From positions 2,356,001 through 2,420,000 of the forward strand of contig NZ_CP047452.1 of NCBI RefSeq assembly GCF_030440595.1: a stretch of DNA of 64,000 nucleotides, in the 5' to 3' direction. The notes below the pieces were generated by a model. It did not search any database, had not been told where the DNA came from, and worked only from the letters and a program-made list of their open reading frames with translations. This DNA is from Corynebacterium glucuronolyticum DSM 44120 (lineage in GTDB: Bacteria; Actinomycetota; Actinomycetes; Mycobacteriales; Mycobacteriaceae). Below are positions 1 through 64,000 of this stretch, one piece after another (position 1 is the first letter of the stretch; every line of letters begins with the position of its first letter). The translations under genes were made by a program, and so were the position numbers.

Positions 1-326
1 CAGTTGGTGATCGCGCCAACGGTGGGGACCATTTGGAACTGGGTGTTGATGATGCCGATCGAGCCGACGACGGCGACGGCGACGAAGAGGGCGTGCACGG
101 GGCGCCGACAAGCAGAAAGGAGAAGCAGCAGAAGCCCGCCGCCAACGGCGAGCGCCGGGGGCGCGTGGAGAGCCCAAGCAACGGCAACGACAATCCCAAT
201 AATGAGAACGGATGCCATGGTCAGGCGGCACTTCTGCCGGGTGAGGAGGAAGAGGGCCGGCACGACGAGCGCAGCCCAAAAAAGGACCGACTGTGTGGGG
301 CCGGTCAACTCTACTGACTCAAGCAT
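1..326 (-). CDS. Membrane protein, N-terminal part (runs off left edge)
   Basis: Read on the minus strand from ATG at 326, the frame is open to the window edge (about 108 codons). It has three strongly hydrophobic stretches: residues about 14-30, about 38-58 (rich in I, V, A) and about 62-90. It ends in a segment reading INTQFQMVPTVGAITN. That pattern of an N-terminal membrane part followed by an 'N..F..(Y/V)PT' segment recalls corynebacterial membrane-anchored esterases, but the catalytic part is outside the window, so no function is assigned. No Shine-Dalgarno is visible. TATATT lies 6 nt upstream of the ATG, suggesting a leaderless transcript. Confidence 0.6.
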   Translation of the reverse strand, partial: MLESVELTGPTQSVLFWAALVVPALFLLTRQKCRLTMASVLIIGIVVAVAWALHAPPALAVGGGLLLLLLSACRRPVHALFVAVAVVGSIGIINTQFQMVPTVGAITN

Positions 327-332
327 GTAGTG

Positions 333-338
333 AATATA
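333..338 (-). promoter_or_regulatory. Putative -10 hexamer (TATATT) for the left-edge membrane protein
   Basis: TATATT on the minus strand ends 6 nt before the ATG at 326, with no ribosome-binding site between. This is the spacing expected of a leaderless actinobacterial promoter. The rest of the 327-579 gap holds nothing else recognisable. Confidence 0.4.
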
Positions 339-579
339 CGCACGGCTGCGGGCGGGAGAAAAGCGGGAAAGCGGGTTCCGGGCAAACTCGTGTGGAACTT
401 GTGGCGTTACTCCCCATTACCCACAGGGTTTTGACACGTTTTTGTGGGCTGACGTGCACGGAGTGTGTGGGTTTTGGAGATTTTTCGGTGTCGACAAACT
501 GTTGGATAGCTACCAAGGGGATACAACTAATGGATGATGCACAGTGTCTGTCGGGCGCGGGCACGAGTCAAGGAGCATT

Positions 580-1225
580 ATGGCGTCGGCAACAATGACG
601 GCCAGATTCTGCAACCTTCCCGCAGATAAGCGTGAGCACATCACGACTGCGGCGACAACGGAATTTGCGCGGCACGGCTACGAGCAGGCCGACACGAACC
701 GAATTGCCAAGGAGGCCGATACTTCCGTCGGCGTACCTTTCAAGTATTTCCCCACGAAGGCGGACCTATTCATCTACCGGCGAGAAAGGGGGCGAAGATC
801 ATCGAGGCGAAGACTACCCCCGGTTATGGAATCGGATGCGGGGTGCTGGAGATCGTCGGAAAGCTTGTGGATGTCATCGGCGAGACGAGCGCAAGTGAGC
901 GGGAAGCAGTCCAGATGTACCAAGCAATGACCGCACACAGCGATCGCGCCTTTGCCAAGGAAACTGCAGCTGAGCTGGAGCGATATACACTGAAACAGTA
1001 CCTGGCGGTGCTCGAGCGAGGGCAGGAAGCGGTGAGGCACGCACTGACATCCCCGCAGAGCTCCTCACCGTATTTGTGGACAACCAGTTCATTTCGTTGC
1101 AGTACACGCTGGCGACGGCGTATTACGAGGAGCATCGCCACATGTACGTGGGAGAAATGCCCACTGAGCAGGTACTGAGCGCGACTAAGCAGCTTCTGCG
1201 GGTGCCGCTGGCACCAACCAGCTAA
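580..1225 (+). pseudogene. TetR-family regulator, broken by frameshifts
   Basis: A TetR-type helix-turn-helix is clear at the N terminus: REHITTAATTEFARHGYEQA, then TNRIAKEADTSVGVPFKYFP, the classic TetR recognition region. The start ATG at 580 follows AAGGAG. The frame is lost near 785, resumes in another frame with VLEIVGKLVDVIGETSASER and YLAVLERGQEAVRHAL up to about 1045, then shifts again to AELLTVFVDNQFISLQYTLA and ends with the stop at 1223-1225. At least two indels are needed to rebuild an about 210-residue regulator. Either the gene is dead or the assembly has errors; two separate indels favour decay. Its target is unknown. Confidence 0.75.
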
Positions 1226-1350
1226 TTTTCGCACACCTGTTCCCATCATTACCTCCGCTTCCACCCCCGCTGGACCAAAAGGCCGGTATGCAGGGGCTAC
1301 CCGACCGTAGAATGAGGGCTACAAAATACCCCACGCAAAGGAAGTGCCCT

Positions 1351-2379
1351 GTGATCAGCGAAGCTCTGAAAAAACTGGTAATTAAGGAAGACCTCACCTA
1401 TGACGAGGCGTATGCCGTCATGGATGAGATCATGAGTGGGGAGTCCACCCCTACCCAGAACGCCGCCTACCTTGCAGCGCTGTCCACGAAGTCTTCCAAT
1501 GCGGAGACAATCGACGAGATCATGGGCTCCGCCGAGGCTATGCGCAACCACGCAACGCAAGTGGAGCACCCCGGCATCGAGGTGCTGGAGATTGTCGGCA
1601 CGGGTGGCGACAATGCCCATACCTTCAACATTTCCACCACCTCCGCGATGGTCGCCGCTGCCGGCGGCGTGACAGTGTGCAAGCACGGCAACGCCGCGGC
1701 GACGAGTAGGTCCGGCGCCTCCGACGTGCTGCAGGCCCTCGGCGTGAACATCCACCAGGACCCGGAGCTCGTCAACAAGCTTCTCAAGGAAGTCAACATC
1801 GCCTTCCTGTACGCCCAGCAGTACCACCAGTCCATGAAGCACGTTGCCGACCTGCGCAAGGAGCTCGGCTTCCGCACCGTTTTCAACATCCTCGGACCCC
1901 TGACGAGCCCGGCCAAGCCCGAACGCTTCGTTCTCGGCGTGTACTCGGAGTACCTCGTTGAGCCACTGGCCAAGGTCCTCTCCCACCAGGGCGTACGCCG
2001 TGGCCTCGTCGTGTTCGGCCAGGACATCATGGACGAGATTTCCGCGTCCGCCCCGTCGACAATCTGCGAAATCCGCGACGGCTACTTCCGCACCTCCGTG
2101 ATCAAGCCCGAGGACTTCGGTCTTGAGCGCTGCGAGAAGAAGGATCTCGTCGGTGGCGATCCGCAGGAGAATGCCGAGATCACCCGCGATGTTCTTGCCG
2201 GTAAGGATCGCGGCCCCCACCGCACCGCTGTCCTCATGAACGCTGGTGCCGCACTGTTCACCGGCGACAAGACCGAAACGCTTGCCGACGGCGTCGCCCT
2301 CGCCGCTGAGCTCATCGATTCTGGCAAGGCCCTCCAGAAGCTAGAGGACTTTATCAAGGCCTCCAACGAGCTTGCATAG
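1351..2379 (+). CDS. trpD: Anthranilate phosphoribosyltransferase
   Basis: Transfers phosphoribose from PRPP to anthranilate in tryptophan synthesis. The glycosyltransferase family 3 signature [18 protein letters not shown] sits at about residues 82-99, followed by the anthranilate-binding [15 protein letters not shown] segment. Length is 342 residues, normal for TrpD. An upstream ATG at 1288 is in frame, but GTG at 1351 is preferred because AAGGAAG lies about 6 nt before it and MISEALKKL matches family N termini. The gene stands alone, with no other trp gene nearby, as is common for a second or orphan trpD in actinobacteria. It ends in a strong terminator. Confidence 0.95.
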
Positions 2380-2394
2380 GGAAAACACGAAACC

Positions 2395-2425
2395 GGCGGT
2401 GACCTGCACGGTCACCGCCATTTTT
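2395..2425 (+). terminator. Rho-independent terminator of trpD
   Basis: A perfect 10-bp stem (GGCGGTGACC / GGTCACCGCC) with a 5-nt loop, followed by A and TTTTT, lies 16 nt after the trpD stop codon. Confidence 0.9.
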
Positions 2426-2623
2426 ATTCACCCTCCCGTTCAGCTATCGCAGCGCTTCCCCCTAACAGTTTCCTCACCGCCTTCTTTTAATCATTTAGCA
2501 GGTTATGGTTCGATATAGGAAGAGGATGAGCGAGGTTCAGCTCAATGATCGATGGTGATACCACCGTCGGCTCACACCCCTCTGGACTTTGCTGAAGGTC
2601 CAAAAACTGAAAGGTCACGCACT

Positions 2624-3214
2624 GTGAAGACAAAACCATCACTGCCCGTTCTTGCTACCGCGACAGCAGTTGCCCTATCCACCATGATGGCTCCCCAGGC
2701 AACGGCAGCAGCAACCACCAGCGATTTCACCACAAGCTACGACATCGTTTCAGGTAACTGTACAGTCAATTACAGCAGGAATGCCCAGAGAAATATCATG
2801 TCGGGCTACAAGGACATGGGGCGCAAACTCGCTGATGTGCGCGGGGTGTCAAACACAAAAAACCAAGAGACTATTACAGCATTGGCTATAGGCTTCCAAC
2901 TTGCTGCCTTTTCAGAACCAACCGTTTACAAGCCTGAGCAATACAACGCTCGCAACGCATTTGACGATGACCCCTTCTACATTCCCGGGGTCAACCAGGA
3001 AGTGCAAATCGCGGTGAGGCAAACCGCTTTCCGCTCCTACCCGTACCAGAAAGCCCGCGAACTGGAGAACCAGGCTTTCGCGGAGTGCCGGAATGGCAAA
3101 CTCGGGGTTATAATCCCGTCAGTCGTTGTCCCAATTGTTGCGGTGATTCTTGCAGCCCTCGCGTGGCCAGCGATCAAGCAGGCAATCCCCGCCTTGCAGG
3201 GACTCCCCTTCTAG
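2624..3214 (+). CDS. Exported protein with Cys pair and C-terminal membrane anchor
   Basis: 196 residues from GTG at 2624 (GAAAGG about 9 nt upstream). It has a signal peptide of about 28 residues ending near QATAAA, a first cysteine (residue 46) in GNCTVNYS, a second (residue 155) in FAECRNGKLG, then a hydrophobic helix (about 162-182) and a short hydrophobic tail ending IPALQGLPF. The mature domain (about 110 residues) between the cysteines would be outside the membrane. I do not recognise a named family. The same layout, with CT-hydrophobic and A..C..G motifs, occurs in the proteins at 13903 and 57862. It is convergent with musI. A longer start at 2552 lacks a good RBS and would bury the signal peptide. 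Confidence 0.8.
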   Translation: MKTKPSLPVLATATAVALSTMMAPQATAAATTSDFTTSYDIVSGNCTVNYSRNAQRNIMSGYKDMGRKLADVRGVSNTKNQETITALAIGFQLAAFSEPTVYKPEQYNARNAFDDDPFYIPGVNQEVQIAVRQTAFRSYPYQKARELENQAFAECRNGKLGVIIPSVVVPIVAVILAALAWPAIKQAIPALQGLPF

Positions 3215-3256
3215 ACCAGGCCCCCAAAACAAGAAATCCTCCCTGAGCGGTTTTCT

Positions 3257-3835
3257 CTATTTTAGAATCAAACCGGCAACGTACCACGGCAGCGCCAGGC
3301 CGACGAGCACCACGTACGTAATGATCATCCCAAGTCCCACGGAGGTAGTGAGGGCGACAATGGGCAGGGCCGCCAGCCCCAGGGCTGCAAGGAGGGTCCG
3401 CGGCAAGTCACGCATCGCATCCAATACCGCACCTTTGAGGCTGCACTTGGGATAAAACCGCACCGTGATGATGGTGAGGATAATAAGCCCCGACCAGATG
3501 CCCGACTCCAAAACGAGGGCCGCCATGGGACTGATGAGGCCCTCGCCCGCCCCACGGATGACGTAAATCTCGTAGATTCCTAGCACTGCGATGCAGGTAG
3601 TACCCACAAAGTAGCCCGTGGGGGGGAGGAAGGATGCACGAAATGCCTTCCAAAACGTGGCAAACGGCCGGGAACCCTCGTCGTGGGCGAGTTGCCGTGT
3701 GACGTAGGCCCCGGCCTTCGTCGCGGCTCCTGCGGTGATGATCGGGAGTGACGCAATCACCATGCAGAAATTGACGATGACCAGGTCCGCCGCGAGGGAA
3801 AACGCGGCGTAGAACCTGGAATCGGGTGAGAACAT
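3257..3835 (-). CDS. musI: MusI-like DUF624/YesL membrane protein of the maltose transporter
   Basis: 192 residues with about five hydrophobic helices, matching the YesL/DUF624 layout; the N terminus FSPDSRFYAAFSLAADLVIVN is typical. The ATG directly follows the TAA of the upstream permease gene, so translation is coupled. In C. glutamicum a protein of this type, MusI, belongs to the maltose uptake system MusEFGK2-MusI (established knowledge); its role here is inferred from the identical position at the operon end. No clear terminator is visible in the 42 bp before the convergent gene. Confidence 0.8.
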   Translation of the reverse strand: MFSPDSRFYAAFSLAADLVIVNFCMVIASLPIITAGAATKAGAYVTRQLAHDEGSRPFATFWKAFRASFLPPTGYFVGTTCIAVLGIYEIYVIRGAGEGLISPMAALVLESGIWSGLIILTIITVRFYPKCSLKGAVLDAMRDLPRTLLAALGLAALPIVALTTSVGLGMIITYVVLVGLALPWYVAGLILK

Positions 3836-4720
3836 TTAGCCCTTCACCGCGCCGGCGGCGACACCTTCGATGATGTGCTTCTGCGTGGCCACGTAGAAGA
3901 TGACAATGGGGATGATGGCGAGGACGAGCATGGCCATCATGGCGCCCATGTCGCGGTTGCCGTTGGAGCCGACGAAGGATTGGACGACGACGGGGATGGT
4001 CTTGTACTTCGTCGACAAGCCGATGACGAGGTACGGGAGGAGGTAGTCGTTCCAGACCCACATGGCGTTCAAGATGGCCACGGTGACGGCGGTGGGCTTG
4101 AGCATGGGCAGCACGACGCGGAAGTAGTTCTGCAGGGGGCTGCAGCCGTCGATCATGGCGGCTTCCTCGATGTCGAGGGGGATGGATTTCACAAACCCTG
4201 CGAACATGAACACCGACAGGCCGGAGCCGAAGCCCAGGTAGAGCACTACGATCCCGATGGGATTGTTGAGGTGCAGCATGTCTGCGATCTTGACCGTGGG
4301 GAACATGACCATCTGGAAGGGGATAACCATGCTGAACACGAACAGGTAGTACAGCGCCGAGGTCCACCACGTTTTCACGCGGGTTATGTAGTACGCGGTG
4401 AGTGCCGAGAAGAACACGATCGCCGCGACCGACAAGATGGTGATGACAAAGGACCAGAGGATGGCCCACAGGAACCCTTCCTTCATGAGGCCGACGGCGT
4501 AGTTTTCCAGCCCGACCCACATCTCACCCAGCGGCAGTGCGAAGGGGCTGTCGGCAATGGCGAGCTTGTTCTTGAAGGAGTTGAGGATGATGAAGAAGAT
4601 CGGCCCGAGGAACACGACGGTCAGGAAGACGAGGACCGTGTACAGGGCCACTTTTGCTCCTGTCCCGACCTTTGCTTCGTCGCTTTTCGACGGCTTGTTG
4701 GTCACTGTTTTCGTCGACAT
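3836..4720 (-). CDS. musG: Maltose-type ABC transporter permease (MalG-like)
   Basis: 294 residues. A cytoplasmic N terminus is followed by six hydrophobic helices and the permease coupling loop EEAAMIDGCSPLQNYFRVVL near residues 187-206, which contacts the ATPase. It belongs to the carbohydrate uptake transporter-1 inner-membrane group. The start overlaps the end of the partner permease by one base (TAATG), so the two are coupled. With 4720-5565 it should form the heterodimeric channel, energised by MusK. Which of the pair is called F or G is by analogy with MalF/MalG. Confidence 0.88.
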   Translation of the reverse strand: MSTKTVTNKPSKSDEAKVGTGAKVALYTVLVFLTVVFLGPIFFIILNSFKNKLAIADSPFALPLGEMWVGLENYAVGLMKEGFLWAILWSFVITILSVAAIVFFSALTAYYITRVKTWWTSALYYLFVFSMVIPFQMVMFPTVKIADMLHLNNPIGIVVLYLGFGSGLSVFMFAGFVKSIPLDIEEAAMIDGCSPLQNYFRVVLPMLKPTAVTVAILNAMWVWNDYLLPYLVIGLSTKYKTIPVVVQSFVGSNGNRDMGAMMAMLVLAIIPIVIFYVATQKHIIEGVAAGAVKG

Positions 4721-5565
4721 TACGCTTCAACCTCCCGGGAACGCGTGGCGCGGAGTTGGAACATGGCGATGACAACAACCACCACCACGAAGATTACGGC
4801 CTTGGCCTGGCCAACTCCCTCAGAACCGACGCGGTTGAACATCGTGTTCACGATGTTTAGCGCGACCATTTCTGTTTGACTTCGTGGCGCGCCGTTGGTG
4901 AGAGCCAAGTTCTGGTCGAACAGTTTGAACGTGTTGGACAGGGTGAGGAACAGGCAGATGGTGATCGACGGCATGACCATGGGGATGGTCACGTGCCGCA
5001 GGATTTCCCCGCGGCCGGCGCCGTCGATCTCTGCGGCCTCGATGAGCTCCGGTGGAACGTTTTGCAGCCCAGCGATGTAAATGATCATCATGTAGCCCAC
5101 GAGCTGCCAGTTGATGAGCATGATGAGGCCCAGGTACCCGTACTTCCAATCGGCAACAATCGTGGTCCCGTACTTGGCCAGCACGGCATTGATCATCGAT
5201 TGCCACGTGTAGCCGAGGACAATGCCGCCGATGAGGTTCGGCATGAAGAACACCGTGCGGAAGAAGTTCGTTCCCTTGAGCTTGCGGGTCAGCGTCCAGG
5301 CGATGGCGAACGCCGCAATGTTCACGGTGATGATGGAGACGATGACCACCAGCACGGTGAAGACGAACGAGTCAATGAACCCTTCGCGGGCGGTGAACGC
5401 CTGCTTGTAGTTGTCGATGCCAACAAACGTCGCGTCGGTGATCGTGGTGAAGTCCGCAAACGACAGGAAGAAGCCGATGACGAAGGGGACGAGGAACGCG
5501 ATGAGGAACGCGAGCAGCGTGGGCAGAACAAAGATGGGGAAATACTTTTTCAGGCTAGTTTGCAT
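4720..5565 (-). CDS. musF: Maltose-type ABC transporter permease (MalF-like)
   Basis: 281 residues with six predicted helices and an EAA loop ELIEAAEIDGAGRGEILRHV (about residues 183-202) for docking the ATPase. The first helix FPIFVLPTLLAFLIAFLVPF begins at about residue 9. It is the first permease after the binding-protein gene, which is the normal order in carbohydrate ABC operons. The 58 bp between it and musE contain a GGGGTGGGG tract but no obvious promoter. Confidence 0.88.
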   Translation of the reverse strand: MQTSLKKYFPIFVLPTLLAFLIAFLVPFVIGFFLSFADFTTITDATFVGIDNYKQAFTAREGFIDSFVFTVLVVIVSIITVNIAAFAIAWTLTRKLKGTNFFRTVFFMPNLIGGIVLGYTWQSMINAVLAKYGTTIVADWKYGYLGLIMLINWQLVGYMMIIYIAGLQNVPPELIEAAEIDGAGRGEILRHVTIPMVMPSITICLFLTLSNTFKLFDQNLALTNGAPRSQTEMVALNIVNTMFNRVGSEGVGQAKAVIFVVVVVVIAMFQLRATRSREVEA

Positions 5566-5623
5566 GAGCGTGTGCCACCTTGACCGAAGTCCCCACCACG
5601 GGGGTGGGGACTACAGCGTCTAG

Positions 5624-6961
5624 TTACTTCTTCCAGTTTGCTTCTTTTTCGGCGGCCCAGTTTTCCTGGAACGCCTTGACCACTTCGTCCCACTCCAGGT
5701 TGCCGGCGGCGTACTGGGCGAGATCAGCGCCAAAGTCGTCCTTGAACTGCTGAGACGGCATGTATTGGAACGTCCAGGGGTACGTCTTCAGTGAGGAATC
5801 CTGGATCGCCTCAGCGACCTGCTTGCCCAGCGGGTCGTCCGGGGTGCCGAGATCCTTGAAGCCCTTGAACGGGGCGATGAAGCCGAGGTCATCGACAACA
5901 TACTGCATGCCGTCGCCGGCGTAGAGCCAGTTAGCAAAGTCGATGGAGGCCTTCTGGTCTTCCTCGCTCGCCTTGGAGTTAACGGCAAGGTAGCTTTCCG
6001 TGCCCACGGAGATGCCGCGGCTTGATTCGTCGGGAAGCCCCATGTACATCGGGATGAACTTGATCTTGTCTTCCTTCACCACGTTGCCGTCAACATCGGA
6101 AATCTGGCTCCAGGCCCAGTTGCCGTTTTGCACCATGGCGGCCTTGCCGAGCGCGAAGTCGGCCATGGAGTCGCTCACGGCTTTGGATGGGGTGAGCGAC
6201 GGGGCGACGGTGGAATCCTCGAGGTACAGGTCAAAGAGGTTCTTGAACTCCTTGTTGTACGTGAACTGCATGTTGTCCATGTCCGTCACGCCGGCATCCT
6301 TGAACTCCTGGTCCATCGGGGTGTTGAGGAGGTGCGTCTGGTAACGCCACTCCTCGCCGGAGGAGAGAGAGGCGGCCGCGAAGGCGCCATCGATGCCGAG
6401 GTCCGCCTTGCGGGCCTGCATATCGTCGGAAACCTCCTTCAGCTTGTCAAAGGAGTTGATCTCCTTCAGCGAGGTGGCCGTGGCGCCGGGGAGGGCGAAG
6501 TATTTATCAAAGATCTCCTCGTTGACGATGATGCCGTAGCCCTCGACGGCGAACGGAACGCCGATGATCTGGCCCTGGTCGTTTTTCAGCGGCGGGGTAT
6601 CTTCGTTGAGCTGCTTGGTGAACTCCGCGTCAGAGAGATCCGCCATGTAGGACTCCCAGCGCAGCTGCCCGGCGGGCCCGTTGATCTGGAAGAGCGTGGG
6701 CGCATCCTTCTTGCCCACCTCCGCCTTCATCGTCTGCTCGTACGTGCCGGAGGCGGCGGTGACAACCTTGACCTCTACGCCGGTCTCCTCGGTGTACTTC
6801 TTGGCGATCTCCTGGTACGCCGCGTCCTGCTCAGGCTTGGCGTTCATGAAGTAAACGCTGGGGCCGTCCGCCGAGCTACTCGAGTCCGAGCACCCCGCCA
6901 AACCTGCGGCTGCGACTGCTGCAGCGGTCACCACTGCGGCGAAACGTGTCATCTTTTTCAC
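5624..6961 (-). CDS. musE: Maltose-type solute-binding lipoprotein
   Basis: 445 residues. Start GTG at 6961 with GAAAGG about 7 nt upstream. A lipoprotein signal ends in LAGC (Cys24), followed by a serine-rich linker and a family-1 extracellular solute-binding domain (FQINGPAGQLRWESYMADLS, VPFAVEGYGIIVNEEIFDKY). It would be lipid-anchored to the outer face of the membrane and deliver maltose or maltodextrin to MusFG. The substrate is inferred from the whole-locus match to C. glutamicum mus; the sequence alone shows only a carbohydrate-type binding protein. Confidence 0.88.
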   Translation of the reverse strand: MKKMTRFAAVVTAAAVAAAGLAGCSDSSSSADGPSVYFMNAKPEQDAAYQEIAKKYTEETGVEVKVVTAASGTYEQTMKAEVGKKDAPTLFQINGPAGQLRWESYMADLSDAEFTKQLNEDTPPLKNDQGQIIGVPFAVEGYGIIVNEEIFDKYFALPGATATSLKEINSFDKLKEVSDDMQARKADLGIDGAFAAASLSSGEEWRYQTHLLNTPMDQEFKDAGVTDMDNMQFTYNKEFKNLFDLYLEDSTVAPSLTPSKAVSDSMADFALGKAAMVQNGNWAWSQISDVDGNVVKEDKIKFIPMYMGLPDESSRGISVGTESYLAVNSKASEEDQKASIDFANWLYAGDGMQYVVDDLGFIAPFKGFKDLGTPDDPLGKQVAEAIQDSSLKTYPWTFQYMPSQQFKDDFGADLAQYAAGNLEWDEVVKAFQENWAAEKEANWKK

Positions 6962-7153
6962 GTTATAACCTTTCAGATTCTTGGTTGGTCTTTCAAACCT
7001 CTATCACAGCTAGCGTACAGGCGAAGTACCGTTAAAAAGGCAAATATCTGACCTTTAAGAGCCCGGTTTCGACCAAAAACGGCCCTACGGTGGGAAAAGA
7101 CACACCTTTTTGGTACATGAGATTTAGGTTACATTCCCACTTTTAGGGGAGGT
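6962..7153 (-). promoter_or_regulatory. musE upstream region
   Basis: 192 bp between the DUF4032 gene and musE, where the promoter of the musEFGI operon must lie. On the minus strand TACGCTAGCTGTGATAGAG occurs about 40-60 nt before the start; it offers a TAnnnT hexamer and a TGTGA half-site, but no full GlxR palindrome. A GGGG/CCCC mini-hairpin next to the DUF4032 stop is too weak to call a terminator. Confidence 0.35.
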
Positions 7154-8374
7154 TCACCCCAGAAGCGTCTCCTCGTCGCGGTGCTCGGGAAGAATCGATT
7201 GGATATAGGACTCCGTCGCCTCCGCAAGCGACACGTCCCCACCCCGTTCCTCGGCCATGTACCACCGGTGTTCCATCACCTCGTGGAAGATCTGTGCGGG
7301 CTCCAGCTTCTTCGCCAGCTCCGGTGGGACCGAGCGAACGGTCGGGAGGAAGACGTCGAGAAGCCACGTGTGCGCAACCTGTTCGAGGGGGAGCTCGGGG
7401 AGCTCGAGCGCCCGGTAGGTATGGATCGAGTTGAGCATCCGCTGCGCCTGCTTTTCCTGAACATCGAGCCCGGTCAGGCGCATAAGTGCCCGGTTGTGGT
7501 GGCCGGAGTCCACCACCCGTGGGCGAATCGTCACCGTCTGACCCGAATCGTCCTTTTCCACCTTCAGCTCACCCACATCGAACCCCAGCTCATTGAGCCG
7601 GCGGATACGGTCGCTCACCCGCCACGTCTCGTCCGCAGCGATCGCTTCCTCTCCGGTCAGCTCGTCCCACAGCTGCCCGTAGCGCTGGGTTATTCGGCCA
7701 CCGATGTCGATGGGATCCATCGACTCATCCATGAGGCCCCCTGCCTCGAGATCCATGAGCTCGCCGATGATGTTGACGCGCGCCACGTCGACGTCGTACA
7801 TCCTCCGTGTATCCGATAGGCACCCCGGCAGTTCCCCGGTCTCCGCGTCGACGAGGTAGCCACTGAAAGTGTCGGCATCGCGGCGGAACAGGGTGTTGGA
7901 CAGGCTGACGTCGCCCCAATAAAACCCGACGAGGTGCAAGCGCACGAGCAGGACGGCGAGCGAATCAATGAGCTTCCCGGCCACCTCTGGTCGCAGTTTT
8001 TGAGAGAAAACTGCCCGGTAGGGAAGGGAAAACGATAAATGGTCGGTGACCAGACACGCGGTCAGTTCCTCCCCTTCCGCCGAGCGCCTACCCGTAATCA
8101 CAGCCAGGGGTCGCACCGATGGCGCGCCGATCCGGTTGAGCTCCCGCAGCATGTGGTACTCGTGGTGGGCAACCTTCTCGCCAATCTCCTTCACGGCGAT
8201 GACCCTCGTCCCCTCCCCATCGCCAAGTGTGACAAAACGCACTGTATGGCGGCTAATTCCTCTGGGTAGGGTGGTGATGACCCTCTCCGGCCACTGCTCC
8301 AACGGCAGCTCCCACGGCAGTTGCAACAGCGCCGGCGCCAGGGCAGTGCCGGAGATATCCATCCTCTCCGGCAT
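7154..8374 (-). CDS. DUF4032 protein (kinase-like fold) of the mus locus
   Basis: 406 residues. The first half resembles the lipopolysaccharide-kinase-like fold: a VIAVKEIGE lysine, AHHEYHMLRELNRIGAPSVR, then YWGDVSLSNTLFRRD where protein kinases carry HxDxxxxN, followed by LVDAETGE in place of DFG. The second half (about 215-400) matches the DUF4032 layout. It lies 5 bp downstream of musK, in the position of the uncharacterised gene between musK and musE in C. glutamicum. No activity is established. The GD..L.N and DAE motifs suggest a kinase-like active site, which is inference. Confidence 0.8.
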   Translation of the reverse strand: MPERMDISGTALAPALLQLPWELPLEQWPERVITTLPRGISRHTVRFVTLGDGEGTRVIAVKEIGEKVAHHEYHMLRELNRIGAPSVRPLAVITGRRSAEGEELTACLVTDHLSFSLPYRAVFSQKLRPEVAGKLIDSLAVLLVRLHLVGFYWGDVSLSNTLFRRDADTFSGYLVDAETGELPGCLSDTRRMYDVDVARVNIIGELMDLEAGGLMDESMDPIDIGGRITQRYGQLWDELTGEEAIAADETWRVSDRIRRLNELGFDVGELKVEKDDSGQTVTIRPRVVDSGHHNRALMRLTGLDVQEKQAQRMLNSIHTYRALELPELPLEQVAHTWLLDVFLPTVRSVPPELAKKLEPAQIFHEVMEHRWYMAEERGGDVSLAEATESYIQSILPEHRDEETLLG

Positions 8375-8379
8375 CTCGA

Positions 8380-9498
8380 CTACTCCTCGATCCGCTTCCC
8401 CGTCGTCGCGGAGAAGGCGTGCAGCATCCCCGGCTTGATCGTCAGCCGCACGGTGTCCCCGGGCTTCGGCGCCGTGTGGGGCGCGGTGCGCACGACAATA
8501 TTGTTGCTTGTCGACGCATCGGGGTTGCTGTCGGTGCCACTGGACAGGTTTCCTCCGCCGACGAGTGTCCCGTACAGGTAGGAATCACTGCCGAGCTCCT
8601 CGACGAAGTCCACCTTCACGGGGATCTGCCCGTTCGGGTCCACGTCCAGGGCCTCCGGGCGGAAGCCGAGGACGACCTCGGGGCCATCCACCTTCCCCAC
8701 GAGGGACTCTGGCAGCTCTACCTGCGCTTCTCCCAGCCGGGCGGTGCGGCCCTCCACCGTGAACGTGCCGAGGTTCATCGCCGGGGAACCAATGAAGCCC
8801 GCGACGAACTCGTTTTGCGGGTGCTCATACAGGTCGCGGGGCGTGCCCACCTGCTGCAGCACACCCTTATTCAGCACGGCAATACGGTCGCCCATGGTCA
8901 GCGCCTCCGTCTGATCGTGGGTCACATACAGCGTGGTCACGCCGAGTTCACGCTGCATCGAGGCGATCTGCGTACGGGTTTGCACACGCAGCTTCGCATC
9001 CAAGTTACTCAGCGGCTCATCCATGAGGAACACCTGCGGCTTGCGCACAATCGCACGCCCCATCGCCACACGCTGACGCTGGCCACCGGACAGCGCCTTC
9101 GGCTTACGATCCAAAAACTCCGTCAGATCCAGCGTCCGCGCCGCGGCCTCCACGCGCTCGTTGATCTGCGTCTTATCCACACCGGCGATCTTCAGCGCGA
9201 AGCCCATGTTCTCCCGCACCGTCATGTGCGGGTACAGGGCGTAGTTCTGGAACACCATCGCAATATCGCGATCCTTCGGCGGCACATTCGTCACATCCCG
9301 GTCCCCGATGAACACCTGCCCGGAGTTGACATCCTCCAGGCCTGCAAGCATGCGCAGGGTTGTGGACTTGCCGCAGCCCGACGGGCCGACGAGGACGAGG
9401 AACTCCCCATCCGCGATGTCCAGATTGATGCTGTCCACGCTGGGGGCGGTGGCACCGGGGTAGATACGTGTCGCATTCACGAAGCGAACTTCAGCCAT
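8380..9498 (-). CDS. musK: Carbohydrate ABC transporter ATPase (MsiK/UgpC type)
   Basis: 372 residues. Walker A GPSGCGKST at about 38-46, Q-loop FQNYALYPHMTVRENMGFAL, signature LSGGQRQRVAMGRA at about 137-150, Walker B VFLMDEPLSNLDAKLR, and switch histidine VTHDQTEAL. A C-terminal TOBE/regulatory domain follows from about 235. It would energise MusFG and, as with MsiK-type ATPases, could serve other sugar permeases (inference). RBS AAAGGAA is about 13 nt before the ATG. A 12-mer repeat GCGTCGACAAGC lies inside the gene, near its 3' end. Confidence 0.93.
   Translation of the reverse strand: MAEVRFVNATRIYPGATAPSVDSINLDIADGEFLVLVGPSGCGKSTTLRMLAGLEDVNSGQVFIGDRDVTNVPPKDRDIAMVFQNYALYPHMTVRENMGFALKIAGVDKTQINERVEAAARTLDLTEFLDRKPKALSGGQRQRVAMGRAIVRKPQVFLMDEPLSNLDAKLRVQTRTQIASMQRELGVTTLYVTHDQTEALTMGDRIAVLNKGVLQQVGTPRDLYEHPQNEFVAGFIGSPAMNLGTFTVEGRTARLGEAQVELPESLVGKVDGPEVVLGFRPEALDVDPNGQIPVKVDFVEELGSDSYLYGTLVGGGNLSSGTDSNPDASTSNNIVVRTAPHTAPKPGDTVRLTIKPGMLHAFSATTGKRIEE
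8506..8517 (-). repeat. 12-mer GCGTCGACAAGC, copy 1 (minus orientation)
   Basis: Exact copy inside musK, read there as A-S-T-S. One of ten exact copies in the window. Confidence 0.85.
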
Positions 9499-9641
9499 GA
9501 CCTTACTGTTTCCTTTACTTTCATTGGCAGGTACGTGCCAAACGATCCGAGTGAAAGAGGAGGGGCCATAAGCGACCCCACTCAGTAACCCAGGCTAGCC
9601 CGACAGCCCGGTCATAACCACAAAACGCCGTGTGATGTTTC

Positions 9642-9881
9642 TTACAGCGGCAGCAGCGGATCAATCGCATCCGCCGCCTCATCGATATCATCGAAACGCC
9701 CGGCGAGCTCACCTTTTGTGTCCAGAATTGCGCACGGGGAGCCGTCGAGAAGCGAAAAGTGTGCATCCTCAGATGCCTTCACAGCGAAGAACCCCCGCGG
9801 GGTGAACTCCTCGATGAGTTCTTCAAACTCATCGTCCGAATAGACCATCACAACATGTTCTGCATACTGAGGGAACAGCAT
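9642..9881 (-). CDS. Small acidic protein, unknown function
   Basis: 79 residues beginning MLFPQYAEHVVMVYSDDEFE, rich in D and E and net acidic, with no signal or membrane helix. GGAGGT lies 6 nt before the ATG at 9881; the ATG at 9884 is also in frame but only 3 nt from it. The upstream gene's TAA overlaps that first ATG, so translation is coupled to the deacetylase-like gene. The C-terminal half (AILDTKGELAGRFDDIDEAADA) looks like a compact alpha/beta fold. No family is recognised. The 142 bp between it and musK hold the musK promoter region. Confidence 0.7.
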   Translation of the reverse strand: MLFPQYAEHVVMVYSDDEFEELIEEFTPRGFFAVKASEDAHFSLLDGSPCAILDTKGELAGRFDDIDEAADAIDPLLPL

Positions 9882-9883
9882 CA

Positions 9884-10558
9884 TTACACCTCCACGTAGG
9901 TACTTGGCTTTGCCCCCAACTCTAGCGCCACCGCCACCGCCGCCGCGACATCTTTGGCCACCTTCGTCTTCACGAGGTTCCGCGCCGAGACACTCAGCCG
10001 GATCACGCCGCCCCGGCGCGCCGTCCTCTCGACGGAGCGGGTGATGGTGGAGCGCCACCAGCGGGAGGCGCCATACCCCTCCCCCACGGAGAGGTTTCGT
10101 GCCTGGACCAGGGTGTTTGTGTTCAGAATGTGGATGCCTTTGGTGGACAGTGCGCGGGTGAAGCCGAGCTCGGGGAGGACGGCGAGGGTGCCCTCCGAGA
10201 GGCGCCAGCGAGGTGGGGCGAAGATGGGCGTCGAAAAGCCGAGGCGCTCCATCTGGGCGACGGCACCGGTGAGGCGCAGGCGGGCCTCGTGGGCGCGGAG
10301 GGTGGCGAACTCCGCGCGGCGACCCTGGACGGCCTGGTCGAACCCGTTGAGAACAAAAGCGTCCCCAGCTGCGATTTTGCGCTCAAAAAAGCGCCGCGTA
10401 TCTGCGTCCTTGGCCAGGTGCCAGTTGCCGTCGATGTGCGGGGCGATGAGGAGGCTGACGGGAACACCCCACGCCTCCAGCTCGCGCATGAAGTGCGCCG
10501 CCGGCGTGCGGGTCTCCGTGAAGACGGAGGAAATAGATACCAAAAGGGTTGCGCTCAC
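9884..10558 (-). CDS. DUF2334-type polysaccharide deacetylase-like protein
   Basis: 224 residues from GTG at 10558 (GAGGGA just upstream; an in-frame GTG at 10573 is less likely). The beginning SATLLVSISSVFTET then VPVSLLIAPHIDGNWHL follows the DUF2334 pattern, a branch of the NodB-like deacetylase barrel. The middle has GDAFVLNGFDQAVQGRRAEF and PIFAPPRWRLSEGTL (the 'PP.W..S' strand). The metal-binding D-D-H triad of true deacetylases is not complete: SISS replaces DD and NGFDQ replaces the usual HG(Y/F). Catalysis may therefore be altered or lost. It is coupled to the small acidic protein downstream. Confidence 0.7.
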   Translation of the reverse strand: MSATLLVSISSVFTETRTPAAHFMRELEAWGVPVSLLIAPHIDGNWHLAKDADTRRFFERKIAAGDAFVLNGFDQAVQGRRAEFATLRAHEARLRLTGAVAQMERLGFSTPIFAPPRWRLSEGTLAVLPELGFTRALSTKGIHILNTNTLVQARNLSVGEGYGASRWWRSTITRSVERTARRGGVIRLSVSARNLVKTKVAKDVAAAVAVALELGAKPSTYVEV

Positions 10559-10587
10559 GTCCCTCAGTATCACACCGATTGTTCCGG

Positions 10588-10672
10588 CGCGCAGCGCATG
10601 CGCGCACGCGCTGCGTGCGTGCGCTGCGTGCGTGCGCTGGCGCGCCTACGCTCCGCATGCGCTAGCGCGCAC
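10588..10672. repeat. GC-rich, alternating purine-pyrimidine repeat cluster
   Basis: Intergenic. Contains two tandem copies of CGCTGCGTGCGTG (10609-10621 and 10622-10634), an inverted pair GCAGCGC (10591-10597) / GCGCTGC (10608-10614), and further GCATGCG and GCGCGCACG blocks. The alternation of purine and pyrimidine favours Z-DNA or cruciform structure. It sits after the oligopeptidase stop codon and may stop transcription without a T-run. Confidence 0.75.
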
Positions 10673-10673
10673 G

Positions 10674-12761
10674 TTATTTTGTGAGGCCCGTGATCTGATT
10701 GACAAGCCAGGCGGCGTCCTCACGGGAGCGTCGAATAGCGTCGTAGCGGCCCGACACCCCACCGTGACCTGCGACCATCTCCGTGCGCAACAGGAACTCA
10801 CCCGCCGTAGCCACCTCCCGCAACTTCGCAATCCACTTCGCCGGCTCCACATACAACACACGCGTGTCATTCAAGGACGTCGTCGCCAAAATATTCGGGT
10901 ACGGCTTCGCCTCAACATTCTCATACGGGGCGTAACTTGCCATGTAGTCGTACACATCTGCCTCGTGGTAGGGGTCGCCCCACTCATCCCACTCCGTCAC
11001 CGTCAGCGGCAACTCCGGCTTCAACATCGACGTCAACGGATCCACAAACGGCACATCCGCACGAATCGCCTTAAACCGATCCCCACCCATGTTCGCCACA
11101 GCGCCCATGAGGAGACCGCCGGCACTGCCCCCCGAAGCACCCAACATCGCGGGGGTGGTGTAGCCATGGTCAATCAGGTAATCCGCCACCGTGATGAAAT
11201 CCTCAAACGTGTGCTTCTTGTTCAGGCCCTTGCCGTTGTCGTACCAGAGGCGGCCCATCTCGCCGCCGCCGCGAACATGCACCTCCACGAAGCGGATTCC
11301 CCGGTCTAGCAGGGACACTCGCGCAGAACTGAACGCCGGGCCGGAACTCACCTCGTACGCGCCGTAGCCCGTCATATGGGTCGGGTGCGGAACATCGGGG
11401 TCGAGATCGCGGCGCTGCACAATGGACACGGGAATCTTTTTGCCATCCGGGGTGGGCACCCACAGGCGACGCGATTCATACTGGCTGGGGTCGTACCCTC
11501 CACGCACCTTTTCCTGCTTGAGCAGGGTCTTCTCGTCAGTTTTCACGTCGACGGCGTAGATCGCCGGCGTGTTTGTGTACGTGGTGTAGTAGGCACGGAA
11601 CACCGGTGCCTCCCACAGACTGCCACCGGAAATCGACGTGGAGGACAACTCCTCATCACCGATATGGAGAAGCTCCCAGTCCCCCTCGCCGCGCTTGACG
11701 TAGCTCTTCGCCAACCCATTTTCCATCCGGCCGAGAAGCAAAAAGTCACGGTAGGCCGCAGCCCCCGTAATCCGCGCCTCGTCCGAGTGGGCCATCAACT
11801 CCTCCCCCAGATCAAGGGGCTTGCCGACGGGCGACAGGCCACACGAGTAGTTCGGGCTCAGCTTGTTGTGGGTCACGATCCACATGTCCTCCCCACCGAC
11901 AACGGCATGCGTCAGGTCGTAATCAACGCCCTCCTCCCGCTCCCGGATGAGACGAAACTCGCCCTCCGGATCGTCGGCAGGCAAGTAGTAATACTCACTC
12001 GTCACCTTCGACGAGCACCCGATGAGCAGATACTTATCCGACACACTCAAGCCGACGCCGACCCAGAACCTCTCATCCGGCTCATGGAACACACGCACAT
12101 CCTCACTGCGCGGGGTCCCCACCCGGTGGCGCCACACGGAATCCGGCCGCCACGCATCATCCACCGTCTCGTAGAAGATGTACTCCTCCCCCACCCAGGT
12201 ACACCCAGAAGAGATGTTTTCCAACACATCGTCGAGGTCCTCACCCGTGGACAAATCGCGGATGCGCAACGTGTAACGCTCGTTGCCCTCCACGTCGAGG
12301 GAGTAGGCGAGGTAGCGGCCTGAATCGGTCACCGCCGCCGCACCGAGAGAAAAGAACTCCTGACCTTCGGATTCCTTCTCCAAATCGAAGATAACCTGTT
12401 CTCCCGGAAGCGCGGAATCACGCTGCACCTGCGGAGGAATCCAGCCCTCGCCTGCGGGAACCCTGCAGATTCTGCCGTAGTTCTCCCCCTTTTCGATGCG
12501 GAAGAAGTACCAGTATCCCCGCCCCCTGCTCGGCAGCGACATATCCGTCTCGTGGATGCGGCTCAACACCTCGTCGTAAAGATTCTGGGAAAGGGTGCCC
12601 AGGTGGGCCATCGATTCCTCTGCGTGGGTGTTGGAGGCGTTTAAGAACTCCAGCGCCTTGTCCTTGTCCCGCATCCACTCGTAGTCGTCGACAAACTCGC
12701 GGCCGTGGAAGGAGCGGATAGTGGGAATTTTGGGGGCACGTGGTGCGGATGGCTTTGTCAT
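10674..12761 (-). CDS. ptrB: Prolyl oligopeptidase family (S9A) peptidase, oligopeptidase B-like
   Basis: 695 residues, the usual size of oligopeptidase B. An N-terminal beta-propeller (about 70-420) is followed by an alpha/beta hydrolase. The nucleophile is in GASGGSAGGLLMGA (about residues 532-545), the acid in LNDTRVLYVEPAKW, and the histidine in AGHGGVSGRYD near the end. It should cleave short peptides after basic residues in the cytoplasm. Upstream, TAGAGT lies 8 nt before the ATG together with AAGGGG, the same arrangement as at purC. Confidence 0.9.
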   Translation of the reverse strand: MTKPSAPRAPKIPTIRSFHGREFVDDYEWMRDKDKALEFLNASNTHAEESMAHLGTLSQNLYDEVLSRIHETDMSLPSRGRGYWYFFRIEKGENYGRICRVPAGEGWIPPQVQRDSALPGEQVIFDLEKESEGQEFFSLGAAAVTDSGRYLAYSLDVEGNERYTLRIRDLSTGEDLDDVLENISSGCTWVGEEYIFYETVDDAWRPDSVWRHRVGTPRSEDVRVFHEPDERFWVGVGLSVSDKYLLIGCSSKVTSEYYYLPADDPEGEFRLIREREEGVDYDLTHAVVGGEDMWIVTHNKLSPNYSCGLSPVGKPLDLGEELMAHSDEARITGAAAYRDFLLLGRMENGLAKSYVKRGEGDWELLHIGDEELSSTSISGGSLWEAPVFRAYYTTYTNTPAIYAVDVKTDEKTLLKQEKVRGGYDPSQYESRRLWVPTPDGKKIPVSIVQRRDLDPDVPHPTHMTGYGAYEVSSGPAFSSARVSLLDRGIRFVEVHVRGGGEMGRLWYDNGKGLNKKHTFEDFITVADYLIDHGYTTPAMLGASGGSAGGLLMGAVANMGGDRFKAIRADVPFVDPLTSMLKPELPLTVTEWDEWGDPYHEADVYDYMASYAPYENVEAKPYPNILATTSLNDTRVLYVEPAKWIAKLREVATAGEFLLRTEMVAGHGGVSGRYDAIRRSREDAAWLVNQITGLTK

Positions 12762-12791
12762 GACCCCTTACTCTACACGGGAGGAAAGAGT

Positions 12792-12838
12792 GCCTGAACA
12801 GGGGTTTTCCAAAATTTAGAAAAACCCCCTGGTCAGGC
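12792..12838. terminator. Long hairpin between purC and the oligopeptidase gene
   Basis: CCTGA..CAGGGGTTTT pairs with AAAACCCCCTGG..TCAGG around an AAAATTTAG loop. A second CCCCCTGG/CCAGGGGG pair overlaps it (12827-12859). It sits between two minus-strand genes and most likely ends the purC transcript. The T-run is inside the stem rather than after it. Confidence 0.5.
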
Positions 12839-12874
12839 GGTAAATCCGTTTCCAGGGGGTGTGAGGTGCGGTTT

Positions 12875-13768
12875 TTAGGCGCAGTGGCCGATCCAGTCTT
12901 TGAACTTGGTGCCGGTGATGCGCTCGTAGGCTTCGATGTAGCGCTCGCGGGTCGCCTCGACAACGGAGCCGGGGAGGCTCGGCGGGTTGTCGCCGGAGGC
13001 GCGGTCCCAGCCGGAGTCGGGGCCGGTGAGCCAGTTGCGGAGGTACTGCTTGTCAAAGCTGGGCTGAACCTTGCCCTCGACGTAGGTGTCGGCGTCCCAG
13101 TAGCGGGAGGAATCGGGGGTGAGGACCTCGTCGGCAAGCGTGAGGGTGCCGTTCTCGTCGAGGCCGAACTCGAACTTCGTGTCGGCGACGATGACACCCT
13201 TGGCGATGGCAATCTCGGCACCCTGGGTGTAGAGGTCGAGGGTAGCGTCGCGGAGCTGGGTGGCAAGCTTCTCACCGAGCTTTTCGACGACCGCCTCGAA
13301 GCTGACGTTCTCGTCGTGCTCACCGTAGTCGGCCTTCGTGGCCGGGGTGAAGATGGGCTCCGGGAGACGCGACGCCTCCTTCAAGCCGTCGGGAAGCTCA
13401 ATCCCACAAACCGAACCCTTTTCCTGATACTCAACCAGTGCCGAGCCCGTGAGGTAACCACGGGCGACGCACTCGAACGGCAACATTTTCAGCTTGTGGC
13501 ACACCATCGCGCGGCCGAGGACCTCCTCGGGGATCCGCTCGTCATCGATCGGGCCCGCCAGATGATTGGGAAAATCGAGGTGCTCAAAAAAGTAGTTGCT
13601 CATCGCAGTGAGCACGCGACCCTTATCGGGAATCTCCGAATCAAGGATGTAGTCGTATGCCGAGATGCGGTCACTCGTAACAAGCAGGAGAGTCTCGTCA
13701 TCTACCTCGTAGATTTCACGCACCTTACCTGCAGAAAAATGCTCATATGCGGATAGTTCTGGTCGCAT
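12875..13768 (-). CDS. purC: Phosphoribosylaminoimidazole-succinocarboxamide synthase
   Basis: Joins CAIR and aspartate with ATP, a middle step of purine synthesis. 297 residues, typical of the longer actinobacterial SAICAR synthases. Visible landmarks: [20 protein letters not shown] at the N terminus, [20 protein letters not shown] (about 92-111), [30 protein letters not shown] (about 190-215), and KQYLRNWL near the end. TAGAGT 8 nt before the ATG suggests a very short or absent leader. It is divergent from the exported-protein pair at 13903 and separate from purB/purD. Confidence 0.95.
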
Positions 13769-13889
13769 GACCTATTACTCTAGACCCATCAAAACCAATT
13801 CGCCACGTAGCCACCCGCCCCATGAGTGATACCGCACGCCCCACACCACCCCGTGCGACTAACGGTCTACCCCACCCAGGCCCGCGCGG

Positions 13890-13902
13890 TAGCGTAAAAG
13901 AC
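13890..13902 (+). promoter_or_regulatory. Leaderless-type promoter (-10 TAGCGT) of the exported-protein pair
   Basis: TAGCGT at 13890-13895 followed by 7 nt and then ATG at 13903; no Shine-Dalgarno lies between. The spacing fits transcription starting at the A of ATG. Confidence 0.5.
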
Positions 13903-14730
13903 ATGAAGCTCATCGCCCTCACGCTAGCGGCCACGCTCCCCATCAACTACACCGTCACCTTCACCCCCGACACGAACGAACCACTCGCCGGACAACCCCA
14001 AGCCTGGATGTGCACCATCACCCCAGAACCCCCCACGGGCAAAGAGTTCTTTACCGAACTACAGCGGGCCCGCACCGAGCTACGCACCAACCTCCTCCAC
14101 CGCTACCACGACCACGCCGAGGACATCACCGCCCTCGACCACCGGATCGCCTACGCCAACAAGTTCGGCCAATCAGAAGCAGCCGATAAAATCCTCGACC
14201 ACGACGTAGCGACCATGGCCCGCATCCTCACCGCCGACGGCTTCAAAGCCTCCGAACTGGACTTCCTTTTCTCGAGTATCCCCGCAGCTAGTACAGACAT
14301 TCCTCTCGGTGTGGTGGAGGATACCGCCGTTGGCGCCACCTACACCCGGGAGGCGGCCGCACGGACATCGGCGGATGAGCTCGCCGCCGAGCTGGAAGCG
14401 GCGCTTTCCCAGGATTCTCTCCTCGTGCCGTCAGACGCGTCGGAACCGTTGCAGGAGGAAGCGAGGCGCGTCGACAAGCGAGTGCGGGAGGAAGCGGCGA
14501 GAGTGAGGTTTGATGCCCCCTCCTACCACGAAGCGCTTTTGGCGTGTGAGCAGGGCATTGACGCGAGAAATGGGACGAGTGCGGGGTCTTTTGTGAGGGA
14601 GCCTGCCGGTGCGGAGTTTCGGCCTGTCGAGATTTTTGGGATTGTTGTTGGGGCGCTTAGTCTCACGGGGCTCATCGGCTGGCTGTACACTATTGCAAAA
14701 CACTTCGATGTGAGGAGGATCCTTCCATGA
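13903..14730 (+). CDS. Exported protein with Cys pair and C-terminal membrane anchor
   Basis: 275 residues. Starts MKLIALTLAATLPINYTVTF, a short signal-like segment. The first cysteine (37) is in AWMCTITPEPP, followed by a long, mostly helical charged region (TELQRARTELRTNLLHRYHD and EEARRVDKRVREEAARVRF suggest coiled coil). The second cysteine (215) is in LLACEQGIDARNG and the C-terminal membrane helix is IFGIVVGALSLTGLIGWLY with a basic tail. The layout and motifs match 2624-3214 and 57862-58653. A start at 13822 would place 27 unlikely residues before the signal. It overlaps the next gene by 4 bp (ATGA), so the two are co-expressed. Function unknown; probably cell envelope. Confidence 0.78.
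   Translation: MKLIALTLAATLPINYTVTFTPDTNEPLAGQPQAWMCTITPEPPTGKEFFTELQRARTELRTNLLHRYHDHAEDITALDHRIAYANKFGQSEAADKILDHDVATMARILTADGFKASELDFLFSSIPAASTDIPLGVVEDTAVGATYTREAAARTSADELAAELEAALSQDSLLVPSDASEPLQEEARRVDKRVREEAARVRFDAPSYHEALLACEQGIDARNGTSAGSFVREPAGAEFRPVEIFGIVVGALSLTGLIGWLYTIAKHFDVRRILP
14468..14479 (+). repeat. 12-mer GCGTCGACAAGC, copy 2
   Basis: Inside the exported-protein gene, read there as part of R-V-D-K-R. Confidence 0.85.
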
Positions 14731-15086
14731 GACTGTCAGCATTAGCGGTGTGTGGTGTTGTTGCTGCATCTGCAATCACCGCACCGGCATCAGCAGCCAC
14801 GACGGATGTCCTCGTCACCGTGGGTGAGGGTTCCCCTCTTGAAGGGGCGACCGCAGATGACGATTTCACGGGGCCGGCCCAGGTCTACCCGCAGCGAGCC
14901 CCGGAGGGGTCATCCACAGCGAATGGGTCTGTGGGGGATCTGCTGCGGCTTATTGGTCTACAGTTTTCCACCGCGACGCCGACGGAGACCGCAAAGTTGG
15001 TGACGTTTATCATGGGCCTCGTCACGCAGTTTGCCTTGGCTTTGGGGAAGTTTGCGGACGAGGAGAAGGCTCCCGCAGGCGCGTAG
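14727..15086 (+). CDS. Small exported protein coupled to the Cys-pair membrane protein
   Basis: 119 residues. Clean signal peptide (MRLSALAVCGVVAASAITAP, cleavage near ASA/ATT), so the mature protein is about 96 residues and has no cysteine. The first half is acidic and low in structure (GEGSPLEGATADDDF). The second half has an amphipathic to hydrophobic helix, AKLVTFIMGLVTQFALALGK, followed by an acidic tail. Corynebacterial outer-layer porins are likewise small and helical, but no named family is recognised. It is translationally coupled (ATGA) to the preceding gene, which suggests a joint envelope function (inference). Confidence 0.7.
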   Translation: MRLSALAVCGVVAASAITAPASAATTDVLVTVGEGSPLEGATADDDFTGPAQVYPQRAPEGSSTANGSVGDLLRLIGLQFSTATPTETAKLVTFIMGLVTQFALALGKFADEEKAPAGA

Positions 15087-15195
15087 CCGCTAGGGGCTGT
15101 GTAACGGTTCTACCCCTTGACCTGCGTCACTACTTTTATTTTGGCGTGTTTTGGTCAGGGGTTCTTTTTTGCCTGCGACCTATGGGTGCCGAAAA

Positions 15196-15221
15196 GGCCG
15201 CGACCTGTGCTGGTCGCGGCC
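15196..15221 (-). terminator. Terminator of purB
   Basis: A 10-bp perfect stem GGCCGCGACC / GGTCGCGGCC with a 6-nt loop. On the minus strand it is followed by TTTTC, 16 nt after the purB stop codon. It can also serve the plus-strand pair ending at 15086. Confidence 0.88.
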
Positions 15222-15236
15222 TGTTTCTTGTGGGTG

Positions 15237-16664
15237 TTAGAGGATGTCACCCGGGGTGTAGGAGGCAGCCTCCGGGTGTGCCTGGACAAGGGCGTTGACC
15301 TGGTCGACAACGCTGGCGATCTGGGAGCCGGCGGCGCCGATGAAGGCGTGCTTATCGGCAAGCGCGGTGTCGAGGGCGGCGCGGTCGAGGGGGAGGCGGG
15401 GATCGTCGGCAAGCCTCTGGATGAGGTCTTGCTCGCCGCCGTTTTCGCGCATGTTGAGGGCGACGGCGACGGCGTTTTCCTTGATTACCTCGTGGGCGGT
15501 TTCGCGGCCGACACCGGCGCGGACGGCGGCCATGAGGATCCTCGTGGTGGCGAGGAAGGGGAGGTAGCGTTCGAGTTCGCGGTTGATCATCGCGGGGAAG
15601 GCACCGAATTCCTTGAGGACGGTGAGGAGGGTCTCGAACTGGCCGTCGATGGCGAAGAAGGCATCCGGCAGCGCGACGCGGCGGACGACGGAGCAGAACA
15701 CGTCGCCCTCGTTCCACTGTTGGCCGGCAAGGTCGGCGACCATGGTGTTGTAGCCGCGGAGGATGACCTGGAAGCCGCAGACGCGCTCGCAGGAGCGGGC
15801 GTTCATCTTGTGGGGCATGGCGGAGGAGCCGACCTGGCCCTTCTTGAAGCCCTCGGTGACGGTTTCGTTGCCGGCCATGAGCCGGATGGTGTGAGCGAAG
15901 CTGGAGGGGCCTGCGCCGAGCTGCACGAGGGTGGAGACGACATCGAGGTCGAGGGAGCGGGGGTAGACCTGGCCGACGGAGTCGAGGACGCGGGAGATGC
16001 CGAGGTGGGTGGCGATGCGGGATTCGAGTTCGGCGAGCTTTGCCTCGTCGCCGCCCATGAGGTCGAGCATGTCCTGGGAGGTGCCCATGGGGCCCTTGAT
16101 TCCGCGCAGGGGGTAGCGCTCGAGGAGGTTGTTGAGCTTTTCGACGGCCACGAGCATCTCATCGGCGGCCGATGCGAAGCGCTTGCCCAGGGTGGTGGCC
16201 TGTGCGGCAACGTTGTGGGAGCGACCAGCCATGACGAGCCCCTGGTACTCGGTGGCCTTCTCGGCCAGGCGGGCAAGGACGGTGATGGCCTTGTCCCGGA
16301 TGAGCGTCATAGACTGGTGCATCTGCACCTGCTCGACGTTTTCGGTGAGGTCACGAGACGTCATGCCCTTGTGAATGTGCTCGTAGCCGGCGAGCGCATT
16401 GAACTCCTCAATGCGGGCCTTCACGTCGTGGCGGGTGACCTTTTCGCGCTCGGCGATGGAGTCCAGATCCACCTCGTCCACGTGGGCCTCGTAGGCGGCG
16501 ATGGCTTCCTCGGGGATGTCCACGCCGAGGTCCTTCTGGGCCTTCATGACGGCAATCCAGAGCTGACGCTCCATCTTGATCTTGGCTTCCGCACTCCACA
16601 GGTCCTTCATCTTCTGGGAGGCGTACCGGCTGGCTAACACATTTGGGATACTCACAGCGCTCAT
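15237..16664 (-). CDS. purB: Adenylosuccinate lyase
   Basis: Splits SAICAR and adenylosuccinate, releasing fumarate, in two steps of purine synthesis. 475 residues, normal length. The fumarase/aspartase superfamily signature GSSAMPHKMNARSCER is at about residues 276-291, and the general-base region TSRDLTENVEQ and AGRSHNVAAQATTLGKRFA are present. Its ATG shares a base with the purD stop (TAATG), giving a purD-purB operon. Confidence 0.96.
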   Translation of the reverse strand: MSAVSIPNVLASRYASQKMKDLWSAEAKIKMERQLWIAVMKAQKDLGVDIPEEAIAAYEAHVDEVDLDSIAEREKVTRHDVKARIEEFNALAGYEHIHKGMTSRDLTENVEQVQMHQSMTLIRDKAITVLARLAEKATEYQGLVMAGRSHNVAAQATTLGKRFASAADEMLVAVEKLNNLLERYPLRGIKGPMGTSQDMLDLMGGDEAKLAELESRIATHLGISRVLDSVGQVYPRSLDLDVVSTLVQLGAGPSSFAHTIRLMAGNETVTEGFKKGQVGSSAMPHKMNARSCERVCGFQVILRGYNTMVADLAGQQWNEGDVFCSVVRRVALPDAFFAIDGQFETLLTVLKEFGAFPAMINRELERYLPFLATTRILMAAVRAGVGRETAHEVIKENAVAVALNMRENGGEQDLIQRLADDPRLPLDRAALDTALADKHAFIGAAGSQIASVVDQVNALVQAHPEAASYTPGDIL

Positions 16665-17908
16665 TATTGCACGCTCAGCTTCCCTTCGGCGGCCTTCCGG
16701 CCGATGTCCGTGCGATAGTGGCTTCCGCGCAGCTCAATGCGGGAAATCTGCTCGTACGCGGTGGCCCGGGCCTCCTCCAGAGTCTCCCCCAGCCCGACGA
16801 CGGAGAGCACGCGGCCACCGTTGGATACAAGCTGGCCGTCTACGACGGCGGTCCCGGCGTGCAGAGTCCCCTCGGCGCCGGTGATCGGGTCGCCCTTGAT
16901 GGGGTGTTCGGGGTACCCCTCGGCGGCGAGCACGACGGTGACGGCGTAGCCCGGCTTCCAGGTAATCGGACCCATCCCGCTCAACCTGTTTTGTGCGGTG
17001 GCCAGGAGGTATTCGCTCAGATCCGAACCGAACAGGGCAAGCACGGACTGGGTTTCTGGGTCGCCGAAGCGGCAGTTGAATTCGACCACTGCGGGGCCCT
17101 TCTTGCCCCAGGCCAGGCCCGCGTACAGGAGGCCACTGTAGGGGTCGCCCTGCGCCACCATTTGCTTGGCGACGGGGCGGACAACGTCGTTGACGATACG
17201 GTCAACGTTGTCCTGACTCACCCACGGCAGCGGCGCGTAGGCACCCATCCCGCCCGTGTTGGGGCCTTCGTCGTTGTCCCCCACGCGCTTGTGATCCTGG
17301 GCGGGCAGTAGGGGGACAACGGTTTCGCCGTCGACAAGGCAGAACAGCGAAATTTCGGGGCCGTCGAGGAAGCTCTCCACAAGCACCGGGTTGCCGGCTG
17401 CGAGCACCTCGTGGGCGTGGGCTTTCGCGGCCTGCAGGTCTTCGGTGACGACGACGCCCTTGCCGGCGGCAAGCCCGTCATCTTTGACTACATAGGGCGC
17501 CTCGAAGTGGCTGAGCACCTCATCCACATCGCGTTCCTCGGTAATCTGCTCGGCGCGGGCAGTCGCCACCCCGGCCTTGGCCATGACATCCTTGGCAAAG
17601 GCCTTGGAGCCCTCGATGCGGGCGGCGGATTTGGAGGGGCCGAACACGTCGATGCCCTCGGCGCGGAGGATGTCGGCAAGCCCCTCAACGAGCGGAGCCT
17701 CAGGGCCGACGACGACCAAATCTACGGAAAGATCCCTGCACAGACCCACAATCTGCTCGGTGGTGTGGATGTCCGGGTGGCACGTGGCCGCCGTCATGCC
17801 GGGGTTGCCGGGGGCAGCGTGGACATCGTTTCCGGCCCCGTTGCCGTGGGCCAGGGCGTTGACAAGGGCGTGTTCGCGGGCGCCCGATCCGATTACCAAA
17901 ATACGCAT
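16664..17908 (-). CDS. purD: Phosphoribosylamine-glycine ligase
   Basis: ATP-grasp enzyme that makes GAR in purine synthesis. 414 residues starting [20 protein letters not shown], the family's standard N terminus. ATP-grasp features include [37 protein letters not shown] and [19 protein letters not shown]. Earlier in-frame starts up to 18262 would lie inside the divergent HIT gene and are rejected. TACGCT 7 nt before the ATG, with no RBS, points to a leaderless mRNA. Confidence 0.96.
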
Positions 17909-17935
17909 GCGCCTAAGCGTACTAGGATTTAAACC
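17909..17935. promoter_or_regulatory. 27-bp divergent, leaderless-type promoter purD / HIT
   Basis: Only 27 bp separate the two start codons. Toward purD: TACGCT (plus-strand AGCGTA at 17916-17921), then 7 nt, then ATG. Toward the HIT gene: TAGGAT at 17923-17928, then 7 nt, then ATG at 17936. Neither gene has a Shine-Dalgarno. The -35 regions must lie inside the opposite coding sequences. Confidence 0.65.
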
Positions 17936-18334
17936 ATGAGCAGCATTTTCTCGAAGATTATCGCCGGTGAGATTCCCGGTCGTTTTGTGTACAGGGACGA
18001 TACCGTCGTCGCGTTTTTGGACGTGGCGCCGCAGCAAAAGGGGCACACGCTGGTGGTTCCCGTCGAAGAGGTGAACCGCTGGACGGATCTCGACCCGGCC
18101 ACGTGGCAGCACCTGACGGAGGTGGCCCAGAAGGTGGGCAAAGCGGTCATCGAGGTGTTCGGCTCCGAGCGGGCCAGCTTCATCATTGCCGGCTTTGACG
18201 TGCCGCACACGCACATCCACGTGTTCCCCGCCAACGACATGGAGGCCTACAACCTGGGTCACAAGGTGGATGTCAGCGACCAGGAGCAGGACGAGATTGC
18301 GGAAAGGCTCGCCGAGTGCATAAAGCGTTTGTAA
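17936..18334 (+). CDS. HIT family nucleotide-binding hydrolase
   Basis: 132 residues. The histidine triad HTHIHVFP (about residues 91-98) is the family signature; the N terminus [20 protein letters not shown] and [11 protein letters not shown] are typical of the Hint/HinT branch. It probably hydrolyses AMP-lysine or other purine phosphoramidates. It is divergent from purD across 27 bp and overlaps the ferredoxin gene at its 3' end, so all three may share control. Probably leaderless. Confidence 0.93.
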
Positions 18335-18576
18335 ACGATACGGAATATGAGTTTGCCTGGCCCGCCGACACGGTGCTCCTGGAGGCGATGGAGGCGGCGG
18401 GAATTCCCGCCAACTACTCCTGCCGCCAGGGCGAGTGCGGATCGTGCCAGGTGTACATCGAGGGTGGGGCCTCGCACATGCGGCCCCACGATTACGAGCC
18501 CGGGGAGGGCGTCACGCTGGCGTGCCAGACGCTGCGCGATGATGAGGGGCCGTTCGAGGTGGAGAGCGTCTTTTAG
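18316..18576 (+). CDS. 2Fe-2S plant-type ferredoxin
   Basis: 86 residues. The cluster ligands are visible as CRQGECGSC (C-x4-C-x2-C) and a fourth cysteine in LACQTL about 30 residues later. The fold begins [21 protein letters not shown]. It starts at GTG 18316, inside the last codons of the HIT gene, with GGAAAGG about 10 nt upstream, so it is coupled to that gene. Small electron carrier; the partner is unknown. Its 3' end meets phoS tail to tail with a 4-bp overlap. Confidence 0.88.
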
Positions 18577-19958
18577 GCGGACTCTTCGTCGATAAGCCGG
18601 GGGAGCCGAACCGTAAACGTCGAGCCCACGCCCTTTGTTGAGGTGACCGAGAGGGAGCCTCCGTGGGCCTCGACGAGCGACTTGGCGATGGACAGCCCCA
18701 GCCCCGAGCCGCCCGACTGGCGGGAGCGGGACTCGTCGGTGCGGTAGAAGCGATCAAAGATGTGCTCCAGATCCTCCGGGGCCATCCCCTGGCCGTTGTC
18801 GCGCACATCGATGATGACATCCGTGTCATCTGCCGTGGGCAGGACGGAAACGTCCTTCCCGCCGTGAACGAGGCCGTTGACCATGAGGTTGGTGAATACG
18901 CGACGGATTTTCTCCTCGTCGGCCAGCACGTACAGGGGCTCAGATTCCCCGACGGTGATCTCACGGTCCGGGTATGCCACTCGCAGCGACGTGCCGAGCG
19001 ACTCGATCACCTCCATGAGGTCAACCTTCTGCTTCTCCAGCGGGTTGCCTTCCGCCCGGGTGAGGGCCAGCAGGTCCTCCACGAGCGTCGTCATGCGACC
19101 AGCCTCCTCTTGGATCTTCGACAAAACCCAATCGGCATCGTCTGTAGCGCCGGTCTTATACAGCTCAGCGAAGCCTTTCACACTGGTCAGCGGCGTGCGT
19201 AGCTCGTGCGAGGCGTCGCCGACGAACTGCCGCATCTCCTTTTCCTGACGGTGCGACTTCTGCAGTGAGTCCTGCAGCTGCTCGAGCATGGTGTTGATCG
19301 CGCACGCCAGTTTGCCCACCTCTGTGGTTTGTGGCCAGGCGGGGACACGGCGGTTCATGTCCCCGTCGGTGATCGCCTGCGCCACCGACTCCACGGTCCG
19401 CAATGGGCGCAATGCCCGGTAGATGACAAGGATCGCAATGAGCGCCACGAGGAGCAGAGAACTCAGGCCGATGCTCGCCTGAGTCTTGATGAGGTTTTTC
19501 ACCGTCGATTGCTCTTCTTCCAGCGACTGGGCGACAACCGTCGTCGTCCCGCCGGTGCGCACGGCAAGCACCCGCCAATACGCGGACGAATTAGAACCTG
19601 CTGCCGGAACCACCGTGTACGGCTGCCCATTGGTGACGATCGTGGACAAATCCGGGGCGGAGTCGCGATCATTCATGACAACGAGATCCCCGTTCGGCAT
19701 CTGCCGCTGCACGTAAAAGTTGGACGGCGGGCGGGTGTGTGCAAGCGGCTCCTCCGCCGGATACACATCCCACGCCCAGCCGTTGACGGCACCGATGAGG
19801 CGCTCATCCACGCGAGAATAGGTGAAGTCCCGCATGATTGCGGTGACCACGATTCCTGTCCCACCAATCGCAACGATGGCCAATGCCAGCACGAGGATCA
19901 CCAACGACGCATTGAGGGAAATGCGCGATGTGGGATCCTTTGTTCTTGGAACGCGCAT
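18573..19958 (-). CDS. phoS: Two-component sensor histidine kinase, PhoS-like
   Basis: 461 residues. First membrane helix at about 17-39, an extracytoplasmic sensor of about 110 residues, second helix at about 157-180, HAMP, then the H-box FVGDASHELRTPLTSVKGFAEL and the ATPase boxes (NLMVNGLVHG, DNGQGMAPEDLEHIFDRFYR, GSGLGLSIAKSLVEAHGG). It lies 6 bp after the response regulator. The order sensor-regulator-pqo matches C. glutamicum phoS-phoR-pqo, where PhoRS controls phosphate-starvation genes. The signal sensed here is inferred from that synteny. Confidence 0.85.
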   Translation of the reverse strand: MRVPRTKDPTSRISLNASLVILVLALAIVAIGGTGIVVTAIMRDFTYSRVDERLIGAVNGWAWDVYPAEEPLAHTRPPSNFYVQRQMPNGDLVVMNDRDSAPDLSTIVTNGQPYTVVPAAGSNSSAYWRVLAVRTGGTTTVVAQSLEEEQSTVKNLIKTQASIGLSSLLLVALIAILVIYRALRPLRTVESVAQAITDGDMNRRVPAWPQTTEVGKLACAINTMLEQLQDSLQKSHRQEKEMRQFVGDASHELRTPLTSVKGFAELYKTGATDDADWVLSKIQEEAGRMTTLVEDLLALTRAEGNPLEKQKVDLMEVIESLGTSLRVAYPDREITVGESEPLYVLADEEKIRRVFTNLMVNGLVHGGKDVSVLPTADDTDVIIDVRDNGQGMAPEDLEHIFDRFYRTDESRSRQSGGSGLGLSIAKSLVEAHGGSLSVTSTKGVGSTFTVRLPRLIDEESA

Positions 19959-19964
19959 CGAGCG

Positions 19965-20666
19965 TTACTTGCGCGGCTGACGCAGAACGTAACCCACGCC
20001 ACGCACTGTCTGAATGAGCTGCGGCTCCTGTGTATCAATCTTGCGACGCAGGTAGGAGATGTAACTTTCCACCACGTTGCCGTCGCCACCGAAATCGTAG
20101 TGCCACACGTTATCCAAAATCTTCGCCTTGGACACGACAACCTCCGCATTCAGCATGAGGTACCGCAACAGGTTGAACTCCGTGGGAGACAGGTCGACGA
20201 TTGTCCCCGCCTTCGTCACCTCATGCGTCTCGTCGTTCAGGGTCAGATCCGCGTACGTCAGAACACCACTGGCTTCTTCGGTTTCCTCCGCCTTCCCACG
20301 ACGCAGAATCACGCGCAGCCGCGTAATCACCTCTTCTAGGGAGAAGGGCTTCACCACGTAATCATCGGCACCGATGGTCAGGCCGTGGATCTTATCCTCC
20401 ACCGCGTCTTTCGCCGTAAGGAAGAGCACCGGGCCATCGTGGCCGGTCTCCCGCAGCTTTGTAAGCAGCTCGAAGCCGTCCATCCCGGGCATCATGACAT
20501 CGAGGATGAACGCATCCGGACGGGATTCCTCCGCGACCTTCAGTGCCTCCTCACCGCCGCTAGCAGTCACGACGTCGAATCCTTGGAAGCGCAAAGAAAC
20601 CTGCAGTAGCTCGACAATGTTCGGCTCGTCGTCAACAACTAGAACTTTCGTTTGTGCATCAGTCAT
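19965..20666 (-). CDS. phoR: Two-component response regulator, PhoR-like (OmpR family)
   Basis: 233 residues. Receiver domain VLVVDDEPNIVELLQVSLRF with phosphoacceptor Asp in FILDVMMPGMDGFEL (about residue 56), the LFLTAKDA threonine and the VVKPFSLEE lysine. The winged-helix DNA-binding domain is C-terminal (DLSPTEFNLLRYLMLNAEVV and GDGNVVESYISYLRRKI). ATG at 20666 chosen, giving MTDAQTKVLVVDD; upstream in-frame codons would add non-homologous sequence. Named from synteny with pqo and from the C. glutamicum order. Confidence 0.87.
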   Translation of the reverse strand: MTDAQTKVLVVDDEPNIVELLQVSLRFQGFDVVTASGGEEALKVAEESRPDAFILDVMMPGMDGFELLTKLRETGHDGPVLFLTAKDAVEDKIHGLTIGADDYVVKPFSLEEVITRLRVILRRGKAEETEEASGVLTYADLTLNDETHEVTKAGTIVDLSPTEFNLLRYLMLNAEVVVSKAKILDNVWHYDFGGDGNVVESYISYLRRKIDTQEPQLIQTVRGVGYVLRQPRK

Positions 20667-20845
20667 GAATACTATTGTTCCATTATTTTCTTTTACCCGC
20701 CTTAAAGGGTAATGGGTATTTCCTCCCCCACGGAGAGGAATTCGCCCGTGACCTGGCAATCAGCGTAAAAAACTGGCAGGCTTTCCTGGAACTGGAAGGA
20801 GTTAGGACGAGCCTGCGGTGAGATATGCGGGGAGGGAGGGATCGA

Positions 20846-20857
20846 GCGTCGACAAGC
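20846..20857 (+). repeat. 12-mer GCGTCGACAAGC, copy 3 (intergenic)
   Basis: Lies directly against the pqo terminator and is preceded by GGGGAGGGAGGG; followed by AAAAAC as at copy 5. Confidence 0.85.
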
Positions 20858-20891
20858 AAAAACGGCCGGCACCATGGGGCGCTGGCCGTTT
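20858..20891 (-). terminator. Terminator of pqo
   Basis: Stem AAACGGCC / GGCCGTTT with a 16-nt inner segment that can pair further (GCGCCC..GGTGCC), ending in TTTTT on the minus strand. It starts 19 nt after the pqo stop. Confidence 0.8.
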
Positions 20892-20910
20892 GCAGTAAGC
20901 CTAGGTGGAC

Positions 20911-22662
20911 CTAGGTGAGCTCCGTGAGGGAGGCGGGGATGTTACGGAGGTTGGACTTTGCGATGTCCAACATTTTGCCCACGCCACCGTCGAGAACCGT
21001 GGCAGCAGCCGCGCGACCGAAGCCGTAGAGCATGCTCATCGTGATGTCCGGCGGGATGGACAGGGCATTGGGATCGGTGACGATATCAACAAGCTGCGGG
21101 CCAGGAGCAGACAGGGCATGTGCGAGCTTGTCGCGTACGCACCTGGGATCCGTGATGCGCACGGAGGGAATTCCCATGGCGTTACCGATGGCAGCAAAGT
21201 CCACCTTGTTGTGGTCGGTCTGGAACTCCTGCAGGCCAGCAACGAGCATCTCCAGCTTCACCATGCCCAGCGAGGAGTTGTTAAACACAACGATCTTCAC
21301 GGGGATGTTGTGGAGCTTCACCGTAAGGAGCTCACCCAGCAGCATCCCAAGACCGCCGTCGCCACAGATGGCGATGGTCTGGCGGCCGGAGTAAGCGGCA
21401 CCGATAGCGTGCGGCAGCGCGTTGGCCATCGTTCCATGGCGGAACGAGCCGAGGAGGCTGCGCTTGCCCGACTGGTTGGTGACGTAGCGGGCGGCCCACA
21501 CATTGTTCATGCCCGTGTCGACGGTGAAAATGGCATCGTCGGCGGCGAGGTCATCGAGGATGTCGGCGGCGTACTCGGGGTGGATCGGCGTGTGCTCCTC
21601 CACACCGTCGGTGTAGGCCTCGACGATCTTCTCCAGCAGCTGGGCGTGCTTCTTCAGCATCTTGTCCAGGAAGTTGCGGTTTGTCTTCTCCTCAATGAGG
21701 GGCAGAACGGCGCGGATTGTTGCTCCCACATCGCCAACAACCGGGTGCGTGACGCGGGTGCGACGGCCGATGGCAGCCGCGTTGATGTCCACCTGGGCGA
21801 CGTTCTTATCTGGGAGGAAGTCGCTGTAGGGAAAGTCGGTGCCCAGCATGATGAGGAGGTCCGCAGTGGTGCAGGCCTCGTGGCAGGAGCCGTACCCCAA
21901 CAGACCACTCATGCCCACGTCGTAAGGGTTGTCGTGCTGGATAAACATCTTACCGCCGAGGGCATGTCCCACCGGGGACTTCACCTTGCCTGCCAGCTCA
22001 AGCACCTCATCGCGGGCGTTCATCACGCCGCGACCGCAGAACAGGGCGATGGTATCGGCCTTGTTAATAGCATCCGCCAGGTCCTTGACCTGGTCTGCCG
22101 GGGGCACAACCGTCGGCGCGCTTGTCGCGATCTCGGAGGCGATGATGCCGTCGTAGGACGTCTTCTCCATCGTCACATCACCGGGGACCACGAGGACGGA
22201 CACGCCATGGCCACCGAGGGTGGACTGCAGCGCGTGGTGCAGGATGACGGCGCCCTGCTCGGCGGAGTTCGCCATCTCGCAGTAGCCGGAGCACTCCGCG
22301 AAGATCTGCTCGGGGTGCGTCTCCTGGAAGTAATGCGACCCGATCTGACGGGAGGGGATGTGGGATGCCAGGGCGAGAACCTTGGCACCGTTGCGGTGCG
22401 AATCGTACAAACCCTGGATGAGGTGGGTGTTGCCGGGGCCGCAGGAGGCAGCGCATACGCCAAGCTCGCCGGTAGCTAGCGAGTAGGACCCGGCGGCGAA
22501 GGCTGCGGCCTCCTCGTTGCGCACGTGGATCCACTCAATCTGCTTACTGCGACGCACGGCATCAACGATGGGGTTCAGCGAGTCCCCCACGAGGCCGAAA
22601 ATACGGGTGACCCCGGTTTCCTCTAGTTTCTTGATAATTATGTCTGCGAGTGTATCCGCCAT
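20911..22662 (-). CDS. pqo: Pyruvate:quinone oxidoreductase
   Basis: Peripheral membrane flavoenzyme converting pyruvate to acetate and CO2 and passing electrons to menaquinone. 583 residues, near the length of C. glutamicum Pqo/E. coli PoxB. The ThDP-binding motif GDGGLGMLLGELLTVKLHNI then VFNNSS is at about 428-455. The N-terminal Glu region is VRNEEAAAFAAGSYSLATGE, and the FAD domain is in the middle (LLGYGSCHEACTTADLLIML). The C-terminal residues ITMSMLYGFGRAAAATVLDG fit the membrane-binding tail. Its ATG overlaps the stop of an iron-transport ATPase (TAATG), which is unusual. Confidence 0.94.
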   Translation of the reverse strand: MADTLADIIIKKLEETGVTRIFGLVGDSLNPIVDAVRRSKQIEWIHVRNEEAAAFAAGSYSLATGELGVCAASCGPGNTHLIQGLYDSHRNGAKVLALASHIPSRQIGSHYFQETHPEQIFAECSGYCEMANSAEQGAVILHHALQSTLGGHGVSVLVVPGDVTMEKTSYDGIIASEIATSAPTVVPPADQVKDLADAINKADTIALFCGRGVMNARDEVLELAGKVKSPVGHALGGKMFIQHDNPYDVGMSGLLGYGSCHEACTTADLLIMLGTDFPYSDFLPDKNVAQVDINAAAIGRRTRVTHPVVGDVGATIRAVLPLIEEKTNRNFLDKMLKKHAQLLEKIVEAYTDGVEEHTPIHPEYAADILDDLAADDAIFTVDTGMNNVWAARYVTNQSGKRSLLGSFRHGTMANALPHAIGAAYSGRQTIAICGDGGLGMLLGELLTVKLHNIPVKIVVFNNSSLGMVKLEMLVAGLQEFQTDHNKVDFAAIGNAMGIPSVRITDPRCVRDKLAHALSAPGPQLVDIVTDPNALSIPPDITMSMLYGFGRAAAATVLDGGVGKMLDIAKSNLRNIPASLTELT

Positions 22663-23462
22663 TAGTGACGTATCCCCTTTCTATCGTTTTCTCCCATGGT
22701 AGGCGTTTTCGTCACCGCATGCGCGGCAATGATCGGTACCCCACAGTGCTGCAGAATATCCGCCTTCACGGCGTACACCCGCTCGATGAGTTCAGGGGTG
22801 ATGACCTCGTTGGGAACACCCTGCGCGAGGATCTCGCCGCAGTGCAAAACGATGAGTTCGTCGCACATGCGGCAAGCAAGGTTGATGTCGTGAATGGCGA
22901 CAAGGGCAAGGCTGTTGTCCTCGTGCGCCTTCTTCCGCACCGTGTCCAGCACGAAAAGCTGGTGGTGGAGGTCGAGGGCGGAGGTCGGCTCGTCGAGAAG
23001 CATGAGCGCCGGTGTCCCCACCATCATCTGTGCCAAAGCGACGAGTTGTCGCTGGCCACCGGACAGTTCTGACAGGTAGCGGTGGGCGTAGGCATCCATC
23101 CCCAGTCGGTGCATGACCTCCGCTGTGTGCTCGACGGGGTTGGCTACCGCTTCTCGACGGCTAGTAATCAGCACCGCTTCAAAGGCCCGCAAGGCTGCGG
23201 ACTCGGGAAGGCCCTGGGGCACGTACCCGATCGCCTTGCGGCGAGCGCGGGGAGGAACCACCTGGGCGTCGACAAGCAAAGAAACCTCACCCGAACGAAC
23301 CGGATGCAGGCCAGCGACCGTCTGCATGAACGTCGATTTGCCCGACCCATTCGGGCCGAGGACACCGACCACCCGGCCGCCGGTAAGTGGCGCAACCGTC
23401 ACGCCGTCCAGCACCCGGTGGCGACCGTAACCCGCAACCAGATCGCGAATCGCTAACTCCAC
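22662..23462 (-). CDS. Siderophore/heme-type ABC transporter ATPase
   Basis: 266 residues from GTG 23462, with AGGAGG 8 nt upstream; the start lies inside the last codons of the permease. Walker A GPNGSGKST, signature LSGGQRQLVALAQM, Walker B LMLLDEPTSALD and switch VAIHDINLA. FepC/FhuC-type family, partner of a FecCD permease. Longer in-frame starts to 23888 run antisense-like through the permease and are rejected. Its stop overlaps the pqo start by one base. Confidence 0.9.
   Translation of the reverse strand: MELAIRDLVAGYGRHRVLDGVTVAPLTGGRVVGVLGPNGSGKSTFMQTVAGLHPVRSGEVSLLVDAQVVPPRARRKAIGYVPQGLPESAALRAFEAVLITSRREAVANPVEHTAEVMHRLGMDAYAHRYLSELSGGQRQLVALAQMMVGTPALMLLDEPTSALDLHHQLFVLDTVRKKAHEDNSLALVAIHDINLACRMCDELIVLHCGEILAQGVPNEVITPELIERVYAVKADILQHCGVPIIAAHAVTKTPTMGENDRKGIRH
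23266..23277 (+). repeat. 12-mer GCGTCGACAAGC, copy 4
   Basis: Inside the iron-transport ATPase gene, antisense to it (the gene reads L-V-D-A there). Followed by AAAGAAAC. Confidence 0.85.
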
Positions 23463-24499
23463 AGCGCGCGCCTCCTCGTCAGCACAATCCCCAGGAAGAA
23501 CGGGACACCCAGAAGCGAGGTCACAATGCCGATCGGAATCGCCAACCCCGGCTTCGCCATGAGACTCACCGCGTGCGCACAGCACATCAGTGCCGCCCCC
23601 GACGCCATCGACGCGGGGATGAAATAGCGCTGGTCCTCCCCCACCAACATGCGGGCAATGTGCGGACCAACAAGCCCCACAAAGCCGATGATGCCGGCAA
23701 ACGCCACCGTCGTCGACGCCAACAGCGACGACAACACCAACACGACAATCCGCAACCTCGAAGTATTTACGCCCATCGACTGCGCCCGCGCATCCCCCAA
23801 GCGCAGCGCCGTCAACTTCCACGACTGCGACGCGAGCAGCGGACACACCACGACAAGCACTACGGCCAACAAAGCATTGGCCACCCACGTCGCACGCGTC
23901 ATCGACCCCAGCGACCAGAACACAATCTGCGACAGTGCCTCCGCACTCGCCCGATACTGGATGAGCGCCAGCAATGCCTGGAAGAAGAACACCAGGCCGA
24001 TGCCGAGCAGCACCATCGTCTCAGCGCGGGCGCCGCGGAGGATGGCGGCGATGACGATGACCGCTGTCGCCCCCACGGAGGAGATCCAGGCGATGACCGC
24101 GAGGTTTAGCTGAGGATTGGTGACCACCTGCCAGCCGAGGACGATCGCCGTCGCGCCGCCGAAGGCAGCGCCAGCGGAGATCCCCAGGGTGAACGGCTCG
24201 GCGAGGGGGTTACCCAGGATGGTCTGCATCTCCGCGCCGGCGAGCGACAGGGACACACCGATGAGGAGCGCCATGACGGCCATCGGCAAGCGGAGGTCCC
24301 ACAGAACCGTATGCGTTTGCTCATCGAGGGAGGAGGGCACCATGATTCCGCCGATGACCTGCGAGGGGGTCAGAGAAATCGCACCCACCATGTTGCTCAT
24401 GACGAACGCGGCGGCCGCGACAACGCACAGCCCCACGACGATCGCCACCCGGCGCGCTGTCAGGCGCCGGTGTTCGTGGACAAGATCGACCTCGTTCAC
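23453..24499 (-). CDS. FecCD-family iron-siderophore ABC permease
   Basis: 348 residues with about ten hydrophobic helices. FecCD landmarks: RLPMAVMALLIGVSLSLAGAEMQTILGNPLAEPFTLGISAGAAFG at about 69-113, the ATPase-contact loop LGDARAQSMGVNTSRLR (about 233-249), and GFVGLVGPHIARMLVGEDQR. A single permease gene implies a homodimer. Coupled to the ATPase gene downstream (10-bp overlap) and 3 bp from the binding-protein gene upstream. Confidence 0.92.
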   Translation of the reverse strand: MNEVDLVHEHRRLTARRVAIVVGLCVVAAAAFVMSNMVGAISLTPSQVIGGIMVPSSLDEQTHTVLWDLRLPMAVMALLIGVSLSLAGAEMQTILGNPLAEPFTLGISAGAAFGGATAIVLGWQVVTNPQLNLAVIAWISSVGATAVIVIAAILRGARAETMVLLGIGLVFFFQALLALIQYRASAEALSQIVFWSLGSMTRATWVANALLAVVLVVVCPLLASQSWKLTALRLGDARAQSMGVNTSRLRIVVLVLSSLLASTTVAFAGIIGFVGLVGPHIARMLVGEDQRYFIPASMASGAALMCCAHAVSLMAKPGLAIPIGIVTSLLGVPFFLGIVLTRRRALWS

Positions 24500-24502
24500 G
24501 CC

Positions 24503-25717
24503 CTACTCGCCTGCCGGAGTCGACGTAGAGAAGAACACGCCCTCGCCGGAGACCGGCGAGTACTTTTCCTGTGCCTTCATCCACTCCGCCGGGACATCAA
24601 TATCCGAGTAGTCCTCCGGGTGCAGCCACGCGGCGATTTGCAGGAGCGCGAGGTAGTTGAATGGGGAGTTGTAGAACTGGTGCCACAGACCGTGCAGCTG
24701 GCCGTCCTTCACTGCGGACAACGTATCGAAGCCCTTCTGCCCCTTGGGAAGGTTATTCACGCTGACCTGGGCATCTTCATCAGAAATGCGGTAGCCGAGG
24801 GCCGCGTAGCCCACCGGGTTTCCTTCCTTATTACGCTTTGCCGACCACTCGCCACCGGTGGCGAAAATCTCATCCGGGTTATCGCTGATGACCTTCTCCG
24901 GGGTCATGGCACCGGATTCACCCTCGATGACGGCATCGCCAATGTTCTTACCGCCGGCGACGTTAACCAGCTGAGAAATGTTGGAATCGTTCCAGGTCTG
25001 GCAGCAATCGGACAGCCCCGCCGCACGCCACACGAACGCCGTCGGCTTGTCCTCGTCTTTCAACTTGGCGGAGCGGCCCTTCACCAGGTCCACCGTCTCC
25101 TGCCAATCCTTATTGAACGCGGCCGCTTCCTTCTCCTTGCCAAAGACCGTGCCGAAGATCTCCATCGAGCGCGTCGTGTTCTCCAGGGGTTTGGCGCGGA
25201 AATCCGTCACCGCGTAGGTCAGCCCCGCCTTGTCCATCGACTCGATGAGGCCGGTCTTCTCGCTGGCCTGGTATTCGTCAAGCGACAGCAGGATGATATC
25301 CGGCTTCAGAGACAGCAGGTTTTCCACCGTCACATCGCCCTTCATGAAACCGCCGACCTCCGGCAGATCCTTCACCTCGGGGTTCGTCTGCTCCAGCTGG
25401 GCCATGTAGTCCGGGACGTTGTCCTTCAGATCCGTGCCGATGCCGACGACCTTGTCCAGGGGGTTGGACTTGTCGAGGATGCCGGTGGCGAAGACGCTCC
25501 TCCCCTCACCGAGCAGAATGCGCTCGGGAGCTGCGGGAAGGGAAATATTTCGGCCGGTGATGTCGGTGAAGGTGAGGGCTGCGGCCTGGGTGGTGGAGGT
25601 GGACTGCTCGGAGGTGGTCTCGGCAGTTTCAGTGCCGCAGGCGGTCAAACCGCTGACGGCTAGCGCTGCGACGGCGACGAGGCCGGCGAAGCGGCGTCGG
25701 GAGCGGGAAAAGGACAT
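24503..25717 (-). CDS. Iron-siderophore-type substrate-binding lipoprotein
   Basis: 404 residues. Lipoprotein signal ending LTAC (Cys27), a Thr/Ser/Glu linker, then a periplasmic-binding TroA/FecB-like fold (ITGRNISLPAAPERILLGEG, LLSLKPDIILLSLDEYQ, LVNVAGGKNIGD). RBS AAGGAG is about 7 nt before the ATG. A DtxR-type iron box lies about 50 bp upstream, so iron excess should repress this gene and the operon behind it: permease, ATPase and probably pqo. The ligand (siderophore or heme) cannot be read from the sequence. It is longer than usual (about 330) because of insertions in the second lobe, including the adjacent Cys pair in SDCCQTW. Confidence 0.88.
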   Translation of the reverse strand: MSFSRSRRRFAGLVAVAALAVSGLTACGTETAETTSEQSTSTTQAAALTFTDITGRNISLPAAPERILLGEGRSVFATGILDKSNPLDKVVGIGTDLKDNVPDYMAQLEQTNPEVKDLPEVGGFMKGDVTVENLLSLKPDIILLSLDEYQASEKTGLIESMDKAGLTYAVTDFRAKPLENTTRSMEIFGTVFGKEKEAAAFNKDWQETVDLVKGRSAKLKDEDKPTAFVWRAAGLSDCCQTWNDSNISQLVNVAGGKNIGDAVIEGESGAMTPEKVISDNPDEIFATGGEWSAKRNKEGNPVGYAALGYRISDEDAQVSVNNLPKGQKGFDTLSAVKDGQLHGLWHQFYNSPFNYLALLQIAAWLHPEDYSDIDVPAEWMKAQEKYSPVSGEGVFFSTSTPAGE

Positions 25718-25764
25718 GCGTGTCTCCTTGGTGATACCTAATCGTTACGCCTTGAGCATAGCGC

Positions 25765-25783
25765 CTTAGGTTAGCCTAACCAA
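25765..25783 (-). promoter_or_regulatory. DtxR/IdeR-type iron box
   Basis: CTTAGGTTAGCCTAACCAA closely matches the DtxR consensus (TTAGGTTAGSCTAACCTAA), with a near-perfect GGTTAGCCTAACC core. It lies about 50 bp upstream of the siderophore-type binding-protein gene. Confidence 0.88.
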
Positions 25784-25894
25784 CATAAAAATGGGAAAGG
25801 CGTGGAAGGGCAGACGTTTGCGCAGGCTATGCACGTGGCACATGATGGATTACATGGTGGCGACCGGAAGTGTCGCAGACCACAGTACGAGAAA

Positions 25895-25906
25895 GCGTCG
25901 ACAAGC
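25895..25906 (+). repeat. 12-mer GCGTCGACAAGC, copy 5 (intergenic)
   Basis: Directly abuts the tRNA-Thr terminator, followed by AAAAAC like copy 3. Confidence 0.85.
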
Positions 25907-25930
25907 AAAAACCCCCGCACGAGGCGGGGG
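25907..25930 (-). terminator. Terminator of tRNA-Thr
   Basis: Stem CCCCCGC / GCGGGGG with a 5-nt loop followed on the minus strand by TTTTTG, just downstream of the tRNA. Confidence 0.85.
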
Positions 25931-25936
25931 TGAGAG

Positions 25937-26009
25937 AGCTGGAGACGAGACTTGAACTCGCAACCTACGGTTTACAAGACCGTTGCGCTACCGATTGCGC
26001 CACTCCAGC
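25937..26009 (-). tRNA. tRNA-Thr (anticodon TGT)
   Basis: 73 nt including the discriminator base. Acceptor stem GCTGGAG / CTCCAGC, D-arm GCGCAATCGGTAGCGC, anticodon arm CGGTCTTGTAAACCG with loop CTTGTAA giving anticodon TGT, and T-arm GCGAGTTCAAGTCTCGT. CCA is not encoded. Confidence 0.95.
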
Positions 26010-26080
26010 GGGCTGAGGTTGTATCGTACCAGTTGTGACTACTTTTAAAGAAGTCGACCCGCGTGTGACAGGCTGAACCC

Positions 26081-27520
26081 ATGGGAAATATCCTGCGTAC
26101 CCTCCGTTTACGGGCAAATACCAACGCCCGCATCGCGACGATCGATGCGGCCAAGGCAGCGCCACCACCGTCCCCGCTGCAACCCGTTGAGCTAACCAAC
26201 GAGCACCAGGTGGCCGGCGTGCTCCTCATCGGTGCCCGCGTCGGCGAAATCCTCATCTCCGCAGGAACGGCCAACAGGGATGTGCAGGCACAGATGCGCA
26301 GCGTCATCAACGCCTACGGCCTGTATGACGTGCACATCGATGTCACCCTTAACACCATCCAGCTGTCCACACACATCGGCAACGAGGACGGCGATACCAC
26401 GCCCGTCACCGTGCTGCGCGTCGTCCGCCGTGGCGCGATGGACTTTTCCAAGCTGGCGAAGTTGGACCGCCTCATTCGCTCAATCCGCGCCGGTGCCACC
26501 AATCCGACTACCGCCGATATGCAGCTGACGGACCTGTGGAACTCCAAGTCCCCGTACGGTGTCGGGCTTGAGCTTATCGGCTGGGGTGCCCTGGCTGGTG
26601 GCTTCGCCATGGTGCTCGGTGGCACGCCGGTGGTGGGAATCGTCGCCTTCATCACAGCCATGGTGATCATGGCTGTGTACAAGCTCATCGGAAAGGTGGG
26701 GCTGGGCGATTTTTTCTCGCTCATGGCCGGCGGCTTCATCTCCGTCATCCCCGCAGCCGGTGCGTTTTGGCTCGCCAGCGAATCCGGTTCGTCCATCAAC
26801 CCGTCGCTCATTATTGCCTCCGGCATCGTCGTCTTGGTGGCAGGACTGACCCTCGTGCAATCGCTGGAGGATGCCATCATGGGTGCGCCGGTCACCGCCT
26901 CGGCGCGATTCTTTGAGGCGATGCTCAACACGGGTGCGATCATCGCCGGGGTTTCCCTCGGCGTGCAGTTATCCCTCGCCCTCGGCATCATGCTCCCGGC
27001 GATTGAGACGCAAACAGCCCCGGACTTCCAGCACGTGCCGGTGAAGATCGTCCTCGGCGGCATCGCCGCCGCCGGGTACTCGCTGGCGTGCTACTCGGAA
27101 TGGACCTCCGTGTGGGTCTCCGGCTTAACGACGATGATTGGTTCCGCCGCCTACTATCTCCTCTTCCTCCCCATGGGTCTCGGTGGCATCTTCGGGGCTG
27201 GGCTCGCTGCGACGCTCATCGGTCTCATCGGTGGCCTCCTTGCCCGCAGGTTTTTGATCCCCCCGCTGATCATCGCCATCGCCGGTGTCACTCCCCTGCT
27301 GCCCGGCCTGCGCATTTACCGCTCCATTTACGCAATCATCCACGAGCAGCTCCTCGTCGGCATTTCCTCCATGGCCATCGCCTTGGCTACGGCGATCGCT
27401 CTGGCTGCCGGCATTGTGCTCGGCGAGTGGATGGCACGCCGGATCCGTCGCCCGAAGCCGTTCAAGCCCTATCAGAACATCATTCGCAGGCGGTATAGCT
27501 TTAAACGTAGTGGTCGGTAG
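26081..27520 (+). CDS. thrE: Threonine/serine exporter ThrE
   Basis: 479 residues. N-terminal cytoplasmic domain (about 1-155, with GARVGEILISAGTANRDVQAQM), then about ten membrane helices in the ThrE/DUF1212-DUF3815 arrangement (GGTPVVGIVAFITAMVIMAVYK, EDAIMGAPVTASARFFEAML, LLPGLRIYRSIYAII). The C terminus is strongly basic (MARRIRRPKPFKPY). Exports threonine and serine using the membrane potential. It lies between tRNA-Thr and the ots operon. No Shine-Dalgarno is evident before ATG 26081. Confidence 0.93.
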   Translation: MGNILRTLRLRANTNARIATIDAAKAAPPPSPLQPVELTNEHQVAGVLLIGARVGEILISAGTANRDVQAQMRSVINAYGLYDVHIDVTLNTIQLSTHIGNEDGDTTPVTVLRVVRRGAMDFSKLAKLDRLIRSIRAGATNPTTADMQLTDLWNSKSPYGVGLELIGWGALAGGFAMVLGGTPVVGIVAFITAMVIMAVYKLIGKVGLGDFFSLMAGGFISVIPAAGAFWLASESGSSINPSLIIASGIVVLVAGLTLVQSLEDAIMGAPVTASARFFEAMLNTGAIIAGVSLGVQLSLALGIMLPAIETQTAPDFQHVPVKIVLGGIAAAGYSLACYSEWTSVWVSGLTTMIGSAAYYLLFLPMGLGGIFGAGLAATLIGLIGGLLARRFLIPPLIIAIAGVTPLLPGLRIYRSIYAIIHEQLLVGISSMAIALATAIALAAGIVLGEWMARRIRRPKPFKPYQNIIRRRYSFKRSGR

Positions 27521-27522
27521 CG

Positions 27523-27528
27523 TACAAT
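27523..27528 (+). promoter_or_regulatory. -10 hexamer TACAAT for the lysine-tail/otsAB operon
   Basis: TACAAT just after the thrE stop, about 40 nt before the next start codon. A GGAGGT ribosome-binding site at 27554-27559 follows. Confidence 0.5.
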
Positions 27529-27568
27529 GGCGCCGAAGAAGTAGTTATCTATCGGAGGTTTGATTTTC

Positions 27569-27949
27569 GTGGCTTTTAGGACGTCCCGGGATCGCGAAGC
27601 GGAAGCAGAAGCGCAGCAGCAGCTGGAGGAAGAGACCGCTACGGCTGCACGCAGGGTAGTAGCCTCGTACTCCGAGGACTACCACGATGCCGTCATGTTG
27701 TCATCCATGCTGGGGATCACCCCGGACGGCTTCGTCTATGCACAGTTCGCCGAGTCCGAGGGCATCGAGATGCCGACGACGGACGGTAAGAAGAAAAAGA
27801 AAACCACCAAGAAGTCGACAAAGAAGTCCAGCAAGAAGACGTCGAAAAAGACGACAAAGAAAACCGCCAAGAAGACCGCGAAGAAGTCGACAAAAAAGAC
27901 AACAAAGAAAACGTCGAAAAAGACGACGAAGAAAACCACCAAGAAGTAG
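27569..27949 (+). CDS. Protein with histone-H1-like lysine/threonine tail
   Basis: 126 residues from GTG 27569 (GGAGGT 9 nt upstream). Residues 1-70 form a compact acidic-helical domain (REAEAEAQQQLEEETATAAR, YSEDYHDAVMLSSMLGITPD). From about residue 73 to the end the chain is almost only K, T, S and A in short KKTTKK/KKSTKK units. Such tails bind DNA non-specifically in H1-like and HupB-type actinobacterial proteins, so a nucleoid role is plausible but inferred. Its stop TAG overlaps the GTG of otsA, tying it to trehalose synthesis genes by translation. Confidence 0.85.
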   Translation: MAFRTSRDREAEAEAQQQLEEETATAARRVVASYSEDYHDAVMLSSMLGITPDGFVYAQFAESEGIEMPTTDGKKKKKTTKKSTKKSSKKTSKKTTKKTAKKTAKKSTKKTTKKTSKKTTKKTTKK

Positions 27950-29268
27950 TGACCGGTAGCGCCTCCTTTCTCATCGCCGCGAATCGTCTCCCCGTGGAGC
28001 GACGCGGCGATTCTTGGCGTGTCAGCCCCGGTGGCCTCGTCACCGCACTGACCCCCATCCTCGCCGAGCACAGTGGCACATGGATCGGGTGGGCCGGCAC
28101 CCCCGGCGACGCGCCCGAACCGTTCACCACTGACTCCGGGATCTCCCTCCACCCCGTCGCCCTCGACGAAGACGACTACCGCGGGTTCTACGAGGGATTT
28201 TCCAACGCCACCCTGTGGCCCCTGTACCACGACCTCATTGTGCAGCCCGTGTACAACGCGCAGTGGTGGGAACGCTTTCAACTTGTGAACAGGCGTTTTA
28301 CCCAAGAAATCGTCGCCCTCGCCGCTCCCGGCGCGACCGTGTGGGTGCAGGACTACCAACTCCACCTCGTCCCCGGAATGGTGAAGGAACTACGCCCCGA
28401 CATCACCGTCGGCTTCTTCCTGCATATCCCTTTCCCCTCCCCTGACCTCTTCGCCCAGCTGCCATGGCGTGAGGAGCTCATCCGCGGGCTTGCGCACGCC
28501 GACCTCGTCGGCTTTCACACGGCGCGGTCGGCACAGAACTTTGCGGAATGCGCGACGCGGTTTGCCGGAACGCCGCCGCGGACGGTGGCGTTGCCGATTT
28601 CCATCGACACCCCACGGATAGCTTCTGTGGCGCAAGCTGGGGATATCCGTGAGAAACTGGGCAGTCCGGAGACGTTTATCTTGGGCGTCGACAGGTTGGA
28701 TTACACCAAGGGGATCCTGCCGCGCCTGCTTGCGCTGGAAACTTGCTTCGAGCGTGGCGAGCTCGACCCGCATACAACGACGATGCTGCAGATTGCCACG
28801 CCGTCCCGCGAGCGCGTTGAGCACTACGAGAAGACGCGCGCGGCGGTGGAGCGCCACGTTTCTCGGATAAACGGCCTGTACGGAGACCTTTTCCGCCCGG
28901 TGGTGCGGTATGTGCACCGCACTGTCGATGCCGCCGACCTGTACTCCCTCTACGCCGCCGCCGACATCATGCTCGTGACCCCGTTCAAAGATGGCATGAA
29001 CCTGGTGGCCAAGGAGTACGTTGCCTGCCACGCGGACGGCTCCGGTGCCCTTGTCCTCAGCGAGTTTGCCGGTGCCGCCGAGGAGCTGACGCAGGCCTAC
29101 ATTTGTAATCCGTTTGATGTTGAGTCGATTGCCGATGCACTGGCCTCCGCCGCGCGCCGCGAGGGCGACCCGGTGGCGGCGATGCGGGCGATGTTCGCGC
29201 GCGTGTCTGAGTTCGATGTTCACCGGTGGGCGAATGATTTCTTGCAGGAATTGGGGCGAACACGATGA
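27949..29268 (+). CDS. otsA: Trehalose-6-phosphate synthase
   Basis: Makes trehalose-6-phosphate from a nucleotide-glucose and glucose-6-phosphate. 439 residues, family GT20. Landmarks: LIAANRLPVERR, WVQDYQLHLVPGMVKELRPD, IPFPSPDLFAQLPWREEL, GVDRLDYTKGILPRLLAL and FKDGMNLVAKEYVACH. Somewhat shorter than the about 480 residues typical of actinobacterial OtsA. GTG start overlaps the preceding TAG. Trehalose also feeds the corynomycolate envelope. Confidence 0.94.
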   Translation: MTGSASFLIAANRLPVERRGDSWRVSPGGLVTALTPILAEHSGTWIGWAGTPGDAPEPFTTDSGISLHPVALDEDDYRGFYEGFSNATLWPLYHDLIVQPVYNAQWWERFQLVNRRFTQEIVALAAPGATVWVQDYQLHLVPGMVKELRPDITVGFFLHIPFPSPDLFAQLPWREELIRGLAHADLVGFHTARSAQNFAECATRFAGTPPRTVALPISIDTPRIASVAQAGDIREKLGSPETFILGVDRLDYTKGILPRLLALETCFERGELDPHTTTMLQIATPSRERVEHYEKTRAAVERHVSRINGLYGDLFRPVVRYVHRTVDAADLYSLYAAADIMLVTPFKDGMNLVAKEYVACHADGSGALVLSEFAGAAEELTQAYICNPFDVESIADALASAARREGDPVAAMRAMFARVSEFDVHRWANDFLQELGRTR

Positions 29269-29669
29269 GACGGTTAGTGGCTGCTTTTCTCGCCGGGGCG
29301 CTGTCCCTGCCGGTGTCGGCGTGCGCGCCGCAGCGCAGTGACCACATGTGGCAGGTGTCGCAGGTGTATCTGCATTCCGCTGCGACCCCGACTCCCCCGG
29401 CACCGATGTACCTCGTGCTGGGCACAAGCTCGTTTGCTGGCGATACGGGCTGTGGCCCGATCAATGGCCGGTTGCGTACGGATGAGAAGGAGCACACGAT
29501 TACGGTGGTGCGCGTGCGCACCCCTGATCGGTTGACGTGCGAGGGCGCGGCGGAGTTCTACCACGATGAATTCCTCCGCTTCTTTACCGGCACCCTGCAT
29601 GAGGATCGCGACGGCGATGAGCTGACGTTGCGCAACGATGCGGGCGAATCTATTCACATGGTTTACTGA
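29265..29669 (+). CDS. Small lipoprotein in the ots operon (HslJ/META-like)
   Basis: 134 residues. Lipobox VSAC (Cys20). The mature part has a WQVSQVYL start, GDTGCGPINGRL and FFTGTLHEDRDGDELTLRND, resembling the META/HslJ beta fold in which a conserved 'G..GC' turn precedes the core strands. ATGA overlap with otsA. The same position (between otsA and otsB) is held by an uncharacterised protein in C. glutamicum. Function unknown. Confidence 0.75.
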   Translation: MRRLVAAFLAGALSLPVSACAPQRSDHMWQVSQVYLHSAATPTPPAPMYLVLGTSSFAGDTGCGPINGRLRTDEKEHTITVVRVRTPDRLTCEGAAEFYHDEFLRFFTGTLHEDRDGDELTLRNDAGESIHMVY

Positions 29670-29677
29670 GTGTACTG

Positions 29678-30361
29678 ATGTTTGTTATTTCTGATTTCGA
29701 CGGAACGCTGGCGGAGTTCAGCACGGATCCGATGAACGTTCCTATCAACCACACGGCGATGCGCGCCCTCGACGAGCTCGCCGCGCTTCCTGGGGTTCGG
29801 GTCGCTATTTTGTCCGGGCGGTCTTTGGAACATCTCACTCAGCTTGTCGACGTTTCCGACGCGGTCATTCTGGCCGGCTCCCATGGGGCAGAGACGTTGG
29901 GCTTGGACACGGTTCCTTGCGCTGAACAGCAGGAACAGTTGAAAAAGCTGGACCAGGAGCTAGATAAGCTCCTCCACGGTGGTGCCTGGGTGGAGGTCAA
30001 GCCTTTTGGGCGCGTCCTCCACACGCGGGCAATGACCTCCGGTGCGGCAGAGCTTGAAGCCCAGGCGAAGCGCATCCCCTTTGGCGGCAGGTTGCAGGAG
30101 GGCAAGGCCGTGGTGGAGTTCTCCGTCTCCAATGCGTCGAAAGGCGACTGGATCCGCGCGAACCGCAAGCCGGGTGAAAGCGTCATTTTCCTTGGCGACG
30201 ATGTCACCGATGAGACGGGCTTCGCCGTACTGGCCGACGGCGATACGGGCATCAAAGTCGGCGCGGGCGAGACGAAGGCAACCGTTCGCCTCGCCGACGT
30301 AGAAGAAGTGGGCCACTACCTCACAGATCTCGTCGAATCCCTGCGGTCCGCCCAGGAATAA
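29678..30361 (+). CDS. otsB: Trehalose-6-phosphate phosphatase
   Basis: 227 residues, HAD superfamily. Motif I SDFDGTLAEF at residues 5-14, motif II LSGRSLEHL, the lysine in SNASKGDWIRAN, and motif III FLGDDVTDETGF. It completes trehalose synthesis after OtsA, 8 bp after the lipoprotein gene. Its last 41 bp overlap the convergent regulator gene. Confidence 0.92.
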   Translation: MFVISDFDGTLAEFSTDPMNVPINHTAMRALDELAALPGVRVAILSGRSLEHLTQLVDVSDAVILAGSHGAETLGLDTVPCAEQQEQLKKLDQELDKLLHGGAWVEVKPFGRVLHTRAMTSGAAELEAQAKRIPFGGRLQEGKAVVEFSVSNASKGDWIRANRKPGESVIFLGDDVTDETGFAVLADGDTGIKVGAGETKATVRLADVEEVGHYLTDLVESLRSAQE

Positions 30362-31361
30362 ACTCTGTCGGCAACACGGCGTGGCGCGCAGGCGCGCCAG
30401 CAATCAGCGCATTGAGCATCTTCCCCACCTCCGCCCCCTTGCGCTTGTTATGCTGATCAACAGTTGTAATTCCCAGATTGACCGCCTCCTCCACCCCATC
30501 GAAACCGGTGACGGCCAGCCTGCCACCGGTGCACGCGTAGGCCCCAAGAGCAAGCGAATCTGTCGTACAACAAATCGCGTCACGGTCGGGGAAGAGTTCG
30601 AGCAGCTCGCGTGTGGCGCTGACCGCCGTGTGCTTGTTGTTGATGTAGCGCTCGATGATCGGAACATCGTAGATACCTGCGGCGTGGAACACCTCTAATG
30701 CCCCCTGCACCCGCGAGCGCTGCACGTGGTGGGTGGCGTTTCCCAGGCGGGAGGAACTGACAAGACCGTCGTGACGCTCCCGATCCAAGCGGATGCACAC
30801 GATCCCCGGACGCGTGTGGCCTGCGTCCACGAGCGCCTGCGCCGCCGGCGCAATGGCGGCATGGTCATCGATCCCCACAAACGGCACGTTTTCCGGACAA
30901 TATGGCTGGTCACACACTACAACCGGTAGGTGGTGGCGGAGCACCTCGGCAAGGTACGGGTCGCGCTCCCCCACCGAATACACGGCGAACCCATCGACGG
31001 CGGTGCGCCCAATGAGTTCTGCAGGTGCCAGCGTCTCGCCGAAGGCTGGCACGAGGGTGAGTGCGTAGTTGGTGCCGTAGCTTGCCTCCGCCATGCCGGC
31101 GAGGAAGTCGACGGAGGCTTTGTCCTCGAAGGCGTAGGTGAGGTCGTCGGTAAACAGGACACCGATGTTGCCCGTCTTTTGTGTGCGGAGGCTGCGTGCG
31201 GTGGCGTTGGGGCCGCGGTAGCCGAGTTTTTTCGCTGCCGTGAGGATACGCCGCCTCGTCGCGGGGCTGAGCTGCGTGGGGTTGTTGTAGGCGTTGGATA
31301 CGGTGGCAACAGATACGCCGACGTGGGCCGCGACCGTGGCCATGGTTACCCGTTTTGGCAC
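30321..31361 (-). CDS. ipsA: LacI-family regulator, IpsA-like
   Basis: 346 residues. LacI helix-turn-helix MATVAAHVGVSVATVSNAYN at about 7-26, then a type-1 periplasmic-binding effector domain (RTQKTGNIGVLFTDDLTYAF, VDGFAVYSVGERDPYL, TGFDGVEEAVNLGITTVDQH). GTG start with GAGGAG upstream. In C. glutamicum the LacI protein at this position is IpsA, an inositol-responsive regulator; identity here rests on synteny. Divergent from znuA across 53 bp that contain a Zur-like box and overlapping -10 hexamers. Confidence 0.82.
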   Translation of the reverse strand: MPKRVTMATVAAHVGVSVATVSNAYNNPTQLSPATRRRILTAAKKLGYRGPNATARSLRTQKTGNIGVLFTDDLTYAFEDKASVDFLAGMAEASYGTNYALTLVPAFGETLAPAELIGRTAVDGFAVYSVGERDPYLAEVLRHHLPVVVCDQPYCPENVPFVGIDDHAAIAPAAQALVDAGHTRPGIVCIRLDRERHDGLVSSSRLGNATHHVQRSRVQGALEVFHAAGIYDVPIIERYINNKHTAVSATRELLELFPDRDAICCTTDSLALGAYACTGGRLAVTGFDGVEEAVNLGITTVDQHNKRKGAEVGKMLNALIAGAPARHAVLPTEFIPGRTAGIRRDL

Positions 31362-31380
31362 GATTTCTCCTCACCCAAGT

Positions 31381-31395
31381 TGACAATGATTTTCA
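31381..31395. promoter_or_regulatory. Zur-type zinc box
   Basis: TGACAATGATTTTCA, a 15-bp near-palindrome like actinobacterial Zur/FUR-type sites (TGAxAATxATTxTCA). It covers the -35 region of znuA and the likely transcription start of ipsA. Confidence 0.7.
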
Positions 31396-31401
31396 GAACC
31401 T

Positions 31402-31408
31402 TATCATA
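31402..31408. promoter_or_regulatory. Overlapping divergent -10 hexamers (znuA / ipsA)
   Basis: TATCATA. Plus strand TATCAT (31402-31407) is 7 nt from the znuA ATG, giving a leaderless start. The reverse strand of the same bases reads TATGAT, a -10 toward ipsA. Confidence 0.5.
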
Positions 31409-31414
31409 GCCAAC

Positions 31415-32329
31415 ATGAAACGTTTTTCAATAGCGTGCGCGTGCGCGCTCCTCGCCCTCACCGGCTGCTCCTCCACCAACGAGGCAGAAACAAGCCACGA
31501 GGAGGGCATCTCCCTCGTCGCCACCACCTCCGTCTGGGCGGATGTCGCAGCTGCGGTAGCCGGAGACGGCACACACGTCACCCCCATTATTAGCGGGAAA
31601 GACGTTGACCCGCATTCCTTCGAGCCCGTCGCCAGCGATATGGCTGCTCTCGAGCGCGCCGACATCATCGTCGCCAACGGTGGTGGCTACGATGCGTGGG
31701 CGTACGCAAACCTGGATGCGGACCAGAAGGCGAATGTTGTGTCGCCGCTCCCCCTCACCCCCCACGGAGAGGAAAGTGGCGCTCACCAGCACGGGGACGC
31801 TGAAAACGGGGAGGAGGAACACCACCACCATCACGAGCATGGCTCGGAGCACGTGTGGTACGACCCGCACGCCATCGAGCATGTCATGAACGACGTGGCT
31901 AAGAAGATCACCGAACTCGGCGGCACCGCGACCGTCGAGGAGGCAACTGCCAAGGCGGAGGCCCTGGAGAAGGACGTCGCGGAGCTTCCTGCTGGGACGG
32001 TCATGCAGACTGAGCCGATTGCCGATTCCATCATCGAGGATTCCGACCTCACCGACATCACCCCGGCGGCGTTTAGGGATACCACGCTGAAAGAGTCAGA
32101 GCCGTCGGCCGCAGCGCTCGACGAGTTCCTCACCACGCTCAGCTCCGGAAAGGTCGACGTGCTCATTTTCAACCCGTCGACAGCGACGGATACGAGCAAG
32201 CGGATCCGCGAGACTGCTGAAAGGTCACACGTTAAAATAGTGGAGATCGCCGAGGTTCCGCCGCAAGGCACGAACTTCCTCGATTACTTCGATACCCGCC
32301 TCACCGCCCTGAAAGAAGCCCTCTCCTAA
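31415..32329 (+). CDS. znuA: Zinc ABC transporter binding lipoprotein
   Basis: 304 residues. Lipobox LTGC (Cys18). TroA/ZnuA fold (VATTSVWADVAAAVAGDGTH, KDVDPHSFEPVASDMAALERADI) with metal-binding histidine in DPHSFEP and the histidine-rich loop around residues 132-150 (EEHHHHHEHG) typical of zinc rather than manganese carriers. Leaderless start with a Zur-like box upstream. First gene of znuACB. Confidence 0.92.
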   Translation: MKRFSIACACALLALTGCSSTNEAETSHEEGISLVATTSVWADVAAAVAGDGTHVTPIISGKDVDPHSFEPVASDMAALERADIIVANGGGYDAWAYANLDADQKANVVSPLPLTPHGEESGAHQHGDAENGEEEHHHHHEHGSEHVWYDPHAIEHVMNDVAKKITELGGTATVEEATAKAEALEKDVAELPAGTVMQTEPIADSIIEDSDLTDITPAAFRDTTLKESEPSAAALDEFLTTLSSGKVDVLIFNPSTATDTSKRIRETAERSHVKIVEIAEVPPQGTNFLDYFDTRLTALKEALS

Positions 32330-32331
32330 CT

Positions 32332-32991
32332 GTGCATGTAGCCCTCGCTCACGCTAGCGCCCACCCCCTGTGGCACGACCTCACACTCGAGGTCGCTGAC
32401 GGTGAATTCATCACCGTCCTTGGCCCCAACGGGGTGGGTAAATCTACTCTTCTGAGAGTCCTCCTCGGCCAGCAGCGCCTCACCGGCGGCTCGTACACGT
32501 GCGACGCGCGGGTGGGCTACATCCCCCAGCAGCAGATGTTCCCCCGGGACCTGCCGCTGCGCGGGGTGGACCTCGTGCGGCTGAGCACCCGCCGTGGAGA
32601 AACGAAGAAGTACCTCGACTACGTTGGCGCAATGAATCTCGCCACGCTGAAAGTGGGCACGATGAGCGGCGGGCAGCAACAGCTCATCCGGCAGGCGCAG
32701 GCCTTCGCCCAGGAGCCAGAGCTTGTGCTTGCCGACGAACCCCTCCTCTCCCTCGACTCGAAAGCCCAGCGTGCCACCGTCAACCGCCTGGTGGAACACC
32801 CCGCAGCCGTCATCATGGTCACCCACGCCATCGCACCCGTTATCGACCACACCGACCGCGTCCTGTACATCGGGCCGCACGGCCACGCCCTCGGCACGCC
32901 AGAGGACGTCCTCACCAGTGAGGTCCTCACCCGCCTCCACGGGCACGAGGTCACCGTCGCCACCATCGGAGGAAAGCTCGTCATCGCATGA
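32332..32991 (+). CDS. znuC: Zinc ABC transporter ATPase
   Basis: 219 residues. Walker A GPNGVGKST (about 32-40), signature MSGGQQQLIRQAQA, Walker B LVLADEPLLSLD, and switch MVTHAIAPV in which the usual D/N after H is A. Starts at GTG two bases after the znuA stop. Short version of the family. Overlaps znuB by 4 bp. Confidence 0.9.
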   Translation: MHVALAHASAHPLWHDLTLEVADGEFITVLGPNGVGKSTLLRVLLGQQRLTGGSYTCDARVGYIPQQQMFPRDLPLRGVDLVRLSTRRGETKKYLDYVGAMNLATLKVGTMSGGQQQLIRQAQAFAQEPELVLADEPLLSLDSKAQRATVNRLVEHPAAVIMVTHAIAPVIDHTDRVLYIGPHGHALGTPEDVLTSEVLTRLHGHEVTVATIGGKLVIA

Positions 32992-33818
32992 TTTCTCAAA
33001 CAATTGACCTGCTCAGCGTAGGATTCGTGCAAACAGGTCTGATCGCCGCTGCCCTCCTCGGCCTCATGAGCGGCATCATCGCGCCGCTCATCGTCATGCG
33101 TGGCATGAGCTTCGCTGTCCACGGCACGAGCGAACTCGCCCTCATGGGTGCCTCCGCCGCCCTTCTCTTCGGCTTCAACGTCAACGCCGGTGCCGTCATC
33201 GGCTCCGTCATCGCCGCCATCCTCCTGGCGCTCTTCCAAGGCGGATCCCACCATGACAGCGTCGTCGGCGTGATCATGAGCTTCGGGCTCGGGCTTTCCG
33301 TGCTGTTCATTTACCTGTATCCGGGGAACTCGAAGGCAGCGATGTCTCTCCTCACCGGGCAGATTGTGGGCGTATCCAGCACGTCTGCGTGGATTTTGGG
33401 GCTAGTGGCGTTGGTCGTCATCGCGACGGTGGCGGTGTTTTTCCGGCAGCTGCTGTTCACGTCGGTAGACCCGGTCATGGCCGCGGCAACGGGGCTGAAC
33501 CTGCGCGCCTACGCTGTGCTGTTTGCCGTCCTCGTCGGCTTGGCGGCAGCACAGTCGGTACAGATCGTGGGGGCTTTGCTTGTCATGGCGCTTTTGATCA
33601 CTCCGGGGGCCGCCGCCTGCGCGGTGACGAGCAACCCGCGGGTAACGATCGCCCTGTCGACGGCGTTTGCGCTTGTCGCAGCCGTCGGCGGGTTTGTTCT
33701 GTCGCTCGCGCCAGGACTGCCCGTCAGCGTGTTCGTGACGACGATCAGTTTTGTTATTTACCTCGTCTGCAGGCTCGTGGGGTGGCAGCGGAAAAAGGCA
33801 CTGCGCAAAACTGAGTGA
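32988..33818 (+). CDS. znuB: Zinc ABC transporter permease
   Basis: 276 residues, about eight membrane helices of the ABC-3 (ZnuB/MntB) family: APLIVMRGMSFAVHGTSELA, HHDSVVGVIMSFGLGLSVLF, and IVGALLVMALLITPGAAACA, the last being the conserved 'P-G-A' helix. ATGA overlap with znuC completes the zinc uptake operon. Confidence 0.92.
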   Translation: MISQTIDLLSVGFVQTGLIAAALLGLMSGIIAPLIVMRGMSFAVHGTSELALMGASAALLFGFNVNAGAVIGSVIAAILLALFQGGSHHDSVVGVIMSFGLGLSVLFIYLYPGNSKAAMSLLTGQIVGVSSTSAWILGLVALVVIATVAVFFRQLLFTSVDPVMAAATGLNLRAYAVLFAVLVGLAAAQSVQIVGALLVMALLITPGAAACAVTSNPRVTIALSTAFALVAAVGGFVLSLAPGLPVSVFVTTISFVIYLVCRLVGWQRKKALRKTE

Positions 33819-33844
33819 GACTCTCCAGGTCGGGGGACTACCCC

Positions 33845-34105
33845 TTACTGCCTGCGTCGACGAGCGTTATCCCAGCGGAAGAAGAGGCCCGCCAGCTGCG
33901 CACTGCCGAATAGCAGAAGGCATAAGCCCTGCAACCGGGCAGGTACATCGGAGACATGCCCAAGAACCCCTCCGAGAAGGAGGAGCGCCATAACACCCAC
34001 GAGCCCCAACACAACCTTCCATCCGGTGCGGTGACGATTGTCGCCCGGCCCGGACACCGCATAAAAACAATACGGGGTCAGCGCTAAGAGGATGATCCAG
34101 AGCAT
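33845..34105 (-). CDS. Small three-helix membrane protein
   Basis: 86 residues. Hydrophobic segments at about 2-16, 30-48 and 58-74, ending in RWDNARRRRQ. AAAGGAG 8 nt before the ATG, 12 bp downstream of rlmB and therefore probably co-transcribed. No family recognised. Positive-inside signs place the C terminus in the cytoplasm. Confidence 0.7.
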   Translation of the reverse strand: MLWIILLALTPYCFYAVSGPGDNRHRTGWKVVLGLVGVMALLLLGGVLGHVSDVPARLQGLCLLLFGSAQLAGLFFRWDNARRRRQ

Positions 34106-34117
34106 CGCTCAGCTCCT

Positions 34118-35026
34118 TTATTGCTCTTCTGCTACGGCTGCAGCCGCTTTGTTGCGCCTCTGGCGGGCGAACTCTGCCAACACCACACCAGCTGCCACGG
34201 AGGCGTTGAGGGACTCGACCCAACCCTCCATCGGGATGGTGACGATCGTGTCGCATGTCTCCTTCACCAGGCGGGACAGTCCCTTGCCCTCGGAGCCGAC
34301 GACGATGACCACGGGGCCCGTGCCGTCGTAGGAGTCATGGGTGTGCTCACCGCCAGCATCGAGGCCGATCGCCTGGTAGCCGGCCTCTTGGAACTGCTTC
34401 AGGGCGCGCGTCATGTTGGTGACCTTGGCCACCGGCACGCGGGCTGCGGTTCCGGCGGAGCTGCGCCACGTCACGGCCGTGACGGAGGCGGAGCGACGCT
34501 CGGGGATGACAACACCGTCGGCACCGAAGGCCGCCACGGAGCGGATAACGGCGCCGAGGTTGCGGGGGTCGGTGATGTTGTCGAGGAAGACAACCATGCC
34601 GTCGTGGGTGATGAGGTCTTCGAGGTCCGCGTAGTGATACTCGGGGATTTGCAGGCCAATGCCCTGGTGGAGGCCGTTGCCCGTCATCTCGTCCAGCTTC
34701 TGCTTGGACACTTCGACGATCGGGATGGAGCGGGAAGCGGCGATGTTCACGGCCTCGACAAGACGCTGGTCATTCTTCGTGCCGATGGCGACGAACATGG
34801 CGACGGCGGGCACCTTGGCGTGCAGGCACTCGATGACGGGGTTACGGCCGACGACGAGCTCATCGGACATATTTGGCTTGTAGTGGCGGCCGGAATCGGA
34901 CCGCTTCTTCGCCTCGGCCGCCTTGTGGGCCTTGTGGTAGACGCGATCGACGGCCTTCGGGGTCGGCCCCTTGCCTTTTAGTCCACGCCGGCGCTGTCCG
35001 CCGGAGCCCTTAATCCTCTTAACCAT
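34118..35026 (-). CDS. rlmB: 23S rRNA (guanosine-2251-2'-O)-methyltransferase (SpoU/TrmH family)
   Basis: 302 residues. A basic N-terminal extension ([20 protein letters not shown]) typical of actinobacterial RlmB, a substrate-binding L30e-like part ([20 protein letters not shown]), then the SPOUT knot with motif 1 [23 protein letters not shown], motif 2 [15 protein letters not shown] and motif 3 [23 protein letters not shown]. Its start overlaps the cysS end by 8 bp. Confidence 0.93.
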
Positions 35027-36374
35027 TTACTACCTTCCACGTCGTGCCGTCGGCGCCGTCTTTCAGTTCGATGCCTGCTGCGGCGAGGGTGTCGCGCACA
35101 GCGTCGGCGGTGGCCCAGTCTTTTTCTTCGCGGGCCTTTTGGCGCTGTTGGATGTGAACCTCGACGAGCTTAGCCAATGCGTCGGAAGAATCCGAATTGG
35201 CGGATGCCCAGGTCTCCGACTGCGGGTCGACGCCGAGGATGGCCGTCATCGCGCGGACCTGGCCGGCAAGCTCTGCGGCCTTCTCTGGGTGGGCGTTGCC
35301 CTCGCGAACCGTGGTGTGGACGACGGCGAGGGCGGCGGGGACACCGAGGTCGTCGTCAAGCGCGTTGACGAACTGCTCGGGCAGCGTTCCCGGGGTGACC
35401 GGGCCCTGACTGTTGACGAAGTCCTCGATGCGGCGGTAGCCGACGGCGGCCTCGTGGAGGGCACCCTCGGAGTACTCGAGCATGGAACGGTAGTGTGCAG
35501 AGCCCAGGTAGTAGCGCAGCTCCACCGGGCGGACGAGCTCGACGACGTTGGGGACGGAGAGGACGTTGCCGAGCGACTTGGACATCTTCTCGCCGGACAT
35601 CGTCACCCAGCCGTTGTGCATCCAGTAGCGGGCGAACTTGTCGCCGGCGGCGGTGGCCTGGGCGATCTCGTTTTCGTGGTGGGGGAACTTGAGGTCGAGG
35701 CCACCGCAGTGGATGTCGAACTCTGACCCGAGGTACTTAGTGGACATGGCCGTGCACTCGATGTGCCAGCCGGGGCGGCCGGGGCCCCACGGGGTGGGCC
35801 AGGAGGGTTCGCCGGGCTTGGCGGCCTTCCAGAGGGTGAAATCGCGCGGATCGCGCTTGCCGGTGCCCGCCGATTCGCCCTGGTCCAGCTCGTCGATGCG
35901 CTGGCCGGACAGCTCCCCGTAGCCCTCAATGGTGGCAGGGGTGGCGTAAACGTTGCCGTCGGCGGCGTAGCCGTGGCCGTTATCGATAATGCGCTGCATG
36001 TACTCGATAATCTCGGTGATGTGCCCCGTGGCGCGCGGCTCGATCGATGGGGGTGTGACACCGAGGATGCGATAGGCCTCGTTGAAGGCGCGCTCGTGCG
36101 TTGCCGCCCACTCCCACCAGGGGCGGCCGTTTTCTGCGGCTTTGGTGAGGATCTTGTCATCAATATTGGTGACGTTGCGGACAAACGCCGTGTCTAACCC
36201 CTTGGCCTCCAGCCAGTTCCGCAAGATATCGAAGGCAACACCGCTGCGGACGTGGCCGATGTGCGGGATCGATTGAACGGTGGCGCCACACAGGTACACA
36301 GATGCGTGCCCGGGGCGAACCGGGACAAAGTCCTGGAGCGTGCGTGTCTTGGAATCATAAATGCGGAAAGTCAC
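35019..36374 (-). CDS. cysS: Cysteinyl-tRNA synthetase
   Basis: Class I synthetase, 451 residues. Zinc cysteine in [20 protein letters not shown] with the HIGH motif, the second zinc cluster [10 protein letters not shown] and [16 protein letters not shown], and [14 protein letters not shown]-type and C-terminal helical domain follow. Part of the carD-ispD-ispF-cysS-rlmB cluster. Related MshC (mycothiol ligase) is about 410 residues and lacks the C-terminal domain, so CysS is preferred. Confidence 0.95.
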
Positions 36375-36384
36375 GCACCACAGT

Positions 36385-36861
36385 CTAGTAGACGAGCGCA
36401 GTCGCTACCGCAGCTCTCCCCTCACCGGAGCCGGTAAAGCCCATGTGGTCCGTCGTCGTTGCGGAGATGGACACGGGGCAGCCGAGAATCTTCTCTATCG
36501 CGGCTTCCGCCTCCGCTCGGCGCGGCCCCATCTTTGGGGTTTGACCCACGAGCTGGCAGGCGACGTTACCGATGGTGACCCCCTCCTGCTCGAGCTTTGC
36601 TCGAGCAGCCTTGAGCAAAGCAGTACCAGAAATGCCTTTCGTTTCCGGGAGGTCCACACCGACGAACGAACCGAGGTCTCCTAGGTGGGATGCGGACAAC
36701 AGGGCGTCGACAAGCGCATGGGCGACGAGATCCCCGTCGGAGTGGCCCTCACAGCCGTCGTCGGCGGGGAAGGATAGGCAGGCGATCATGCAGGGCTTGC
36801 CGGGTTCGATGCGGTGGGCGTCGAAGCCGATGCCGGTTCTAGGGAGTTTCTGTAGTTTCAC
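36385..36861 (-). CDS. ispF: 2-C-methyl-D-erythritol 2,4-cyclodiphosphate synthase
   Basis: 158 residues. Zinc and substrate residues in [32 protein letters not shown] and [14 protein letters not shown]. Fifth step of the MEP isoprenoid pathway, whose product also supplies decaprenyl carriers for envelope synthesis. Overlaps ispD by 23 bp and is followed by cysS. Confidence 0.96.
36704..36715 (+). repeat. 12-mer GCGTCGACAAGC, copy 6
   Basis: Inside ispF, antisense to it (the gene reads A-L-V-D-A). Confidence 0.85.
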
Positions 36862-37561
36862 TGGGGACCTCGAAAACTGTCTCCTCCGCCTCGCCGGCGA
36901 TGTGCTCGGCGAGCAGGAGGTCGATGGGCGTGGTGATCTTGAAGGCCATCGGGTCGCCGGTGACAGTGGTCACTGTATGGCCGGCGTGCTCCATGATGGA
37001 GGCATCGTCGGTGGCGTCGAAGGGGTGGGCGAAGAATTCCTCGTTGGCGGCGCGGAGGGCAGCGAGGTTGAAGCCCTGCGGGGTCTGAACGGCGCGCAGC
37101 GTGGAACGATCCGGGGTGTCGATAACGGCGTGGTCCTTGACCACCTTGATCGTATCGGCGACCGGGATCGTCGGAATGACCGCCTCGTTACCCTCGAGGA
37201 CGGCGCGGGCGACGCGAGCAATGAGCCCCGGCGGGGTGAGCGCACGGGCGGCATCGTGGATGAGGACGACGCCGTCGGCATCAGGTATGGCCTTGAGGCC
37301 TTGGGCGACGGAGTCGAAACGCTCGGCACCACCGTGCACAAACGTGATGTCGTGGCCGTCGAGGACACGACGCGCGTAGTCCTCCATCTCGGGGTGAATG
37401 ATGACGAGGATCTCGTCGGCAACCTCGGCCGTCTCGATCGCCGCGACGGAGCGCTCGAGCAGCGTCCGTCCACGCAAGGAAACGTAGGCCTTGGGCAAGT
37501 CGGCTCCCAGCCGGGTGCCCTTTCCTGCGGCGGCGACCAGAGCGTAGATCCTCATCTCCAT
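36839..37561 (-). CDS. ispD: 2-C-methyl-D-erythritol 4-phosphate cytidylyltransferase
   Basis: 240 residues. Nucleotidyltransferase loop LVAAAGKGTRLGADLPKAYV, HDAARALTPPGLIARV, and TPQGFNLAAL. Third step of the MEP pathway. Two ATGs compete (37561 and 37555); the longer is listed. No strong RBS is visible, but it lies 10 bp after the carD stop, so it is probably coupled. Long in-frame extensions to 37660 overlap carD and are rejected. Confidence 0.94.
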   Translation of the reverse strand: MEMRIYALVAAAGKGTRLGADLPKAYVSLRGRTLLERSVAAIETAEVADEILVIIHPEMEDYARRVLDGHDITFVHGGAERFDSVAQGLKAIPDADGVVLIHDAARALTPPGLIARVARAVLEGNEAVIPTIPVADTIKVVKDHAVIDTPDRSTLRAVQTPQGFNLAALRAANEEFFAHPFDATDDASIMEHAGHTVTTVTGDPMAFKITTPIDLLLAEHIAGEAEETVFEVPSETTETP

Positions 37562-37571
37562 GCGTCGATGA

Positions 37572-38153
37572 TTACTCGTCGTCGAAATCGATATCGTCGA
37601 GGTCGATGTCGGCCTCTTCTGGCTCCAGCTCGGAGGCGAGCTTGGGGGCGCGTGCCTCACGCTGACGGTTCAGCTCCTCGGTGAGGCGCGCCTCGAAATC
37701 GTCGGCAAGCTTATCGTCGACAGGACCAGCAAGCGCAAGCTCCCCGACGAGGATCTGACGAGCCTTGGCCAGCATGCGCTTCTCGCCAGCGGAAAGCCCA
37801 CGATCCTGATCGCGGCGCCACAGGTCACGAACGACTTCGGCAACCTTGTTCACGTCGCCAGACGCCAGGCGCTCCTGGTTCGCCTTATAGCGACGGGACC
37901 AGTTGCCGGCCTCTTCCACGTCCGTCTCACGCAGCATGCCGAAGACCTTCTCCAGGCCTTCCTTGCCCACGACATCGCGCACACCGACGTACTCGGCGTT
38001 GGCGACGGGGACGCGAACCACGAGGTCGGAGTGGAGAATCTTCAAGACCAGGAAATCTGTCATCTCCCCCTTGTGCTCACGCTGCTCCGTCTTTGCGACC
38101 TCAGCGGCGCCGTGGTGCGGGTAGACAACAATATCCCCGACGTTGAATTCCAT
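37572..38153 (-). CDS. carD: CarD-like RNA polymerase-binding transcription factor
   Basis: 193 residues. N-terminal Tudor-like RNAP interaction domain ([40 protein letters not shown]), then a helical DNA-contacting domain with the tryptophan in [20 protein letters not shown]. Unusually acidic C terminus ([17 protein letters not shown]), about 30 residues beyond the mycobacterial length. Essential stabiliser of open complexes in mycobacteria. Its leader holds a triplicated 12-bp Shine-Dalgarno repeat. Confidence 0.95.
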
Positions 38154-38535
38154 AGTCTCTCCTCGAACCTCTCCTTGAACGTCTCCGTGAACGTTCCGAA
38201 CGTCCCCAGCATAGTACTGAATCTCACGGGGTTACGCCTACTTAGGCGATGTTCCGTAATGTGATGCCATGCTATGCCAACCGGGTCCCCCAGGTCACCT
38301 GGGTCACTCGTGTGGCTGACATCTACACCACTGACCTGTACCACGCCGTTCAGCCGGCACGGGTCCGTCGTGCGTTACCACATTTTACCAGATGACGCAT
38401 TACACCCTTTTGTACTACGTTGTCACCTATTTGATTGCCCCCGTTCTCCCCTACCTGGTAGGTAATCAATGTGCAGAAAGATTAAGGTGAGTGAGTAGAC
38501 GATTATAAAGAACTTCTCAGTTGGAGGAAACTTTA
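38154..38535. other. Intergenic region between carD and lpqE
   Basis: 382 bp between divergent genes. Apart from the triple repeat next to carD it holds a CGCCTACTTAGGCG palindrome (38236-38249) and a CCTACC..GGTAGG pair near 38453. Promoters for both genes must lie here; none is unambiguous. No open frame looks coding. Confidence 0.5.
38157..38192 (-). repeat. Three tandem 12-bp repeats carrying Shine-Dalgarno motifs before carD
   Basis: Minus strand: GTTCACGGAGAC, GTTCAAGGAGAG, GTTCGAGGAGAG, then ACT and the carD ATG. Each unit contains GGAGA; only the last is at translation-competent spacing (about 6 nt). Confidence 0.85.
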
Positions 38536-39039
38536 GTGAAGACCCGCTCCGCTCTCATTGTCGCAGTGCTTGGCGCTGCATCCCTCGGCCTCACCGCCTG
38601 TGGCGCAGGCCAGATCTCTCAAACCGCTGACCAGGTTGCAGCCGTCGACGGGGCTTCCGGCCAGACCGAGGACGCTGCCGTGTACGTCCGCGACGTGACG
38701 GTGCTGGTGAATGACTCCAACCAGGCTTCCCTGAAGTTCACCGCGATGAACGACGAGAAGAAGGCCGGCGAGGCTGTTGTTCTTCAGGGCGTGAAGGTGG
38801 AGAACACGCCCGTGAATGTTGCTGCTAACCCGCACATTGGCTCTGGCTGCTCGCTGGTTATCAACACGCCTCGCCAGAACGAGGTGCAGCCGTCTGCATC
38901 CCGCGATGCGATGTGCGCCGAGTACGGTATCGCCACCATCGCCGATCCGGGTGCGGTTCCCGGCCAGCAGCGCACCGTGACGTTTAGCTTCTCCAACGGC
39001 GACATCACCGTCAACGCTCCTGTTTCCAAGGAACTCTAA
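38536..39039 (+). CDS. lpqE: LpqE-like lipoprotein
   Basis: 167 residues from GTG 38536 with GGAGGAAA 5-12 nt upstream. Lipobox LTAC (Cys22). The mature part has an Ig-like beta pattern (VYVRDVTVLVNDSNQASLKF, VVLQGVKVENTPVNV) and two further cysteines about 36 residues apart (GSGCSLVI, DAMCAEYG). In mycobacteria LpqE lies between carD and radA, exactly as here, and is part of the copper-responsive RicR regulon; a copper role in this organism is not shown. Confidence 0.85.
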   Translation: MKTRSALIVAVLGAASLGLTACGAGQISQTADQVAAVDGASGQTEDAAVYVRDVTVLVNDSNQASLKFTAMNDEKKAGEAVVLQGVKVENTPVNVAANPHIGSGCSLVINTPRQNEVQPSASRDAMCAEYGIATIADPGAVPGQQRTVTFSFSNGDITVNAPVSKEL

Positions 39040-39060
39040 CTTTTCGCCCCGGGCGAACCC

Positions 39061-39094
39061 AGCACCCCGCACGATCGTTCGCGGGGTGCTTTTG
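39061..39094 (+). terminator. Terminator of lpqE
   Basis: Stem AGCACCCCGC / GCGGGGTGCT around a 10-nt loop, followed by TTTG. The remaining about 230 bp before radA hold no recognisable gene. Confidence 0.85.
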
Positions 39095-39325
39095 TGTGCG
39101 CCGACATACCAACACAGCGTGCTGCCCCGCGCTGTGACCACCACAGCGTGGCGCACCGCGCTGCTCTCTAGCTCCCCCGTCCAACCCTGTCCACCGGCGA
39201 ATGTGCGGCCCAGCACGCAGGGCGGAACCAGTGATGTCACCGGCCTGCCCACCACCCTGCAACATGCACGGACACGCGACCCGGCCATCGGTTAGAGTGT
39301 GAAAAGAAGAAAGGGGATTCTACCT

Positions 39326-40699
39326 GTGGCGAAGAAGCAGAAAAGCGTGCATGTGTGCACGGAGTGCGGGTATTCAACACCGAAGTGGCTGGGGCGCTGC
39401 CCCGAGTGCGGCGCGTGGGGAACCCTCGAGGAGCAGGCCGTGGCTACGAGCCCGTCCGGCTCCCGCTCCGGGCAGGCGCGCACGATCCAGGCGCTCACCC
39501 CCACCTCGCCTGCGACCCCCATCACGAAGGTGAAGGGTGCAACCGCAAAGGCCGTCCCCACCGGCATCGGGGAGCTGGACCGCGTGCTGGGTGCCGGGAT
39601 TGTCAAGGGGTCCGTTGTTCTCCTTGCCGGGGAACCGGGTGTGGGCAAGTCCACGCTGCTGCTGGAGGTCGCCAGCCGCTGGGCATCGCTTGGGCGCACC
39701 GCCCTGTACGTGACCGCCGAGGAGTCGGCGGGGCAGGTGCGGATGCGTGCGGAACGCACGGGCGCGCTGCACGACACGCTGTTCCTCGCCGCCGAGTCGA
39801 ACCTCGATGTGGTTGCGGGGCATTTCAACCAGGTGAAGCCCTCGCTTGTGATCGTGGACTCCGTGCAGACGATGCACGCCCCGGGGGTGGAGGGCGTTGC
39901 CGGCGGTGTCGCCCAATCCCGCGCCGTCACGGCGCAGCTTACTGCGCTGGCAAAGACGACGGGCATCCCGCTGCTGCTTGTTGGCCATGTGACCAAGGAC
40001 GGCAACGTCGCCGGCCCCCGCGTCCTCGAACACCTCGTCGATGTTGTGCTCAACTTTGAGGGCGACGCGAACTCCAACCTGCGAATGCTCCGTGGCATCA
40101 AGAACCGCTTCGGCGCCACCGACGAGGTTGGCTGCTTTGAGCAGCAATCCGACGGCATCAAGGAGGTTGAGGATCCCAGTGGCCTGTTCCTCTCCCACCG
40201 GGATGCCACCCCCGACGGCACCGCCGTTACCGTCGCCATGGACGGTGTGCGCCCCATGCTCGCTGAGGTACAGGCCCTCATGGTGGAGACGCAGACCAAG
40301 AATCCCCGCCGCCAGGTCACCGGCCTCGACTATAACCGGGTGCCAATGGTGCTGGCTGTGCTGCAATCCCGCGCCGGTGTGAAGACCTCCGATAAGGATG
40401 CCTACGTGGCAACCGTCGGTGGCATGAAGATTAAGGAGCCCGCCACCGACCTCGCCGTCGCGCTGGCCACCGCCTCGGCGATGAAGAAGACGAGCCTGCC
40501 CGCCCGCCTCGTTGTCCTTGGGGAGGTGGGCCTTGCCGGTGAGATCCGGCGCGTGCCCAACATCACCCGCAGGCTCCAGGAGGCCGCCCGCCTGGGTTAC
40601 AAAATGGCGATCATTCCCGCAGGTGATAAGCCAAAAGTGGCGGGTATGGGGGTAAGGCAGGTCGCCACGCTCACCGAGGCCCTGAAAATCCTGCGCTAG
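39326..40699 (+). CDS. radA: DNA repair protein RadA (Sms)
   Basis: 457 residues. N-terminal zinc finger CTECGYSTPKWLGRCPECGAW, RecA-like core with Walker A GEPGVGKST, Walker B SLVIVDSVQT, the RadA-specific KNRFGATDEVG, and the C-terminal Lon-protease-like domain (VGGMKIKEPATDLAVALATA). Branch-migration ATPase in recombination repair. GTG at 39326 chosen because MAKKQKSVHVCTECGY matches family starts. In mycobacteria disA follows radA; here an unrelated gene does. Confidence 0.95.
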   Translation: MAKKQKSVHVCTECGYSTPKWLGRCPECGAWGTLEEQAVATSPSGSRSGQARTIQALTPTSPATPITKVKGATAKAVPTGIGELDRVLGAGIVKGSVVLLAGEPGVGKSTLLLEVASRWASLGRTALYVTAEESAGQVRMRAERTGALHDTLFLAAESNLDVVAGHFNQVKPSLVIVDSVQTMHAPGVEGVAGGVAQSRAVTAQLTALAKTTGIPLLLVGHVTKDGNVAGPRVLEHLVDVVLNFEGDANSNLRMLRGIKNRFGATDEVGCFEQQSDGIKEVEDPSGLFLSHRDATPDGTAVTVAMDGVRPMLAEVQALMVETQTKNPRRQVTGLDYNRVPMVLAVLQSRAGVKTSDKDAYVATVGGMKIKEPATDLAVALATASAMKKTSLPARLVVLGEVGLAGEIRRVPNITRRLQEAARLGYKMAIIPAGDKPKVAGMGVRQVATLTEALKILR

Positions 40700-40708
40700 G
40701 GTGGCAGC

Positions 40709-41275
40709 GTGAAGAAAATGCACCTGCCCGAGTACATGAAGAAGACGGAGGCTACTCTCGGCGATGCCCCGGAAGACGCGACAACGTACCTCTTCCATGA
40801 GGAGCACTTCGAGGGCTTCGCCGTTTTCAGTCCGCTTCCTGCCGACGAGATGCTGCCGACGGACATTGCCACGCTTATCCCGGCTGTCCAGGAACAATTG
40901 CCGGAAAATGCGGCGTTGTTATATGCCTCTCCGGGGTTCACGGCGAGTGACACGCGGTGCGTGGCTGTTATTGCGAAGGTGAAGAATGGGGAGACGGGTG
41001 GGACAGATTATATGGTTTCCATCCAACTCCACGGAGAGGAAATGCGCGAGATCCAGGCGTTATTCTCTGAAATTGGGGATATTGGCTACCGGGATAAGGC
41101 GGTGTTCGCGAATACGGGGTTTGATAATGTGACGCCGTGGACGGAGGATCCGTATACGGGTGAAACGGGTGGTTTCGCGTTGAGCCGTGGCGAGCAGATC
41201 CAGTATGACATGCTTTTCCCGGAGCATCCGCTGACGAAGGCGCGGGAGTTTATGTGGGTGGTGACGGGGTATTAA
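40709..41275 (+). CDS. Hypothetical protein after radA
   Basis: 188 residues, acidic, no signal or membrane helix. Begins MKKMHLPEYMKKTEATLGDA and contains LLYASPGFTASDTRCVAVIA and a C-terminal AREFMWVVTGY. No family recognised and no diadenylate cyclase (DGA/RHR) motifs. GTG start 9 bp after the radA stop, so co-transcribed. It occupies the place of disA in mycobacteria. Ends in a strong terminator. Confidence 0.75.
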   Translation: MKKMHLPEYMKKTEATLGDAPEDATTYLFHEEHFEGFAVFSPLPADEMLPTDIATLIPAVQEQLPENAALLYASPGFTASDTRCVAVIAKVKNGETGGTDYMVSIQLHGEEMREIQALFSEIGDIGYRDKAVFANTGFDNVTPWTEDPYTGETGGFALSRGEQIQYDMLFPEHPLTKAREFMWVVTGY

Positions 41276-41278
41276 AAA

Positions 41279-41307
41279 GACGGTGCGTTGTGCCGCACCG
41301 TCCTTTT
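41279..41307 (+). terminator. Terminator after the radA operon
   Basis: GACGGTGCG paired with C.GCACCGTC, followed by CTTTTC, 3 nt after the stop codon. Confidence 0.88.
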
Positions 41308-41344
41308 CTTGACTAGATTGCACTACATGGCGCCATCCTGTGAC

Positions 41345-41417
41345 CTTGTCCTTAAAGCTTGTCCAACTCGTTAAAACTTGTCCTCAGAGCTTGTCCTTAA
41401 AACGTGTCCAACTCGTT
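41345..41417. repeat. Direct repeats CTTGTCC... at convergent gene ends
   Basis: Two 28-bp copies (41345-41372 and 41390-41417) differing at two positions, with the core CTTGTCCTTAAA and then TGTCCAACTCGTT, 45 bp apart. An extra partial unit (AACTTGTCCTCAGAG) lies between. The second copy ends 7 bp before the stop of the minus-strand gene. Confidence 0.8.
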
Positions 41418-41423
41418 GGACAA

Positions 41424-42116
41424 CTAGCGGATATTGAACGTCACCGCGTCGGAGTGGTTGTCGCCGACGAGGGTGTGAAGGTAGTAGCTGCCCGGGGGAA
41501 CCTGCTGGCGGTTGTCGCAGGCATTCGGGGCGGACCCGGCGCGGGACCAGACCGCCTGGTAATACTTGTCAGTGCCCTTGGCAAAGGTCTCCCTGCCGCG
41601 ACCCTCGGAATCGTTGCAGTCAATATCGCTCCACACGCGCTCATTGGTGGCGAGGTTGTACACCTCAAAGGCGAGCGGGTGATCGTTGAGGTTGATCTCG
41701 CAGTCGGCACCCGTCGGGTTGTGGACGGTGGCGTAGAACGTGGGTCGCTGGTCGCCGGTGTAGTTCGGCTGGTCGGTGCTTGCCGTGACCTCCAGGTCCT
41801 TCAGCTCACACGTTTTCTTGTTGGCTGCGGCGTTGGTCGTGGTGGTGTGGCTTGTCGACGCTCCGGTGGTTCCCGTTGTCGTCTCCGTCACCGTCGTCGC
41901 CGTCGAGGTCTCCGTGGTGGTGGACGGCTGCGACGTCAGCGACGGCTCAGAGGTCTGGGACACGGTGGTTTCGGCGGCCGGGTCGGCCTGCTTATCCTTG
42001 CCACCGAGCAGGTTAAATAGCAGCAGAATGAGGGCAATGACGACGAGCACCACGACAATGGCGGCGACGCGTCGGCGGGTGTAGATAACGTCCGGCAGGG
42101 GCCTCTTGTTGCTCAT
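41424..42116 (-). CDS. Membrane-anchored exported protein with Ser/Thr-rich linker
   Basis: 230 residues. Basic N terminus (MSNKRPLPDVIYTRRR), one membrane helix (VAAIVVVLVVIALILLLFNL), a linker of about 60 residues that is mostly T, S and E, and an extracytoplasmic beta domain with four cysteines (KTCELKDL, ADCEINL, DIDCNDSE, NACDNRQ), probably two disulfides. ATG 42116 preferred over GTG 42122 because TAAGCT lies 7 nt upstream (leaderless). In M. tuberculosis a similar membrane protein (Rv3587c) precedes the carbonic anhydrase and mutY genes. Confidence 0.8.
   Translation of the reverse strand: MSNKRPLPDVIYTRRRVAAIVVVLVVIALILLLFNLLGGKDKQADPAAETTVSQTSEPSLTSQPSTTTETSTATTVTETTTGTTGASTSHTTTTNAAANKKTCELKDLEVTASTDQPNYTGDQRPTFYATVHNPTGADCEINLNDHPLAFEVYNLATNERVWSDIDCNDSEGRGRETFAKGTDKYYQAVWSRAGSAPNACDNRQQVPPGSYYLHTLVGDNHSDAVTFNIR
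41850..41861 (-). repeat. 12-mer GCGTCGACAAGC, copy 7 (minus orientation)
   Basis: Inside the linker-encoding part of the membrane-anchored protein gene, read there as A-S-T-S. Confidence 0.85.
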
Positions 42117-42172
42117 AGCCACAAGCTTATGCCCCTACCGGCGATTATCTGCGGATAATGGGTTCCGCGTGT

Positions 42173-42760
42173 CTAAACCAGGCGTGTCACCCGGCCGCTG
42201 CCGAGCTCGTAGCGCGCGCCGACAACGGCGCAGTCCCCGGCATCTGCAGCCTCACGGATCTTCGGGCAGCGCGACAGGATCTGGCTGACGGTCTCCACCA
42301 CGTGGCGTTCCTCGTAGTCCTTGGCGGTTGTCTTGCCCTCGTCGCGGGCGGCGAAGAGGCTCGGCGCGATGTCTTCCACCAACACGCGCTGGAAGCCGTC
42401 GGGAATGCCCCCACCTTCCAGCGCCTTCTTCGTCGCACCGACGGCGCCACAGGACTCGTGCCCGAGCACGACAACGATATCCACGCCGAGCCCCTCGACG
42501 GCAAACTCGAGGGAGGCAAGCACGCCCATGTCTACGACCTCGCCGGCGGTGCGGATGACGAAAATGTCGCCCAGCCCCTGGTCAAAGATGAGCTCCACCG
42601 GTACCCGCGAATCCGAACAGGCCAAAACGCACGCGAATGGCTTCTGGCCTTCCACGAGCTCCGCCCGCCGCGGCTCATCGCGGTGCGGTGCCGTGACCTT
42701 GGACTCAGCGAATCTAGTATTTCCCTCTTCCAGCGCATTCCACGCTTCATTTGGTGTCAT
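42173..42760 (-). CDS. canB: Beta-class carbonic anhydrase
   Basis: 195 residues. Zinc ligands in ACSDSRVP (Cys and the Asp-Arg dyad) and GHESCGAV (His and Cys). Start ATG 42760 gives MTPNEAWNALEEGN, the family's usual start. Converts CO2 and bicarbonate, needed for carboxylation under ambient air. Divergent from mutY over 25 bp. Confidence 0.94.
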   Translation of the reverse strand: MTPNEAWNALEEGNTRFAESKVTAPHRDEPRRAELVEGQKPFACVLACSDSRVPVELIFDQGLGDIFVIRTAGEVVDMGVLASLEFAVEGLGVDIVVVLGHESCGAVGATKKALEGGGIPDGFQRVLVEDIAPSLFAARDEGKTTAKDYEERHVVETVSQILSRCPKIREAADAGDCAVVGARYELGSGRVTRLV

Positions 42761-42785
42761 ACACACTATTGTTACAGTCAAGAGC
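42761..42785. promoter_or_regulatory. 25-bp divergent promoter canB / mutY
   Basis: Toward mutY: TACAGT (42773-42778), 7 nt, GTG at 42786, leaderless spacing with no RBS. Toward canB the reverse strand offers TAACAAT ending 7 nt before the ATG, a weaker -10. The two elements overlap. Confidence 0.55.
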
Positions 42786-43628
42786 GTGGAATTCGACTAC
42801 TTACCCCTCATTTCGTGGTACCGGCGTTGCGGCCGGGATCTCCCCTGGCGTGAAGAAGGCACGAGTGCGTGGGCAGTCCTCGTCTCCGAGGTCATGAGCC
42901 AACAGACCCCCGTCTCCCGCGTCATCCCCGCCTGGCGGGAGTGGATGGACAAGTGGCCGACCCCTGCGGATCTCGCCGCCGCGGACACCGCCGACGTGCT
43001 GCGGTCCTGGGGCCGCCTCGGGTACCCGCGGCGCGCGCTGTGGCTCAAACAGGCAGCCGAGAAGATGGAGGGTACCGTACCCCGAAGCGTCGACAAGCTC
43101 CTGGAGCTACCGGGAATCGGGGACTATACGGCAAGGGCCGTGGCGGCGTTCGCGTTCGGTGCGCCCGTGCCCGTGGTGGATGTGAACGTGAGGCGGGTGC
43201 ACTACCGGCTGTTCGACGCCACCTACCTCACCCCACCCGCAAGAAAGGGGGACCTAGCACGGATTACGGCGCCAGAACCGGAGCTTTCCGTGGCGCTCAT
43301 GGAACTCGGGGCGCTCGTGTGCACGGCGACGAACCCCCAATGCGAGTCCTGCCCGCTGGCTGACCAGTGCGCGTGGGTGGCGTCCGACAAGCCGATGCCG
43401 ACGGAAGCCGAACAGGCAGAGAAGAGGAAGCGGGTGCAGAAGTTCGCGGGCACCGACCGGCAGGTGCGTGGCAAGATCATGGCGCTGCTGCGGGATGCCG
43501 ACGAGCCACTTGCCTCCATCGACCATGCGTGGCCCGATGCGGCGCAGCGCTCCCGGGCGCTTTACAGCCTGCTGGAGGATGGTCTGGCGGAGCAGCTTCC
43601 CGACGGCCGGTACTGCCTCCCCCGCTAA
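42786..43628 (+). CDS. mutY: A/G-specific adenine glycosylase
   Basis: 280 residues. Catalytic Glu in VSEVMSQQTPVSRV, helix-hairpin-helix LPGIGDYTARAVAAFAFG, catalytic Asp in VVDVNVRRVH, and the 4Fe-4S ligands C-x6-C-x2-C-x5-C in VCTATNPQCESCPLADQC. Removes A opposite 8-oxoG. Shorter than E. coli MutY (about 350) with a reduced C-terminal domain, as in other actinobacteria. Confidence 0.94.
   Translation: MEFDYLPLISWYRRCGRDLPWREEGTSAWAVLVSEVMSQQTPVSRVIPAWREWMDKWPTPADLAAADTADVLRSWGRLGYPRRALWLKQAAEKMEGTVPRSVDKLLELPGIGDYTARAVAAFAFGAPVPVVDVNVRRVHYRLFDATYLTPPARKGDLARITAPEPELSVALMELGALVCTATNPQCESCPLADQCAWVASDKPMPTEAEQAEKRKRVQKFAGTDRQVRGKIMALLRDADEPLASIDHAWPDAAQRSRALYSLLEDGLAEQLPDGRYCLPR
43087..43098 (+). 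repeat. 12-mer GCGTCGACAAGC, copy 8
   Basis: Inside mutY, read as S-V-D-K-L just before the helix-hairpin-helix. Confidence 0.85.
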
Positions 43629-43704
43629 ACCCCCACCCCTTCACCACGGATATGGGCAACCACCTCGGGGTTTACCGCAGAAACCGGGAGTTTTAGGCAG
43701 ACAA

Positions 43705-43740
43705 AAGGCGGATGGCACGGAGCCACCCGCCTGTTATTTT
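43705..43740 (+). terminator. Terminator of mutY
   Basis: AGGCGG.TGGC pairs with GCCA.CCGCCT, followed by TGTTATTTTT. Confidence 0.85.
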
Positions 43741-43742
43741 TG

Positions 43743-43916
43743 CTATTTCTTCCAGCGACCCCGGTAGTGCATCCCTCCGGGGAGGTTGACGTAGAAGCCT
43801 CCGCGGGAGTTGAAGGTCACCGGCCCAATGCGCTTGGAAAAAGATGCGCCAGAGCCGGAGATGTTAATCCAGCTGTCCTTGCCAGTCTTTTTGCGCTGGC
43901 GGTAATTCAAACCCAT
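43743..43916 (-). CDS. Small DUF4236-type protein
   Basis: 57 residues (MGLNYRQRKKTGKDSWINIS...), basic. The pattern of a basic start, an 'N.S.SG.S.S' strand, and a G-rich beta turn before an R-rich end is that of DUF4236 proteins. Function unknown. It is the first minus-strand gene after mutY and converges on the mutY terminator. Confidence 0.75.
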   Translation of the reverse strand: MGLNYRQRKKTGKDSWINISGSGASFSKRIGPVTFNSRGGFYVNLPGGMHYRGRWKK

Positions 43917-43926
43917 GGCCCGTATT

Positions 43927-44351
43927 TTATCCTGTCACCTCCCAATCGGCTACACCCCCTGGCACGACATGAAACAGGGGTGCGGGGTGGGGTGTGGCGC
44001 GCGCGGAAACTCCGGCGACCGCGCGGCGATCTTCTTGCCCAAGTGTTCCCACTCGTAGTCCAGTTGGCCGGATGTGACCGGGATCTGTGGCACGCCAGCG
44101 GCACCCTGCACCCCAATTTTCGAGGCATCGAAGTTGTAGCCCCGCGCCGTCGCCTCGGCCTGTATGCCAGCGAGAAAACAGCCGATTGAAGCCATCGGAT
44201 CCGGCTGCTGCCGAAACCTCGTCAGCTGCGGGTGATTGCGGTAGCCCGTCGTCTTGCCTGCCAGCACCTTCTGGGCGAGCAGCGCTTCCCGCCAGCAGGC
44301 AACAAGCCCTTGGCGGTCGAGGTGGCTGGCGTGGAGGGACCATAAACGCAT
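43927..44351 (-). pseudogene. Pyrimidine-dimer DNA glycosylase (T4 endonuclease V-like), C-terminal frameshift
   Basis: From ATG 44351 the protein MRLWSLHASHLDRQGLVACW... matches the PF03013-type family: KTTGYRNHPQLTRFRQQPDP, YEWEHLGKKIAARSPEF. In the starting frame it ends abnormally (PCFMSCQGV, stop at 43950). The neighbouring frame supplies the expected C terminus PLFHVVPGGVADWEVTG with its stop at 43927. The switch falls in a C-rich tract (CACCCCACCCCGCACCCC, about 43975-43995). It would repair UV photoproducts. Either it is a damaged gene, a sequencing slip or a phase-variable tract. Confidence 0.8.
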
Positions 44352-44381
44352 ACCCCCACCCTACCCGTAGGATTGCTGGCT

Positions 44382-45497
44382 CTACCAGGAAAGTTCCTGC
44401 AGTTTTTGCGTCGCCCACGCGAACCCGATGCGTTCCTGCTCGATGCGCAAGCAGGAACCCTCGGCCCGCTCGCGGAGCAGGGCGAGTGTCGCCTGTTCGT
44501 CTGCGTGTAGCAGCTCTTCGGAGACGGCCGTTGTCTGCGTTTCCTCTACGGCAAAGGGGAGATGACTTAGCGTGGTGTCGAGATCCATGAGTACAGATCG
44601 CACCTGGGGCAGGCGGGAGCGCACGCGGGTGAGCATGGCAAACCCGGCGGTATCCAGGTCACTCCAATACCAAACCGGTACGTTTGCACCGATGAAGCCG
44701 ATTCGTTCGGAAACCGAGAAGCCGCCACCGTATACAGCGAGGGTCTCTGGCAACTGCGGCAGTGCAATAAAGGTGGTGTAATTCTCCACAATCACAACCT
44801 GTGCAAAACCGACTGGTACACCAGAAAGTGCCGCGGCCTCGGCACTGACGTGATCGAGCCCGCCGATTACCGGCACCTCCGGATCGAGGCTCCGCAGCTC
44901 CACCATGACGGGCTTCGGTTTGAATACCGGTTCGCCGACTAACGCGCGCACGAGTCCTCCGTGGTTTTCCAACCATTTGGTATCCACCCCCATGATGGGA
45001 AGTTCACGCTGGTAGTAGGCTGACGCGTTGTGGGTGTGTAGCCAGCGGGTAACGGCGACGAATTGGTCGACAGTCACATCGCTCCACGTTTCCCACGCCG
45101 TGGCTTTGCGGGCCAGCACCTCGCGCACCGTAGTGCTGGGAATCTCCTCCCCTAAATCTGCGACAAGGAGCTCCAGCACCCTGACGAGGTGCTCCCACTG
45201 GTGTGTGGTGCCGGCTAGGCGTGCTGCCATCTCCGGTGAATCGATGACAAGGCGGGTGGGCACCGAGTACACGCCGTACACTCCCAGTCGCTTGTCCGCG
45301 TATTCCACCGGTGCCCAGTGACTCGCCCACTCCCCTTTCCACCGGCGGAATGCCTCTCCGCCGTCTTTGTCAACGTCGCGGGCTGTCGGTGGTTGGAGGT
45401 TTATTGCAAGTGGTGAAAAGTTACCAGCCAGCCAATCGGTGCTGTTATTCCGATAGAAGGTTGCTGCGCGTTTCTCTACATCCTTAGTCGTCCGCAT
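44382..45497 (-). CDS. jetD: Wadjet nuclease subunit JetD / MksG
   Basis: 371 residues. N-terminal DUF3322 domain (about 1-180) and C-terminal DUF2220 Toprim domain. Toprim glutamate in VVIVENYTTFIAL (about 253-265), and the DxD of YWSDLDTAGFAML (about 298-310). In Wadjet systems JetD cleaves circular plasmid DNA extruded by the JetABC motor (established). Last gene of the operon, overlapping jetC by 14 bp. Confidence 0.93.
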   Translation of the reverse strand: MRTTKDVEKRAATFYRNNSTDWLAGNFSPLAINLQPPTARDVDKDGGEAFRRWKGEWASHWAPVEYADKRLGVYGVYSVPTRLVIDSPEMAARLAGTTHQWEHLVRVLELLVADLGEEIPSTTVREVLARKATAWETWSDVTVDQFVAVTRWLHTHNASAYYQRELPIMGVDTKWLENHGGLVRALVGEPVFKPKPVMVELRSLDPEVPVIGGLDHVSAEAAALSGVPVGFAQVVIVENYTTFIALPQLPETLAVYGGGFSVSERIGFIGANVPVWYWSDLDTAGFAMLTRVRSRLPQVRSVLMDLDTTLSHLPFAVEETQTTAVSEELLHADEQATLALLRERAEGSCLRIEQERIGFAWATQKLQELSW

Positions 45498-48400
45498 ACG
45501 TCTCAGCTTCCTCGATGGTGAGGGCAGCCGTCTGGGAGTGCTTCCGGTCCGGGCACTCCACCATAAGCACGCCGCCGATATAGTCCTCCACCGGTTGCAG
45601 GAGCTTTTCCGGTGTGGCGAGAATCATGTGGAAACCAAAGCGATCAAAGACCTCCATGGAGGTACGGGTGAATTCCGCGTCGGCGCGGTCGAAGGCCTCG
45701 TCAAGAATAATCGTGCCGTAGTGGGGATAGACATCCTCGCCGATGACCACGCGGGATTTCCTCGCTTTCGCCGGTGGTTCCCCCATACCCGTGAGCCGGA
45801 AACGGAGTGCCGCCGCCAAGCAGAAACTGGAAAGCTTCTGCGCCTGTCCACCGGAGAGTCCCTCGGCGGAGTCGTAGACGGCACCGCGATTGCCGTCGGC
45901 ATCCACCTCCACTCCGTAAAACGCAACGTGCCAGCGCGTATCTAGGCGAAGTTTACGCTGCCTGGCGGTTGTCGTATCGCTTTCTACGAGATCCTCGATG
46001 ACCGCAGATAACCGCTCGAAGCGCTGTTCTGCAGCACCTTCGTCGTTTTCAAGAGTGCCGTCGACTGCTGCGGCGAGTTTGCGGGCAAAGTCCCTCGCTT
46101 CCGCAGGTTGGGACTCACGGACTTCAATCTGCAGTGTGCGACCGGGGTAGAAATCCACAAGGGTCAGCGACTCGTTCAGCCGGTCGATTTCTTTCCGGAT
46201 GGAGCTCGCCGCCGTGGCGATCTCTCGACGTAACCGCCCCAGATGGGTGTTCGTCTGGTCAAAAAGAAGCTCGCGGAAATTAGATTCAAACCGGGGAAGA
46301 TCGTCATCCTCCAACCGTTGCAGCTCTGCGAGAAAATCACCCAGCGCCTCAACTTCCGGGGTGAGATCACCCTGACGCTCAGGCCAGGCATCAAGGTAAC
46401 GGTTCATTGCAAGCTTGATCGAGTTGTGGAGGTTGGAGCACTGCCCCTCTGCGGCGGACTTGTCTGCCCGTATTTTCCTCTCCACCTCAATCGTTGCGGC
46501 ATCGATATTGGACGCGTTGATGGCACGAGCGTACGCCTTCATCCGACCGGCGATCCGTCTTTCGACATCCGGTGGAAGTGGCTCGGCACCCGCGAGCTGA
46601 CTTGTCAGCCGCTCGATTGTAGCCGTTGCCTCCGATACGCGATCCCGGGCAACACCGATCCGCTGTTGCAGGTTGGCCTTCTCTGTCTCCTGGAGGTTCG
46701 TCAAACCAAGCGCGGTCCGCAGCTCTGCTTGTAGTCCGGCGAGCCGATCGTTGTTGTCTACCAGGGCATCGAGGTCTTTTTGCGCCTCGTCCAGCAAGTT
46801 TTGGGCTCCAGAAACGTCGATTTGCGCAAATTTTTCTGTCTCCAGCGCCCGCCTGGCGCTGACGATGCGGGCCGCATCGGCTTTTGCCTTGGATTCGAAC
46901 TGTTTTTGTTCCTCCGCCACGGCGTTCAGTTCGTTTTTCCGCTGGCGCTGTTGGGCGGTGAGCACGTCGATGCGGGCATCTGAGTTTTCGAACAGTACCC
47001 ACCGGGAACGGTCGTCGATACGGGAGCGATCATCTTTGACGTGGCGGCTACCGTCGCGAAGCTGCCCGGCTTTGGTGACTGCGCGCCGGTGGGAGCAAAA
47101 CTCCTCGATCGATTCCGCGCGAACGTGATCAAAGCAGGTGGATAGCTGGTGCTGGATCCAGCCTTCATAGCGTCCATGCTCAACGACGATGGTGGCGGCT
47201 AGACTCCGCGCGGAAATAGCTTGCGGCCGCAGGGATGCCAGCTTCGCATCAATGTCCTGGTAGGTGAGCTTTGTGCCGAGATGCGTGGCGTCCACAGCGG
47301 CTGCGACCTGGGGATAAAACTCGTCGGGGACGAGGAGCATCCTGGCAAACCCTCCCATGACCCGTTCGGCTGCGGGCTGCCACTGCGCAAAAGCTGGGGC
47401 GATATGAATGAGGTCAGCGACAAACGGCAAGGATCCTCGGGCAATTCCTGTGATCTCGCAGATGCGTTCTCGGGCGCGAAGAAGCCGAGGATCCATGTTG
47501 GACCGGAACTTCTCCGCCATTCTGATATCTTTTTCCCCCTGGTCGATTGCCTGTTTGAGGGTACTGAGGCGGGAGTAGATATCGGTGCGGGTGTCCCCGT
47601 AGGTCTGTTGCCTTGCTTCAATGTCCGCAATCTCTTCTTCCAGCTGTACGCGGAGGTTAATGAAGTCTTCTTGGCTGGCGGGTTGGAACGGAGTCAGTTC
47701 CGACAGAACGGTAAAGAACTTCTTCGCTTCATTTTCGACGCGAGCGCACTCATCGCGGAGCTTGTCACGGCGGTGTTCTGCGGCCGTAATTCCGTCGTCT
47801 TTTTCTCCCCTGATCGCGACGTGGAGGTTCGTCACCCTCTCGGCCAGCTCCGCCGCTTTTTCCTGCACGGTTTCGAGGCTTGCCTGGGCATCGTCGAGTT
47901 CCCCCTGGTTCGTACGCAGATCCGACCGGGCGAAGCCGAGCCGCTGGGTGTTGGCGTATACGGGGACGGCATCCAGATCCATCGTGTAGTCACGAATCGT
48001 TTTCGTGAGCTCCGCGTGTTTATCTGCGCTGTCTCGGATGGGGCGGAGCTTGTTTATCTGGTTGCGGGCTGTCACCACCGTTGCATGCGCCGTCTTTAGC
48101 TCCGTGAAGTTCTCGGCAGCATCGTCAGCGATCTTGAATGTCGCGGGCTCCGGCAGCATGAAGTCCCGCATGAGCTGGTTCAAATCGCCCAGGGTCTTTG
48201 CGGATTGTGTGCGTTGCAACAGCTCGATGGCCTTTTCATCCGCGATCCCCAAGCGTTTGCGCAACGCTGCAGAAAAGGGTGACAGGTTGCGATTGATGGC
48301 GATGAGGTCCGGGAACTGTTTCTTGGCATCGGCTTGCCCGGCGCTGTGTTTGCCAAGCTCCTCGCAGTCGACGAGACTCACCTTGCCGGGGAGAAGCAGA

Positions 48401-48840
48401 AAGAGGTTTTTCACCTCCGACTGCGTCGTCGTATTGGCGGTCAGACACATGATGCGAAGTGCAGTGATCTCCCCGCCGTCGTCGTCACTGAAGTGGAGAC
48501 CTACCCCACTCCACATCGGTCCGGGGCGCAGGAAGGATCGGGTAACATCATCAAGATCCGCGTCGTGTTCCTTTTGCCACGCACCACGGCAGTAGGTGAC
48601 CAGATCTCGGCCGGATTTCTTCCCGGATTCGGTTGCTGCGGCGTTAAAACGGTGACGTCCGGGGGAACCCAGGATGGTCGAAACCGCGTCGATAAGCGTG
48701 GACTTGCCCGACCCAGAGGGGCCGAAGATGAGGAACCCGGCGCGCGCGACGTCGACCGTGTGGAGACCGTTGAATGTACCCCAGTTGTACACCTGCAGGG
48801 TGGTGAGGCGGTACTGGCCTGGGGCGATGGTGCTAGTCAT
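45484..48840 (-). CDS. jetC: Wadjet SMC-like ATPase JetC / MksB
   Basis: 1118 residues. Walker A GPSGSGKSTLIDAVST (about 34-49), a long coiled coil in two arms (about 240-480 and 640-900) around a hinge, signature LSGGQAQKLSSFCLA, and Walker B TIILDEAFDRADAEF. MukB/MksB-type condensin that extrudes DNA loops. ATG 48840 overlaps jetB by 8 bp. Confidence 0.94.
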   Translation of the reverse strand: MTSTIAPGQYRLTTLQVYNWGTFNGLHTVDVARAGFLIFGPSGSGKSTLIDAVSTILGSPGRHRFNAAATESGKKSGRDLVTYCRGAWQKEHDADLDDVTRSFLRPGPMWSGVGLHFSDDDGGEITALRIMCLTANTTTQSEVKNLFLLLPGKVSLVDCEELGKHSAGQADAKKQFPDLIAINRNLSPFSAALRKRLGIADEKAIELLQRTQSAKTLGDLNQLMRDFMLPEPATFKIADDAAENFTELKTAHATVVTARNQINKLRPIRDSADKHAELTKTIRDYTMDLDAVPVYANTQRLGFARSDLRTNQGELDDAQASLETVQEKAAELAERVTNLHVAIRGEKDDGITAAEHRRDKLRDECARVENEAKKFFTVLSELTPFQPASQEDFINLRVQLEEEIADIEARQQTYGDTRTDIYSRLSTLKQAIDQGEKDIRMAEKFRSNMDPRLLRARERICEITGIARGSLPFVADLIHIAPAFAQWQPAAERVMGGFARMLLVPDEFYPQVAAAVDATHLGTKLTYQDIDAKLASLRPQAISARSLAATIVVEHGRYEGWIQHQLSTCFDHVRAESIEEFCSHRRAVTKAGQLRDGSRHVKDDRSRIDDRSRWVLFENSDARIDVLTAQQRQRKNELNAVAEEQKQFESKAKADAARIVSARRALETEKFAQIDVSGAQNLLDEAQKDLDALVDNNDRLAGLQAELRTALGLTNLQETEKANLQQRIGVARDRVSEATATIERLTSQLAGAEPLPPDVERRIAGRMKAYARAINASNIDAATIEVERKIRADKSAAEGQCSNLHNSIKLAMNRYLDAWPERQGDLTPEVEALGDFLAELQRLEDDDLPRFESNFRELLFDQTNTHLGRLRREIATAASSIRKEIDRLNESLTLVDFYPGRTLQIEVRESQPAEARDFARKLAAAVDGTLENDEGAAEQRFERLSAVIEDLVESDTTTARQRKLRLDTRWHVAFYGVEVDADGNRGAVYDSAEGLSGGQAQKLSSFCLAAALRFRLTGMGEPPAKARKSRVVIGEDVYPHYGTIILDEAFDRADAEFTRTSMEVFDRFGFHMILATPEKLLQPVEDYIGGVLMVECPDRKHSQTAALTIEEAETYADD

Positions 48841-49435
48841 GGGAATCCTCCAGAAGGTGGGTAAAGCTTGCGGTCACGGCCTTAATCTCGTCGCTGGAAA
48901 ATGCCACGCGCAGGACGTGGGACACTTCCCAGCGCCCGGGTGTTGATGTCTCAGTGACAACTCTCGCCTTTGCTAGGGAGTTCCATGCCGTGTCGAAATG
49001 CTTCTCCTGCTTCGTGTGGTCAGTTCCCTGCGCCGTCTGGTAGGGGGCGGTGGCTTCGAAGACCTCCTGTTTTTCCACAATCGTGCGCTCATTTGGGTTC
49101 GATTTTGCCAGCTGCCGGCGCAAGTGCAGGATGATGACCGTCTCTACGAAGGTCAACGGCTTTGCGCGCAGGAGCGTGCGGGCACCGTCGACCTCTGTAT
49201 CCCATACCTTGGTGTAGGCGACTCCCGCCGTTTCATCGACGACGAGGGTCAGGAAGAGGTTATCGAGCTGCTGCGAAAGCAGCGTGCGTGACTCGACGAT
49301 CACGCGGAAGTCCTCTCGGTCTGCTGGGGTTGTGGTGGTGATAAACGGTCCCTTGATCAGCTTGACGAGAGCTTTTCTCTGGCTGAGGGTGAGCGTTCCT
49401 GTGTCTGTTTCCGTCAGGTGAATCTGCTCATCCAT
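48833..49435 (-). CDS. jetB: Wadjet subunit JetB / MksE (DUF4194)
   Basis: 200 residues. DUF4194 winged-helix protein (LSQRKALVKLIKGPFITTTT, VETVIILHLRRQLAKSNPNE). ATG 49435 follows GGAGGT by 5 nt and overlaps the jetA stop by 8 bp, so all four subunits are translationally coupled. Bridges the kleisin and the ATPase heads. Confidence 0.92.
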   Translation of the reverse strand: MDEQIHLTETDTGTLTLSQRKALVKLIKGPFITTTTPADREDFRVIVESRTLLSQQLDNLFLTLVVDETAGVAYTKVWDTEVDGARTLLRAKPLTFVETVIILHLRRQLAKSNPNERTIVEKQEVFEATAPYQTAQGTDHTKQEKHFDTAWNSLAKARVVTETSTPGRWEVSHVLRVAFSSDEIKAVTASFTHLLEDSHD

Positions 49436-50933
49436 GGTTACCTCCAAAGATCCGCGAGTGATATGTCTCCGGCACACATTCGGTGAAAACGCACCGATTT
49501 ACGCGTGCTTGTCTCTTCTTCCCGGTTGCCGATGTCCACCGAAGGAGTTCGCTGCCATCGGCGCGCTGCCCATGACGGGCACCCAGCTTGATTAAACCGA
49601 CGACGCTGGCGAGCCCCTGCGTGGCGGGGAATTCGGTCAGCACATCAGCGATCGTGGCCTGGCCTCGGCGTGTGACAAGCGCGTTGATGTTGCCAGACAA
49701 CTCCTGCCAGTCGATTTCTGTTTCTCGGATGCGCCGCTGCAGCGCCTCGAGGTCAATGGTTCCGGCCTCCGCTTCAACAAGGTCACTTTCGATGCGGTAA
49801 TCGGATGGATCGTAGAGGTTCCAGGAGGCAATGGACTGCGGTAGCCGGGTGGTCAGCTCGAGCTCCTCACCGATCTTTGCGTTGGAGGCGATTCCCGCCT
49901 TCCCAACTCTCATTGCGAGCCGTCCTGCCTCGTTGATGGAGGTGATGAGCGCCTGCTGGGATTCCGCTTCGCGTGACTGCACAAACCTACGCAGCGACCG
50001 GGAAAGCCCCGTCATGGAGTCATGCACCTGGCCGGAGGATTCGTCGAGGATGCGCATGAGACTGCGCAGTTCGTCGCGTTCTTCAACGGAGAGTTTTTGC
50101 ATAAATGGGCGTTCCATGACGGAATCGATGACCGCGTCGATCCGTGCGGAGCGTTCGTTATTGAGAAACACCTCGTAGAACCCTCTAAAGGCCCGCCCGG
50201 CTTCGGATTCCTGGATGAGATCAACTCCTCGGAAGACGTTGTCTAGCACTTCTCCGGCGTTGAGCGTCGATTCCACGATTGATTCGCGCAGGCTGCTGTC
50301 TACTTTTTCCACATCCGTGCGCATGCGCGCAAAGTCTGTGGGCAGCACCCGCGCGAGTGACAGCACCTCGCGGGCTTTTTCCACGGCCCGGTCGTCGTCG
50401 ACGACGCTGATACCCCGTTCACGGATAGTGTCGATCCGTTCTTGGAGCTGATCACGCTGTGCTTCCAGCCGGGTGATTGCCGCCTGCTCATCCGGGTCGG
50501 TGTCTGCTGCCAGATCGCTGAGCCCCGTGTATACGGTTCCTAGCCGGGAGCCTGTGACCACGCGCTGTGGTTCCACAATTTCGGCGATGTAGTCGAGTGC
50601 TACGTGCGCGTCTGAGGAGAGTTCGTAAAATTCTTCTGTTTCACCTTGGGGGCTGCGCCGAACGAGGTAGCCGGCTTTCACCCAGTCCCCCACGTAGGCC
50701 ACCGCGGACTTGGGAAGTGGGAGGCCGGTGGATTCGCGGATATCGACAAGCAGCGGGTCGACGGCGAGGAAAAGTTCTGTTCCCGTCAGCGTGCGGTTGT
50801 CTCCGCGGAAGACTTCTGCGAGCACCGCCAGTATCACCGGCGCGTTTGTGGCCGCGAGCAGCGACCAAGCGGGGGATTCTTCCCGCACCCGCACCAGTCT
50901 CAGTGCGTCTGCCACAGCCAACATCCGACTCAT
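49428..50933 (-). CDS. jetA: Wadjet kleisin subunit JetA / MksF (DUF3375)
   Basis: 501 residues. DUF3375 start (LAVADALRLVRVREESPAWSLLAATNAPVILAVL), central helices (RLEAQRDQLQERIDTIRERG), and a C-terminal winged-helix region (ATIADVLTEFPATQGLASVV). TAAGTT lies 7 nt before the ATG, indicating leaderless transcription of the jetABCD operon. The 77 bp upstream separate it from a truncated methyltransferase gene. Confidence 0.92.
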   Translation of the reverse strand: MSRMLAVADALRLVRVREESPAWSLLAATNAPVILAVLAEVFRGDNRTLTGTELFLAVDPLLVDIRESTGLPLPKSAVAYVGDWVKAGYLVRRSPQGETEEFYELSSDAHVALDYIAEIVEPQRVVTGSRLGTVYTGLSDLAADTDPDEQAAITRLEAQRDQLQERIDTIRERGISVVDDDRAVEKAREVLSLARVLPTDFARMRTDVEKVDSSLRESIVESTLNAGEVLDNVFRGVDLIQESEAGRAFRGFYEVFLNNERSARIDAVIDSVMERPFMQKLSVEERDELRSLMRILDESSGQVHDSMTGLSRSLRRFVQSREAESQQALITSINEAGRLAMRVGKAGIASNAKIGEELELTTRLPQSIASWNLYDPSDYRIESDLVEAEAGTIDLEALQRRIRETEIDWQELSGNINALVTRRGQATIADVLTEFPATQGLASVVGLIKLGARHGQRADGSELLRWTSATGKKRQARVNRCVFTECVPETYHSRIFGGNHG

Positions 50934-51010
50934 GCCTTACAACTTAGCAAGGCCATGCCACATCCACCGCAAACAAGTTAGAACAACCGTACGGGGCGTG
51001 AGAATAGCCC

Positions 51011-51885
51011 CTAGGAGACTATCTTGGCGTGGCGTGTCAGAAGTTCTGAGAGAATGAATTGTTCCCTTTCATCGTGTTCTAGGCCATCCAGTGCAAAGCT
51101 GTAACATTGCGCCACTGCACTGTCGAGTTCGGAATGTGCCCCGAAGAGCTCCGGGTACATCCATTCATCATCCGGGTCGTACATGTCCGCAAGCGTCACG
51201 TCTTTGTAATTCCCACGCGCGTTCAGAACCCGCTGTGCTGCCTCCTCCACGTCTTTTCGTTGCTTATCCGTAACCCCGGGGAAGACAAAGTTGTTGTAGA
51301 CAACTCCTGCGGAATAGCGGTAATCGCTTTTCAGCCGCCCCGCAACTGCTCTCATCCACACGTTATGAATCTCAGAATGGAGAACCCCAAAGAGGAACAA
51401 CGACGCGTTCGGGATAAGGAAAACCAAATCCGATGCGAAGGTTTCAGGCTCAATCATCCCCAGAGGAATGTACCTCCTCCGTTCCGATGAGACTTTGGGA
51501 ACCACAATTGATTTTCCATCCGGCATATTTTCAACGTGGAACCGTTGAGGTTTACCTGCGAGTCTGACAGTCTGTGTACTCGAACTCTGCAATCTAAAGT
51601 CATGCACTGCCTTGACTCGTTCCGCGATAAATGGGTGAGCTTCTAACTCAGCAGGGGACATATCCCCTGTCCACAGAACCCGTCTGTGATACCCGTGAAG
51701 GAATTCATTGCAGCCAATCCACGGGTGGAAGTACTGCCTGGCCTCTGGATCGCGGGAGAGGAACTCACGGAACTGATCATCAGTGAAAAGGTAATTGCCA
51801 CCGTCGATCGGCTTATTTCCAATTCCCATTCTCGGCACATCACAGATGGGCGTGCTGCGATCCACGAGATCAAGACCGCTAGCCA
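51011..51885 (-). pseudogene. 3' fragment of an MmeI-like DNA methyltransferase/nuclease
   Basis: About 290 codons ending at a normal stop. The sequence DRSTPICDVPRMGIGNKPIDGGNY..FLSRDPEARQYFHPWIGCNEF is the start of the target-recognition half of MmeI/YeeA-type class I methyltransferases. The rest (FRLQSSSTQTVR, SSERRRYIPLGMIEPETFAS, YSAGVVYNNFVFP) follows that family to its C terminus. The N-terminal nuclease part is at 61690-62873 on the same strand; the catalytic methyltransferase core (motif I and NPPY) is missing. Probably the same gene split by the 9.8-kb insert. Confidence 0.82.
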
Positions 51886-52153
51886 AAACCAAGATGACTA
51901 CCTACACCGCTTCACCAAACTAGAAGCCGAATACCAGCAAACCCTAGCCGACAGGCAGCAAACCCACGAGCAGATCAGAACCAAAGACGCCCGTCGAGCC
52001 ACAATCATCGCCGTCTACCGACAGCTAGCCGACCAGCCGATCAAACACTTTCAGCCGTCCCAGTGGACCGCACTCATCGACCACGCCGTGGTTGATGAGG
52101 GTGAGATCCGGTTCGTATTCAGAACCGGCGCAGAAATTATTGTCGAACTATGA
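51878..52153 (+). pseudogene. C-terminal remnant of a large serine recombinase
   Basis: In the frame ending at TGA 52153 the about 90 residues YLHRFTKLEAEYQQTLADRQQ...RRATIIAVYRQLADQPIKHFQPSQWTALIDHAVV...IRFVFRTGAEIIVEL match the coiled-coil and final beta hairpin of large serine recombinases. Catalytic and zinc-ribbon domains are absent. It begins where the methyltransferase fragment ends, marking one edge of the insert. Confidence 0.7.
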
Positions 52154-52196
52154 CTTGAGCATGGTCGAATTTGTCCAAGGCCAGATGCCTAAAAAT

Positions 52197-52826
52197 TTAG
52201 AATTCTTGACCTGCCACAATCTTTCGGCTCAACCATAGGGAAGCTGCGGTGAACGCGAGTGTCACTGCTAGAAGTATTCCTGCACTAGCCAGCGGCGGCC
52301 AGGTAAGTGCTTTTGCGATCCAGTCGTAGATGATTTGCTTGTTAGAGCCGATGAATGATGAGCCAGCGAAAACAACAATAAACACTGCGACGAAGAAAAG
52401 CTTGGCTTTTTCTGGGCCATATTTGTAAAACAACGGTAGCTGAATAATGACCAAAAGTAACGTTACTGCAAAAGCGAAACTAGCTACCAAAACAGTGTCT
52501 TTCCAAGGCACCTCGGCCATGAGGAAGGCGAGGGCTCCTGTGATCGTGAATGCTACCGCACCAAGTATGAGCGTAATCAGGTAGTTGAGATTAACGAGTT
52601 CGCTTCTGGCAGTAGGACCAGCCAGGATCGTTCGGTTCACCTTGGACTCACTGTCACGAGCAAAGGTGCCTGTGAAGTGCAGCATTCCGATCATACCGAA
52701 AAGGAAAGGGAAAATAATCAACTCGTTAGCGTAAACACCAAGGCCTGTCATTGCGGCCGTTATCACGCCTAGGACGATCAGATAGGTTCGATTCGCAATA
52801 AGGTCTTTATAGAATGCGGCTCTCAT
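52197..52826 (-). CDS. ABC-2 type transporter permease
   Basis: 209 residues, six hydrophobic helices (VLGVITAAMTGLGVYANELI, FPFLFGMIGMLHFTGTFARD, and a last helix ASAGILLAVTLAFTAASLWL), of the ABC2_membrane_5 type that occurs with YtrA-family regulators. The 'D.. ....TI..GPTARSELV' loop follows helix 3. Its start overlaps the ATPase by 4 bp. Likely exports a peptide or gives resistance; substrate unknown. Confidence 0.8.
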   Translation of the reverse strand: MRAAFYKDLIANRTYLIVLGVITAAMTGLGVYANELIIFPFLFGMIGMLHFTGTFARDSESKVNRTILAGPTARSELVNLNYLITLILGAVAFTITGALAFLMAEVPWKDTVLVASFAFAVTLLLVIIQLPLFYKYGPEKAKLFFVAVFIVVFAGSSFIGSNKQIIYDWIAKALTWPPLASAGILLAVTLAFTAASLWLSRKIVAGQEF

Positions 52827-53671
52827 TGGTCTTCTCCTTTAATCGCATAAACCATGATGTCTTCAATCGTGGGTCTACCAGCTTGCACACCAGTAGGAAC
52901 TGCCCCGGTACGGACGATTACTTCTTGACCAAAATCATGACGGCGACGCCCTAATACTTGCGTGGAATCAAGCTGGTTAGCCTGCTCGTTGGTTAGCGCG
53001 ACTATTCGCCAAGCCTCTAAGAGTTCGTCTTTTTGCTCCATTAACTTCAACTTGCCGTTGTGGATGAAAGCAATGTAGTCAGCTGCTTTTTCAATATCGG
53101 AGACGATGTGGGAAGAAAACAGGATAGAGTGGCTCGGATCTTCGATGAATTCGAGCATAATGTCGAGTACCTCATCGCGGATCACCGGATCTAAACCACT
53201 GGTTGCTTCATCAAAAATCAGCAAATCTGCCGCATGGGACAGCGCCATCGCTAACCCGAGTTTCATACGCATGCCGCGAGAGAGCTGATCAACTCGCTTG
53301 TCAGAAGCAAGTTGGAAGCGCTGCCGGTAACTGGCGAAGACTTGTGAATCCCAATTCTTGTAAAGGCGCTTGCCAAACTCGCAAGCGTTCTTAACGGTGA
53401 AATTGGCTGGCAGGCTGATGTCGTCGAAAACCACCCCCACCCGCTCACGCGCTTCTGGATGACCCGGGCCAGCGGGCTGATCGAGCAGACGAATCGTGCC
53501 CGCATCAGGGCGTGCTAGGCCAAGGATGAGTCGTAGTGTCGTGGATTTACCCGCACCATTTTCACCCACGAAGCCCACGATTGAGCCCTGAGGAACTTGA
53601 AGATTAAGCGGACCGAGCGTGAAGCCTGGATAGTTTTTCACCAGACCGCTGATTTCAATACTATTCATCAC
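52823..53671 (-). CDS. ABC transporter ATPase (YtrB/PmtA-like)
   Basis: 282 residues. Walker A GENGAGKST (about 37-45), signature LSRGMRMKLGLAMAL (degenerate LSGGQ), Walker B LLIFDEATSGLDP, and switch FSSHIVSDIEKAA. A C-terminal regulatory extension of about 70 residues follows. Similar GntR-ATPase-permease sets include the phenol-soluble-modulin exporter of staphylococci (pmt). Overlaps the regulator gene by 11 bp. Confidence 0.85.
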   Translation of the reverse strand: MMNSIEISGLVKNYPGFTLGPLNLQVPQGSIVGFVGENGAGKSTTLRLILGLARPDAGTIRLLDQPAGPGHPEARERVGVVFDDISLPANFTVKNACEFGKRLYKNWDSQVFASYRQRFQLASDKRVDQLSRGMRMKLGLAMALSHAADLLIFDEATSGLDPVIRDEVLDIMLEFIEDPSHSILFSSHIVSDIEKAADYIAFIHNGKLKLMEQKDELLEAWRIVALTNEQANQLDSTQVLGRRRHDFGQEVIVRTGAVPTGVQAGRPTIEDIMVYAIKGEDQ

Positions 53672-54038
53672 TTACTCCCAACACGTCAATAAGTTCTTTC
53701 AAATCGGCAATAGATAGGCCAGCGGCTGGAGCTGCCGCGAGGGCAGATTTCAAATGGTCTTCGACCTTTTTGCGCTGTTCTTCCTTGAGTAACTCGGTGT
53801 TCTTGGAAGCAACGAAACTACCCCGCCCCTGCACAGAATCAATAAAACCCTCAAGTTCTAGTTCGTCGTAGGCACGCTTGGTAGTAATAACCGACACGCG
53901 AAGCTGGGACGCCAAACGCCTAATCGACGGCAGCTTCTCGCCAGGAACAACCTGGTCGTTAATGATCGCAGCCTTGAGCTGATCCTTAATCTGGGCATAA
54001 ATCGGGTCAGGACTTGCGTTGCTGACAACAATATCCAT
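53661..54038 (-). CDS. GntR-family regulator (YtrA subfamily)
   Basis: 125 residues from ATG 54038 (AGGAGG 5 nt upstream). Winged helix PIYAQIKDQLKAAIINDQVV..LPSIRRLASQLRVSVITTKR..GRGSFVA and only a short helical C-terminal dimerisation piece, which defines YtrA. It probably represses its own ABC operon by binding the palindrome at 54052-54072. Confidence 0.88.
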   Translation of the reverse strand: MDIVVSNASPDPIYAQIKDQLKAAIINDQVVPGEKLPSIRRLASQLRVSVITTKRAYDELELEGFIDSVQGRGSFVASKNTELLKEEQRKKVEDHLKSALAAAPAAGLSIADLKELIDVLGVSDE

Positions 54039-54051
54039 AAACACCTCCTAG

Positions 54052-54072
54052 TGTTCATAGTGTACATGAACA
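54052..54072. promoter_or_regulatory. Palindromic operator of the GntR/ABC operon
   Basis: Perfect 7-bp inverted repeat TGTTCAT / ATGAACA separated by 7 bp, 13 bp upstream of the regulator's start. A minus-strand TACACT within it could be the -10. Confidence 0.7.
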
Positions 54073-54192
54073 GTTGGCTGATTTGGGCGAGACGCCCAAA
54101 CTCTAGGAAAACGCTTAAACGAGACCGCTGCGGCACTCAGTAGTGCTAGGTCAAGCCATAAAACCATGCTTGATTAGGAGAAACGCTGCAAA

Positions 54193-54265
54193 CGCTAACG
54201 CAAAACGCGATACCCGCTAACGCAGGCTATTTTCCACACCCCCTCGGAGCGCACTCGCTAACGCA
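54193..54265 (+). repeat. Three iteron-like repeats CGCTAACGCA
   Basis: Exact copies at 54193-54202, 54215-54224 and 54256-54265; spacings 22 and 41 bp, about two and four helical turns. A TTTTCCACA, one base from a DnaA box, lies between copies 2 and 3 (about 54230-54238). Confidence 0.7.
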
Positions 54266-54270
54266 ACCCA

Positions 54271-54710
54271 CTACTTATCAAATACGGAGTCCAGTTGGAC
54301 CCTTTTACCGGCACCGGCACGTTCATGGTGCGCTTGCAGCAGTCGGGGATCATCACACCTAAAGATATGGTCTGCAAGTACGCCAGCGAGTTACATGCCA
54401 CGGAGCTCATGCTGCTTGCCTACTATGTGGCAGCTGTCAACATTGAATCCACCTACAATGCTCTCAAACTGGAGGAAATAAACGAAACAGTGAGCCCGAT
54501 CCGAACTACGTACCGTTTGAAGGGATCGCCCTTGCCGATACGTTCCAAGCCTCGGAAGATGGTGATCCCCTGGACTTTGAAGTGTTTAGGGACAGCAACG
54601 ACCGAATACGGAAACAAAAACAAGCCCCCATTCATGTTATCGTGGGTAAACGTTGGTTGGGCTTATTGATACGAGATAACGATGTGTGCGAGTACGCGCT
54701 CGCAGCGTAA
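54271..54710 (+). pseudogene. Remnant of a type ISP restriction-modification enzyme
   Basis: IKYGVQLDPFTGTGTFMVRLQQSG carries SAM motif I (DPFTGTG), then HATELMLLAYYVAAVNIEST, both typical of LlaBIII-like type ISP methyltransferases. After LKLEE the frame shifts and continues as EPDPNYVPFEGIALADTFQASED...FRDSNDRIRKQKQAPIHVIVG, stopping at 54710 where the catalytic GNPPY should follow. The helicase and specificity parts are gone. Non-functional. Confidence 0.78.
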
Positions 54711-54858
54711 CCACTAGTCCAACGGCGGAATCCAGACCCCTCACCCCAATCCACGTGGCTGTTAACGGCTCGTAGTCGACGTTCTTCATGCTTCCCGTCG
54801 CGCGTTTGCACCTAGTTCAACGGCCACAAGCAGAGCCGTCGAAAGATATGCAGCGGTG

Positions 54859-55085
54859 TCAAAAGGTTAAGCATTCGTGCTGGAGAGTCCATACTTGGAG
54901 GCCCAGCGGTGCTGACGCGATGAGATTCTTTCGGCTTCGGTTGATGACGATCGCTACCGAGTACTGTGCCCGGGTCACCGCTACGTAGAATGCGCAAGCG
55001 CTCTTGTCTGCTACAACCGGCATCGCCATCCGGGTCAACCACGGAGCGTGATTTCGGGAACCCGGGTGCGAAAAGGAAGAGATCC
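54859..55085 (-). pseudogene. Remnant of a UvrD-like helicase C terminus
   Basis: Minus-strand frame ending at TGA 54859 reads HAPWLTRMAMPV then SACAFYVAVTRAQYSVAIVI, where YVAVTRA is UvrD/Rep helicase motif VI, followed by about 30 residues to the stop. No further helicase motifs are found upstream. Part of it (55016-55070) is repeated at 57580-57635. Confidence 0.65.
55016..55070. repeat. Dispersed repeat, copy A
   Basis: About three quarters identical to 57580-57635 (ACCGGCATCGCCAT, GTCAACCA, GCGTGAT shared). The pair flanks the DUF262 gene in direct orientation. From 55086 to 55370 no gene is recognised. Confidence 0.6.
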
Positions 55086-55370
55086 GGCGCGACTAAGAAC
55101 ACCCGCTTGGGGAGCGGTGGACTTCGAAAATCCGGTTCGGCGGGAGGCAACCGGGTGGCTCGATCTGTGTAACCTGCCGGGCAAGGGTGATGTCAGGATC
55201 CATTTCTAGTTCTTGGGTGAGAAACCGAGACAGTGCATGGACAGACTCGCCCGCTGAGAGGGCCGCCCGGATTGAATTGGCTTGGATCTGGCATATCACC
55301 CGGACAGTTCTAGGATCTCTTGCCTCCACAGACCACGATCCAGGGCCTCAGTACTGAGACATACGACACA

Positions 55371-57101
55371 TCATTTCAGCAGATCAGCCGCTTCCAGGTA
55401 ATTGATGAAGGAATCAAAGATCAGATCCGTACGCTTTTTGATATCTGCTTCAGTGAAATCGGACTTTTTATCGACGAGGTCCAGCAACTCCTGGTTCTTT
55501 GTCGGTTCGGCGTTCTTCTTGCGACCACTCTCGCCAAGATAAAGGGACCGCTTCGCCTTGAACTGGTAGTCCGAAGCGCGAACATTAATCCGCTTTTCCA
55601 GGACCGCTTTATTGCCCAACGCCTCAAGCAGGTTCTCATCCGAAAGGGTGTTTTCAAACGCAGCGCGCTTTTTTGCATAGATATGCTCGATATCAAGTTT
55701 CACGTCGACTTCAAAAAGCTGTTGCTTCGGATTCTCGAAAGCCCACCACACCAACATTGACTTGGTCACTGGGCGGTTGTTCTTGAACTGAAATACACCG
55801 AGTTGCTTGCGGAGTGCGTCAGTCGAAAACTTGTTGCCCTCGAAAGTCACTTCCTGCCCGTTGACTATCTGAATCATCGCCGGGAACACTGGCGTACGCA
55901 GTGCGTTTACGCCAGATCGGACCACCGAATAGGCCCAGATGAAACCTGTAATGCGCTCAAGGAAGCGGTAGAAAGCATCTTCTTCTAGGTTTCCATCCGC
56001 GTCGTGATATTGCATGAAATAGACCGACACCAGGTAAGTCCACATACTGTTGGGCGCGAAATCAAGAACAAAGAGACGGTGCAGAATACGATCAGAGAAA
56101 CCTTCTCGCGTGTAAACGCACTTCCAGAATTGGGCGAGAACTTCCAGGCGGCCGAGAATCTCATCGTTACGCAACAATGAGTATGAATTCTTCTCGTAGA
56201 AATCTCTCAAGCCTTGTGTCGTGGTATCGCGGATTCCCATCTTTGCGCGCTCATAGTACATATAACGTGCAAACAGCTCGTCCATTGGATTGTTACGCGA
56301 CTTTTGAAAGATTGAAGAACAACAAGTCTCCAGCTCTCTCCACCGTTTGGAAAACTCATCTTTTTCGCCCTTGTCGTTGTAGAACTTGTACAACTGAGAC
56401 TTAAAAATATCAGCGTCAGCCAGCGGCAGGCCGCGGTCATTGAGCGTTGAGAAGATTCGCAGCGCAGTCCTTTGTGACTCAGCCTCGATTGGGAGAAGGA
56501 CCACGTTATTCAGGATTCTCGTGGCAAGGTGCGGAGTATAAGAGGGATACTCTTGGATGAACTCATCAATCTTCTTTACAAAAAAGTTAAACGCCTCGGC
56601 GTAACGACTCTTTTGACTACCACTAGCTTCTCCAGTACGCAGGATCGAAAGAAAATCCTGCTTATCATCGTCGGAGGCTACCTCTGAGTCAATTTTGAGC
56701 TTATCAGTCAGTGCGTTACCGAACTCATCCGTTTTCCACACGCACTTCTCAATCAGTTGCCTGGTCTTTTGAGTGTTACGGTCCTTCATTTTCTCCAGAC
56801 GCGAGTAATAGGCGCGAAGCAAGAGCATGAGCGTGGTGAGACGCTGTTGGCCGTCGATGATCTCTAGCTTCTTGTCCTCGTTGCGGAACGTAACGATGGG
56901 CCCAAGGAAGTACTCTTCATCCTCGTCAAAATTTTCCGCATCCCCATCAGGAATCGCGAAACTAAAGATGTCATCCCACAGCGTAGACAGCTCGTCTTCT
57001 TCCCACGCGTAAGGACGTTGGTAATCGGGAATGAGAAAGTCTGACTTCTTATCGGAGAATAGATCAGCCACGGTTTTTTGGTCGATATTCAGCTTGGACA
57101 T
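55371..57101 (-). CDS. DUF262/DUF1524 (GmrSD-like) type IV restriction or defence protein
   Basis: 576 residues. DUF262 domain with IPDYQRPYAWEEDELSTLWD and the nucleotide-binding IIDGQQRLTTLMLLL (about 80-94), plus FSTLNDRGLPLADADI. Near the C terminus KLDIEHIYAKKR..LGNKAVLEKRIN..KAKRSLY is a DUF1524 HNH-type nuclease core. GmrSD family proteins cut modified phage DNA using NTPs. The lower GC than the housekeeping genes suggests transfer. Stands alone, flanked by the 55016/57580 repeat pair. Confidence 0.85.
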   Translation of the reverse strand: MSKLNIDQKTVADLFSDKKSDFLIPDYQRPYAWEEDELSTLWDDIFSFAIPDGDAENFDEDEEYFLGPIVTFRNEDKKLEIIDGQQRLTTLMLLLRAYYSRLEKMKDRNTQKTRQLIEKCVWKTDEFGNALTDKLKIDSEVASDDDKQDFLSILRTGEASGSQKSRYAEAFNFFVKKIDEFIQEYPSYTPHLATRILNNVVLLPIEAESQRTALRIFSTLNDRGLPLADADIFKSQLYKFYNDKGEKDEFSKRWRELETCCSSIFQKSRNNPMDELFARYMYYERAKMGIRDTTTQGLRDFYEKNSYSLLRNDEILGRLEVLAQFWKCVYTREGFSDRILHRLFVLDFAPNSMWTYLVSVYFMQYHDADGNLEEDAFYRFLERITGFIWAYSVVRSGVNALRTPVFPAMIQIVNGQEVTFEGNKFSTDALRKQLGVFQFKNNRPVTKSMLVWWAFENPKQQLFEVDVKLDIEHIYAKKRAAFENTLSDENLLEALGNKAVLEKRINVRASDYQFKAKRSLYLGESGRKKNAEPTKNQELLDLVDKKSDFTEADIKKRTDLIFDSFINYLEAADLLK

Positions 57102-57579
57102 AGCACCGCCTCTTCTGGATTATGAGAAAATTATATCTACAACCGACACACCCGTGTGTCGATTTGTTTTCATCCGTGCACCCAAGTTCCCGCCGCAGTC
57201 TAGAGACTTACATCGCTGTGGACTAACGAGGCCATTCAACACTCAAGATCATCGGACATATTTACGCTAACATCCACATAACGTGAGACTCCGCAGCGAA
57301 AGTCTGCGAGTCAGGTTCCTATTGAGCTGTTGAAACATGCCACCGCTTTCGGTGGCACCAACCTCCGGATCAGTTCTAGCCGGGGACAGCAACAAGCCAA
57401 ACTGAAGCCAGCGATTAGCCCCACTACAAAACAGGTAACGAAAGCCCCTTTAACCTGCCCCGAAGAGAGACAAAGCCATCAACTTCAGTTCCCCACCGTA
57501 GGGCTAACCAACAAATAATCGGCTTTCTTAACCTCCAGACGATAACAGCCGACCCCACCCCGCCGCGTTCCCTGACGCC

Positions 57580-57635
57580 ACCGGCATCGCCATCTATGTC
57601 AACCAAGGGGCGTGATCTCCTGGACCCCGGGCGCG
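57580..57635. repeat. Dispersed repeat, copy B
   Basis: Degenerate second copy of 55016-55070; on the minus strand it still encodes HAPWLT.MAMPV, so it is a decayed copy of the same helicase-like sequence. Confidence 0.55.
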
Positions 57636-57686
57636 TCTATTAGGAGACTCGGCGCGCCGCGCGGTGACATGGTGGGGGAGAGGTGG

Positions 57687-57698
57687 GCGTCGACAAGC
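57687..57698 (+). repeat. 12-mer GCGTCGACAAGC, copy 9 (intergenic)
   Basis: Preceded by GGGGGAGAGGTGG. A degenerate relative in the same context (GAGAGGTGGGCGTCGGGAAG, 58709-58728) follows the gene at 57862. Confidence 0.85.
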
Positions 57699-57713
57699 TA
57701 GAGGAAGGGCGAG

Positions 57714-57758
57714 CGTCGGGGCCGTGAACGTCGGGGCCGTGAACGTCGGGGCCGTCGT
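57714..57758 (+). repeat. Tandem repeat, 3 x 15 bp
   Basis: CGTCGGGGCCGTGAA twice exactly, then CGTCGGGGCCGTCGT. Confidence 0.85.
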
Positions 57759-57861
57759 AACCGTCGGGGGTAGTTCTTTGGGACTACTTAAAGATGCCTG
57801 CCAAATTCATGTGTAGCGCGTACGCTAAAAGTAACACCCCCAAAACCGGAAGGTTCCCACC

Positions 57862-58653
57862 ATGAAGAAGATCGCAGCCGTCACCACGGCAGTCGCTGTC
57901 AGCCTCGCGGGCGTTGCAGTTCCGCAGGCTGAGGCGTATCAAATCACCGTCAACCCAAATGGCACGTGCACGTTCACTGGTACCCAAGCCGACACGGACT
58001 ATGGGATCCAAGCCACCAAAGATTTTTGGCTTGAGATCGCACGCGCCTACGACTCTTACACTCCCGGCACCTATCAAGACCTTGCAAGCCTGTGGACAGG
58101 GAAATTGCCCACCACCAACGAGACGAAGATCTACAACGTCACTATGTCGCTGTACAACAAGACACGCGACAAATCAGGCGGGACCGAACTGGCCCAAATA
58201 ATCATGGACGCGTACGGCAAAATCGCCGACGCCGCAATCCAAATGAACAACACTCCAATCGGACAGTCCACCACGTTCACCAAAGCAAAAGCCCAGGAAC
58301 TCATTGACCGCGGAGTGAGCCCGAAGCCCGTTTTGCCACCGGAAGCAAAGTTTGGCATCCCCGAGGTGGACAACATGCTGAGCAAGATGATCGACGCTCA
58401 GTACGCTTACATGAACAAGCTTGAAAAGCTGGCACTAATCAACGCGCGGTGGTGCGTCGAAGGCAGATCGGGCGATACCAGCTTCGCCGCGGGTGCCGAA
58501 GCCGCAGGGCTCTCCGAGGAGGCCGCCATCGGGCTGAGCGTCACCGCCGGCGTGCTCGCGCTTGTGGGGATCATCGCCGCGCTCATCACCTACGTGCCGG
58601 CCGTGCGCGCACTCATGCCGCCGCAGATCCTCGCGCTGCTGCCCGCTGCGTAG
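57862..58653 (+). CDS. Exported protein with Cys pair and C-terminal membrane anchor
   Basis: 263 residues. Signal peptide MKKIAAVTTAVAVSLAGVAV..AEA, first cysteine (36) in NGTCTFTGT, helical extracellular domain (YGIQATKDFWLEIARAYDSY, FGIPEVDNMLSKMIDAQYAY), second cysteine (198) in ARWCVEGRSG, then a membrane helix SVTAGVLALVGIIAALITYV and a hydrophobic tail RALMPPQILALLPAA. Architecture and motifs match 2624-3214 and 13903-14730. GGAAGG upstream. It lies inside the mobile region, unlike its two relatives. Confidence 0.8.
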   Translation: MKKIAAVTTAVAVSLAGVAVPQAEAYQITVNPNGTCTFTGTQADTDYGIQATKDFWLEIARAYDSYTPGTYQDLASLWTGKLPTTNETKIYNVTMSLYNKTRDKSGGTELAQIIMDAYGKIADAAIQMNNTPIGQSTTFTKAKAQELIDRGVSPKPVLPPEAKFGIPEVDNMLSKMIDAQYAYMNKLEKLALINARWCVEGRSGDTSFAAGAEAAGLSEEAAIGLSVTAGVLALVGIIAALITYVPAVRALMPPQILALLPAA

Positions 58654-58835
58654 GCTGCTTTTCTCCGATCGGGGGATCGGGGGGCCTGCGGGGAGGGAGG
58701 ATGGACGAGAGGTGGGCGTCGGGAAGCGGAAAGGGGAGAGCTTACAGCTTTTTCAGGGATTTCTACCCTCCGTGAGCATGACTGCGGGGCGGATTGCGAT
58801 CGTGCAGCTGACGCAGGGTTGGACGGGCCTTTCTG

Positions 58836-59098
58836 CCAGTGATACCGCGGCTGGAAACCTACGGCGGCAAGCTCGTCGAGAACATCGTCCAAGCAGTTGC
58901 TCGTGACCTTCTCGTCCGCGCCATGACACTCGTCGCTCAGGCTGGGCACAAGATTGTCATGCACGTCCGCGACGAACCTGTTGGTTCTGGTTTACGGTCG
59001 CTGATGCCTGCGTCCTCATGACGACCCCACCCGACTGGGCAGCAGGGCTCCCACTTAACGCCGACGGGTACGAATGCGACTACTACCGCAAGGATTAG
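58836..59098 (+). pseudogene. Remnant of a phage family-A DNA polymerase C terminus
   Basis: ETYGGKLVENIVQAVARDLL..AGHKIVMHVRDEPV is the phage Pol I-like motif C region (normally HDE; here RDE). A deletion and frame change follow, then WFTVADACVLMTTPPDWAAGLPLNADGYECDYYRKD to the stop at 59098, the family's usual ending. Clear prophage debris. Confidence 0.8.
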
Positions 59099-60018
59099 AC
59101 ACGCCAAAGAGGCAACTCGCGCCAGTTGTCAGGTGCGCCTATGCGAGAAAACGGCACGATAGGATTGTGCGGGTAAGTGTCGAACAGCTTCGGTAGCCGG
59201 TCGGCTGGAGACAAGTCCAGTTGGCGGTGCAAGTATTGGATAAGGGAGAGCTGCCCGAACACGCGATTCATCCCTTCAGCTACCGGAGCCAGCCTGACGT
59301 CATTGTTCAGTTTCGGTTTGATGCCGTAAACACGGTTGAACATCCTTGCATGATGAGCTGCGTAATTACGCAGAATATTCAAGGATTTCAGCCATGATTC
59401 AAGCTGAGGACCAGTTAGGTCGCAGGGCTCGGCAATCCGTTTGCGCACGATATTGGGCGACATACCGTACAGGTATGACAGCATTCCCCAATCCATGATT
59501 TCGACGGCCGCCCAGATGGGTAGAGTCCCGCCATATTTGGATTTGTGGTGGGCGACGAAGTCCTCCTTCGACGCTTTCAATGCCGACTGGTACTTTCTCA
59601 GCCACACCTCGTGCACGCTACGCCCGTCTTTGTTTCGCTGCCGTGCCCGGGCGCTCAAACGCTGGGGATCCAAATAGATCAGCGGGTCGAGGTGGCCCAG
59701 TTCGTGACCGAGCTTGGTCCGAATAGCCAACTCCACGCGATCAAGCTCGATGAACACGCTGTGGCGCAATTGCTCGTCAAACCCGTAGAGGGCTACCACC
59801 AGGTCAAACGATGCTCCGTCAACGAATTCATTTTGGGCAGTGCCGTCGCCTTGGGAGAAACGGCGCATCGGGTACCAGTATCCGGACAAGCGGTAGTAGT
59901 TCAATCGCGCCAGCAGCGTCTCAGCATGCTGAGGATCATTCACTCGCATCCCACGCTGACGAAGCAATTCGACCTGTTCACCGTAGGTCTTGAACTGCTT
60001 CACCTGCTCCACGCGCAC
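59095..60018 (-). CDS. Abi family (AbiD/AbiF-like) abortive-infection protein
   Basis: 307 residues. Abi_2-type landmarks: QVELLRQRGMRVNDPQHAETLLARLNYYRLSGYWYP (about 14-49), RHSVFIELDRVELAIRTKLGHELG, and near residue 215 LNILRNYAAHHARMFNR, the RNxxAHH motif shared with HEPN RNases. Typically cleaves tRNA or RNA after phage infection. Starts at GTG 60018. Intact, beside phage genes that are broken. Confidence 0.85.
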   Translation of the reverse strand: MRVEQVKQFKTYGEQVELLRQRGMRVNDPQHAETLLARLNYYRLSGYWYPMRRFSQGDGTAQNEFVDGASFDLVVALYGFDEQLRHSVFIELDRVELAIRTKLGHELGHLDPLIYLDPQRLSARARQRNKDGRSVHEVWLRKYQSALKASKEDFVAHHKSKYGGTLPIWAAVEIMDWGMLSYLYGMSPNIVRKRIAEPCDLTGPQLESWLKSLNILRNYAAHHARMFNRVYGIKPKLNNDVRLAPVAEGMNRVFGQLSLIQYLHRQLDLSPADRLPKLFDTYPHNPIVPFSRIGAPDNWRELPLWRV

Positions 60019-60327
60019 CCCTGTTTAATACGAAAAACGAAGACCGGCCCTGGACTCCCACCGAGGCGGGCAGCGGAACCGGTCATGTTGACTACAAGGT
60101 TACCTGGTTGATGACGCGGAAGCAAGAGCACGGGGCACGGAGATCGGTACGTTCACACACCAGTGTGTCCTCTGACCCGTCCGGATTTGTCGGTGCTCGG
60201 GGGCCGTATGGGCGAGAGCCTTCCTCACACCGTGTCCGGTTTCGGTGCCTTCCGTGCCTGACAGGTGAGAGCCTGGCGCATCCCGCGCCCACGATTGTCT
60301 ACCCGGCTCTCAGAAAAGGAACCGGTC

Positions 60328-61176
60328 ATGGCTACCGCGCTACATGCGTTCACCAACCACGAGTTCGGTACGATCCGAACCATCACCTCGGGCGGGCAGG
60401 TCCTGTTCTGCGGCAAGGACGTGGCGACCGCCCTCGGCTACGCCAACACGAAAGATGCCCTGGCGCGTCACTGCAAGGGGGTGGTCGTGAATCACTACCC
60501 CCTAGAAACGGCTGGCGGCATCCAGCAGGTCAGGTTCATCAGCGAAGGCGACCCGTACCGGCTGATCGTCTCCTCCAAGCTGCCCGCCGCCCGGCAGTTC
60601 GAGGCGTGGGTGTTCGACGACGTCCTCCCGTCCATCCGCCTTCACGGCATGTACGCCATCGACGAGCTGCTCAATGATGATTTGTTCCTGGAGCGAGCAA
60701 TCGCCGCCCTGCGCGCCGAGCGGGCCAAGCGGCTCGCCGCCGAGCAAGCACTGCTGGAGGCGGCACCGAAGGTGTCGTATTACGACGTGATGCTGGTGTC
60801 GCCGTCGCTGATCACCACCACCGAGATCGCCAAGGACTACGGCTTGTCGGCGAAGAAGCTCAACCAGATTCTGCGCGAGGAGCAGGTGCAGTTTCACCAG
60901 TCCGGGCGCTGGTTCCTCTACGCCAAGTTTGCTGAGCAGGGTTACACCCAGTCCAAGACGCACGAGTACGACGAGGGCAAGACCCGCACCCACATGTACT
61001 GGGCGCAGAAAGGCCGCCTGTTCATCTATGACCTGTTGAAGAACACCCGTGGCCTGCCACCGGTGATCGAGCGTGAAAGCGAGGACACCAAATACCCACC
61101 ACTGCGCTTCTTGATACCGGAATACCGAAGAAGAACGTCGAAGGATACCCCGACCCGACCTGCTACCGCGCGCTGA
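60328..61176 (+). CDS. Phage antirepressor (BRO-N plus KilAC)
   Basis: 282 residues from ATG 60328 with AAAAGGA upstream. BRO-N domain (GTIRTITSGGQVLFCGKDVATALGYANTKDALARHC, EGDPYRLIVSSKLPAARQFEAWVFDDVLPSIR), then a KilAC domain (LITTTEIAKDYGLSAKKLNQILREE, IYDLLKNTRGLPPVIER). The last about 30 residues (ESEDTKYPPLRF...) are not KilAC-like and may be read-through after loss of the original stop. Controls lysogeny in phages. Confidence 0.85.
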   Translation: MATALHAFTNHEFGTIRTITSGGQVLFCGKDVATALGYANTKDALARHCKGVVVNHYPLETAGGIQQVRFISEGDPYRLIVSSKLPAARQFEAWVFDDVLPSIRLHGMYAIDELLNDDLFLERAIAALRAERAKRLAAEQALLEAAPKVSYYDVMLVSPSLITTTEIAKDYGLSAKKLNQILREEQVQFHQSGRWFLYAKFAEQGYTQSKTHEYDEGKTRTHMYWAQKGRLFIYDLLKNTRGLPPVIERESEDTKYPPLRFLIPEYRRRTSKDTPTRPATAR

Positions 61177-61536
61177 AAGCGATTCAGCGCGCCGAGTACG
61201 GGTGCCGACCGTTGGTTTACATCTGCTCCCCGTATTCCGGCGATGTGGAGGCGAACATCGTGCTTGCCCGCCGGGTCAGCGCGTTCGCGGTGTCAGCACG
61301 CCAGATCCCGCTCGCCCCACATCTGCACTACCCGCAGTTCATGGAAAAGACCGCCCCGGACGCCCGCGAGCTGGCCATGTTCTTCAACCGCATCCTGCTG
61401 TCGAAATGCGAACAACTATGGGCATACATCGGTCGGGTCAGCGCTGGGATGCGCGCCGAGATCGGCTGGGCACACCAGATGGACATCCCCGATCCGCTTC
61501 TTCGATGCCGACTTCCAGGAGGTGCACCCCGCATGA
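61125..61536 (+). pseudogene. Phage DUF4406-type nucleoside-hydrolase-like protein, frameshifted
   Basis: Reading PKKNVEGYPDPTCYRALKAI..RPLVYICSPYSGDVEANIVLARRV..AMFFNRILLSKCEQLWAYIG, then after a +1 shift near 61490 IRFFDADFQEVHPA to TGA 61536. The middle follows the small phage DUF4406/deoxyribosyltransferase-like proteins. No start codon with an RBS is found upstream in frame (TTG 61212 is the first), so it is probably dead. Confidence 0.65.
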
Positions 61537-61690
61537 CCCCGTTCACCCTATGCGCCGCCACCAGTAGCGGCAATGCGCACAACAACCACTACCCGAACCA
61601 TCACCAGATCACCGACCAAGCCGGGCTGGAGCAGGTGGCCAGGTTGGATCACGTCGCCACCACCTACACCAACGACCGGCGCTCGTCTGC
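61533..61690 (+). pseudogene. Truncated phage replication-type protein, N terminus only
   Basis: ATG 61533 with AGGAGG upstream, overlapping the previous stop (ATGA). About 50 codons (MTPFTLCAATSSGNAHNNHYP.. then LDHVATTYTNDRRS) resembling the N terminus of phage VapE/primase-type proteins. It is cut at the junction with the methyltransferase gene. Confidence 0.5.
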
Positions 61691-62873
61691 GAGCTTCATC
61701 TCCTCGGAAAACTTATCGTGGTATTTTTTCAGCCGCCTTGTTTTCTTAAGCGGAGTCATCTCTGGATCCGTCAGGATCGATTCCAGCTCCTGCTTCAAAC
61801 TGTCAATGAAAGGGGGGTCGATGACCTTGTGGATGTTTTCCGGGCTCGTATAGTGCATCCCGCCCTTGGCACGGGTCTCCGGGTTTAGTGTGGACTCAAA
61901 TACCCCACCAAAGATGGTTGGAGAGATTTTTGACCAGTCGGTGTCACGTGAGATCTCGTTTGCCAGTAAAGAGACAATGTCCTCAGTGAATTGCGGAATC
62001 TCAATGTCTTCCTCGCGGAATAATCCGCCGTTCACATAGGGGAACTGCGATAGCTCGTCCGAAATATACGCATCACGATCATCATAGGGAGTATCCAGCA
62101 CACGAAAGAACTCGATCATCTTTCCCCGCATGTATTCAGTAGGTACCCCAGAGAGATAGCGGTACAACGAATCCTTACCGAAGAGTCCCACATCCTCCGC
62201 GAATAAGCAGAATACGAGCCGAACACATAACACGTTGAGAGAATGCCGACTACGTTCGCTCTCCGGATCTATGTATTGAGCAGCCAAACTCTTGTACAGC
62301 ATGCCAACGAGTTCGCCCGCATGCATAGAAAGCTTGCTGCTCTTTTACCCTGCGGGCTTTTTGTCCTGTGACAATGAAATCTAGGAGATGAAACTGCTCT
62401 GGCAGCTCCTCCAGCGAGAACTCAACGTAGTTCTCTGCCGGACGCTCTTGGTCTAGATCATGGATGCGGAAATGGGAGAAGTTCGAAACACTGATGTAGT
62501 CAGGCCGGTTCGAGTTCTTCATCTCGTCGGCGTATGCCTTAGCCTGTTCGAACGGGGTTACCAAGCGCCCCTGGCGCATTTCTGGCTTACCCAGATTAAC
62601 CCCCAGAGCTTTCTGCTCAATCAGTGTTTTCGCTGAGGGAATATGGGCATCAATAAAGCCTCCAGTGCTCACTCGCTCTTCGAAATGCACCGCCGTGACG
62701 ACATCTTCTAGGCCTACTACCTGCGATAGGAGCTGAATCCAGAAAGAAGCTGTATCTCCTTTTTCATAGCCACGCCCTGACCACGTTGCTACAAATGACC
62801 GCGCGGCATCCGCACGCTCCAGTCTTTGTTCAACCGCGCTCTTAACTTTGCTATTTCTGGTGGCTGCTGCCAT
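61690..62873 (-). pseudogene. 5' fragment of the MmeI-like DNA methyltransferase/nuclease
   Basis: From ATG 62873 (TACCAT 7 nt upstream, leaderless). The N terminus has a nuclease-type signature, FIDAHIPSAKTLIEQK (D-x10-ExK), as in MmeI-class type IIG enzymes. A one-base frameshift near 62330-62340 separates KARRVKEQ from KLSMHAGELVGMLYKSL. The following helical domain (SRHSLNVLCVRLVFCLFAED, FPYVNGGLF, SPTIFGGVFESTLNPETR, GGMHYTSPENIHKVIDPPF) is typical. It stops before the DPACGSGNF motif. Continues, minus its core, at 51011-51885. Confidence 0.82.
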
Positions 62874-62939
62874 AGAGCTTATGGTACCGACCGTACCCAC
62901 CGAACTACAGCGGAATTGAAAGATTTCGGCGACCACAAA

Positions 62940-62951
62940 GCGTCGACAAGC
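62940..62951 (+). repeat. 12-mer GCGTCGACAAGC, copy 10 (intergenic)
   Basis: About 67 bp upstream of the methyltransferase start; the adjacent 62874-63082 region holds no gene. Confidence 0.85.
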
Positions 62952-63082
62952 CTCAAAAGCTGCCCGAGCCACGGACATCAGTTTCTTAAATCCGCAACCC
63001 GACTGTGTACTTGCGATTGGCCCCGCTCCCGAAATACACCGCAACAAGCTAACCCATCGCCAGACCTGAGTAAAAGCCGAAT

Positions 63083-63116
63083 AAAAAATTCCGGACCCCT
63101 CAATGGGATCCGGAAT
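63083..63116 (-). terminator. Terminator of ahpCD
   Basis: ATTCCGGA.CCC / GGG.TCCGGAAT stem followed on the minus strand by TTTTTTAT, 27 nt after the ahpD stop. Confidence 0.9.
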
Positions 63117-63142
63117 GTGTACGTTGTTTTGTGCCCTAAGGG

Positions 63143-63667
63143 TTACTTCGCGGACTCAATGAACAGAGCCTGGGCGATGCCCTGGAGGGTCGCTGCCACC
63201 TTGACAGCCTCCCACACCTGGGCCTCCTTGAGGCCCTCCTCACGCACGGTGTGCTCGTGGGCGGCGGTGCAGCGGCCGCAGCCGTTGATCACGGAGACGG
63301 CGATGTTCCACAGCTCAAAGTCAACCTTGTCCACGCCGGGCTTGGCCATGCCGTTTTGGCGCAGGCCCATGCGGATGGTGGCGTACTCGTCCGGGAGGAA
63401 CTCCTGGGCGCGGTAGGCAATGTTGTTCATGCCCATGATGGAGGCGGACATGGAGGCGGCGTTCATAGCCTCCTCGGACAGGTGCTCCGCTGCCTCCTCA
63501 CGGATTTCCTTGAACACCTGGGCGTTGCGGGTAGCGGCTGCCGCTGCCAGCATGGAACCCCATAGCTGCTGCTCGGAAAGTTCCTTGGAACGGGTCAGCG
63601 AGCTGAGGTTCAGCTTGAGATCCTTCGCGTACTCGGGCAGCGCGTTCTTGAGGTTTTCGATTGCCAT
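63143..63667 (-). CDS. ahpD: Alkylhydroperoxidase AhpD
   Basis: 174 residues, the usual length. CxxC redox centre with the proton relay in [18 protein letters not shown] (about 128-145), and [20 protein letters not shown]. Reduces peroxides and recycles AhpC with a lipoamide partner in mycobacteria. It lies 4 bp after ahpC, one operon. Confidence 0.96.
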
Positions 63668-63671
63668 ATTT

Positions 63672-64000
63672 TTACTTCAGCTCTTCCTTCAGGACGTCCA
63701 TCTTGTCAATGTTCTTGGTCGGGTCGTTGGCCTCCCAGTTGCAGGCACAAACTTCCTCAGACTGGAGGGCGTCGAGGACACGGAGAACCTCGTCGACGTT
63801 GCGGCCCACGGCATCCGGGGTGGCGGACACGAACTGGATAATGCCGTCCGGGTCAATAATGAAGGTTGCTCGGTCAGCAACACCGTCAGCGTTCTCCACA
63901 CCAAGAGCACGGATGAGCTCGTGCTTGATATCGGAGACCATGGGGAACGGAATGGACTTCAGATCCTTGTGGGTTGCGCGCCACTGGAAGTGTGCGAACT
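63672..64000 (-). CDS. ahpC: Alkyl hydroperoxide reductase AhpC, C-terminal part (runs off right edge)
   Basis: The last about 109 codons. [41 protein letters not shown] is the peroxiredoxin core and [16 protein letters not shown] holds the resolving cysteine with the CxC spacing known from mycobacterial AhpC. The peroxidatic cysteine is beyond the window. Confidence 0.95.

What the first reader, a model, noticed from the sequence alone, without database searches (positions are those of the whole stretch)
8506..62951. Ten exact copies of the 12-mer GCGTCGACAAGC, mostly one orientation
Exact copies at 8506(-), 14468(+), 20846(+), 23266(+), 25895(+), 36704(+), 41850(-), 43087(+), 57687(+) and 62940(+). 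Simple arithmetic (128,000 start positions on two strands / 4^12) predicts about 0.01 copy. In genes it is read in different frames and strands (V-D-K, A-S-T-S, antisense L-V-D-A), so codon or protein constraint cannot explain it. Eight of ten point the same way; the shorter GTCGACAAGC adds 4011(+) and 29846(-). Two intergenic copies (20846, 25895) abut terminators and share AAAAAC downstream; several intergenic copies lie in a purine-rich GGGGAGG context. Candidate roles: strand-polarised architecture motif (KOPS/AIMS-like), recombination hotspot (Chi-like), uptake sequence or methylation/restriction site.
Basis: partly seen in the sequence, partly recalled or inferred. Interest (0 to 1): 0.82.

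Follow-up and report, generated by a model that had tools for sequence, protein, structure and literature searches.

The report
Corynebacterium self-DNA tag with dialects
A 12-letter word scattered through Corynebacterium chromosomes looks like a species-specific tag that lets these bacteria recognise and take up their own kind's DNA, a trick known mainly from two families of Gram-negative bacteria.

Summary
The own genome holds 139 exact copies of GCGTCGACAAGC (70 forward, 69 reverse; reversed control 1). Substitutions are tolerated mainly at positions 1 and 8. In other species the element reads GGCRTCGNNAAGC with a G-rich 5' flank. It has dialects: A (GCGTCG), B (GCATCG) and others built on GGCGTC. 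A and B interleave on a gene tree. Between a B and an A species, aligned sites keep the word but change the same base: 10 of 14 have G, control words 21 of 145 (p = 1.2e-5). Codon usage cannot explain it, and six plasmids from dialect-A species carry 1 copy against 48 expected.

ComEC matches in 241 of 242 genomes, a Tad-type ATPase above cut-off in 232. Best reading: a DNA uptake sequence read by a Tad pilus with ComEA/ComEC. Uptake is inferred; no receptor was found and my ComEA prediction failed. KOPS/AIMS polarity is not supported (63% arm bias, flat from origin to terminus). RecC was found in 0 of 10 genomes, disfavouring RecBCD-Chi.

The parts
8506..8517 (-). exact copy, inside a MalK-like ABC transporter ATPase gene (8380-9498 -), same strand as the gene
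14468..14479 (+). exact copy, inside called gene 13903-14730 (+); no Pfam match for the longer reading 13822-14730
20846..20857 (+). exact copy, between called genes 19965-20666 (-) and 20911-22662 (-), AAAAAC follows
23266..23277 (+). exact copy; inside a weakly scoring called ORF (23082-23456 +), may be intergenic
25895..25906 (+). exact copy, intergenic between 24503-25717 (-) and 26081-27520 (+), beside a terminator-like hairpin at 25911-25931
36704..36715 (+). exact copy, antisense inside the YgbB-family (IspF by recall) gene (36385-36861 -)
41850..41861 (-). exact copy, inside called gene 41424-42122 (-), only a sub-threshold mucin-like match
43087..43098 (+). exact copy, inside an HhH-GPD DNA glycosylase gene with an iron-sulfur domain, MutY-like by recall (42786-43628 +)
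57687..57698 (+). exact copy, intergenic between a GmrSD-type gene (55371-57101 -) and 57862-58653 (+)
62940..62951 (+). exact copy, outside called genes
4009..4020 (+). variant with T at position 1, a tolerated substitution
10228..10239 (+). variant with A at position 8, a tolerated substitution
48686..48697 (+). variant with T at position 8, a tolerated substitution
29842..29853 (-). variant with A at position 1, rare, membership doubtful

Best explanation
The 12-mer is the own species' form of a DNA uptake sequence used across most of the genus. SHOWN: a dispersed, sequence-specific element, kept at the DNA level in coding and intergenic DNA, largely missing from six plasmids of three dialect-A species, with dialects that replace each other in place at aligned sites of two close lineages, in genomes that nearly all have ComEC and a Tad-type ATPase (whole Tad loci and comEA-comEC pairs were read in a subset). 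INFERRED: a surface receptor, probably part of or attached to the Tad pilus, recognises the element in outside DNA; DNA carrying it is pulled in, passed to ComEA and ComEC and recombined. Biased uptake of kin DNA spreads and maintains copies. When receptor specificity changes, one base of the element changes at many sites, giving a new dialect and a barrier to exchange with former kin.
For: Over-representation: 139 copies against 1 reversed. Sharp specificity: substitutions at positions 1 and 8, 0 to 2 of any kind elsewhere. Selection at the DNA level: 19 of 97 LVD and 11 of 37 VDK tripeptides carry the 12-mer against 0.28 and 0.53 expected. Dialects: 17 of 242 genomes hold 156-646 copies of GCATCGNNAAGC and at most 7 of GCGTCGACAAGC; one genome holds 644 copies of ATGACGYCGCG; word counting found GGCGTCAAT and GGCGTCGGA forms in two more. 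G-rich 5' flank in A and B. In-place shift: 10 of 14 gap-free B sites have G at position 3 in A genome G253, control words 21 of 145, Fisher p = 1.2e-5; two more A genomes give 9 of 13 and 9 of 14. Plasmids: 1 seen against 47.9 expected in 203 kb. Genus restriction: 35 of 35 named Corynebacterium records above the reversed control, 6 other actinobacterial genomes not clearly so. Machinery: ComEC in 241 of 242, Tad-type ATPase above cut-off in 232 of 242, Tad loci and comEA-comEC read. Micrococcus luteus, another actinobacterium, transforms through Tad/Flp pili with ComEA/ComEC (PMC6370729, PMC6667448, passages read).
Against: No uptake experiment exists here, and my literature searches gave no report of natural transformation in Corynebacterium. 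No receptor was found: Tad-locus proteins, ComEA and ComEC show no convincing dialect-specific residue, and a ComEA prediction written down beforehand failed. Copies do not form close pairs clearly more than chance (9 against 6.2 expected, some of the 9 being the same place in related genomes). About 40 of 242 genomes show no clear motif by my hand tally, although they have a ComEC match. G185 has no ComEC match and only a weak ComEA-like hit (8.5e-5) yet 160 B copies; its assembly is 90% complete. The own density, one per 20 kb, is low for an uptake sequence (recall). Between more distant species sites are mostly not shared: L156 against L193, 2 of 9 aligned places are motifs. The single dialect-C genome lacks the G-rich flank. 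The six plasmids share related RepA genes, so they are not independent draws.
Confidence: 0.62

Rival explanations
1. A Chi-like recombination signal: a helicase-nuclease (for example AdnAB or AddAB type) pauses at the motif and loads RecA; chromosomes keep it and plasmids do not need it.
For: Dispersed, chromosome-specific, G-rich flank on one strand; weak arm bias 88 of 139.
Against: RecC was found in 0 of 10 genomes. Ten fixed bases at one per 20 kb is long and rare for Chi (recall). Repeated dialect swaps between near relatives are not expected of a signal read by a conserved repair enzyme. AdnAB/AddAB were not searched.
Confidence: 0.13
2. A chromosome-organisation or segregation site (KOPS/AIMS-like or bound by a condensin or nucleoid protein).
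For: Spread along the whole chromosome with near-random spacing; best two-arc split 91 of 139, permutation p = 0.022; 63% arm-concordant, p = 0.002.
Against: No rise in polarity towards the terminus (30 of 49, 32 of 48, 26 of 42); intergenic copies 14:14; overall 70:69. Dialect swapping between close relatives is unexplained.
Confidence: 0.1
3. A self-marker read by an intracellular defence or anti-plasmid system, which spares DNA carrying the motif.
For: Six plasmids carry 1 copy in 203 kb; dialects would mark lineages.
Against: No candidate system was looked for or found. The sampled plasmids persist in their hosts almost without the motif.
Confidence: 0.08
4. A mutational or codon-usage by-product, or a decayed repeat family.
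For: None found.
Against: Reversed controls are far lower; codon expectation is exceeded about 68-fold and 21-fold; flanks are not repeats; sites shift base in place.
Confidence: 0.02

Closest known systems
DNA uptake sequence (DUS) dialects of Neisseriaceae (PMC3630211, passages read)
   Same: Short non-palindromic word, many copies per genome, genic and intergenic, a shared core (5'-CTG-3' there, GCRTC in A and B here) with a variable remainder, dialects among relatives.
   Different: Different sequence, a Gram-positive mycolate genus, Tad-type rather than type IVa pilus, no ComP counterpart found, lower density in the own genome, no clear hairpin pairing.
Uptake signal sequence (USS) of Pasteurellaceae (PMC2346458 abstract; PMC1626085 and PMC7811141 in the search listing only)
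   Same: Hundreds or more chromosomal copies; one orientation preferred within reading frames, as here (38 antisense against 26 sense).
   Different: Different word and flanks (recall); receptor and pilus type differ.
Tad/Flp-pilus transformation of Micrococcus luteus (PMC6370729, PMC6667448, passages read)
   Same: Actinobacterium with Tad-type ATPases plus ComEA and ComEC.
   Different: The term 'uptake sequence' does not occur in PMC6667448 and in PMC6370729 only for Neisseria and a reference title.
KOPS, AIMS and Chi sites (recalled)
   Same: Short dispersed chromosomal words with some strand bias.
   Different: Strong polarity and rise to the terminus (KOPS) not seen here; RecC in 0 of 10 genomes.

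Membership tests
DNA uptake sequence / uptake signal sequence | Short non-palindromic word, strongly over-represented in the chromosome on both strands | tested here: met
   139 copies, 70:69, reversed control 1; 35 of 35 named records above reversed control, weakest 45 with 26
DNA uptake sequence / uptake signal sequence | Present in genic and intergenic DNA, not explained by codon usage | tested here: met
   64 of 92 in genes, 28 of 92 intergenic; 19 vs 0.28 and 11 vs 0.53
DNA uptake sequence / uptake signal sequence | Related dialects in related species sharing a core | tested here: met
   Dialects A, B, C and further forms; in-place base shift
DNA uptake sequence / uptake signal sequence | Scarce in foreign or mobile DNA | tested here: met
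   Six plasmids with related RepA: 1 copy vs 47.9 expected; one phage, whose host dialect is unknown: 1 copy in 42 kb
DNA uptake sequence / uptake signal sequence | Host carries DNA uptake machinery (pilus, ComEA, ComEC) | tested here: met
   ComEC 241 of 242; Tad-type ATPase 239 of 242, 232 over cut-off; comEA-comEC in the own genome
DNA uptake sequence / uptake signal sequence | Motif-dependent uptake or transformation | not testable with these tools
   needs an experiment
DNA uptake sequence / uptake signal sequence | A receptor whose specificity follows the dialect | tested here: inconclusive
   No convincing candidate among Tad-locus proteins, ComEA or the first part of ComEC; other genes not examined
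DNA uptake sequence / uptake signal sequence | Inverted pairs forming terminators (common, not defining) | tested here: not met
   9 close pairs vs 6.2 expected, 5 rev-fwd, 4 direct, 0 fwd-rev in 1.45 Mb; one fwd-rev pair is seen in the capped list (G250 C1 32463/32488)
KOPS / AIMS | Strong orientation towards the terminus, rising near it | tested here: not met
   88 of 139 concordant, flat along the arms; terminus assumed opposite the origin
Chi site | RecBCD (RecC) present | tested here: not met
   PF04257 in 0 of 10 genomes, E. coli control positive
Chi site | AddAB or AdnAB reading the word | not tested
   no search made
Methylation / restriction site | Cognate methyltransferase and methylation at the word | not tested
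   no search made

The most novel reading that the evidence does not exclude
Corynebacterium, a Gram-positive genus, has its own uptake-sequence language: a GGCRTC-core word with a G-rich 5' flank, read by an unknown receptor of a Tad-pilus DNA uptake machine, whose dialects switch repeatedly by the same one-base change at scattered sites and so set the boundaries of gene exchange between species.
Probability: 0.55. Interest if true: 0.93.

Novelty: new variant of a known kind. Interest (0 to 1): 0.85.

Why it matters
The abstracts I saw in listings describe uptake sequences in Neisseriaceae and Pasteurellaceae, and my searches gave none for Corynebacterium or other actinobacteria. An independent case in a mycolate-walled Gram-positive genus would predict that many corynebacteria are naturally transformable, give a simple handle for genetic work (put the right dialect on the DNA), help explain which species can exchange genes, and allow the receptor question to be attacked by comparing sister lineages of opposite dialect.

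Tried and rejected
Strand polarity as the main signal: rejected. Mobile or decayed repeat: rejected, no conserved flanks. Codon or protein constraint: rejected. Hairpin pairing: not enriched. Tad ATPase score as predictor of the motif: by hand reading, 30 genomes with best E between about 1e-109 and 1e-125 have at most 3 exact A copies; six genomes with still weaker hits were set aside (G014, G074, G094, G167, G168, G189), and four of those carry 34 to 136 copies, which speaks against the idea. Several of the 30 (for example G018, G037, G213, G241) have GGCGTC-type words, and the split is confounded with kinship. 'High Tad score predicts a new dialect': of five such genomes sampled only G080 showed one; the strong word in G131 was a CRISPR-like array; in the low-score genome G018 it was a local repeat. 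ComEA Lys/Ser residue as dialect determinant: predicted in advance, failed, it follows kinship. Discriminating columns: CpaE 6, TadB 1, TadC 8, Flp 1, TadE 1, ComEA 2, ComEC 1, but also 6 in the unrelated control TopA, so none is convincing; TadC was missing from two B lineages. Literature: the 12-mer occurs in nine papers whose titles concern other subjects (listing); searches on Corynebacterium with uptake sequences, competence, Tad pili, KOPS or Chi gave no paper on this (listings), and PMC5217627 mentions Corynebacterium only for CRISPR repeats in the passages shown. Five G253 stretches meant to extend the in-place comparison did not overlap the G001 stretches.

The figure of about 200 of 242 genomes with a motif is my hand tally (at least 20 above, and 3 times, the reversed control in one pattern), not a script.
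Full report
OBSERVATION. In the whole own genome (2.87 Mb, one contig, which starts with genes that read like dnaA, dnaN, recF and gyrB, by reading, not family-searched) there are 70 forward and 69 reverse copies; the word read backwards occurs once. Spacing is near random, mean 20.6 kb, s.d. 21.4 kb.

ANATOMY. In 462 kb of own-genome sequence, chosen largely because it holds copies, single substitutions occur at position 1 (T 17, C 11, A 2) and position 8 (A 9, G 4, T 4) beside 63 exact copies; the other ten positions have 0 to 2 of any one substitution. Of 92 contexts examined out of 139, 64 lie in genes and 28 (30%) between genes, against 16% non-coding; in genes 33 are antisense in one frame, 16 and 9 sense in two frames, 6 in other frames. 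The surrounding 30 bases on either side are purine-rich and T-poor on the motif strand in sense, antisense and intergenic classes alike. In other dialect A records (111 sites) and B genomes (130 sites) the base before the motif is G in 86% and 83%; G makes up 47% and 41.5% of the 30 bases upstream against 33% and 30% at 200-300 bases (there 114 and 131 sites). Near-motif control words in A have 36% G upstream. The downstream side shows no such bias in A and B. Dialect C (103 sites) has no upstream bias; the two small sets of G080 and G241 (13 and 15 sites) have 57% purine upstream.

NOT CODON USAGE. Of 97 Leu-Val-Asp tripeptides in called genes of the sample 19 carry the 12-mer, 0.28 expected from codon usage; of 37 Val-Asp-Lys, 11 against 0.53. 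Gene calls are from my own simple finder.

GENUS-WIDE. The exact word occurs in 220 of 242 genomes of the genus, 0 to 294 copies, with reversed controls 0 to 9. In 35 named Corynebacterium records the wider word GCRTCGNNAAGC has 45 to 1122 copies (for example C. striatum 701 with control 26, C. tuberculostearicum 551 with 17, C. pseudodiphtheriticum 298 with 16; weakest C. otitidis 45 with 26). These records came from a search with a Tad ATPase alignment, so they are not a random sample. Six outside genomes (Dietzia, Millisia, Rhodococcus, Actinomycetospora, Saccharopolyspora, Mycobacterium) have 24 to 77 copies with controls of 40 to 149, the one mild excess being Actinomycetospora, 75 with 52.

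DIALECTS. Word counting without a prior motif, in genomes poor in the exact word, found GCATCGNNAAGC forms (G004, G001) and ATGACG[CT]CGCG in G012, whose complement CGCG[GA]CGTCAT contains GCGTC in one of its two forms. GCATCGNNAAGC reaches 156 to 646 copies in 17 of 242 genomes; the same 17 have 0 to 7 copies of the exact A word. ATGACGYCGCG is high in one, G012 (644), and below 50 in the rest. Sampling 80 kb of each of ten genomes rich in neither A nor B gave dispersed GGCGTCAAT (G080, 13), GGCGTCGGA (G241, 15) and a weaker GTGGCGTCG (G007, 14, about 2 expected), artefacts in two, and nothing clear in five. The pattern GGCGTCRRWWA, which also catches part of dialect A, is high in many more genomes, including several with few or no exact A words (G018 266 with control 20, G213 312 with 25, G122 278 with 18), and near or below control in most of the 17 strong B genomes (G032 46 with 13 and G185 30 with 7 are exceptions). 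By my hand tally roughly 200 of 242 genomes carry some form; about 40 do not.

IN-PLACE SHIFT. On a tree of the helicase beside the Tad locus (54 sequences), A and B lineages interleave (one gene, no support values inspected). For B genome G001 and A genome G253 (C. tuberculostearicum), three G001 regions hold 18 B sites; 14 align without gaps, 4 have no aligned stretch. Position 3 is G in 10, A in 3, C in 1; the other eleven positions are identical in 11 to 14 of 14, the two free positions in 11 and 12. Seven are full A motifs and two full B motifs. Non-motif GCATC words in the same alignments keep A in 111 of 145 and have G in 21 (Fisher p = 1.2e-5); words in overlapping fetches may be counted more than once there. 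Two more A genomes of the same lineage give G at 9 of 13 and 9 of 14. In reverse, of 12 aligned A sites listed for G253, 7 are full B motifs in G001 and none a full A motif; fetches overlap, so some places appear twice. A separate alignment of the Tad region, B strain KPL1814 against C. tuberculostearicum, has G at position 3 in 7 of 7 B sites (the same region as part). Between more distant species few sites are shared (L156 against L193, 2 of 9; L148 against L193, 1 of 7). Scattered sites that keep a word while changing the same base call for something that reads the word in trans.

MOBILE DNA. Six plasmids of C. striatum, C. tuberculostearicum and C. aurimucosum (203 kb read) hold 1 copy against 47.9 expected at the density of a conspecific chromosome (rounded genome sizes), Poisson 8e-20; they share related RepA genes and have G+C of 0.52 to 0.59, so the p-value is generous. 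Phage BFK20 has 1 copy in 42 kb; the dialect of its host was not determined.

ORIENTATION. With the origin at position 1 and the terminus taken as opposite, 88 of 139 copies are arm-concordant (p = 0.002): 30 of 49, 32 of 48 and 26 of 42 in successive thirds from origin to terminus; the 28 intergenic copies examined are 14:14. This is unlike KOPS.

MACHINERY. ComEC matches occur in 241 of 242 genomes; in the capped match list one, G123, has an internal stop, and G123 also lacks a clear motif. The Tad-type ATPase model matches 239 of 242, 232 above its cut-off; below the cut-off it also rings in unrelated control genomes. Tad loci with CpaE-like, TadA, TadB, TadC, Flp-like and TadE-like genes are seen in L105 and L109 (named by order and reading; only the ATPase has a family match). 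comEA-comEC lie together in the own genome. RecC was found in 0 of 10 genomes.

RECEPTOR. No protein of the Tad locus, nor ComEA or the first 480 residues of ComEC, has convincing dialect-specific columns; the few found are matched by 6 in TopA. I noticed a Lys/Ser difference in ComEA, wrote down the prediction and it failed: A lineages nested among B have Ser as well. The receptor is unknown.

MECHANISM. The combination of self-specific, both-strand, dialect-switching words with near-universal ComEC and Tad genes fits an uptake sequence best. The Neisseriaceae case has the same plan of a fixed core and variable remainder (PMC3630211, passages), and a Tad/Flp pilus with ComEA/ComEC serves transformation in the actinobacterium M. 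luteus (PMC6370729, PMC6667448, passages). Everything after 'something reads the word' is inference. Rivals are Chi-like, architectural and defence-marker readings.

Noticed in passing
window 50000-58000: G+C falls to 0.51-0.53 around a GmrSD-type gene (55371-57101 -); only one exact motif copy (57687) lies there. Possibly an island.
   Followed up: partly
   Followed up: no
L133:17477-18070: Local repeat of GGAGCACCCGG-containing units in G018.
   Followed up: no
L121-L123: A second dispersed word, AATGTCGTT followed mostly by AGA or AAA, in G080 (8 copies in 80 kb), sometimes as close direct or inverted pairs.
   Followed up: no
L290 (G007) and comEC of G123: A ComEA match with an internal TGA in G007, which still has 103 GGCGTCRRWWA words against 25 reversed, and a ComEC match with an internal TGA in G123, which has no clear motif.
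   Followed up: partly
L245: The C-terminus of the own ComEA is very like that of C. glucuronolyticum (L282), suggesting that the window's species is its kin.
   Followed up: no
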